Shown piece by piece: positions 1-64,000 of a DNA stretch of 64,000 bases. Source of the DNA: Nautilus pompilius (Eukaryota > Mollusca > Cephalopoda > Nautilida > Nautilidae); the NCBI GenBank assembly GCA_018389105.1, contig JACATO010001722.1, positions 62,001 to 126,000 on the forward strand, written 5' to 3'. The position numbers and the translations under genes were made by a program. The notes beneath the pieces were generated by a model, which had not been told where the DNA came from, ran no database searches, and was given only the letters and a program-made list of their open reading frames with translations. Numbering within the stretch: position 1 is the stretch's first letter; each line of letters begins with the position of its first letter.

Positions 1-3000
1 TTATCCCAGATGAAAATAAATAAAATGTTAGAATTAATAACGATTAAGAGTAACATAATTTTTACAAAAAAGAAATATCCGCCTAAAATAAAGTGAGCTC
101 AATGAGGTGTAAAATTAAATACATATTTAATGTCTTTATGTACTGAGATATAGAACCTGCAATACAAGAAATTTGATTTATCCCAACCAATTCTTGTTTA
201 AAGACTTTCAAGTAGAAGTGTATGCTTCTCCCGGGTGAAGGTTCGTCTATCAGATTTTTCTCTAACTTTGGAGAAAATAAGAGAATATTTCATCTTTAGT
301 GATATTCACGATCAAACATCAAGAAAACACCTTCCTTTTGTAGAAATGCTGTGGTTCCTTCTTATATCCATACATTTAATCGAGTTTTAAAGAAGTGCAT
401 AGACTTTAAAGATTGTTAGTTGAATTAATTTAAAATAAAACTATTTATTTATCAAAATACAGTAGCTCTTCTACAAGTTTACATGTCAATGATTAAACTA
501 ATAATTGCTGACAGTTTTCTTGTTTTCCAATTATTTCAAATCTTAATAAAGCTTTTGCTTCGAAAAAATGATATTTAAAAGAATATATCCGGTATAACAT
601 TGCAATGTGATGTCTGTAGGAAAACGGAGACTTTCCATTCTGAAATAATCCGAAGAGGGGTTAATTGTTAAGGATATTTCACTACAGACATTTGCTTTAC
701 AAAACTAAGTTTACTTTCCTTTTTTATAAACTAAGTTATCCTAACATTGTGATATAACTTATTTCTTTCTCTAAAGAAATCATTTGTCAATTTGTCCATA
801 ATCGTTATTTTTGCTATATTAATATCAATTTGGATGTTTCTCATTAGGCCATCATTTAAATATAGTTTATTATTAATAATAGGGTAATGTATGCATAAAT
901 TTGAAAACTATCCTATTAATTATCATAATTATTTATTATAGTAAATTACGTTAATTAAAGGAAGGGATAAGAGAAAGCCATTTGTTCAAGGCAGTGCCCA
1001 CGAATGATTACATTTGTGACACCAAATTGATATGTTTAGAATCGTTTTTATATTAAATATTGGTAAGTATTAATCTTTAAAATTATTTCAAGCCATGGAT
1101 TAACATATAAAGGGAAAGATTTTTGTTGTTGTTAATGTTCGATATAAAGACAGTATCTTTAAGCGTAAAGATTTCTTAAAATTGACTGTAACTTATTGAT
1201 TTTCAGCAAGAAATGTCTACTAACCTCAGTTATGATCTTTATTTTCTGATATTTCTTGAACTTTGGGGAAAATAAAAGATTTTTTACTCCTCACTCATTC
1301 ACTATCTGACTTCTGTAAAAATAATTAATTTTCTTAAAATCTGTACACATTCCCTCTCATTTAAAGATGATCACAGATATTAAAGATTATAAATGGAATC
1401 AATTTAAAATATAACCGTGTATATATCAAAATAATACTTGTTATACAAATGTACACATCACTGAATAAACTATAAATTTATTTAAATTATATTTTTAAAC
1501 GTTTTTCTCGAATTAATATGATTTTTTTAAAAAAGGTATTAGAAATAAGAACCTCATTGTAACATTGTAGTGTAATTAAAATGGAAAAAACAAAAGCATT
1601 TAATTTCATTCTGTAAAAATTTTAAAAGTCGTTGTTGAGTCAGTTTCTCTGTAGCCGTTTACACTTCAATAAATAAGTTCATTCTTTTTTTTTTCTAATT
1701 TCATAAATTCTTGCGAGATATTCTGTGATCTTGCTGAATATTTCAAGGGGAATTATCCACGTTTCAATAGCTTGTTATATATTTTTTTGCTGTAAACGAC
1801 GGTAAATAATAATTCATCAGAATGTTTACTGTTGATTACTGAATTTCTATTGTAAAAATATAATTTGAAATATGCTCGCTACTTTCCCAGGACTTTAAAC
1901 TGCGCTACAGTCAAATTTGGAAGCTGTATCGGCATAACCCATTAAAATAATTTTCACAATTATACATTTATCTTTCACGTTGTACAATTTAAAATGTTGC
2001 CATAGCTTTTTTGGTATAAACATAATTAAATGAAAATTATGATATTATTAATTTTAAAACAATAATTCTTAACACAATAGTAATGTAAAATATTTTTTAT
2101 AAATTTATCTTGATTTACTTTCTGATAATTATTCTGTTCCTGTGGACAATCATTGAGTCGTAAAACTCTGTGCTTTAATTTATTAAATTTCTTTTGAGAA
2201 ATTGTGAAACATTTCTCTTGTATTATTAATAAAACAAAGCATAGATATGATAAGATTTATGTACTGGTACACTTTGAAAAATAATTTCTTCTCTCTCTCG
2301 ATCGGACTTAGTTAAAATTTAAATTGATTATTCAACTTATTTCCAATGTATTACCCCTAATTTTTTTCTTTTTCTAGGAAGGTTTTCTTTAGAAAATTTA
2401 AAATGACTGGTTCTTTTGTTGAAGATGCAGAGGATACCTCTGTTTATTGGCGTAGAACAGAAACAATAAAAAGCCTGCGGTTGTTTGAGGCATGACAGAT
2501 TTTCAGCTGTTTGCATCTATAGACGAGACTTTACCAAGCAAGACAGAAGCAATCAAAATGTTTTCTATTTAGTTTCTTTGACAGTTTCACGCTGTACATC
2601 TTTGAATTTGCATTTTTTATATTCAAGTTGTCAACATTTAATTTCTAAATTAATTATTATATTGACTAATTTATGAAAAGATATACAGAAATAATTTAAT
2701 ATTTAATTATTATAATAAATCATTATTTAAATAATTTATGTAAATTAATGAAAGAGGTGATTGAAGAACATTTGTTCAAATTATTGCAGATGATTTATTG
2801 AATTTCTATTTCAAAATTTTAATGGTTAGCAACAACAATTTTTGTGAGAAATACTTAATATACAGCTCTAAATGGATTCTTAAAGGATGACTACTTTAAC
2901 TTATAAAAGGAAAAATTTCTTTTCTGTAGGCGTTCTAAAGAAAGAGAAACTCGTTTAGATGATAATGGAACATCTCGACCAATATCTGGACAAGTGTTCG

Positions 3001-4935
3001 AGTGCATGCATTAAACTAAATTGATTCTCTAAATATGAAAGCTCTTATTTGCCTGATTGTGTCTTTTATAACTTCGTATAAAAGCAAATGTTAACATTTA
3101 TTCTTTCTCAGATGTTCTAACTTTTCTTCAGCACAAAGAAAGCAAACTAAAGCGAAAGTGCTTGTCAAGGAAAAAGAGAGAGAACATGACAGTGGATTAT
3201 CAAATCTCGATTTTGTCCAAATATATTAGTAATCCCTACCTGAAACAAAACACATAAATTTTATTTATTTAGATAATTATGAACAAACTGAAAGTAGTTT
3301 AGTGAAATTTATTTTTAAAAATACATTTAAAATTCTAGACAGGCTACTTTAAATAAAGAGCTTACGGATGACCACAAAAGAAAAACGTGTTTCTGACAGA
3401 TGGTGAAAATTTTGTCCATGAGCCGATGCAGAAACATCAACAGAAAAGAATTGTTAGATATAAAAGTGCTAATAAAATTTAAATCCAAAGCTTTAATAAA
3501 TCAATAATCAGTTGAAAAGAAGGATGGTCTGCCTGTATAAAAAGGCCCAACTTACTTCATACCAATTATTTAACAGAAATTTATCCAAGAGAATTGTGTG
3601 TTGACTTAGGAGAAAAACAAAAAATTCCTTTGTTTAATTAGATTGCAGTTATCAAGCTGTGTAGGTTCTCAATAGAAGTTCTAAATCCTTAATATTTATA
3701 TCTGTTCTTGTTGTATATGATATACAAAATATATTTCTTTCGTTTTTAAATTAATTACTGAAAGCGGTAATGTATGATTAGCTTTAGAAAAACGCTTTCA
3801 TATTTAATGATCGCAATTTGTTACTTTATTATTTATGTAAATTAATGCAATATATGTCATAAGATCGTCAGTGAAGTAATCGGGGTAAATAAGTGAAATT
3901 TTGAAAAATATTTTTCTTCAATTTAAGATTTTTTAACAACAGTCTTATCTTTGATTATTTTAAATAAAATTAAATGATAAGCCATATAAATTATTTTTTT
4001 AAATATCTTAATTCTATAAAGTTGTGATAAGCGAATACACAAGTATACATGAGAACAAACTCGAGTTCCTTTACAGGTGCGTCTAACGGATGCTGGTGAA
4101 CAGTAAGAGGAAGAATCACCAACAGTCACCTGTGAGAAGACTGGAAAGACAAACCAGGTTTACTGTCTTGAAAACGACTGGCACCATTTACGTAGTACAT
4201 CTACCCAGGAATTTTCATTTGGATGAGTAAAACAATCCATGAGAAGTAGCAACCAGATTTCGTTCTCCTATCTCATATATAATCAAGAAAATAATCTATA
4301 ATTAATATATTAAATAAATAATAAAATATAGATCGTTTTCTTTGATTAATTGTTCTGAATTTTATTCTTGATTTCTAGTTTGCGGACCACAAAGTCGGGT
4401 TTTATTATTTCCGGGTTCATAAATGTTGATGGTCCACATTGTGGTCTAGTGTTTAAAGAACAGGCCAAGCCCTGACCCATAGAAAACACCCTTAACAGTG
4501 AAATCTGGGTAACTATTTGTCAAGTCGCCTGACAGAAACATGTAGACCTTACAACTCATTTGGCAGCAAAGGAAAGTCATAGACTTAGTGACAGATATGA
4601 GGCGATAAAATACCAAAAAACCTAAAATTAAAAGCTGCCGTATAAATATTATCAAAAGGCACATTTCGCAATCTTATACCCTGTCACATTCTCTGAATAG
4701 GTGCCAACGATTTTATTAGTCTATTGTTGGTTTATTAATTATTGTGCTCTTCATTTCTCTACTGTCAGATTTTATCATTGAGTGGTTCATTAATGAGATA
4801 TAACAAAGTAGCCATCATGGTGCCATTCATTTTAGACAACAATAGTTTTGATATTTTATTGTTATCACTGCCGATTTAATGTTCATTAATCCTTAATCTA
4901 CGGTTCAGTTAAATATACGCAGTATTTTTTACCGC
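1..4935 (-). repeat. Partial repeat unit running off the left edge (relict of a sixth gene copy)
   Basis: This stretch aligns by eye with the upstream flank and first intron of unit A. Bases 1-850 match about 9160-10020 (shared phrases such as tatccgcctaaa and gtgagctcaatgagg), about 860-1080 match about 10985-11290, and 4660-4930 match 15690-15950. All are in the same orientation, so this is a minus-strand unit whose gene would continue to the left of the window. The block that carries exon 1 in the other units is not present here, so the copy is probably a relict. Exons 2 and 3, if they exist, lie outside. I see no other gene in these bases. Confidence 0.7.
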
Positions 4936-6383
4936 TATTATATAAGTTTCCCGCGAGTGACAGGCGTCCTTTAAAGGAGAAAAGTGGGCGAACAGAAAAG
5001 GTGAGACATCCATGTTTTTAGAAATTTACAGTATTTTCTTTTCTGGTGGATGTGGTGGGTCTTGTGAATTACGATACCCGAAACTTAAGGGTTAAAAATC
5101 GACATCAACTTATAGAGAAAGGTCATAGGTTGACAGATAATTTTACCAGTCAACGTGACTCTTAGGTATTAGTAAAACAAACAAAAATATTTATTTATAA
5201 ATTAAAATATATATTCAATATATTTATGTGCTCTTTCGTTATCAATTTATATTAAAATCTTCAAGTATAACCTGAGCTTACAAGGTACTGAGCACACAGC
5301 TCACCACTCTCGGAAGAGTTCTCTACCTGTTGTTGCCAAACAGGATGACGTCCAAATTCCCATCATGAAACTCAAAATCCATGTGCATTCCTCTTCCAGT
5401 TTGGATCGCGCTATAGGCTGAATTTACATATCAAATTTCCTGCTTATTTTTTTCGCACAAAAGCATTCTCATTACCAGCGATGCCATTTTATATTCTTCT
5501 AATCTGATGTACTGTCAGAAGAAATAATATGTCAATAGGTGTCCCACTACTATTTTCTTTATCATTTCCTTTGACGTACTAGGCTACGCTTACCTACCAA
5601 TACATTAGAAATCATCTCTGCATTGCTCCTTAGATGAATAGATCGTTTACCTTAATGTTTAAACTAATAATTTTGAACGTAAGAGTCTCGATTATTGTGT
5701 TATCAAATAGACCGAAATTGTTATGCTCTCACCAAAAACGTATCAGAATATTTTAGGACGTCTAAAAATATGAAGAAAATGCAATTAAAACAACAGAGAT
5801 ATGTGTTAACAATCAAAGTATGTTCTTCCTATTGTGATAATCATGAAACTAGGCTTTTACACGACGGATTTATTTCCTTTACACCTTTATATAAGGTATT
5901 TTCAGGTTTTATACTATTTTTAAAATAAATGTATGCAGCTTAATATGGTTAAACTAAGATAAGTAGTTGTGAAATATAAGTAATATATCGACCGTTTTGG
6001 ATGCTATAAATATCCAGTCTATGAAAAAATTGATGTGATTTTCTCATTGGTAAAATGTCCAAATCGCACAAAATAAGGCAGTTTTACTTACATATTCAAA
6101 AATGAAATAAAATGTTATAATTTCCAGATATTTACAACATCTCGAATACTCGCGAAGTGATGCATTTCTAATTGTGATAAATCTCCGCTTCATTCTGTAA
6201 AATTCCCTTTTCTCTTCGCAATTTTACTTACTACAAACCTATGGTAAAATACGAAGGTAGGAAAAAAGATATGGAGCATATTTATATCCATATTAACAGT
6301 ATACACTGTTCCCTTATTGTTACTGCTAATCTTTGTCATATTTCTTTTCATTTAGAACAAATATTTCATCAATAAATTCAATA
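4936..6383 (-). repeat. Downstream flank of gene A, part of the repeat unit
   Basis: This is non-coding sequence after gene A, read on the minus strand. It matches the downstream flanks of B (about 25100-26330) and C (about 34850-36180), for example around 5990-6120, which is the reverse complement of the blocks near 25220-25340 and 35010-35110. The unit boundary at about 4935 carries a GC-rich phrase (cgcgggaaactt on the minus strand) that recurs at each unit start. The short ORF at 5695-5928 is not conserved in the other copies and is not called. Confidence 0.6.
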
Positions 6384-6389
6384 TTTATT
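6384..6389 (-). promoter_or_regulatory. Polyadenylation signal of gene A
   Basis: AATAAA on the minus strand, about 63 bases after the stop. It lies in a conserved phrase (AGAAATAAATATTGA) also found after genes B and C, which supports its use as the mRNA 3' end signal. Confidence 0.65.
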
Positions 6390-6451
6390 TCTATTTATGA
6401 CTTATACAGTAATGGCGGGGATAATGCAAAAATGGGTGGCCTACTTCACCT

Positions 6452-9400
6452 CTATTGCACAGCCATATGTGCACAATAACTAACTGAACAAGCGCATATT
6501 TTCCCGGAAACAAGTGAAGTACAACCGTCCTTCAAATTTCCTTTTAGAGATAGAAGATCCATTATCGTAGATAAACATCCATTTAAACAAACTGAAAATA
6601 AGAAAAAGGTATAGACTTAGCATTAAGATTCTATGTAAAGAATGTACATTCATAAATCAAACTGAAATGTATTTCACCTACGCGATAAAATGGGCGCTGA
6701 TTCTCACAACAGTAAAATAAAATGATTAATTGTGAATGTTATACAAAAACATGATGCAGCTTACAGAAATCTGTAATATAATGAAACTTTATGACATAAA
6801 TAACAAACTTTTACAATATCTTAAAATTACGCCAAATGTACACAAGTAAGTATGCTTCAAACCGTTTGGAGTCGCTTAAAATCTGGAAGAAAGCATATTA
6901 TTATAATCTTACGAAAATAAAAACATAAAAGAAACATTTGTTATCGAAAAATCAGCAAATAGCTGTGAAGAGAAAAGTATGAGGAAAATAGTATTTGAAT
7001 ATATTCATTTGTTGGCCAAAGACTAATCGGTTTTCTTTAATACTAAAGGCATAGATGATCATTTACGATAGAAGAAAATTTTACAGAAAAAGACAATTTC
7101 TTCAGTTTGCAGGGCCTTCAGAAATCATTTGTGGGCGAATAAACAATCAGATTTCTGTATTTCACAAATAGAATATAAACATTCCATCCCGATATAACAT
7201 CTTGATTTTTCTGCTAAATATTGCAGCAAAATCGTAGCGAATGATTTCTTAATTGCTCCATAATAAAACCAAAAACATGTCAATTGAATTTTTTTAAAAG
7301 ACTGGATTCTGAAAAGGAGGTGACGGATCCCAAATAGTGTTTTGTATTTAATATTTATTGTTGGTATTAGGTAATAATTTATAGCTGAAGTAGACTTTTT
7401 TCCAAAGTGGTGTTCATGCATGTAAAAGGGGAAAAAGTAATAAGAGACACAGTCAGATCAATCATTACTGTAATAGATGTTCCACAAAGTAATATTGCCT
7501 CATTTACTGACGGAGTTTTTTGTCATAAATACCTAATGTGGCACAGGCAAGTTCATTAAATTGGAGATGAGGAAAGGAAGAATAATCACAATGATCTATA
7601 TTACCGAAGAAAGTTAGGGAGTAAACATCAAAGGATCTTTAAAATGATGCAGCAGAAAAAGGAAATGAACTTTTGCATAACAGCGGCAAAATCAAAAGGT
7701 TGTTAATAAAACAGAAGAATAAATATCTATTTTTCAGACATAAACCACTCTGCAAGAAAGAGAATATCCCTGAAGGCAGAACACGATTTGTACAGATCAA
7801 AAGATTTTTAAAAGGTATTTTTTTAGAATTAAGAGGACATAACTCGTAGATGCTTAATCGAACGACCTGAGTAAGTTGATAAAAAACAATACATGAAAAA
7901 ACCAAAAAAAATCTTTCAACAGCAATAAAATTCGTTCCTAAAACCTTTTCAAAACATAATCCATTTTACTTACTATTTTAATAAATTCCATGCGCAGACA
8001 TTTCACAGATTTACAAGATTCTTTTTTTAAAAGCTACTTCAGTTTTCTGCCATAATTCAGGGTCAAGCAGATTTAATCTGAAAATACTAACAGTATATAC
8101 AGTACACAATTTTTTATAAGTAACAAAATAAAATATATCGAATATAGCTCACCGAAAATTCTGCCATGCTTAAACAGCGCAGAACCACAACGATTACATT
8201 TTCCTTTTGATTTTGAAAGACTTCCTATATCAGCAAAACAGGTTTCATTATAGCCAAACCACTTGTAACAATTAATCAAATCTGTTTCAGAAATCAAAGA
8301 ATAAAGATCACTGTACATATAAAGTGAAATCTATATTCATCACAAACGATTTTCCCTATTAAAAGTTTATTGTGAAAACGATTATTATTTGCAAATGTCT
8401 CTCTCAGGGCGCCTAGATGGAGTGTCTTTGGATGTAATATGCTACCAGATAAAAAGTTGCGACTTGTTGTAATACAGATATCTGTGAAAATTTTTGCTAA
8501 ACTAAACAAACGTGACATGTAAATTATAATATTTGCATTTTATTAGCTATGATGATATAATAATTAAAATGGAGAATCGCTAGATGTGGCGCAAAAAATC
8601 AATCTTGAAATAAAAAGATAAATAACAATAGAGTACGGTTATTTGTCATTTTCATAGCAAGAATTTTTTTTTAATTTTCCTTATCTCAGATTTTCGATTT
8701 TCTCATATATATATATATTTCTAGTAGGCGTTTGGATTGGAGCAATAGATAAGGTGCATGAGGTTTTATCGATTGCTTTTCTATGCTCATGGAGAACAAA
8801 CGTTACCTAAAGTTAAAGAAATTTTTATCACCTTTTCCTGGTTTCAATTCATTGATCACCCGTTGAAAGGAAGAATCATTACCAAAACTATTTCGGATGA
8901 TCAAAACAAAATATCATTGGAATTGGGTTATATATTGTAACGAATTGTCCAAAACCGCAAAAGATTTACTGTCGGTGATTAAAAATAAAGATACCATTAT
9001 CGCTGCATATTCATAAGAACGATCCACATTTGCCCTACAGGCCCAATGAATGGATATTCGATCGATATTTATAATTGTAATGAAACACGTTTTTCGAAAT
9101 GATTCCCAGTAAGTCAAACGCGTAACGACTCTCACGACGGAAAAGCATTAAAAAAAACGAATTATTCCCAATGAAAATATTCCAAAAAGATCAAAATTAA
9201 CAAAGATTAAAAGTAACATAATGGGCCAAAAACAGCATATCCGCCTAAATAAAATGTGAGCTCAATGAGGAGTAAAATTAAATACATATTTCACGGCTTT
9301 ATGTATACTTGTTTGTTTGTGTGATCAGTACCGAAACATATAACATGCAAGAAAAGAAATTTTGATTTTATTCCAACAAATTTTTGTTTATATATTTTCA

Positions 9401-10803
9401 GGTAGAGGTGTATGCTAATCCAGGGTGAAGGTCTTTCTATCAGATTTTTCTCGAAGTTTGAGGAAAATAGAATATTTTTTTCTTCAATCTTTTCCACAAT
9501 CAAACACCAGGAAAACACCTTCCTTTTGTAGAAATGCTGAGTTTCCTTTTATATATATATATATCTAATCAAGTCTAACGGAGAGAGTGGACTTTAATGA
9601 TCGTTAGTTGAACAAATTTATAATAAACAATGTATTTATCTCCATACAATAGCTGTTCTACAAGTTTACACGTCAATGTACAAAATGAAGCATCTGGTTA
9701 ATTGCCTTAATTTACAGGTATTTCATATCTTAATTACACTTTTGTATTAAAAATGTTATTTTAAGAAAGATCACCTTGTAAAATTGCAGTGCGTTGTGTG
9801 CAGGAAAACAAAGACTTTCCATTTTCAGATAATCCGAAGTTTCGCTAATCAGCAGGTTTGACTACAGACATTCTTTTCAGAAACTAAGTTCATTTTCTTT
9901 TTCTAACCATCTACGTTTTCCTAAAATTGTGATATACCTCGTTTCTTGCCCTAACGAAGTTGTCTTAAGAATTTGCTCATAATTGTTATTTTTACTACAC
10001 TGATATCCATTTGGATGTTTTTCTCATTAGTAAAGGAAATATGTGAACACTGTTATTTTAAAAATGAATCAAAATGTCCACTGTTCAGGAAGGAAATTCT
10101 TTGGTGCGAACAATTGTGAATATTCTGCTTCTTCCTACAGCATTTTTAACTGCACAAGCAGCATCTGTTAAAACATTTCTGCTATATAATGATGTGTGTA
10201 CAAACTCTTTCAAAGAACTTGCCAAAAATACGGATTTATCTTTCCCTTTCTGTGCTATCAAACGTTGTTTTAGCTTTCTAATAGGTTTGGAACATTTGGA
10301 TCTATGATTTATGAAGTTTTATAAAAGCATAACAATACTTAGCACATATCTTGGTCTGTATATTACTACTAATCTAAATGAGAAGTATTAACAACAATAA
10401 TTAATTATCTATCAACGATTGAAACTGACGTCGTTAAGCGAAGCATCTTAGTAACTGTGAAATTTATCTGAACAAGGAATTAACACCATATGGCTTGTAT
10501 GAGTAATAAAGGATGGGGGATAGTAATGGACAAATATAAGAAAGTTTACATGAAATTTTGGAAACTTCTTTAAATTCCTATATAAGTGGACTTATGTATG
10601 AATTTAAATCAAGATTATTAGTAACTGAGCTGCAGTGCATCAGTAGATTTTAAAAAAATTAATTCTGAATACTTGGAACAATAAATGGCTAAAAACATAC
10701 CTGGTTTTTTTGGCGGAGGAGGAGGAGGAGGAGGAGAACAGGCATCTTTTGCTTTGGGAAGAAGAAAAAAGACGATTAAAAATATTAGAATATTTTGATG
10801 CAT
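6452..10803 (-). CDS. Secreted cysteine-rich protein, array copy A (three exons)
   Basis: The exons on the minus strand are 10803-10701, 8281-8153 and 6591-6452 (stop included), giving 123 residues. Donors are GTATGT and GTGAGC, acceptors are CAG, and both introns (2419 and 1561 bases) are phase 1. Exon 1 encodes a hydrophobic signal peptide (MHQNILIFLIVFFLLPKAKD), then Ala-Cys-Ser, eight prolines (residues 24-31) and KKP. Exons 2 and 3 carry ten cysteines at 39, 49, 63, 66, 79, 83, 101, 110, 112 and 117, with the same spacing as C, D and E. An N-glycosylation sequon (NET) lies at 46. The usual Asn after the last Cys is replaced by Ala, and the C-terminus is short. The spacing and the C-x-C-x4-C ending suggest a three-finger-like disulfide domain. 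The function is unknown. A likely untranslated 5' exon acceptor (TCCCTACAG) lies about 115 bases before the start, at 10919-10927. The second acceptor is chosen because the upstream alternative at 8308 opens onto a stop. Confidence 0.82.
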
Positions 10804-10918
10804 CTTGAAGACAAATTTGCTTTTGCTTTCTAAATAAGTTTGTCTTCCAAATACTAATACAACCAAAATGTATTCTATTTAGCTTGTGAAGAGAGAGAGA
10901 AAAAAAGAGATGGATCAT

Positions 10919-13900
10919 CTGTAGGGATATTTTAATTTTCAGTATTTATATAAAAGAAGATGCGCAACATATTTATTTTGCCAACATTTAAATAAAGTTT
11001 AATTATTAATAATAGTAATGTATGCATAACTTTGAAAAATAATATGCTTAATTATTATAATTATTTTAAAGAAATTTCGTAAATTAATTTCCTCCATTTT
11101 CCGTAATTTAATTCTAGTTTTATTATTAATAATAGATAATAAATGCATAAATTTTAAAAATTTATTTAATTAGCATGATTCTTTATTTAAATAAATTACC
11201 TAAATTAATTCAAAGCCAAAGTAAAATCATTTTTCATTTCAGTGCAAATAAATGATTACATTACTTGTAACTAATTGAAGAGTTTAGCAACATTTAACTG
11301 GTAAATATTAGTGGGTATTATTTTTACAATTATTTTTAAAACCGATTAACTTAGCTTATAAAGGGGAATAATTTTTTAATGTTCGAAATAAAGACAAGAT
11401 GTCGTTAGCTTAATGATTATGAAGAATTAATTATTGCGTATTGTTTTCTGCTTGAAAGGCAAACTAAGCTCAATTATCATTTTTCTTGTTTGCGGAAAAT
11501 AAAGGAAGTTTTCCTTCGTCTCGTTGACGATCAGACATCAAGAACAGCTAACTTGTGTAAAAGTAATAAGCTTTGTTATACTTGTACATATTTCATATCA
11601 TTTAAAGCTTAGCACAGACATTAATGATTCTACGTGGAATCAATTTGAAATAAAACAACGCATTTATCAGAATTCGTCACTAGTTATACAAATATATTAT
11701 TGAATAAACTGGAAATATTTAAATTATTTTATTAAAAGTATTTCTCACTTTTATTTTTGCTTTTCGTTTTAAAAATGTATTTGAAGAATTCCATTGTAAA
11801 AATGTACGTTTTGTCAATGTTGAAAAAACAAAACATTTCATTCTATCCTACGAAAATATAAATGGCCGCTGTTGAGTAAATTTCACTGTAGACATTTTTG
11901 GGTTAAATACATATGTTCCTTCTTTTTTTTCTAATTTCAGAAATTAAAGAAAAAAATTTTGTCATCTTGCTAAATATGTCAAGCGGAATTATTCAAGTTC
12001 CGTTAGCTTTGCAATATATTTATTTTATACTTTAAATAAGTTTTATGTTCTTTTGTCCATAATTGTTTTTTTTTTAAATACAACATCTTTTTGGACGTTT
12101 CAAATTAAGAAAATAACAAACGTCATAACAATGTTCAATAATAATTCATCAAAATGTCTACTGTTTATTACAGAAATTCTTTTCACAATAATTTTAAATA
12201 TTCTGGTTAGTCTTCCAGGACATTAACTGCGCCACTGTAAACTGTAGAAACTGTATTTCCTTTGTATCAGTGATTGTGAAACCTCAATTAATGAACTTGC
12301 TTCTAATATAGATTTATCTTTCTCGCTACATAATATCAAATATTACTGTGGCTCTTTTAGTAAATATGATCAAATTAAAGTTATGATATTTTTAAACTCA
12401 TGATAATTCTTAATACAATGTTAATGTAAATTATCTTACGTGCTTTTTGCCTTGATCTACTTTCTGATAATGATTTTGCTTTTGAGGTCAATCATTGAGC
12501 CGTCAATCTCGGGATTTTAATTTATTGCATTTCTTTGATCAACATAGAGATATTCCTCCTGTAATATTACTAAAAATAAGCATAGATATGATACGATATA
12601 AGTAATGGAATATTTCGAAAAATAATAGTTTTCCCATTCTTTATTTATGTGCACTCAGACTTACATGAAATGCTAATTAATTATTCATTTGATTTCAAAT
12701 GTATTTCCATTTTTTTTTCCATTTGGTAAAATGCTTTTTTCAAGATAATTAAAATTTAAAATGTCTGGTGGTTCTTTTTTTTTTTTTGAAGGTGCAGATC
12801 ATACCTGTGTTTAATGTCCAAGAAAAGAAACAATAATAAAGTTTCGGTTGTTTGAGTCATAATGACAGTTTCTAGCTGTTTGTGTCTATAGACGAGAACT
12901 CTTCCAACAAAAACAAAAGCAACAAAATGTTTTCTATTTAATTTTTTTAACAGTCTCAAGCTCTGCGTCTTTTAAGATGATATTTCTTATATTCGATTCT
13001 GCTTCATTTAATTTCTAAGTTAATTATTTATTATCTCAATTTTTGATAGATATTGAGAAACGCTTTAATATTTAATTATTAAAATAACTCAGTATTTACA
13101 TAATTTATGAAAATTAATGGAAAGGGTGACTGAAGGACATATGTTCATTTCAGTGCTGATGATGCATTGAATTTCTATCACAAAATTATAATGGTAAGCA
13201 ACGATATTTTGTAAGAAATAGTTAACATACTGCTTTAAACGAAATTTTAAAGGGCGATTACTTTAGCATATCAACAAAAATTTTGTTTCTGGTTCCGTTC
13301 TCAAGAAAGATAAAATCGGATAGATGATCAGGGAAATTCTCGACCAATATTTGGACAAGATGTATCAAACTGAACTGGTTTTCTTAATAAGAAAGCGCTT
13401 ATTTGCATACATGTGTCTTTTTAACTGTCGTATAAAATCAAATCTTAACATTTATTCTTCCTTAGAAATGCTGACTTTTTTCAGTACAATGATTGCTAAA
13501 TAAAGAGTGCATGTCAAGGAATCAAACGGGGAACCTTCATTGGCCAAACATACATTTATATTATTTATCTATGGTGATATTTATCAAAAGTAAATGCTAT
13601 AATTACAGGCAGACAACAGTCAGCGAGGTTACGAATTTCCCACAAAAGAACGAAAGAGATTCTGAACGATTCAGTTAACACTGTCAGTATCCGCCGCACA
13701 AATATCAACAGAAAGGAATGGATGGTGGGATAAGCGCAAATAAAATCTAAAACCAATGCTATTTTGCCTTAGTAGATCATTACTCATTCGAAAAGAAGTT
13801 GAATCTGCTGTAACAAAGGCAGAACTAAATTCATAGCATTTATTTAGCAGAAATCTATCCAAGAGATTTTGTTTTGTCTTGGGAGAAACAAAGAAAATGA

Positions 13901-15955
13901 TGCCTTTTGTTTAAGTAATTGGCAGTTATCAAGCTATGAATGTTCTGAATAGATATTCTAAATCTTTAATATTTATATCTTTACTTCTTGCATATAATGT
14001 AAAACCTACTTAATTTTATTTTAAAATGGTTACTGAAAGAGGTAATGTATGATTAGATTTCGATAAACACTTTAATTTGTAATGATCGCAGTTCGTCACT
14101 TTATTATTTACGTAAATTAATGCGATATGTGTCAGGCGATTGTTAGTTGATGTAATGGATATCAATAAGTGAATTTCGAAATCAAATTATCTTCTATGAA
14201 ATCTTTTTACGTTACAGATTATATTCACCTTTTAAATCATTTATTTCTCCAAAAATCATAACAACTGATAAAAGTAAAATTTTGCTTTTGCAAGCATTTC
14301 AATAAAAGATAAAATCGTTAAGAACCTCAAAGAATATTTCTCAGATAATTAGTAGAGTTCCTGGAGTTTTCGCTGAGGAAAACTGACCTCTGGGATAAAA
14401 CGTATTTTTGATTATTTCTCTGTTCTATTTTCATTGCCGTAAACTATAAATCTTGACATTCAGTTCTCCTGAGAAAGCTAATTGAATTAATTAAGAAATT
14501 CTAATTAATTATATAAAACAATAGTTTTATCTTTAATTCCTTTAAATAAAATCGAGAGAATACACAATTTTTAAATATTTTAATTTTAGAAAACTATGAT
14601 CACCGTGTGCAAGAAAAAAAGACGACATTCTTTACAGGTGTTTCTAGAGGTGTCGGTGAGAAGTCACAGAGAGCTGCACAAGCAGCCACCCGTGAGAAGA
14701 TCGGAAGGACAAGCCAGGTCTACTGTGTTGAAAACGACAGAAACAGTTTCCATAGTTCATCAACCCAGGATCTTTTAATAGAATGAGCGAAACATCTCGC
14801 GTAATGTAGCACCGATATTCTGTCCTGAATCTCAAATATAATCAAGAAAATTATCTCGAATTAATATATATATATACAATTAATGAAACATAGATCGTTT
14901 ACTTTGATGAATTGTTATGCCTTCTTATTCTGGATTTCTAGTGTGTGGACCACAGACTCGGTTATTATTAGTCACCTACACATAATTTTGACGGTCCCCA
15001 TTGTGCTCTAGCAGTTCTAGTCAGGCGTACAGCTTTTTAGCAGAAAACCTCCTTCTCAGTGAACTCTGGTAAACCGTTTGTCAAGTTTCCAGACAGAAAC
15101 AAGTGGTACTTAGAATTCATTTAGCAGCAAAGGTAAGTCGCACTCTTTGTTGCCGATCTGACTGGATAGAATACCAAAAAGGCCAACATTAGTCGATTAT
15201 AATCCAGTGGGAAAAATTTTTTAAACGACCACAATTCCAAGTTGTCCAAATGTTATTTCGAAGCCGCGCTTTTTATGAATCTGATGAAGAACGATTACAA
15301 TAAATGAAAGGTTTACACTGCTTGTACCTAATGGCTGATCTTTTCAGACAGATCATTTAGTAATGAATTTCAAAATTCATTTTTTTGCTAATGAGTTTAT
15401 TAGAGTCGGTATTGTTGTAGTATTTCTAGGGCCAGAATTTCTTTACGGAAAGTAATCATTTACTGAATATTCAATAATTACAGCCATATTGTAACTGGAT
15501 ATATAATATTTCATTATTAAATAAATATTAGTGAAATACGATGAACATTGGACTGGTGTCTGGAGAGAGAAAAATTCATGTTTCATAGGTTGCTATCAAG
15601 AAATTAATGCATTCTCATTCTCTCTTGCTTAGAATAAGGGCGCTGGAGGCCAATCAAGGAGATAATTTATCAGAATTAACCAGGCACATTTCGCAAACTT
15701 ATACCCTGTCACACTTTCTGAATAGGTGCCAACGATTTTATTAGTTTATTGTTGGTTTATTATTAAATATTGTGCTCTTCATTTCTCTACTGTCAGATTT
15801 TATTATTGGGTGGTTCATTAATGAGATATAACAAAGTATGCCATTCATTTTAGACAACAATAGTTTAGATATTTTATTGTTATCACTGCCAATTTAATGT
15901 TCATTAATCCTTAATCTGTAGTTCATTTAAATATACGCAATATTTCCCCCCCCTT
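10919..15955 (-). repeat. Upstream flank of gene A, part of the repeat unit
   Basis: This is non-coding DNA 5' of gene A. It is homologous in inverted orientation to 16791-21620 upstream of B, and in direct orientation to 860-4935. Recognisable shared blocks include 13230-13600, 14640-14780 and 15690-15950. The small ORFs here (for example 13493-13678 and 14596-14778) are not preserved in frame in the sister units, so none is called. A promoter presumably lies here, but I cannot point to a convincing TATA box. Confidence 0.6.
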
Positions 15956-15970
15956 ATCATTCATTTGTTG
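15940..15970. other. Inversion junction between minus- and plus-oriented units
   Basis: To the left, sequence follows the 5' end of unit A in minus orientation up to a short poly-C run at about 15946-15953. To the right, sequence matches the downstream flank of a plus-oriented unit, comparable to about 34900 onward in unit C. Homology with the other units therefore breaks and flips strand within about 30 bases. Confidence 0.6.
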
Positions 15971-16790
15971 TCCGTAAAATTGTTGACATAATTATAAATG
16001 TCATTTTGCATGTACTTGAGAAGTGTTAGAAGATCTGGATATAGTCCTATTTTCTTTCAGTTTGGAATCTGTATTTAAAGCTGTTTTATTTTGTGCATTT
16101 TGGGCATTTAGTCAATGAGAAAATCACTTCAGTTTCTTTATGGACTAGATATTCCCAACACCGTCAGTTTATTACATATATTCCTGAACTACTTCCCTTA
16201 GTGCAACCAGCTAATTTTGCACACATTTTAGCTTAAAATAGTTTAAATATCTGAGAAAACATTTTTCATTTGCTTTTGGGGGCAAAATGAGTAGGAAACC
16301 TGATGTGCGAATTCATCCTATAATGCGATCAAAACTGAATGAGGAATATGCATGGCTTTGACCCTCATGATAAAAATTTGGATGTCATTCTGTATTTGGA
16401 ATATATGGAATATAACTGTCCCGGAAATAGGTTGGCTAATTACCTGGAATACTCAGGAAATACTTGAAAATTTTGATATGAAAGTCATAACCATAGTGCA
16501 CATAAAATATATTGCTATACATTTTAATTTTTAAATAAATATTATTAATTGTTTTATTAATACCTAAGCGTCATAATGGCCGTTAAAATGATCAGTCAAT
16601 ATTTTACCATTTACAGGTTAATCTCGATTTTGAAACCCTTAACCTTCGTCGATCGTAATCCCCAACACCTTCCATATGCGCGAGAATAGAAAACTTTTGA
16701 AAATTTCTATAAAAGCCGATAGACTTGCCTTACTTCGCTCGTTCAGTTTACTCTTTCAAATTATGCCCCACCTCGCTGGAACCTCAAATA
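15971..16790 (+). repeat. Orphan downstream tail of a lost plus-oriented unit
   Basis: This block matches the gene-downstream flanks of B (about 25190-26330) and C (about 34970-36180) in order and orientation, for example 16050-16200 and 16290-16520. No gene precedes it, because the inversion junction lies immediately upstream. It ends with the CG-rich phrase near 16779 that opens unit B. The ORF at 16352-16534 is not conserved in frame in the paralogous flanks. Confidence 0.6.
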
Positions 16791-19700
16791 ATAGCGGGAA
16801 AAATAATGCGTGCATACACGTGGAAATCTGCTTAAGGATTAATGAACATTAAATCTGAAGTGATGCCAATGAAATACCAGAAAATATCGTCGTCTAAATT
16901 ATAAAAAAATCTTTATGAATGATTTATGTTTTGTTTTATTATCAAACGGAGCAGTGATGGAATTTGATTGTAGTGAAATGAACAGCACAATCATCAATAA
17001 ACTAGCAATAAGGTATTACAATCATTTACACTTATTCATTGAGTATGACACGGTATACCTTTGCGAAATGTGCCTTTTGAAGATATTATTAAGACAGATT
17101 TTAATTCTAATAAATTAGCTCATTGATTGGCTTTCAGTACTTTTATTCTCAGCAGGAGAAAATTCTTTACGTTGTTGTTAGAAACCCATCAACTGTGGAA
17201 TTTTCTCTCGCTCTTCACCAGTCCAATATTCATCATATTAAACTATTGTTTATTTAATAATAAAATATAATATAAATAAGAAAATACAATATCAGTTATA
17301 ATATGATTATTCTTATTAAATATTCAATAATTAATTACTTTTCAGAGACTAACTTCTGGCCTAAGAAATAATACAACGCTTTTCGTGTATAATAAACTCA
17401 TTTAAAAATGGATCTTGAAATTCATCACTAAATTATTTGTGTGAAAAGATCAGCCATTAGGTACAAGCAGAATAATCCTTCATTTATTGTAATCGTTCTT
17501 CAGTTTCAGAAAATAATCGTGTGACCCGGACTTCATGACTAATAATTGGTCAACTCGAATTGGTAGTTGTTTTTAAAATTGTTCCTGGTAAATTAATTAC
17601 TCACAATACAAACCATCAAATTTTATGTGCACGGAACTAATAATACCCGAGTCTTTGGTCCACCAGCTAGAAATCCAAATTATAATGCAAACCAATTAAT
17701 CTAAGAAAACGGTATGTATTTTATTAATTAGATATCATTTTCTTCATTACATGTGAGATAGCAGGACAGAATCAAGGTGCTATTTCACATGGTTGTATCA
17801 ATCATTCATTGGAAAGATCCTGGGTTGATGTTCTGCGCAAATGGTATCAGTCTTTTTCTGCACAGTAAACACGGTTTGTCCTTCCAGTCTTCTCACGGGT
17901 GGCTGGTGGTGATGCTTTCTGTGACTGCTCACCAGCATCGGTTAGACACACATGTAAAGAAACTTCTCTTTTTTTTTCTCGTGGCTGCTCGTACATTTGT
18001 TGGTCACAGCTTTCTAAAATTAGAATATTTAAAATTTATTATAAATCTTTCATTATTTTGAATTTATTTAAAAGAATTAAAGAGAAATAAGATTACTGTT
18101 TTAAATAATTAATGATAAAGTAATTGCCTAACATAGGCATTTGATTTCTAACTATATCCTTTCATCCGGGCTCTTTGGAATTTGTTACTTTTACTTTAGT
18201 TCGCTTTCAATGTTTCCCATGAAATTAAAGACGTCCGAGAAGAACTGAATGTTAAGATTTTATAGTTTACTACAGTGGAAATAAACCAAACAATTAAATG
18301 GAGAAGAATTCTTTTTTATCACAGAAAACAGTTTCCTTTAGCGAAAACTCCAGAACTCTTTCCTAATTATTGATTGAAGTTTCTTTCAAGATTCTTAACG
18401 TTTTTCTTTTTATTTAAGTTTTCTTTTATAGTTGTGAAAATATTTTGGAGAAAATGACTTAAAAGCTGAATATAATCTGTTACTTAAAAAAAAAGTTAAC
18501 ATGGAAAAAAAATTTCAAAATTTCACTGATCGATGTCCATTATTTTACCTAAAGATCTTCTGACACATATCACAATACTTTACATAAGTAATAACTTAAC
18601 GAATTGATATCAGATCTATTCATACATTAACGCTTTGGATAATTAATTTAAAAATAAAATTAATGCAGTTTGTGTATCAAATTCAAGAATAAAATATACA
18701 TTGTGCAATAAAAATTTCATTTCACAACTTATACAGCTTGATAATTAAGAACTAATAAATAAAAGGAATTTTTCTTGTTTCTGTTATTCACAAGACAACA
18801 TAAAATTTTATTTAATTGTCTGCTAAATAATTGCATTGAATTTTGTTGGGCTTTTATTAAAGCAGATTCTACTTTTAAAATAAGCAATGATTTATTAAAG
18901 TAAAGTGCATTGGATTTAGATTTTATTTTATTAGGGTATATCTGTCTATCGATTCTTTTCTGTTAATATCTGTGCAGCAGCTCACAGACAGTGTTAAAGG
19001 CATTTGTCAGAAACTCTTTTACTTTTTTGTGGGATATTCCTAACATCGTTTTTCACAGTTTCCTGCCGGCAAATATTAATTTTTTTTTAATTTAACTAAA
19101 TTGCTTTCACTTTGTTCATATTATCTAAATACACAATATAGATATTGTCGTTTCCGGTAGGTATCGCTGATATATTTGGCCAACATTGAGATTTTATTTC
19201 CAACGTCAGGTCTGTTTGTTTCCTTATAATGCACTATCTCTCTATTTAGCTCTCATTGTACTAAAGAAAAGTCAGAACTTCTGAAGAAGAAAAAATGTTG
19301 ATATTTAATTATATAAGACAAGTAAATAGTCACGAATAGGCAAATAAGAGATTTTTATTAAGAAAATCAATTTAGTTTGATGCAGGCACTAGAGCACTTG
19401 TCAAACTATTAGTCCATAGGTTTCCTGATTAAATAAACAATATTCTATTTCTTTGTATAAAACAAAATTTGCCTTCTTACATTAAAGTAATCGCCCTTTG
19501 ATAATCCTTTTAAAGCTGTATATTAATTATTTCGTTAAAAATTCATTGCTGACAATTATAATTTTGTAATAGAAATTTAAGGAAACATCTGCAATGATGT
19601 GAACAAATGTTCTTCAGTTACTTCTTCCATTAATCTACATAAATTATATAAATAATGAGTTATTTTAATAATTAAATACGAATGCGTTTCTGAATATGTA

Positions 19701-21620
19701 TTCATTAATTAGTGATTATAAATAATTACTTTAAAAGTAAAATGATGGAAAATAGGATATAACAGATGTCACCTTAATAGATGCACAGCATGAAACTGTC
19801 AAAAATAAGTGCAAAACGCTTGGATTCTTTTTGTTTTGTTAGTAGAGCTCTCATACTGCAATTTTTTATTGTTTCTTTTCTCCGACATTTAACACAGGTA
19901 TGTTCTACACCTTCAAAAAAGAACCAGTTATTTCAATTTTCTTGGAGAAAAATTTTATAGGAAAAGGAATTAAAAAGGTTCTGTTGCAGTATATTTGACA
20001 CCATATGAATAATTTATTAGCATTTCACGTAAGTCCGAATGTAAAAAAAAATATATAGTAGGAAAAATATTATTTTAGAAAAGTACCAGTACTTACTTCG
20101 TATCATAACTTGGCTTATTTTAGTAATAATACAAGAGGAATATCTGGCTGTTGTTCATAGAAATTCAACAAATTAGAATACGGAGATTTACGACCTAATG
20201 ATTACCTACAGGAAGAGAATCATTATCAGAAAGTAGATCAAGGTAAAGCAATTACGATATTTTACGTTACCATGTGTTGAGAATTATGATGATTTTTAAA
20301 ATTAATAACATCATTAGATTAATTTGATTATTTTTACTAAACAAGCAACACTAACTTTTGATAGTATGAAAAGTGAAAGATTAATCCATATTTGTGGTAA
20401 GTTTTTTAAATCATGTTTTACAATCACTGACATAAAGCCGGTACAGTTTCTACAGCTGCTGTTGCCACCTTCAAATTGTGGAAGAATAACCAGAATACTT
20501 CAGATTATTGTTTACAATAGAAATTCAGTAATCAACAGTAGACATTCTGATGAATTATTACTTACCGCCGTTTTGATGTTTGTTTTTACAAATGTGTAAC
20601 ATCCATAAAGATGCTGAAATAGAAAAAAAATAACGATAAATAAATTAACATGAACTCATTTAAAGGAAAAAATAAATAGATAACAAGCTATTGGAACGTG
20701 GAATTCCCCTTGAAATATTCAGCAAAATCACAAAATATCTCGCATGAATTTATAAGAAACTTGAAGAGAAAAAAAAGAAATTTTAGAAAATTAGAAATTA
20801 AAATTACAGGGAAATATTTCAACAAAACTTTTGGTTTTTTATACTGATGAAATATTGACATATTTAATGGCGTTCATAATATTCTTACTACTAATACCTT
20901 TTCTAAAAGAGCATAATTAGATTGAGAAAATCTTTTAAAATTAATTTTAATAAATTCCTCGTTTATTCAATCATGTGTACATTTGTATAAGTATTGAATT
21001 TTATTTTCGGACATACATTTTGTTATATTTAAAATTGATTCCGCTTAGAATATGTAATATCTGTGATCATCTTTAAATAAGATGGAATAGGTACTAATAT
21101 TAACAAAATTAGTTATTTTTACAGAGATGTGATGAATGGGACTGAAAATCTTTTATTTTCCTCAGTTTTTAAGGAAAATCTGAAAATAGAGATTATATCT
21201 TCTGTTATTAAACATTTCTTGCAAAAAATCAATAATAAATATTTTTTTTTAAATCATTAGCTTTAATGTCTCTTATTTTGAACATTAACAACAAAAAATC
21301 TTTCCCATCATACGTTAACTCGTGTTTTATGATAATTTTAAAGATTAATACCTACTAAATTTACTATAAAAACGTTGCTAAACATTTCAATTTAGTAACA
21401 GAAATGTACTCATTTATTCGAACTACTTTGAGCAAATTTTCTTACCTTATCCCTGCTTTAGTGTACATAATTTCTTAAAATAATGAATTATGATAACTAA
21501 ATATTGTATTATTCACATTTATGCACATATATTGCCAATTATTAATAATAAATCTAAAAATTACGTGATAGCAAAATGAATATGGACTGGGTTTCAACAA
21601 GAATTAAAATATCCTTACAG
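16791..21620 (+). repeat. Upstream flank of gene B, part of the repeat unit
   Basis: This is non-coding sequence homologous to 26331-31105 (C), 36180-42849 (D) and, inverted, to the A flank. Conserved islands include 17820-18010 (with a short ORF-like segment), 18960-19420 and 20430-20600. It ends at the conserved phrase TCCTTACAG (21612-21620), probably a 3' splice site for an untranslated 5' exon of gene B. Confidence 0.6.
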
Positions 21621-21729
21621 ATGATACATGTCTTTAACAGTGTTCACAAATTAAATAAAACACATTCTGGTAGAGTCAGTGTTTCGAAGACAAACTTATT
21701 TAGAAAACAAAAGCTAAATTGTCTTCTTG

Positions 21730-24700
21730 ATGTCTCAACATATTCTAATATTTTTAATCGTCATTTTTCTTCTTCCCAAAGCAAAAGATGCCTGTTCTCT
21801 CCTCCTCCTCCTCCTCCTCCACCAAAAAAACCAGGTATGTTTTAGCCATTTCTTATTCCAATTATCCAGAAGGTAATCTTTTAGATCTACTGATGAAGTA
21901 CAGATCAGTTATCAAAAAATCTTCATTTAAGTTCATATCTAAGTCCACTTATACAGGAGTTAAAAGAAGTTTCCGAGTCCTTTTAGAAAGTAACAGTCCT
22001 TACATTTGTCCATTAGTGTCCCCATCCTTTATTACTCATAGCAGCCATGTGATGTTACATCCATGTTCAGATGAAATTCACAATCACTAAGATGCTGCGC
22101 TTAACGACGTCAGTTTTTGTCTTTGACAGATAATTGACAGCTGTTAATACTTCTCATTTTGAATAAGTAGTAATATACAGACAAAGATAACAGACATCTC
22201 CCATGTGCTCACTATTCTTGTTTTTTTGGTCAATACAGAAATCGATGATCTAAATTTTCTAAAATTATAAGAAAATTAAAACATTTGATAGCTTATAAGA
22301 GATTGAGAATTGTAAATATCGAGCGGATATTCACTCGTTCGGTTTATAGACCAGACGTGGATTCGTTCTCACGAGTATGCAGTGAAAATGGCCTCTTTGT
22401 TTTTAGCCACATGGTTCGTGGCATTAAATGTTTGGCGGTTTCCGACAATTCTTTACAATATATAACGCAATTCCTACTCTACTCAATGATGATGCTTCCT
22501 TTTGATCATCCAAAACAGTTATGGCAGTGATCCTTTGTTACACCAGGTGCTCGTTGTATTAAAACCAGGAAAAGAAGTCGAAATTTCTATAACAGGAGAC
22601 AATGATTGTTCCCTGTCAGCGAAGGAGAAAGTAATTGATCAAGTCTCACAAGTCTCAATCACCTACCGGAAGAAATATTTGACATAACTGAAAATCTGAG
22701 ATAAGGAAAATTCGAAAAAAAAATATATAATTCTTTCATGTACAAATGAAGATAATGGAACTCTAGTTATTATCTATCTTCTTATTTCTCTAGTGATTCT
22801 TGCACCGCATTTATCGATTCTCTATCTTAATTATTTAATCATCATAGTTAATAATATCCATGTATCTGAATCTAATCGTCACCTTTGTTTCGTTTACCCA
22901 GCAGACAAAATCTCACAGTTATATGTATTCCGAGAAGTCGGAACTCTTTACCTAATATCGTGTTACTTCCTCGGACTACCCACCTAGGTTCCCTGTGACA
23001 AATATTTACGAATAATATTCTTTTCACAAGAAATAATATTAAATATGGAAAATCTTTTCTGATGAACATAGATTTCACTTTATAAGTACAGTGATATATG
23101 TTATTTGTTTTTCTGTACAGTTCTGATTACGTGCCACTATTGGATAGGCGATCCAAAAAGCTGTCTAACTACTACCGATGAATATCCAATAAACGTCAAA
23201 GTTAATTGTGTTCGTTGTGCTACTGCGTTTTACAAATTTCAAAAAACTTTCCGTGAGTTATATTCCATATATTTTTTTTCATTAATTCTAAAACTTGCGT
23301 ACTGTATATTTTGATAATATTTGTAGAATATTTTCTTGACTTTGAATTCCAGCAAATAGCTAAAGTAGCATCTTTACAGATCGTCCAAATCTTCTGAATG
23401 TCTGGGCATGGAATTTATTAAAATATCAAGTAGCATGGATTAAGTTTTAAAAAAAATTTTTGGGTATTCCTGAAATAGCTTTGGAACGATTTGTCTTTGT
23501 TGTTTGTCACGACCATTTGTATCCAGATCTTACATGCGCACGATGAACTCGTCATCATGGGATTCTGGAGTTCATGGATGCAACTTTAAATTACTACCCA
23601 TAGTAGAAGCTTGACATTCAGGATCATCTTAAAAGGTATTAATTTTGGCTCGGAAACTATAGAACTCTGGAAAAATATCTCGGCTACAGACATCCGACAT
23701 TCTAAAACACGGAATAATTCCCATTTGATAAGTGAGATTGGAAGCTTACAAAAGTCGTATTAGTTTAATGTGATTCCTTATAACAACAATTTACAGGTAA
23801 ACTACAGTAGATATCTTTTCCAGGATTATATAATAACAAGAAAGCATAAATGTATAAGTTTGGAGTTTTTTATTAATATTAACATTTCACTATTTTCATA
23901 ACCAAAAATAAAACACAATTATAACGTACGTTCGGTGTAGAAAATTAAAATAAAAATAAGATTATGAAATTAAACAATTCAATTAAACCAACTGTGTAGA
24001 TCAAATAAATAGTTCATTACCTTTAAAAATTAAACTAATTCTATTATTTGAATGCGCTGTAAAATTATGTTTTGATGTCGATAAAACTGAATTCATTCGA
24101 AATGTTTTTATTAGGTCATAAATGGATATTATTTCAATTCACTATTACAGCATGTATTTTGTAAGGTAGAACTAAACTAACTGATCTTTTCTATCTTTTG
24201 TCAGAAGAATTTTTTTGGAAAATAAACTGATGCACATATTTAATTATTTCTGAAAACAGGAGACTTTCACCAGGGTGGCGCTCTTACATCTCTCGTCTAT
24301 ATATGTTGTGTTAATTATTCCTAAGAACTGTATAGATGTCTTATGAGTTAGTTGATGCTTCTTTACTAGAAACCATGAATTCTCAATGATATTTAATGGC
24401 CTCGTTTCTTTCAATTATTTTGTGTCCCGTAGATTCTATTTTCTACTTTCTTGATGCCAAATAAATGGATTTTCGAATTTAATTGCATAATCGTGTGTAA
24501 GTCCAATGATGCACTACATGTTCTCGATGTCATCTGTTAAAGGAATGCAATTGTAGCGCATTCCAGCTCTGAAAAAACATTCTTGAACACCTAATACCAT
24601 TCTGTATTTAATTATTTTGTTTTCACCCGTACATTATATCGCTTAAGTTAAATACGATTCAGTTTGGTTTATGAATTTACGTTGTTTACATAAAAAATTA

Positions 24701-24887
24701 TTGCTACATATATAATTTTGTTCTGTTTTCAGTGTGTAGAAGAGGATGTTTATCTATATCAATGGAAAAGATGAAAATAAAGGGAAAACTGCAAGTCGGT
24801 TGTCATACATTTGCTTCTGGGACAATATGTGTTTGTTCTTCATCTAATTGTAATAGAGAATCCATGAAGCCATACTTTCGAACATGA
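21730..24887 (+). pseudogene. Secreted cysteine-rich protein, array copy B (looks broken)
   Basis: Three exons homologous to those of copies A and C are visible at 21730-21834, 23121-23252 and 24733-24887. They have GTATGT and GTGAGT donors, CAG acceptors and introns of 1286 and 1480 bases. Exon 1 starts with a hydrophobic signal peptide close to that of A (ILIFLIVIFLLPKAKDAC). Exon 2 shows the C-x9-C-x14-C-x2-C pattern. Exon 3 shows C-x3-C-x17-C-x8-C-x-C-x4-C followed by Asn. As read, the three exons do not give one continuous product, and about one break is apparent. The remaining exon sequence looks well preserved, so the loss is either recent or a sequence error. Intron 2 is closely similar to that of C, making B and C near sisters. 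Confidence refers to family membership; the broken state is less certain. Confidence 0.7.
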
Positions 24888-24946
24888 GGGGGTCAACCAC
24901 CTCTACTTGTATCCATGACGATATTGTATTCACTCTTACAAATAGA

Positions 24947-24952
24947 AATAAA
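24947..24952 (+). promoter_or_regulatory. Polyadenylation signal of copy B
   Basis: AATAAA about 60 bases after the stop, in the same conserved phrase as in A and C. Confidence 0.65.
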
Positions 24953-26330
24953 TATTGATTTATTGATGAAATTAATTTTTCTATGTGAAAAGTAATATGA
25001 AAAAATTATCAAGAGCAACAAGTGATACAAATTTCACTCTATCTATATTTTACATTCATCTTTTATCGTACATTTCTAGTATGTAAAATTGCGTCGACAA
25101 AAGGGAAATTTACAGAATGAAGCATAGAGATTTATAATATTCAGATACGAATCATTTCTTATATATATGAAAATTTTAAAATATCTGGAAATTAGTACAT
25201 TTATTTTTCATTTTGGAATCCGTAACTAAAACTATTTTATTTTTGTACATTTTGGACACTTCACCAATGAGAGAATCACATCAATTTGTTCATAGACGGG
25301 TTATTTCAAGCATCCAAAGCCGTCGATATATTACTTATATTTCTCAACTACTTACCTTAGTGCAACCATATTTTCCTCCATATCTTTTGATGAAAATAGT
25401 TTGTAAACCTGGAAATATATTATATTGTTTACATTTAACAATATGAAGAAAATTACAAATAAAACAACAGTGTTATTTGGTAGTAATCAGGATATGACTG
25501 TCCGTTGTATTAAACTTGAATCTTCACTGGTATTGTCTTTTCAGCTAAAATATTCTGATACATTTTTGGTGATAGTACAACAATTTAGGTTTATCTAATA
25601 ACTCAATGATCGATGACCCTTACATGAAAAAAATGTTAATTGATACTCTAAGGTAGTTGATATATTCATCAAAGTAACAATGTAGAGACGATTTTTAGTC
25701 GTATAAGTAATTTTAGTCAAGTACGTCAAACAAATTTAAATGAAAATACTAATGGGGCATCTATTGTCATAGTATTCTGCTGAAAATACATCAGAATAGA
25801 GTAATATAAAAATGGTATCGCTGGTAAATGAGCAGGAAATCTGATTAGTGAATTCATCTTTAAACGCGGTCCAAACTGCATGAGGAGTGTGCGTTGACAT
25901 GGGCTTCATTATATGAATTTGAATATTATTCTGTTTGGGAGCATATGGTAGAGAATTGTCCTGAGGATGGTGAGTTATGTGTTCATTACCAGGTAAGCTT
26001 AGATGATACTTGAAGATTTTATTATCAAGGTGATAACGAAAGTTCACATAAAATATATTGCATATATATTTTTTAATTTTAAAAAAAATATTTGGATTGT
26101 TTTACAACTACCGAAGTGTCACGTTGACCGATCAAATGATTTGTCATCCTTTGCCCTTTCTCTTCCAAAATGACTTCCATTTCTAACCCTTCATCTCCAG
26201 CGATCGTAGTCTTCACCACCCACCATATGGGGGAATAAAGAAAATTTTTTTAAATTTCTAATAAACGGAAAGTACTCACCTGTCCCGCTCGTGTACTTCA
26301 CCCTTGCAAATGTCTCCACTCTCGCGGGAA
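24953..26330 (+). repeat. Downstream flank of copy B
   Basis: This non-coding stretch matches 34693-36180 after gene C, 15971-16790, and, inverted, 4936-6383. It ends at the unit-start phrase tctcgcgggaacc. The minus-strand ORF at 25736-26047 has no in-frame counterpart in the other tails and is not called. Confidence 0.6.
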
Positions 26331-29300
26331 CCTTTAATCATGGCGGGGAAAATACTGCATATAATTACGTGGATTCCAGATTAAGGATTAATGATCATTA
26401 AATCAGAAGTGATGCCAGTAAAATACCAAAATTATTGTAGTCTAAACTGAATGGCTGCATAATGATTACCTTTTTGAACACTGCAATGATGAAATTTGAT
26501 TGTAGTGAGATGATCCGCACAGTAGCTAATAGAACAACAATAAAAGATTAAAATCATCTAGTCCTATTCAGTGAGTATCAGACAGTATAACGTTGCGAAA
26601 TGTGCCTTTTAAAAATATTATTACAACAGCTTTTAATTCTGATAAATTAGCGCATTGAATGGCCTTCAGTTCCCCTATTCTAAATAAGACAAAGGCATTG
26701 CATTACGTTTTTGAGAGCAACCTACCAAATGTGGATTTTTCTCTCTCCCGACATCTGTTCAATATTCATCATAATCCACAAATATTTAATTAATAATAAA
26801 ATGTAATATAAATATGAAAATAAAATTTCAGTTGTATTATGATTATTCTATTTGAATATTTTATAATTGTTTACTTTTCGAAAACCAAATTCTGGCATAA
26901 GAAATACTACACCAGTGCCCGTTTATAGTAAACTGATTAACGAAAAATGAATTTTGAAATTCATTACTAAATGCTTTGTCTGAAAAGATCAGCCATTAGG
27001 TACAATAACAATAGTCTTTCATTTATTTAATCGTTCTTTATCCGATTCGCAAAATGTTTGTGAACCAGCTTAAAAGTCATCTTCGGACAACTCTGAATGA
27101 TAGTTCTTTCAAAAAAATGTTCCCATTAGATTAAACTCGTCTAATATTGGATATTTTGGTATTTTATCTCGGAAATTTAGTCACAAAATCTAAGTCTTAA
27201 TGTTGCAGCTAAATGAGTTGAAAGTTCTACAACTTTCTATCAGGCAACTTGAAAAAATAGTTAACCAGAGTTCACTAAGAAAATCATTAATTACGAATCA
27301 GGTGTAGACCTGTTTCAGAATACTAGAATACAATGCGGACCACCAAGTTTTACGAGCACAGAAATAATAATACCTGTTTGTGTGGACTACAAAATAGAAA
27401 TGCAGAATAAAATGCAGAAAATTAATCAAAGAAAACGATCTGTATTTAATTACTTACATAATATAATTATTAGAGATCCTTTTCTTGATTACATATGAGA
27501 TAGCAAGACATAATCTGGTTGATACACACACCGTGGTTGTTTCACCGATTCATTGGAATGATCCTGAGTTGATGTTCTCCGTAAATGATTTCTGTCGATT
27601 TCAGCACAGGAAATGTTTTGTATTATTTCCAGTCTTCTCACATGTAGTTGGTAGTGATGCTTTCCCTGACAGCTCGCCGGCATCCGTTAGACACACCTGT
27701 AAAGAAACTCGTCTTTTTACTCGAGGGTACTCGTGCATTTGTTGTTCACAGATGTCAAAATTACAATATTTGAAAACTAATATAAATAGTTTATTATTTA
27801 GATTTTATTTTAAATAATTAAAGAAAATTAAAACGTTTGCTGTTTTATTTAATTAATGCTATGGTAACTGGCTAACATAGAGATTTGATTTCCAATTATA
27901 TGCTTTCATCCGGGCTCTTTAGAATTTGTTACTTTTACTTAGTTTGTTTTCAATGTTTCCAGTGGAATTCAAGACGTACGATAAGGACTGAATGTTAAAA
28001 TTTCATAGTTTACGACTGTGAAATTAAAGCAAACAAGGAAATGAACAAGAATTCTTTTTTAACACAGACGTCAGTTTTCATTAGGGCAAACTCCAGAACA
28101 CTTTACTGTGTTTTGGCAGAAATGTTCTTTAATATTCTTAACGATTTTCTTTTTATTTAAAATATTAGAAAAACAAAGATTTAGTTTTATCAGTTGTAAT
28201 AATTTTTGGAGGGAAATGTTATATAAAAACTGAATATAAACTGTTTTTTTAAAAATGTTAAATGGAAGAAAATTTTATTTAGAATTTCAATTATTGACCT
28301 CCATTACTTCAACTGGTGATCTTCAGACACAGATTGCGTTAATTTGCATAAGTAATACAGTAACGAAAGGCGATCAATACATATTAAAGCGTTTTTTCTA
28401 AATCTAATCATACATTACCGCTTTCATTAATTCATATAAATTTTAATAAAAGTAGGTTTTAAATCACATGCAAGAAGAAAAGATATGAATATTAAGAATT
28501 TCAACTCAGAACATACAAAGCTTGATAACTGCCAACTAATTAAACAATAGGCATGTGGTTTGTTTTTCATTTTCCCAAGACAAAACAAAACTCTCTGCGA
28601 TAAATGTCTGCTTCATAATTGCTCTAAATTTAGTTCGGCCTTTGATACAGCAGATTCACTTTCTTTTCAAATGAGAAATCATTTCTCAAAGTAAATAGCA
28701 TTGAATTTAGATCTTATTAGGGTTTAACTGTCTACCGATTCTTTCCTTTTGATGTATGTGCAGCCGATAACTGACATGATAATTGCATCTGTCAGAAACT
28801 CTTTTGTTCTTTTATGTAATATTCGTAACCACTCTTTTGACAATTGCCAGCCTGCTAATATAAAATGTAACTATTAAAAACATTAACTAAATTACTTTCA
28901 CTTTCTAATATTATCCGAATAAACAATATAAATGTGTGCTATATTCACTTAGGTATTACTGATATATTTGATGAACATTGATATATGTTTTCCAACGTCA
29001 GGTTCCCTGTCTGTTTACTTATCATTCACTATCTCTTTATTTAGCTCTCATTATACTAAAGAAAAGTCAGAGCATCTGAGGAAGAAGAATGAATATTACC
29101 ATTTAATTATATAAGACACTTAAAACAGTCACAAGTAGGCAAATAAGAGCTTTCTTACTAAGAAATGTCACCTTAAAATATGCCCAGACTGAAATGTTGT
29201 AGAAACTAAATAGAAAACATTTTGATTGTTTTTTTGTGGGAAGAGTTCCCGTCTTCAGATACAAACTGGAAAACTATCAGTATACATCAACTGAAGTCGT

Positions 29301-29479
29301 TTCATTGTTGCTGTTCTTCGCCAATAAAGTGAGGTATCCTCTGCATCTTCGAAAAGGAATAATTCATTTTAGCCTTTTTCAAGAAAACATTTTCCTTAAA
29401 AAGAAAAAGGACTTACAGGTAGCACATTGGAAATCAGTTGAATAGTCAATTAAAATTTTATTTAAGTGGGAGTATAATA

Positions 29480-29553
<74 letters not shown>

Positions 29554-31105
29554 TATTTTTCGAAATATACCAGTACATACGTCATATTATAATTATGATT
29601 TCTGTAAATAATATTACAAGAGGGATGTCTCACTCTTGTCCAAAAAAATTCAATAAATTAAAAGAGTTTTACAGCTCAATGCTTGTCCACGAGAACAGAA
29701 GCATTATCAGAAAGTAGATCATGGTAAAGCAAATAAGATACTTTACATTACTATTATGTTAATTATTATTATAGTTTTACAAAAATTAATAATATCATAA
29801 GCTTAAATTGATCAAATATATGAAAAGGCTACAGCAACATTTGGTATTACTGAAGGTGAGTGATAAATCTATAATTTTGACAAGTACTTTAAACGATATT
29901 CGTCAATCACTGATAAAAATCCTGTACGGTTTCAAAATTTTCGTGCGGCGGAGTTCAAAGTGATCGAACCAGAGCTTGAATACTTAAAATTGTTTTCAAA
30001 AGAATTTAAATGATCAACGGTAGACATTCTGATGAATTATCACTTACCGCCGTTCTGATTATTGTTTTTACAAATATGAAACATAAAACTAATTTTAAAA
30101 AAGAAGATAAATATATGACAATCCTAATGGAACTTGAATAATTCAGCTTGACATATATAGCAAGATCACAAAATTTATCGCATTAATTTCTGAAATTAGA
30201 AAAAAATAGAATGAACTTATTTATTGAAAACAAAAATGTCTACAGAGAAACTCACTCAACAACGACCTATTAATTTTTTACATGATGGAATGAAATGGTG
30301 TGGATTTTCAACATTCATCACACTACAAAGTTACAGTGGAATTTTTACTTCAAATACCTTTAAAGAAAACAAAAGCATAATTATATTGCGAAATACCTTT
30401 TGAAAAATACTGTAAATAAATACTTTATTCAATGATTATAAAGTTGTACAAGTATTGAATTCGATAAATAGACAGTTGTATTTTAAATTAATTCAATTTA
30501 GAATCATTAATATCTGAGCTCATCTATAAATAAGATGAAATATGTACAAATATAAAACTATGGATTTTCTTGATGTATGATCGTGAATAAGAATAAAGAG
30601 AAAAAAATTCCTTTATTTTTCCAAAGTTCAAGAGAAATCAGAAAGGAAAGATCGTAATTGAGGTTAGTATACCTTTCTAGCTAAAAATCAATAAGCAAGA
30701 ATTAATTTCTAAAATCTTTACGCTTAAAGACATTGTATCTTTATTTCTAAATATAACAAAAAAATTCTTTCCCTCTGTAAGTTAGGATAAACCACGTATT
30801 AATAAAAATTGTAAAGTTTAATATGTACTAATATTTAATCTAAAAACGTTGCTAAACATTTCAATTTCCTATCAGTAATGTAATCGTTAATTTGCACTGC
30901 CTGGAACAAATGATTGCCATTTATCCTTCCTTTAATCAAGGCAGTTACCTATTGTAAAGAATTATCTTAGTTAAATAGAATATATTCCATATTTATTCAT
31001 ACATTATGTATTATTACTAATTTATCTAAGATTAATTGATAGCAAATTGAATATGAACTGCGCCTGCAACAAGTATAAATATTGAAAATTAAAATATCCT
31101 TACAG
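26331..31105 (+). repeat. Upstream flank of gene C, part of the repeat unit
   Basis: Homologous to the flanks of B and D in order and orientation. It holds the ORF-like block at 27485-27817, the conserved block 28730-29150 and a GA microsatellite. It ends at TCCTTACAG (31097-31105), the likely acceptor of an untranslated 5' exon, 108 bases before the start codon of C. Confidence 0.6.
29484..29551 (+). repeat. (GA)n microsatellite
   Basis: About 68 bases of uninterrupted GA dinucleotides. The paralogous position in unit D has only a short GA stretch just after the Tc1 element, so the tract expanded in unit C. Confidence 0.95.
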
Positions 31106-31213
31106 CTGATCCAAGTCTTGGTCACTGTGCAGAAACTAAATAGAACACATTGCGTTTGTTTTGTCATTGGAAGTCGATTTTATTTAGAAAGAAAAAGCTA
31201 AACTGTTTTCAAG

Positions 31214-34200
31214 ATGCATGACATTAATCTAATTTTCTTAATCGTCTTTTTTCTTCTTCCCCAAGCAAAAGATGCTTGTTCTCCATCACCACCTCGAGAT
31301 CCACCTCCAAAAAAGCCAGGTATGTTTTTAACCATTTATTATTCCAATTATTCTGCAAGTACATTTGACAAATATCTTCAGATGTAATGCAGTTCATTTG
31401 TCACAAATCTTAATTTAATTTCACACCTATGTCCGATTACACGAAAATTTATAATAGGACGAAGAACGCTTTAGAAATGGATCAGTCCTTCCATTTGTCA
31501 CTACTATTCCCATCTCTCTGTACTATTACAAGCGCAACGACTTTAATTTGTTGTTCAGAAAAGATTCACAGTGACTGAGATGACAGCTTGCACGACCGTC
31601 GGTCTCCGTCGTTGACAGATCACCACTAACAGTTGTTGGTGCTTACTAATTTAGTTAATAGTAGTAATTTACAGACTAAAAGCTGTCATGGCAGCCGTAG
31701 AGGAGGGAAATTTGTTATTGACTTACCTTGGAGTTCTTTTGTGGTGAACTATTCTTCCAGCCATCCTAATGACTCCTTAAATAATCCTGTTTAAAATAAA
31801 CGTTATGAATTTAATTCTGCCAAGGATACAGCTGATTATCCTTTTTTGTCAAATAATAAATAATTCGAATTATATAATTCTAATACTCATCGATTCCCAA
31901 TTGATTTTTATTGTTTGTTTCCCTGCTAAACTCGAATAGAAATAGAAAATACAGAGTGAAAACGATACCCGGTGGAGTAACTCGTCCAGTATCTGTGCGT
32001 GAGTTGAACGCTTATAATTCGCTAAACAATATGACCTTTAAATTTGTAGTGTTTATGATAAAACAATTAATTCCTACGGAAATTAATGAGAATGATGAAA
32101 ATCTGCGATATTTAAAAAAAACAGAAACTGTTGTTAGATTTGCGAAGTGATTAAGTTACATTAAAGTTCTTGTTTTTATTGCTGAAACAGAATGAGCAGA
32201 AGAAAATAGTTCAAGTAAAACAGGGGAGATAACCGGCATTACCCGTATAGTAAATATTCTTATACTATTTTAAAATTCAGATCGTAAACCTAAATTAACT
32301 ATAATTATTAAAAAGCTAAATCAACATTTGAAACCATAGAAAGAGAAAGATAAATCTGTATTTCTTGATGACGCATTTTAAATCAGGTCCTACTATTAAT
32401 GAGATTTACCGTATTTGTTATCCATTTTCTTGTCTACAACTATTTCCGCACCCAATCAGCAATTATCCTTAATTACTTTATCATCATTTGTTATAATATT
32501 CAAATAATTTAATTTCATTACCCAGCTTGTTTCGATTAGCAAGCTGACTGTATTTTTTCCAAAATACAGATGAAAATAAAAGGATTTTATTCAAAATAGG
32601 CATTTTTTTAGATGTTAACTTGATCAGATATTTACAATAAAACTTTGTTATTATCACAATAACTTGTTTATAGGAGCAATTGCATATAATAATTGTAAAT
32701 TTTATTTTATTTTTTTTGAAATTATATATATAGAAACACAATATCTTAGCTGCTACAGCGAACTAGGAAAATTGCCAGATGACTGCCTAGCATCTCTTGG
32801 TGCAACTATAGATATCCCCATTATGAAATGTAAACGTTGTGCTGCTGGAATTTACAAGTTTAGCTTCTTCTTGTGTAAGTATAAACCTACTACTTTTTAT
32901 TTTAGTAATTTTAAGGTATTCTCCTACCGCAGTTTATACTAAAATCTATAGATTATCAGTTTGATCATGATTTACAGTAAATAGCTGAAGCATTTTCTGT
33001 GGATTCTGTACTTATCGTAAATATCAGTGCTTGGAATTTATTAAAATGTCGAATAATATGGATTATGTTTTGAACAAGGTTTTCAGGTATTCCTGTAATT
33101 GCTGTTGAACGATTTGTCTTGATTGTTTGGTCCGTACATTACTATCAACATCCTCTTATACGTGCACAATGGCATGGCATCTTCATCCTGGTATTCTGGA
33201 GACCTTGGTTGCAACTGTGTATCCGTTTCAAGTTTTCAAATTATTATCGCCAGTAGATGCTTGAAAGTTAGGTTAATCTTTTTGAAAGGTAGAGAAATTA
33301 TAGCTGAATTACCTTTGGCAAAATACCGTGTAGGAAAGTCAGCAAAAACACAAATATGCATCCGACTTCATTTTTGGATCCATGAACAAATCCATGATCT
33401 TTACTGTCACCTTATCTAATTTTAACCAACCTTTTGCGTCATTTCCTCTTAATCAGTCAGATGGGAAGCCTATGAAAGTGAATTTAGTTTAATGTGATTG
33501 CGTATAGAAACAATTTACAGGTAAACAACATTCGATCCCTGATCAAAGACTACATAATAGTAAGAAAATAAAAATCTAAAAGTTTGAGTTTTACATTTAC
33601 AATAAAATTTCACTATATTCCAAACGAAATTAGAAACAATAAAGAATTATACTGTACATTCGGGGTAGGCACTTAGTATAAGAATATGATGATGGAATTA
33701 AACAGTGTAGCTAAACCAACCGTGTAGATTAAACAAGTAGTGAAATACTTTTCAAAATTAAACTAATTCTATTATTTGAATATGCTGAAAATGTATCTAA
33801 AGTCGCTAAAATCAGGACCCATTCAAAACGTTTTTATTAGGTCATAAATGATATTATTTCAATTCCATAATGGAGCAAGTACTTTGTAAAGTAGAGCTAA
33901 ACTAACTGATCTTTTCTACCTTTTGTCAAATGAATTTTTTTAGGAAAGAAACTGATGCGCATATTTACTTATTTCTGAAAACAGGAGACTTTCACCAGAG
34001 TGGCGCCCTTCTATCTCTCGTCTATATATGTTGTGTTAGTTTTTTTCCTAAGAGCTGTATAGATGTCCCATGAGTTAGTTGATGTGTCATGTGAAACCGT
34101 GAATTCTTAATGGTATTTAATGGTTTCGTTTCTTTCAGTTATTCGGTGTCCCGTGCATTCTCTTTTCTACTTCGTTGATGCGAAATAAATTAAATTTTCA

Positions 34201-34627
34201 TATCTAATGGCTACACCGTCTGTAGGTCAAATGAAGCACAACATACTCCGGATGTTTATTGTAAAGAGTATGGATTTCTATGGGATCCCAACGCAAAAAA
34301 AAATACATTCTAGAACACGTAATACCATTCTGTATTTAATTGTTTTCTTTTACTGTTCTGGAATCACCGTACATTATATCGCATAGGTTAAAAACGATTC
34401 GGATTGATTTATGAACTTCTAATGTTAGTATAAAATATTAATAATAGATATATCATTTTTTCTTGTTTCCAGTTTGTAAAAGAGGATGCTTATCTACGTT
34501 AAAACAACAAATGAGAATAGAGACTACGCTGAAGGACGGTTGTACTAGAACTACTTATGGGATAGTATGCGCGTGTTCTAAAAATTACTGTAATCGTGAA
34601 GCCGTTACGGTTAACATTACAAAATAA
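31214..34627 (+). CDS. Secreted cysteine-rich protein, array copy C (three exons)
   Basis: The exons are 31214-31319, 32734-32874 and 34473-34627 (stop included), giving 133 residues. Both introns (1414 and 1598 bases) are phase 1, with GTATGT and GTAAGT donors. Exon 1 gives a signal peptide (MHDINLIFLIVFFLLPQAKD), then ACSP and a Pro-rich linker interrupted by Arg-Asp, ending in KKP. The domain cysteines are at 42, 53, 68, 71, 84, 88, 106, 115, 117 and 122, the last followed by Asn123. With the Cys after the signal peptide this makes eleven. The tail ends in the sequon N130-I-T. The family is best described as three-finger-like; I do not know its ligand or tissue. Intron 2 shares long, closely matching stretches with copy B (for example 33985-34100 versus 24260-24370), while the exon 3 proteins differ at roughly half their positions. 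Confidence 0.85.
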
Positions 34628-34686
34628 GATGGATCACCTATTTGTAACAGTATCCTGACAATATTTAATGCTGTCATAAAAATAGA

Positions 34687-34692
34687 AATAAA
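34687..34692 (+). promoter_or_regulatory. Polyadenylation signal of gene C
   Basis: AATAAA 60 bases after the stop, in the same phrase as in copy B. Confidence 0.7.
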
Positions 34693-34978
34693 TATTGATT
34701 TTATTGATGAAATATTTGTTCCATGTGAAAAGAAATATGAAAAGGATTAGCAGTAGCAATAAAAGGGAACAAAGCTCACTGTTATTATGATTATAAATGA
34801 GCTTCATATCTATATTCTACAGTGACCGCTTATCCTATATTTTGTAAGAAATTTGCGTCAAATAAAGGGAATATTAAGAATGAAGAAAAGAGATTTATAA
34901 TAATAAGAAATGTGTCGTTTCGCATGTATTTGAGAATTTTTAAATATCTGGAAATTATTAGATTTTCTTTCATTTTGG

Positions 34979-34979
34979 A

Positions 34980-35008
<29 letters not shown>
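34979..35008 (+). repeat. (TA)n microsatellite
   Basis: About 30 bases of TA dinucleotides inside the C downstream flank. Copy B has no TA run at the paralogous site. Confidence 0.9.
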
Positions 35009-35010
<2 letters not shown>

Positions 35011-36109
35011 AAACTGCTTTATTTTGTGCCTTTTGGACATTTTACCAATGAGAGAATCACATCAGTTTCTTCATGGACTGGATATTTGAAGCATCCAAAA
35101 CCTTCGGTATATTACTTATATTTCTCAACTACTTATTTTAGTTTAGCCATATCATCTTCCATACATTTTTGATAAAAATAGTTTTTAAACCTGAAAATAT
35201 GTTATATTATTTACATTTAAATATATGAAGAAAATTACAAATGAAATTACAGTGATATCTGGTAATAATCAAAATTAAGTGTTTCCCATTGTGATAAGCA
35301 TGAATCTACTCCTGTACACGACGGATTTATTGACAATTCACCTAAAAATATTCTGATACATTTCAGGTGATAGTTTAACAATTTGCGTTTATTTGGTAAC
35401 ACAATAATCGATGATTCTTACATTCAAATGTGTTGGTTGAAGCATTAAGTTAGTTTATATATTTATCAAACTAACAATGTAGAGATGATTTATAATCGCA
35501 TAAGTCAAGCAAAGTGAATTGTAAATAGTGATAGAAATTGGACATTATTGACATATTATTTCTTCTGAAAATTCATCAGATTAGAATATACAACGGCATC
35601 ACTGGTAATGAGTTTGCGCTTGTGTTCAAAATAAGTAGGAAACCTGATTAGTGAATTCAGCTTAAAATGCGGTCCAAACTGTATGAGGGAAGTGCATGGA
35701 TTTGAGCCGCATGAAGGGAATTTAGACGTCATTCTGTTTTGGAAGATATGGCAGAGAACTTTCCTGAAAAATGGTGAGTTATGTTTGCTCTTTACATGGT
35801 AGGCCCAGGAAATACCTGCAGATTTTATTATGAAGTGATAACGAAAGTGCACATAAAATATATATATATATATTTTTAATTTTTAAATAAATATTCTGAA
35901 TCCTTTTACTGATACCGGAGAGTCACGTTGGCCGTTAGAACGATCTGTCATCATTTGTCCATTCTCTCCAAGCTTATCACCATCATTAACCCTTAACCTG
36001 TGGCGATCGTAATCCACGACACCCATCATATGCGACAGAGAAAAAAAAATTTTTTTTTAAATTTTTTTAAAAAGTAGACTCCGCTGTTCACACAACTCTT
36101 TGAAACGGT

Positions 36110-36114
36110 GCTCT

Positions 36115-36178
<64 letters not shown>
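36110..36178 (+). repeat. (CT)n microsatellite at the C/D unit boundary
   Basis: About 69 bases of CT repeats with one interruption. It sits exactly where the unit boundary phrase begins (ggaaacttaaataatag follows). In the other units the same place has only short CT-rich text. Confidence 0.95.
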
Positions 36179-36180
<2 letters not shown>

Positions 36181-39100
36181 GAAACTTAAATAATAGTAAA
36201 GCGGGATAAATACTGCGTGTATTTACGTGGACTGCAGATTAAGGGTTAATGAACATTTAATCGGAAGTGATACATATAAAATACCGAAACTATTGTTGTC
36301 TAAAACAGAAAAAAAAAATCCTAATGGTTTTTTGTTTTGTTTTATCAAAAAACAAAGCAATGATGAAATTTGAATAGCAATGAGATGATCCGCGCAGTAA
36401 TTAATAAACCAATAATAAACTATTAAGATCATTTGGACCTGTTCAGTTAGTGTGACACGGTAAAATTCGAGAAATGTGCCTTTTGAAGGTATTATTGCAA
36501 CAGCTTTTAATTCTGATAAGTTAGTGCATCGAATGGCCTCCAGTGCCCTTATTCTAAGCAAGTGAATGCATTACGTTGCTGTGAGCAACCTATCAAATGT
36601 GGAGTTTTCTCTAGCTCGGAACCAGTTCAATATTCTTCATATTCAACTAATGTTAATCAATAAAAAAATATATAATATAAATATGGCAATATAATTTGAA
36701 TTGTAAATATTACTATATTTATTGAATATTCAATAAATGATTACTTTTCGAAAAATAATTCTGGCATCAAAAATAATACAACAATACCCCAATATGATAA
36801 TTTCATTATCAAAAAATGAATTCTGAAATACATTACTAAATGATTTGTCTGAAATGATCAGTAATTAGTTGCAAGCAGAATAATTATTCATTTATTTTAA
36901 TCGTTTTTCATCAGATTCTAAAAATGATTGTTTGATCCGGTCTAAGTATCATATTTGAAAAAAATATGACTGGTAGTTGTTTTAAAAAATGTTTCCATTA
37001 GAATAAAATCGTTTAACGTTGGATTTTTTGGTATTTTATCCAGTCAATACAGCCACAAAGTGTAGGACGTATCTTTGCTGCTGAATCATTTGTAAAGTCT
37101 ACATGTTTCTATGGGCAATCTGACAAATACCTAACCAGATTTCAACGTGAAGGACTTTTTAAACGAATCAGGGCATAGTGTTTGCTGTCGAATTTTATGA
37201 GCATGGAATTAATAATACCTGATTATTTGGTCCACAAACGGGAAGTCCCGAATGAAATAGAGAACAATTAATCAAAGAAAGCGATCTGCATTTTATAAAT
37301 TATTTTATATATTAATTAGTGATCGTTTCTTGATTTTATGAGAGATAGCAGGACACAATTTTGGTGTTGCTTCACATGTTTGTTTCACTCATTCATTGGA
37401 AATATCTTTGGTTGATGTTCTGTGCAAATGATTTCAGTCATTTTCAGCACAGTAAACCTGGTTTCTCGTTCCGGTTTTTCATAGTTTTCAAAAATTAAGT
37501 TATTTTAATGATATTTAAATGGTTTATTTTTGATTTTATTTAAAATAATTAAAGAAAGATAAAATTATTGTCTTAAATAATTAATGCTAACGTAATTAAC
37601 CAACACGGGGTTTTGATTTCCAACGATACACTTTCTTCCGATGGAATTATATTCCTGAATTTACTTCTGTTCGCTTTCAAATTTATCCAGAAGAATTAAT
37701 GACATCTGAGGAGGACTTAAGTTGAGTCTTCATGTTTTTAGACTGTGAAAAGATAAAAAAAATTTCCTTTTTTTTAACACACACGTCTGTTTCTTCAGTG
37801 CAAACTCCAGAATTCTTTCCTAATATTGGCCAAAAATGTTTTTAAAGATTCTTAACCATTTTATTTTTATTTAAATTTTTAGTTAAACTTTTCTTTTATC
37901 AGTTGGAGAAAGGATGTCATAAAGGCTGAATATGTGTAATTTAAAAAAACGATAGCGTAAAAGAAAAAAAATTTTTTTTTTCAAAATTTCACATTTTGGT
38001 CTCCATTATTTTAACTGTTTATCCAGTGACAGATGTTGCATTAATCTACATAAGTAATAAATAACCAATTGCGATCATTAAATATTACATTGTTTTCATA
38101 AAACTATGCATACATTACCGATATAAGTAATTAATTTAGAAAAAAAATAATGAAGCTTGTATATCATAATGAAAGAAAAACATAAATATTAAAAATTTAA
38201 GATTTCAATTGAGAGCATACAACAGCTTGATAAATTCCCACTTATTAAACAAAAGGGCATTTTGTTTGTTACCGTTTTTTTCCAAAGAAATACCAAAATC
38301 TTTTAGTTAAATTTCTGCTAAATAATTGCTATGAATTTAGTTGGCCCTTTGATACAACAGTTTCTCTTTTTAAAATGAGTAATTATTTATTAAAGTAAAT
38401 AACAATGGATTTACATTTAATTAGGGTTTATCTGTCTATCGATCCTTTTTTGTTTTTTGTTAATGTTCGTGCGGCGGCTGACTGACAGTATTAACTGCAT
38501 CTGTCAGAAACTCTTTTTTCCTTTTGTGATCATTCGTAAGCTCGCTTTTGCCACTTTCCAGCCTGAAATTATGAAATTTATTTTATATAAATTTAAATGA
38601 ATTACTTTCACTTTCCGCATATCATCAAAATAAACATTATTTATGTGGTTTTTAAGGTAAGTATTACTAATATATTTGGCCAACATTGAGATTTGATTTC
38701 CAACGTCAGGTTCCGTGTGTTTCCCTGACATTGAATTTCGCTTTAGTTAGCTTTCACTGTACTGAAGTAAAGTCAGAAATTCTAAGGATGAATAAATGTT
38801 AAGATAGACATTATTTTATACGACAGTTAAAATAGACACAAGTAGGCAAATAAGAGTTTTCTTATTTAAAAAATCTATTTCGTTTGATGTAGGTACTAGA
38901 AAACTTGTCCAAGTATTCGTCGAGAGGTTCCATGATCATCTAAACGAGTTTTTCTTTCTCTAGAATGCTAACAAAAAAAAAAATTCTTTCATAATTTAAA
39001 GTGTTCGTCCATTCAAAATCCTTTTAAAGCTGTATATTAAATATTTCTTTCGAAACATCGTTCTTAACCATTTTAATTTTGTAATAGAAATTCAATGAAT

Positions 39101-39608
39101 CATCTGCAATGATTTGGACAGATGTTCTTCAGTCACCTGTTCCATTAAATTGCATAAATTATTTAAAAATTGAGTTATTATAATAAATAAATATTAAAGA
39201 GTTTCAGAATATCTATCCATAAATTAATGGTTATAAATAATTAATTTACAAATTAGATGTAGGCAAATTGAATATAAAAATGTTATCTTAAATTATGCAC
39301 AGATTGTAACTATTAAAAAAACTAAATAGAAAACATTTTGATTGCTTTTGTTTTGTTGGGAGAATTTCGTTTATAGAAACCAAGAGATGAAAAACAGTCA
39401 TTATACATCAAAACAACTGCCAGTCTATTTAATATTTTCTGTTCTTCGCTAATAAACAGAGGTATCCTCTGCATCTTCAAAAAAAACAGTCATTTTTAAT
39501 TTGTTGAAGAAACTTTTTTTAAAAAAGAAAAAAAAATAAAGGTAGTACATTGGAAATAGGTTGAATAATCAATTTAAATTTCAAACTAAGTCCGATCATA
39601 CATATATA

Positions 39609-39838
39609 CAGTGCCGAACAAAAGAGTTGGGACACTTGCTGTGAAATTGATATTTGAACTCTCTTGTTTTTACATTTGCATACAGATAGCCATCCTATTG
39701 TCCATAAGTTGTATAAAACATTCCTTTACAATGTGTAAAAACAAAGAATGTCATATGTGTATCTATTGTCTGGAAAAAAATATTTGAATTAGCATAGTCA
39801 AATTTGTACCGCGACAAAAGAGTTGGGACAGTGAACAA
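39609..39838 (+). repeat. Left inverted-repeat region of the Tc1 element (outer and inner repeats)
   Basis: The outer repeat starts at 39609. A second copy of the core aaaagagttgggaca lies at about 39816-39830. The mirror-image pair is at the right end of the element. Confidence 0.75.
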
Positions 39839-39939
39839 AATCTGTGCATACATTTATTCCCTCAATATATTCATTTTTAAAGGATCAAATGAATAGAATC
39901 ACATCATCTAAGACCATTTAAGATCATTTTTGGACCATA

Positions 39940-40856
39940 CCTGGCAAGACAACGTCGACTGAAATCAGAGACTTGATAGTTGAGCACCACCAAGAAAATC
40001 TGTCTTATCGGGAGATAGCCGATGAGTCAATTGCCCGAAAAGCACTGTGAATCGCATTCTGAAGTAGTACAAGGAGACCGGAAACACGAACCCAAAAATG
40101 CGACAACAAAATGGATCGACTCATTTGTTGCAAATCCAGGGCCAATCGTTTCCTGACATCGACCACCATTCGAGCCTACCTGAGTGGAGTGAATGTCTCC
40201 AGTCGCACTATTCAACGTTGTCTATGCGAGGGTAATCTCTTTGGACGAATCGCCTAGAAAAAGCCAATGATCAGCAACAAGAAAAGGCGCATCTGCATAA
40301 CATGGGCTAAAGCGCACAAAAACTGGACCAAAGTTCAATCGGCTAGAGTTTGCGCATCCACAGTGCTGTCCAAGTGTATGTTCAACGTTACCATGGCGAA
40401 AAATACAATATAAAGTGCATCCGACCGACGGTACAAGCCGGAGGAGGATCGTTGATGGTCTGGGGGTGTATGAGCGCGGCGGGACCAGGCCCTCTCAAGT
40501 TGATCAGGGGCAGAGCGACCGCCCATACCTACTGCAATTTACTGAGGGATGTCGTCGTCGACTACATCGACGAGAACATGCCAGTCACCACCATCTTCCA
40601 ACACGACAATGCCTCGATCCACATCGCCAGAGTCGTCACTTCCCTCACCATTCAACTAGGAATGGATGTCATGCGCTGGCCGCCCCAAAGTCCGAATCTC
40701 AACCCAATCGAAAATGCCTGGAAGCAGCTGAAGGCTAAGGTGGCCAAACACAAGAATCTCAACCAAGACCAATTCTGGTAGGCCGTCCAGAAAAGCTGGC
40801 AGGAAATGAGCAATTACGACTGCCTTCGTTTGGTCGAATCCATGCCCCGTCGTTGA
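39940..40856 (+). pseudogene. Tc1 (DD34E-type) transposase remnant
   Basis: Pieces in several frames cover a Tc1 transposase. They include a helix-turn-helix region with SYREIADE, then TVNRIL and YKETGN in another frame, then KKPMISNKKRR and WAKAHKNW. The longest open stretch (40350-40781) holds VYVQRYHGEKYN, the second catalytic Asp in FQHDNAS and the Glu in NPIENAW with 34 residues between them, which is the Tc1 spacing. The end is the typical ESMPRR before a stop at 40854-40856. An internal TGA (after ARKAL), other stops and frame changes are present, and the first catalytic Asp region is lost near 40335-40350. The protein cannot be active. Confidence 0.88.
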
Positions 40857-40969
40857 CGATAAGTGATCTAAAATCACGGATACGCCACCCACTACTAGTC
40901 AAATGATTATTTCCATTCATTTTTTCCGATTGTAATTTGGAATATCGAAAAATATTTATGGTTTTGCTC

Positions 40970-41189
40970 ACTGTTCCAACTCTTTTGTCGCGGTACAAAT
41001 CGGACATTGCCGATTCAAATATTTTTTCCAGAGAATATATAAACAAATAGCATGTGTTGCTTTTATACACTGTGAAGGCATGTTTTGTGCATATAATAAA
41101 CAATGTGGTGGGCATTTAAATGCCTTTGTTAAAACGAGGGAGCTCAATTATCAATTTCACAGCGTGTCCCAACTCTTTGTCCGCCACTG
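40970..41189 (-). repeat. Right inverted-repeat region of the Tc1 element (inner and outer repeats)
   Basis: The inner copy (ccaactcttttgtcgcggta) is at about 40977-40996 and the outer copy ends at 41189 before a TA. They match the left pair as reverse complements. Confidence 0.75.
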
Positions 41190-43042
41190 TATAAATATAG
41201 AGAGTGAGAAAAGAAATTATTTTTCGAAATGTACCAGTGCATATATCTTATCATATCTATGTTTTATTTTATTTATAATACAAGAGGAATGTCTCACACT
41301 TTCTCAAAAGAAATTTAATAAATTAAAACACAGACTGTTACGACTCATTTATTGTCCACAGGAGCAGAATCATTATCAGAAAGTAGATCATGGTAAAACA
41401 AATAAGATAATTTACATTACCATTGTTTTAATAATTATTACAATTTTACAAGAATTAATAATATCATAAGCTTAAATTGGTTATATTAATAAAGAAACTA
41501 TAGCAACATTTGATATTACTGAAGGTGAATAATAAGTCTACAGTTTAGGCAAGTTCTTTAAAAGAGGTTTTACGGTAATTGATATAAAGCAGGTACAGTT
41601 TCTAACGTTGACTGTACCGCAGTTCGAAGTTCAGAAAGACTAACCAGAATAGGTAGAATTATATTTTCAAAGGAATATCCACAATCAAGTGTAGACTTTC
41701 TGATGAATTATTATTTTACCGTCGTTGTGATTTTTGTTTTTAATAATGAGAAACATCCAAAAAATGCTGACGTAGTAAAAAGAAAAGTGATAGACAAATT
41801 AACATAAGACTACTTTAAACAGGAAAGTAGTTATATTACAATGCTAAAGGAACTTTAATAATTCCGCTTGATATATTCAGCAAGATGATAAAATTTCTCG
41901 CATGTATAAATGAAATTTTAAAAAATTATAATGAACTAATTTATTTAAGAAAAAATTCCCACAGTGAAACTGTCTAAACAACGACCTTTTTCGAATTTTT
42001 CAGATTGAAACGATTTGGGAGTCTCTCGCACATTCATCACACTATAATGCTACAAAGGAGTTCTTACATCAAATCCTTTTCTTGAAAAACACAAAAGCAT
42101 AATAAAAATAAGAAATACTTTTAAAAAATAATTTAAATAGATTTATAGTTTATTCAATTATGTTTAAAGTTGTGTAACAAGTGATGAATTTTGACAAATA
42201 TGGTTTCATTTTAATTGAATCCATTTAGAATCTTTAATATCTGTGCACATCTTTAAATGAGATGAAATATACAAAAGTATGAGAAACTAAGTATGTTTAC
42301 ACATGATAGGTGTGTTCTTGATGTCTATTCGTGAATGAGACTTAAGATGACAAACTTTATTTTTCCCAAAGTTCAAGAAAAATCAGATAAGAAAGATCAT
42401 AACTGAGGTTAGTATACCTTTCAAGCAGAAAATCAAAAAGCAATAATTAATTTTTAATAATATTTTCGATTAATGGAATTGTCTTTATTTCGAACATTAA
42501 CAAAAACTAATTCTTTTCCTTTAAGTAAAGTTAACCCATGTTTTACAAATAATTGTAAACTTAATAATTACTAAAACTTGCTAGAAAACACTGATAAATA
42601 ATTCAGTTTGGTAACAGAAATGTAATTATTCATTTGCACTGCTTTGAACAAATATGTTTGACGTGTTTTGAATTAATTTACCTAATTGCTTAAAGTAGTA
42701 AAAAAACTATGATATTTAGATGGGATATTTTTTTAATTTATGCATAGATTACCTATCATTGATGAATTATCTAAAATTATATGATGGCAAAATGAATATG
42801 TATTGCATCTACACATTTATAAATATTTAAAGTTAAATTATCCTTACAGATAATCAATGTCTTGATCACTGTTCATAAATTAAATAATATGCACATAAAT
42901 TATATAAATATTAAATAATAAAATATCACTTCATAATATTCACGGCTTCATAACTGCCAACTAATTTTAAGAAAGGCATTTGATTGTTTTTGTGTTGTTA
43001 GAAGGCGACCTGTTTTAAAATAACAGCTAAGGGCCATTCAAG

Positions 43043-52680
<9,638 letters not shown>

Positions 52681-52769
52681 TCTTCCAAGATGGCCGTGAA
52701 ACGATTTAAATAGCCCAGACATTTGCATTATTGTTCCTGACAATCACTGTATCCTCTTCTACAAGAACA

Positions 52770-52775
52770 AATAAA
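52770..52775 (+). promoter_or_regulatory. Polyadenylation signal of gene D
   Basis: AATAAA about 90 bases after the stop, followed by the shared phrase gtgaaatatttg seen after gene E. Confidence 0.65.
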
Positions 52776-53660
52776 TATCGATTTTCCTGTGAAATATTTG
52801 CTGTTGTTGTTCTTTTTTTAAAAAATGCAGCATAGAAATTGTAGGCGGTAACAATATAAAGAAAGAAATTTAGACGTACAATGATTGTAAAGACGTTTCT
52901 TTCTCATAGATTTTCTTTTGTATGTGTAACTGTATTTTGTCTTTACTTGACATCATTCGTTTGTTGTGAAGGAAATTGTGGGGAAAGTAAACGAACAATG
53001 GAATTACTTTTAATAAAACTGCGTCAATTTGCATACGTATTTAAATTTTTTTAATTTATAAATCTGGAAATAGGGTCATTTTTGCTTTAAGTTAGAAAAT
53101 TTTAATAAAACAGCATCATTTTGCAATATTATCAAAAATGTATCAATCTGAAGTCTACCTAAATTTATTCGATATTGGAAATTTGAATTATCCGAAAACT
53201 ACACTTTTTACTTATATTGTGCGAGGGTTAGCGCACGGAAAAGCTTTATTACTTTTCATATTTAAAACGGTCGAACAATCCGCAATACGTATTGCATTGC
53301 TTATATTTTAAAATCGAAACAATTAGAAAAATAAAGCAGATTATCAAAACAGTGAGAAATTTAAACCTGTGCACGACTGACACGTGGTCTTCTGCCTGAA
53401 TGTAGGAATAAATTTTTTGTGCAAATGAGAAAATTTAAGTATTCATCTGGTATGAAAATAATCGGAGGCATCTATGCTTCAGAACGCTAACCAAAACTTT
53501 AATAAAGTTTAGACATTTATTAACATAAAAAAACCGTAGAAATTATTTCTAAATATTTGTGCAGGTTCAATAAACTAATGGATTAAACTTAGAATAAGGA
53601 ACTCGTGTAAGCTGGATTAAAAACAGCATTAAAATATTATTTCTTCTAAAAGTAAATTAT
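52776..53660 (+). repeat. Downstream flank of gene D
   Basis: AT-rich non-coding sequence, similar in part to the stretch after gene E (about 62660-63120). It is shorter than the tails of B and C, and the unit-boundary CG-rich phrase is not seen, so the D/E boundary has lost DNA. Confidence 0.45.
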
Positions 53661-53669
53661 GGTAATGAC

Positions 53670-55234
53670 ACTAGTTTAACATTGAACATATTCAACTAAT
53701 ATTTAATTAATCACAAAATATTATGCAAAAACTGAGATACGATTTAAATTGCATATTATTTAAATAAATATTGAATATTTAATGTTCGAAAAATTAGTTG
53801 TAATCGCTCTTGGTCAAATTCACAAAATGATTGTGTGACCCCGTCTAAATATGATATTTGAACTCGGAATGGTAGTTGTTTTTAAAAATGCTTCCAGTAG
53901 AGTAAAATCATCTAATGTTGGATTTTTTTGGTATTTTATCCAGTCAGTTCAGCCATAAAGTCTATGACTTACCATTTGCTGATAAATTAATTGTAAGGTC
54001 CAGATGTTTCTGTCAGGCAACCTGGCAAACGGTTAACCAGAGTTGACTGTGAAAGACTTTTCCTACGAATCAGCTGTAGGCCTGACTAGAACTGCCAGAG
54101 CACAGTGCGGACCATCATATGTTATGACCACAGAACTAATGACAAATGGACCCACAAACCAGAAACCAAATATAAACTGCGGAACAATTAATCGAAGGAC
54201 GATCTGCTAATATGTGAAAGGGTTGGGTAAAGTCAGGGTGCTGCCCCGCATGGTTGTTGTCAGTTATTCAATGAAAGTTTTCTTTGTGTTTGCTCTACGT
54301 GAATGGTGTCTGTCGTTATCAACAGAGTGAATCCGGTTTTGGTTTTTGGTGTTGATGCTTCGTGTGACGGCTCTGCGACAACCCATTAACCACTTTGTGA
54401 AAAGGGGGAAAAAAAAACCTGTCTTTCCTTTCGTGGCCAATCGTGATCTGGCTCTTCACATTTGCCTGGATGTATAAAATATTTTAATTAGTTTAAATAC
54501 AGTGTTTTCGGTTTGTTATGATGAGATGGATAAAAGGCGTACAATTGCGTTGTTTTTCAGATATTTATTACCAACAAACCTGGTCAACAATGAGAATCAC
54601 TTTTCCGCATCATGTTCCTTGTCGGTCTCTTCAAATCTACTTTTGCTTTTGTTATTTTCAAATGCACTCAGAAAAGGTCAGTGCGTCTAGAGAAAAACGA
54701 ATATTAAAATTTGATTGTTTACGACAGTGAAAATCAGTGAAAGTAAGAAAACAAAAGTTTTTTTACTTATTAATAAAATAACTTTAGTTTACTGCAAGCA
54801 TTAGAGCGTTTAATTATTTGGGGAAAGTGTTCTTTACACTTGATTACTTTGTCATTATTTCGAACGATAAAAGAAAAAAAAAAGAATTTTATTTTTATAA
54901 GTTGGAATAATCGCCGTTTTAAAATTGATGTTAATGTTGTTCATGAAATATTCTTTTTAAATAAAAAGTATATAGACGCCTTAATTTGGTATCATTAATT
55001 TAAACATTCATGTCCATTGCTCTAATTATATTTTCTCAGTCAATTTTGCATTAATTTGCATATTTATTTAAAATAAGAGAAATATGACAAATTGAATATT
55101 AAAACATTTTTCGAAATCTATTCATACGTTACCGATTATAAATAATCAATGTAAAAATAAAATGAAAGCAAATTCGATATGCGAGGCACGTACAACAAAT
55201 ATAAATATTCAGATTTTTAAAAATATCACTTCAG
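53670..55234 (+). repeat. Shortened upstream flank of gene E
   Basis: Sequence from about 53670 matches 36620 onward in unit D (for example 53800-54010 with 36890-37120), then jumps to text matching about 19300-19450 in unit B. Only about 1.6 kb separates the unit start from the gene, compared with 4.5-5 kb of non-transposon sequence in the other units. It ends at a TTCAG acceptor-like site (55234), 95 bases before the start codon. The ORFs near 54502-54730 are not conserved. Confidence 0.55.
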
Positions 55235-55329
55235 AAGATGAACAGCTTGTCATCTTATTAGATAGAAACTATTTCGGTTGTTTCCTTTTTGGAAGAACAA
55301 AACTCGCGTTTAGAAAACAGCAGCTAAAG

Positions 55330-58300
55330 ATGCGTCAAGAAACCCTAGTAATTTTGATTGTTTCCGTTCTTCTTCTCAGGACAATAGATGCATGTTCTCC
55401 TCCGAAACCAAAGAAAAAAGACCCGGGTATGCTTTTCTCGACATATATATATATATATATATTTTTTTTCAAATTATCCTGAAAGTAAATTAATTTTTTA
55501 AAAAGATTTATTGATGTAGCATAGTTCACTTTTCATGAATAATTAACTAAATATCTCGTCCGAGTGAGGACGTAGTTTTATTTTTAATTTAGTGCTCACA
55601 AGCAGGCAAGAGTCCGACATGGCAGTTGTAAAGCGGGGAGATTTATTAAACAATCGCCTAATGTTTTCTTTGTGGTGAATTATCCTTACAAAGAAAAAAC
55701 TGTTGAATCGTTCGGTAAATTTGTGTTGAATAATTGCTATAAATTTAGCTCGTTCTCTTGCCACAATTAATTATCTTTTTTCAAATAAAAAATAATGTCA
55801 ATTTGATATTCTCTAAAGTGGATAACTTTTTAAAAAGTATTCTTTACCCGTATCAATGTACCCATCTAACTCCAAGTAATTAAACAGCGCATTATCATAA
55901 TGTCAGATTTCCTCTTTTTTTTATTTGATGTTTTATAACTCAATGTTCTTCATACTATCAGGTCGTTATAAACATTTTGTCGGTTTTTATATTATGTTAA
56001 TTTGGGGTTCATTTTTGCCCGCTTATGAAGGTGTACGTAGATAAGTTATATATCGTTTTGTAGCGTGTGCTTAGGCATACATTATGCAAAACCTACCTTT
56101 TTTAAAATCATAAAATGGATATTTGTTACAGGGTTCTGAGTGAAGCATTGGTAGATATCTTTTCGTGCCATTTCGCTTCACGAGTTTAAACCAGGACACA
56201 AAGCGAACGAGACAACTCGTAACGTTAAGACAGCATGGGGCGAGGACACAGCAAATGAGTGCACCATACGACGATAGTTTGTAAAGTTTCGATCAGGAGA
56301 TATTGAGTCTCGAAGATAAGGAACGTATCGGACGTCCTTCCAGCTGTGATGAGGACTGCCTGCCTCAGTTGAAGCCGATGCAAGAAAAACAGTGCGGGAA
56401 ATTGCTGGAGAGCTTTTCGTAAGCACTGCAACTGTTTCCCGCCATCTTGACACAATCGGCAAAGTGAAGAAGCTTGAGAAGTGGGTGCCTCACGAGTGAA
56501 TGAGCAACAACAAAATCGTCAATTGGAGATCTGCTCTTTGCTTGTCATAATAAACAAAAACGACCCATTTCTTGACCGAATCATTACGTGCGATGAAGAA
56601 TGGATCCTTTACGACAATCGCAAACGATCAACACAGTGGCTCGACGGATACAAGGTGCCTAACCACATTCCAAAACCCAGCCTCCACCCAAAGAAGGTCA
56701 TGGTCACTGTCTGGTGGACTGCCACTGGTGTCATCCACTATAACTTCTTGCAACCTGGCGAAACCATCACTGCTAAAAGGTACTGTCTTGGATTAAACGT
56801 TGTTCATCAGAAACTCTCCCAACGACAGCCGACATTGGTGCATCGAAGATGCCCAATCCTGCTCCACGACAATGCTCATCCTCATGTTGCAAAAGTGACT
56901 CTTCAGAAACTGAACACGGAGTAGGAAGTTCTCCCTCACCTAGCCTATTCACCAATGACATCTTCCCCCATATGAAATGCTTCTCTAACCAAGCAGCAAT
57001 TGAAACTGCCTTCCAATGGTTTATCGACTCCAGAAATGCAGATTTTTTTTCAAAATGGTATAAATGCGCTTGAAACTCATTGGCAGAAGTGTATTGATTG
57101 TAGTGGAACTTACTTTGATTAATAAACTTCACGTTCGCCAACAATATGAACTCTCATTGTTGCGGTTAAAAAAACAAAATATTTGTAACGACCTAATAAC
57201 AAAAACCAAAATATACGTATTATTTCCAATCTGACTGGGTGCAGACTTTTCACTTGTTTGGTGACATTCTCTTGTTAATTTTTTCAATATTAATATTTTT
57301 AATGCTTTCCTACATCAATTACATCGCGGATTTCGATCTTCTCATATAAAAATAACATTATTAGAATAAAAAAGGACCACTTATAAGTTTTCATCCTTTG
57401 ACCGAGCTTAAAAATAGCTAACAATTTCCTTTAATAACCCATAACGTTGAATTTATTAATCTTTCTGGTAAAGAAAGCTCGGATATGTTTTGATACATTA
57501 TGCAGATATTTTATATAAAAACAGCCTATGCAAATTTACCAATCAAGAAATAAAAAATACCTGTAAATCTGCTTTTTTATAGTACAAATGCGAAACAAGG
57601 AGAACATTATCCCCCCCCCCTTAATTTTTGTGCGAATTTTAAAATTGCAATTTAAAGTTTCCCTCCAGAGTTGATTGAGCCAGGTTGGCAGATATACAAC
57701 TCTAATGGACATAACTGAATAAGCCCATTTCTATTTAGATTTCTACAGTAAAGAAATTAACACAGCCTTCTTATAAAATTTACTGAGAGATATAACATTA
57801 AATTGAAAGTGCGCATATCACACGCAAATGGAGTATGGTAGCTAATTAAAAATCTAAAGTTAGAGCGTGGTAAGAGAAACGTCTATATCACCGCAGCAAA
57901 AATGATCGTGGGCGCACATGCTAAGTTGCATAACATGAATATGCTATTAAAGTTTAAATAAAAATTTCTTTTTCAGAAGAGAAAATTAATAAAGTTACGT
58001 ATCTACAATTAATTTATTGTACACAAGTTCTGTTCGAATAACTAATGATTTTATAAGCATAAATGTGTTAAAACTACCTTAAAATATTTGGCAAAAAATG
58101 GCTATTTTAAGAATTCAGTATGACAAGTAAGACGTCCGGTATATTTACATGTGATAGAGTGATATGTTGTTGTTATTTTTTTTTTTAAAAAACCCGAAGA
58201 TCTGACCTGCTACAGCAGTTTTAGTCGAGGAAGGGAATGTGTGACAACTAAGACTACCAAACTAAAAGCCACCATGGTTAAGTGTAAACATTGTGCTACT

Positions 58301-61300
58301 GGAATTTACAAAACTGACGATACCTGGGGTAAGCTGGATCTAGTATATTTTCTTCGCAGCCTTTAAAAAGCTGCAGCCTACTATAGATTTTGCTTGTGCA
58401 ATACTTATTTGAAAAATCATTTTGGGTGATTACTTCAAGCGCTTCTTCCATCGTATAGAGTTTGTAAAAGATGTCTCATCATGGAATGTATCAGAATAAT
58501 TCCAGTAACATGGAACAGATTTCTCCACAACTTTTGCTGGTATCCTCATAATTGAACCTTTGCAATATTTTTTGGCTGTGTATCCGAATCTTTCTAAAAA
58601 TTCTCTAATAAATGCACGATTTATTTTCCATTCTGGTATTTCATATGTCTGGTAAATGACTGCTTTCTAATTCGGACTCTTGTAGGCTTTGACGATTTCG
58701 GATCAGTGGAATTTTTTTGTTTCAATGATTTGTTTCATATGGAGATGATTGCTGAATAACTGGTAAAAAATAGACACAACAGAATACAGGAAACATACAG
58801 ATCGCTATGGATTAAATTTAATTGTGACTATTGGTAAGGTGTAATCGATCTCGATCCAAAACTGTATAACAACGACAAAATGAATACCAAAAAGTTAAAA
58901 TAATAAAAACTTTATAGATTTTCATTTCTTATTTGCATTTTTTAATTTAAAAATGAGAAAAAGGAAAATTCATGTAGTTATGTAGCTACAATTTTAAAAT
59001 TATGTTTTAAATTAATCAAAACTTTAAGATGAACATCCACAGAAGCATTAGACAGATAATCACATACACATAATGGAAGATAATGGACATTTACTTTGGT
59101 GCAAAGAATTAAAATAACAATAGGAGGATGGAATTAAGCCAACTGTGTACATTTAACAAATACCACCAAACTTCTCAGAATTAAATTGTTTCCATTAGTT
59201 ATATATGCTATAAATTATCGCGAGGTCAATAAAACATTCTGACAAATTTATTAAGTATATCAGAGTTCTTAAATGTTTATTTTAATTATGTAATGCAACA
59301 GAAAGTACTTTGTAAGGTAGAAACCTATTAAATACATGACTGTTGGAAGACTTTTCAAAATAAAAAATTTTTAAAAAACGGAATATAGTAACTCTTCAAG
59401 TCATACTACTAAGTTGTACTTGATATCTATCTCTCTTTTTCCTCTTATTTGCATATCATTGTACACAGTTGAAATTCAACAAACTTGGTAAGTTCAGCAA
59501 TTGTGCAAGATCTTTCACATTACTGGCAATAGATAATTGTTATCTTTTACTTTTCTCTCAAATGTAGTTTTCTTTAGAAAGCTAAAACCCATATTCAGCT
59601 GTTTGGGAAAACAGCATTCTTTCACTACAGCGATGCGCCTTTAATTTTTACAGCCTCTCTTTAGTCAAAATATGTTGATCTGATTTTTTTCTCATTAACT
59701 TATTTTTTTGTCTGAATTAGTTCATGTATCAATATGAAGGACTATTTATTTTTCTTTGGGCGTCATTTTATTGGGTTTTCAGCCTTTGCATGTGATTTCC
59801 CACAAGTGCTCTTTGATACCTTGTTTCTGCCAGATTAAATAATTTCTCTACCTTATAACGTCACAGTGCGCAGCTCGAGTGAAGCACAACACTACCTGTG
59901 CTGATGTTTCTTGTAAAACAAAGAATGACGGTTCTAAGGTTATTTCAGTGCTCTTATTTTGGTAATTCCAGCACGAAAGAAACATCTGAAAAGTTGTTTT
60001 ATATTCATCTGACAGGTAAAATCTGTGAATAGAATATCAGCTGCAGTCACTTCATATTCTTCCTTGTAGTTAGTGGAATAAGTACCTGCATAAATTTCTC
60101 TGCCCTTTTAAAATCCGGTAAGGTTAACTCATTCAGTTTTATTTCATTTCTCGTCGTTTCTTTGGCAGATCCATTTTTATACTATTATTGGTTACCTTAT
60201 ATCCTTTGTGGTAACTTCACAACCTCATCTTTTAGACTGGTCTTTGTTTCTGCAGCTGTTATCAAAAGAATCATTTCAGTTATATGCTGCGTAATCTTTT
60301 ATAAACGTTTGATATTAATCCCCCAAATCGTTCGTGCAGGAATTTTTTATTTGTCAACTTTTTCCCTTCTGTTTCCATTTAGACATGGTACATTTATTTC
60401 TGGAACGTGTATTAGAAAATTAAATAATTCTGATGTTTGCTTTTGTCATTTCGATAGCGAGCTCAATAAAAAACTGATTTTACCATTTCAGCTATGAAAT
60501 CGTTAATAAGTATAAGAAATTCTTTTGCGAACATTTATTCATGAGTGACTGGCGAGAATACTTTCTGTTATATTATGAAGAAACTGGACAATGCTTTCAA
60601 AAGATTTCTGAAGATTTAATCAAATTGACAATTATGGCATTAGCTGTAGAATACACGCCAATATCCTACTTTATCTTCTGTGCTCTTATTTGTGAGAAAA
60701 CCTGACCGTTTATTGATCAGCAACTGATTCTCCCCAAATACAACTTTCTCCATGCGTTTCTCTACACCGCAATTTACGCTAATCAGTCGAAAATTAGAGC
60801 TTTTGTTTAATTTTTCACGTTTCTAGAATGTTACTAATATCCATTGTTTTTTTTAATATCTAAGGTTTTGCATCGTCTCAAACTGATAAACAATCTTAGA
60901 AGTGTATCGTTGGCATAATCTGCAAATTAATTTGTTAGAGAGGACATATGTCCAAAATGTCCTCTGGCCTTACAACTTTCTGAAAGCTACATTCTTCCTT
61001 TCCAAAATATAATTTTTGCATAAATGTCCTTTCTAAAACCTCATACTGTTCCGCCATTTTTTCAGTTAGTTTTCTTCACTACATTATAATTTTCACCATC
61101 CATGCAATCTTATTGTTGCATGCAAAGATATTTGCTTCTATTTTTTTATCAGTGGTTTCTCAATTCTATTCGACTTTTGCCATTGATTTTCATCAATTTC
61201 ATCTCAATCTTTTTATCGATCCAGACAACTTTCTAATAACTTTCCACTTTAAAAATAAATAATTTTTAAAGTCAACTTTTTAACGCAGCATGTAACTAAA

Positions 61301-62592
61301 TATAGCTTGTTTTTTTGGCATTATCAAAAATATTCTTGTTTTGTTCTAAAGAATATTTCCTTTTTTATGCATATCATTAGATTATTGTAGACGTTCTTCA
61401 AATTTTTGTCGAGTAGAATTCCTTTAAATTCTTTGCATTTGCCCTTGGTAAGTTTTTTTTTTTAATCTTTTAGAGTTGCCTAGTTGAGCATCGAACATCT
61501 GTACTTTATGGTTGATGTTCTCAAGATGTGCTAATTATCTTCGTGTAGCTATAGGTCACACATTAGTATAGTAACGAGTTTGCTTTTTCGCAATTTCATC
61601 TCTTTACATAGTGAAATTAGCACCTGTCTATGGCTACTGCCACGCAGTCAATCACACACTTGGCTTTTAGGTTTGACATTACCTTCACTGGCAGAACCAA
61701 AGTGTAGTGTTGCTGGGCACTTTTCCTAAAGTAACACGCTGTCGTATTATTACTAGTTCTCATGAGGATGAAACAACTATTAGTTTGTCAGTTTTCTAAT
61801 TCTCTTCTACAGATACCCACGCCATAGCTACAGATGAGTGGGCGTTTTTTTTTAAATCTCCTATCTCACGTTAGCTCTTCCTGTACAACCAAGAAGATCT
61901 CTGAAATGTCGGGAGTGGACACTGTTAAAGTGGAATATTTGCCTGTTTATATTTAATTATAGTTCCGGTATTTCAGCCTTTTCTTTCAGGTTGCAATATT
62001 GTCTTTACCCGTATTAGGGCTCAGTTTCTATTTTTAAAAAGTCCCTTATCTTTTACAAATGAAATGCTAATTTTTTTAATGTATTTATATATGCAAGCAA
62101 TTGCTCTTGTTTCATTTTCATTCTGTTTAATTATCATTATTACCATCCAACGATTTTCCCTCTTCGTAAGTCATATTTTTCGAGATTTTACATCTTAAAG
62201 GAAATCTACCAGTGTCTCTAACTCTGCTCTACGAGAAATGTAGCAGGATGCATAGCATTATGTCAGTATCATTGACGCACGAACTCAAATTTCTGCACCA
62301 CAACACCAAATTAACGCTCCATAAAGCAGCCTTATGTGTTGATCTACATTGTAGTATTACATAATAACATAAGTGTGTTTTTGCCTTGTTTTCAGAGTGT
62401 AGAAGAGGTTGCTCATCTGGTTTTGGATCAGAAGCAGAAGCGAAAAGATTGCTGAATGCTGGAGGCTGCGCTTTTGAGAAAAATTACGTTGTATGTCTGT
62501 GTTCTTCAAACAAATGCAATGGTGACACTCACAGAAAACTGGAAAAAATAAAACCAACGAAACGGCTTCCTCGTTTCTTCCGTTATCTCTGA
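55330..62592 (+). CDS. Secreted cysteine-rich protein, array copy E (three exons, basic C-terminal tail)
   Basis: The exons are 55330-55426, 58200-58328 and 62396-62592 (stop included), giving 140 residues. Both introns are phase 1 (2773 and 4067 bases), with GTATGC and GTAAGC donors. The signal peptide (MRQETLVILIVSVLLLRTID) leads to ACSPP and a Lys-rich linker (KPKKKDP). The domain cysteines are at 36, 46, 61, 64, 77, 81, 100, 109, 111 and 116, then Asn117. Unlike the others, E continues for 23 more residues, rich in Lys/Arg and aromatic residues and ending RFFRYL, with a Lys-Arg pair that could be a processing site. A mariner lies in intron 1 in the same direction. It is closest to D. The function is unknown; the signal peptide and disulfide pattern imply an extracellular protein. 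Confidence 0.84.
55958..57196 (+). mobile_element. Mariner-family DNA transposon, decayed, 1239 bp with TA target duplication
   Basis: The ends are tcaggtcgttataaacat (left) and, as reverse complement, ttaggtcgttacaaatat (right), each flanked by TA. The length is right for a mariner. It lies in intron 1 of gene E in the sense direction. The transposase inside matches the cecropia/Hsmar1-like mariner group. Confidence 0.9.
56190..57122 (+). pseudogene. Mariner transposase remnant (cecropia/Hsmar1-like)
   Basis: The open stretch 56481-56924 reads RIITCDEEWILYDN (first catalytic Asp), then MVTVWWTATGVIHYNF, PGETITAKRY and PILLHDNAHPHVA (second Asp). Upstream pieces in other frames match the helix-turn-helix part, ending TVREIAGEL, STATVSRHLDTIG and KWVPHE, with stops between. 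After a stop at about 56922 the C-terminal part continues in another frame (AAIETAFQWF, then HWQKCIDCSGTYFD before TAA at 57120-57122). About 15 residues are missing around the third catalytic Asp. The protein is not functional. Confidence 0.88.
57200..58190 (+). other. Rest of intron 1 of gene E, homologous to intron 1 of D
   Basis: AT-rich intron sequence that matches D near 45900-46160 and 47090-47290. It includes a poly-C run at about 57611-57620 that has a counterpart at about 45920-45930 in D. No gene or transposon is seen. Confidence 0.5.
58360..59190 (+). repeat. Block nearly identical to 47440-48600 (E copy)
   Basis: E partner of the D block. It begins about 30 bases after exon 2 and ends near 59190, where the ordinary paralog divergence resumes. 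It lacks the extra stretch present in D. Confidence 0.75.
59191..62390 (+). other. Rest of intron 2 of gene E
   Basis: T-rich intron sequence, homologous in segments to intron 2 of D. The ORF at 60162-60497 reads hydrophobic residues but is not conserved in frame in D. No exon, RNA gene or complete transposon is recognised. Confidence 0.5.
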
Positions 62593-62630
62593 CGTTATTG
62601 TATCCCGTCTTACGAGAAGAAGTAAATATT

Positions 62631-62636
62631 AATTTT
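62631..62636 (+). promoter_or_regulatory. Variant polyadenylation signal of gene E
   Basis: AGTAAA at the position where A, B, C and D have AATAAA, in the same surrounding phrase (aaatatt, then gtgaaatatttg). It is a weaker but known variant of the signal. Confidence 0.5.
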
Positions 62637-62639
62637 CTT

Positions 62640-64000
62640 GTGAAATATTTGTTGTTTTCAAAAAGCAGCACAGAAAGAGAAACGGATTAAATATGAGTTG
62701 AATTATTGTAAAAACTCTTCTTTCTTATAAATTCTTATTTGTGTCTATATTTCATTTGATATCATAAAATTGTTGTGGAAACAATTAGACTATCACAAAC
62801 ATAACTGCGTACTTTTTTTTCATATATTGTATAAGTTGTAACAATCTGAAAATAAGGTATTTTAATTGTAAACAAAGATGCTTCATTTTGCATACATTAT
62901 AGACATTTTCTTCATCTGAATACTACACAGACTTTTCCAATGTTGAGAATTTAAATCATCTCCAATCCACGTCCTATTGCTTAATCTGGCAAGTCTTTGA
63001 CAATGAGTTCCGCATTAATTTGTTTAACCCTTTAAAGTGCACGCAATCTGAAAAACACATATATAGTTTGCATTTTAAAAATTTCAAGATCTGAAAAATT
63101 CAACAGAAATTTAAATTGGGTCTATTACATGATAAATATCGCAGGTATTCAAAGATGTGATAGCAACCAGAATACGTTATGCCATGTAATTTAAAATTTC
63201 ACATGAAGAATTTACCATTCTCAAACTAAAATTCTATACTAAATCATTTGAGCAGCTGAAAAAATTTCGATTTATCTAAAATTTAAAAAAATAAGGGACC
63301 CTTTTTATTTTTTAAAAGGGAATCCAAACCCAAACTTTAATGAATTTAAAATTTAACTTTGTAGAAATAAACTTTAGAAAGTTGATCTTGGTTTTAAAAA
63401 CTACTGATGGATAAAAAAAACAATGAATTGAATATGTTAAACTAAGAATAATAGTGATATATCTACTGAGGTATAATATTTTCGAAAAGTAAATCGCAGT
63501 AGCAGTAAATAATATGACGTTTGTGGTAGTGAATATCCTTGTCCAAGTGATGGAGAAGTTATACGAACCAGCCAACTTTTAATCCAATTACAAAATTTGA
63601 GAGGAATGGGCGTGGTCACATCATGATATACGCCTCGTTAGAAGAATTTGTTTGCCATATGCAGAAAAAGGGAGTTGGGATGTATTAGGGTAACCAAGAA
63701 AGTCACCAAAATTGGATGAGAACTCTTAAGAGCGGTGAATAATGAGCAAGCTAATTAAGAGTCACCCCCCCAAATATCCAATCATGACTCTTTATTTGTA
63801 GATGTGGAAGGAAACTAGAGGAGTGCCTAGCAATGGAGAAGAAAACATGCCAGAATGGTATACTGAACTGCAATTTCGTCTCTTTTATTTGAAATTTAAT
63901 TATTATCTGAGAAAACACTATAAACACATTTACGTTATTACTTTATTTGAGTTATCATCCAGTTTACGTGAAATATACTAACTAAACTAACCAATTATTT
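62640..64000 (+). repeat. Downstream flank of gene E to the window edge
   Basis: AT-rich non-coding sequence. Its first part resembles the flank after D. The minus-strand ORFs at 63312-63619 are short and unconserved. From about 63630 the sequence is somewhat less AT-rich, with nothing recognisable. Confidence 0.45.

Follow-up and report, generated by a model that had tools for sequence, protein, structure and literature searches.

What kind of protein is encoded by the repeated genes of this 64,000-nucleotide stretch of DNA (the whole of which is called the window here), and how have the copies come to differ as they do? A first-pass annotation had read them as five genes for a secreted, cysteine-rich family with some likeness to Ly6/uPAR proteins. 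Our analysis points to an atypical three-finger-like family that is a probable relative of the LU (Ly6/uPAR) proteins and not a proven member.

Gene models and layout of the array

Rebuilding the gene models from the sequence gave four intact genes, A on the minus strand and C, D and E on the plus strand, each with three coding exons (Table 1). Every intron of these genes is bounded by GT-AG and lies in phase 1, the length of exon 1 is 1 mod 3 in all four, and domain cysteines 4 and 5 lie on either side of the second intron. The encoded proteins are 123 (A), 133 (C), 116 (D) and 140 (E) amino acids long, so that the three-exon, phase-1 plan and the range of 116-140 residues given earlier are both borne out for these four genes. 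The count of five genes has to be amended: because exon 1 of copy B is out of frame with its exon 2, the array holds four intact genes and one broken copy, in which exons 2 and 3 are open, and there is one partial relic besides. In this sixth copy, at the left edge of the window, homology resumes upstream of exon 1, and therefore exon 1 and the 150-300 nucleotides 5' of it are missing; tblastn found no exon-1 peptide match at positions 4-847. Inside intron 1 of gene E lies a mariner transposase relic (56478-56921; PF01359, E 2.5e-25), and intron 1 of gene D carries an ATA microsatellite of about seventy copies (46869-47077) shortly 5' of exon 2.

Self-alignment, with matches counted at no less than 150 nucleotides and E<=1e-15, resolved duplicated units of roughly 10 kb that are mostly 68-78% identical. 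Orientation changes at a head-to-head join near 15966-15988, the leftmost units being inverted compared with the others. The introns are mosaic: most of intron 1 of B resembles A, and most of its intron 2 resembles C. The beginnings of intron 2 in D and E (47416-48850 and 58329-59416) are 85-91% identical, next to an exon 2 that is 55% identical, and may represent a conversion tract or a constrained element. A 140-nucleotide block is common to intron 2 of B (23981-24120), C (33709-33848) and D (48553-48692), and a Tc1-like transposase relic (PF13358, E 3e-13; four related proteins) occupies 40347-40778, between C and D. The composition is 31% G+C with a CpG observed/expected ratio of 0.88, values that would speak against a vertebrate source. 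Rfam at gathering scores and a tRNA scan came back empty, as did a plasmid megablast of 40000-60001 (20001 bases).

Alignment of the upstream regions revealed a TATAAATA box 130-147 nucleotides 5' of the start codon, together with a AAAATATC block, in A, C, D and E; upstream of copy B the TATAAATA box, and with it the TATA motif, is absent. The combined TATAAATA...AAAATATC pattern occurs four times in the window, each time before an intact gene, versus a mean of 0.01 in shuffles. Since the pattern was written after the alignment had been seen, its presence in the four genes is by construction, and the finding is its absence elsewhere in the window. At the other end of the genes, a poly(A) signal lies 59-89 nucleotides past the stop codon in A to D, within a shared block of which E has a degenerate form. 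The block occurs five times in the window; the fifth occurrence (53763-53774), about 1.1 kb past D and with no known gene before it, is perhaps another relic. The short 3' ends, with the poly(A) signal of A to D just past the stop, would hardly accommodate an exon for a GPI anchor, and proteins A, C, D and E all lack a hydrophobic tail.

Table 1. Exons, core-promoter-like blocks and poly(A)-signal blocks of the array copies
Feature	Position	Strand	Remarks
Gene A core-promoter-like block	10926..10950	-	TATAAATA...AAAATATC
Gene A exon 1	10701..10803	-	putative signal peptide, CSP, proline-rich linker
Gene A exon 2	8153..8281	-	domain cysteines 1-4
Gene A exon 3	6452..6591	-	domain cysteines 5-10, stop
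Gene A poly(A)-signal block	6378..6389	-	62 nt past stop
Copy B exon 1	21730..21834	+	105 nt; frameshifted in proline-coding tract
Copy B exon 2	23121..23252	+	open; splice sites intact
Copy B exon 3	24733..24887	+	open
Copy B poly(A)-signal block	24947		same as A's
Gene C core-promoter-like block	31074..31098	+	
Gene C exon 1	31214..31319	+	
Gene C exon 2	32734..32874	+	
Gene C exon 3	34473..34627	+	
Gene C poly(A)-signal block	34687		same as A's
Gene D core-promoter-like block	42903..42927	+	
Gene D exon 1	43043..43136	+	
Gene D exon 2	47290..47415	+	
Gene D exon 3	52550..52680	+	
Gene D poly(A)-signal block	52770		same as A's
Gene E core-promoter-like block	55200..55227	+	
Gene E exon 1	55330..55426	+	
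Gene E exon 2	58200..58328	+	
Gene E exon 3	62396..62592	+	basic 22-residue tail beyond C-N-G
Sixth copy, partial	4..847	-	homology to A's intron 1 (9166-10030)

Cysteine frame and resemblance to LU and Quiver

The spacings between the ten domain cysteines are 9,13,2,12,3,17,8,1,4 in A, 9,14,2,12,3,17,8,1,4 in B, 10,14,2,12,3,17,8,1,4 in C, 9,12,2,12,3,18,8,1,4 in D and 9,14,2,12,3,18,8,1,4 in E. Six of the nine (x2, x12, x3, x8, x1 and x4) are identical in all five copies; the invariance of x12, x3, x8, x1 and x4 previously described for A, C, D and E thus agrees with the measured values and extends to B. Among 82 ungapped columns of the five copies, the invariant ones are all ten cysteine columns and two others, a result with a chance of 3e-11, a figure that is somewhat favoured because exons 2 and 3 had been located by cysteine motifs. 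Kinship within the frame is independently supported by exon-by-exon tblastn and by DNA homology of the flanks: by tblastn, exon 3 of A matches that of C at E 1e-12, B at 4e-11 and D at 3e-5, and that of E only at 0.30. A, C, D and E have an eleventh cysteine as well, placed after the hydrophobic stretch that exon 1 encodes; the start of exon 1 is probably a signal peptide, and the proteins are probably secreted. Their net charge (K+R-D-E) is +7 to +15.

The LU domain has ten plesiotypic cysteines starting C1-x2-C2 and, in its classic form, no residue between C8 and C9; a C-x3-C is found in human LYNX1. The array copies, in contrast, lack C2, so that the earlier statement that their first four cysteines depart from the classic LU order stands (the first spacing is 9-10), and they have one residue between C8 and C9. 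The terminal C-x4-C-N of the LU domain, annotated earlier as a C-x-C-x4-C-N end, is present in four of the five copies, and in A the final C-N is C-A. The excerpted text of one LU survey describes genes with three exons, one for the signal peptide and two for the domain, with phase-1 introns of which the second sits at the loop 2 tip, and with a frequent arrangement in clusters, and a GPI anchor predicted for all 45 Drosophila LU proteins (PMC6600238). Three coding exons, phase-1 introns and clustering are shared by the array (PMC6600238, from the same excerpt), and its second intron would lie in the finger-2 region. The suggested likeness to Ly6/uPAR is strengthened by exon number, phases and clustering, but C2 is absent, and the single relevant Pfam match, that of E to QVR, is below threshold. 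Because of this gene anatomy and the cysteine frame we regard LU descent as likely, and claim membership of neither LU nor QVR.

The nearest comparison within the LU group is fly Quiver (QVR, PF17064; an insect Ly6), in which, according to the excerpted text of PMC4735452, binding to Shaker and to a nicotinic receptor requires no loop other than loop 2. Alignment of the array proteins with Quiver puts nine of their ten domain cysteines in the same columns as its cysteines. Both have a C-x2-C before finger 2 and the C-x-C-x4-C-N end, and the distance from C1 to C3 in Quiver is 10, the same as in gene C. Unlike Quiver, the array copies are without C2 and without one cysteine of Quiver's C-C pair, they carry an extra cysteine just past intron 2, four residues before the LU C6 equivalent, and their proteins have no GPI tail such as that predicted for the Drosophila LU proteins. 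Which cysteine of the array's C-x3-C pair corresponds to LU C6 is not certain, as comparison with the C-x3-C of LYNX1 would make the two C6 and C7.

Gene E matches QVR over the whole model (1-86), its score of 15.5 bits falling short of the Pfam cut-off (27.3), with an E-value of 0.037; a hand-made consensus scored 14.1 bits over model positions 1-86, and fly Quiver scores 42.7. The Pfam search gave no QVR match for A, B, C or D. Twenty shuffles of E with the cysteines held in place gave no match to QVR; however, the same decoys matched five other families, one decoy each, at E 0.011-0.14, so that the value for E is weak and by itself at chance level. An hhalign comparison of the array family with 56 unique Quiver domains gave a probability of 0.85%, a noise-level value that was also attained in 8/80 full and 7/80 cysteine-fixed column shuffles. 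Against single sequences, the real score was reached by 10/60 cysteine-fixed and 1/60 full shuffles for fly Quiver, by 7/60 and 2/60 for CD59, and by 37/60 and 44/60 for LYNX1.

In wider searches, Pfam, queried with the four intact proteins and with the domains of all five copies, yielded no above-threshold family, QVR for E being the only relevant lead; NCBIfam, run with C and E only, gave none either, and a PDB sequence search gave nothing better than E 0.25. Matches to NCBIfam PP0621 (17.9 vs 45 bits) and Pfam VIR_N (10.6 vs 27.7) were far under their cut-offs and were rejected, and PDB matches to lysozyme and ribosomal eS27 (E 0.25-0.85) were taken as chance. Two-finger conotoxins were likewise set aside, the excerpted source giving intron phases 0,2,0 versus 1,1 in the array genes. 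An exact-word-limited search for homologs of A, C, D and E among 5.8 billion proteins, from sources that include nr and UniRef, returned 410 candidates, none at E<=1; within that exact-word limit, the view that the proteins belong to no described family is upheld. Adding fly Quiver and B to the search brought in 312 proteins at E<=1, and the 120 listed all carry PF17064; as it was the fly sequence that attracted them, they lend no support to membership.

Divergence of domain exons and their flanks

The domain exons of the intact copies differ by 38-62%. The ten pairs of copies and two domain exons give 20 comparisons of exon with flank, taken as testable where at least 100 nucleotides of flank could be aligned by BLAST. 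Domain-exon divergence exceeded flank divergence in all of the eight comparisons, out of 20, that were testable (P 9e-3 to 1e-19), a result that is favoured by BLAST counting only alignable flank. Divergence was 0.42 against 0.23 for exon 2 of A-B, 0.33 against 0.21 for exon 3 of B-C, and 0.46 against 0.06 for exon 2 of D-E. The first two of these are the fairest comparisons, with 426 of 500 flank bases aligned in each. An initial comparison of exons and flanks, favourable in all pairs, was discarded since the aligner gave an identity of 0.68 for unrelated DNA.

Under a stricter test, a single plain alignment of each exon plus flanks with uncorrected P, four of the eight comparisons reached P<0.05 (A-B exon 2, B-C exons 2 and 3, D-E exon 2), and A-B exon 3, A-C exons 2 and 3 and D-E exon 3 gave no support. 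The 12 comparisons of remoter pairs showed no difference in plain alignment, where the flanks of these pairs are near or not far above noise level (median 0.44). Exon 1 shows the reverse tendency in three pairs, its identity of 0.95 in A-B, 0.84 in A-C and 0.78 in B-C (P=0.06 for B-C) lying above that of flanks at 0.68-0.81; in C-D, however, exon 1 has the lower identity (0.52, with flanks at 0.72 and 0.61). The dN/dS ratio is 0.39-0.96 in the ten pairs, never above 1, and both pN and pS have high values within the exons, pN often being close to pS. The signal is therefore divergence of whole exons and not a classic excess of dN. As read from these alignments, the working parts of the array proteins seem to change faster than the surrounding DNA.

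Competing explanations and comparison with toxin genes

We give about an even chance to the explanation that the tandemly duplicated genes encode secreted, basic proteins with 11 cysteines and an atypical three-finger structure (LU/Ly6-like, nearest to Quiver) that act as ligands in an arms race. The fold would be closest to that of Quiver, and the LU disulfide C2-C3 would have lost C2; C3 is probably rescued by the new cysteine located four residues ahead of LU C6, in a putative bridge between fingers I and II, and the cysteine just past the signal peptide would then be available for bridging at the N terminus or for dimerisation. With no GPI tail encoded, and after predicted cleavage of the signal peptide, the proteins would be released free, and such free basic proteins may serve as extracellular protein-binding ligands. 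Duplication would be followed by diversification of their finger surfaces, with the cysteine frame unchanged, in the manner of an arms race of venom or saliva, reproduction, or immunity.

An unlikely alternative is another disulfide-rich fold, sharing no descent with LU proteins, in which the C-x-C-x4-C-N ending arose by convergence. Such a fold would be in keeping with the lack of any above-threshold family, profile or PDB match, with the missing LU C2 and the extra cysteine, and with the 10 of 60 cysteine-fixed shuffles that equal the real score against fly Quiver, but it would make a coincidence of exon number, both phases, clustering, the place of the second intron and nine aligned cysteines all at once. 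Somewhat unlikely, in our estimate, is a conserved three-finger protein outside any arms race, which might, like Quiver/Sleepless, be secreted and modulate nicotinic receptors or potassium channels; its copies would be old, and gene conversion would have homogenised their introns. The dN/dS values below 1 in 10 of 10 pairs, the high pN and pS alike, the mosaic introns and the tract-like start of intron 2 in D/E, 91% identical beside a 55%-identical exon 2, all suit a conserved role; yet conversion that spares just the domain exons would itself require selection against homogenising, and the search of 5.8 billion proteins, within its exact-word limit, turned up no ortholog. That the array is dead or dying, with all copies pseudogenes, we consider very improbable: B is frameshifted and without the TATA motif, and the sixth copy has no exon 1, but in four copies the reading frames, the splice sites and every cysteine are preserved and the promoter block is present, despite the extent to which their domain exons differ.

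Should the preferred reading of a three-finger fold be correct, the array would add an LU variant in which one classic disulfide is replaced and the protein is free and secreted. Three-finger toxins are named only for snakes in the excerpted text of a paper on green-lacewing venom (PMC12758981). It is a quite unlikely extension that an invertebrate has independently derived, from a Quiver-like three-finger gene, a multigene family whose products are free, secreted, rapidly diversifying and disulfide-rewired, and which would be the counterpart, in its venom, saliva or seminal fluid, of the snake toxins. An array of this kind in an invertebrate, with the same excess of exon over intron divergence, would open convergent recruitment to a direct test. 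Viperid three-finger toxin genes are described, in the excerpted source, as having alike introns, switched exon segments and fixed cysteines (PMC2474615). Similar to those genes, the array has two introns and three exons, introns that are more alike than the domain exons, and cysteine positions that are kept (PMC2474615, same excerpt). Unlike the viperid toxins, it has another cysteine frame, and it probably comes from another lineage, to judge from its CpG observed/expected ratio of 0.88 and 31% G+C.
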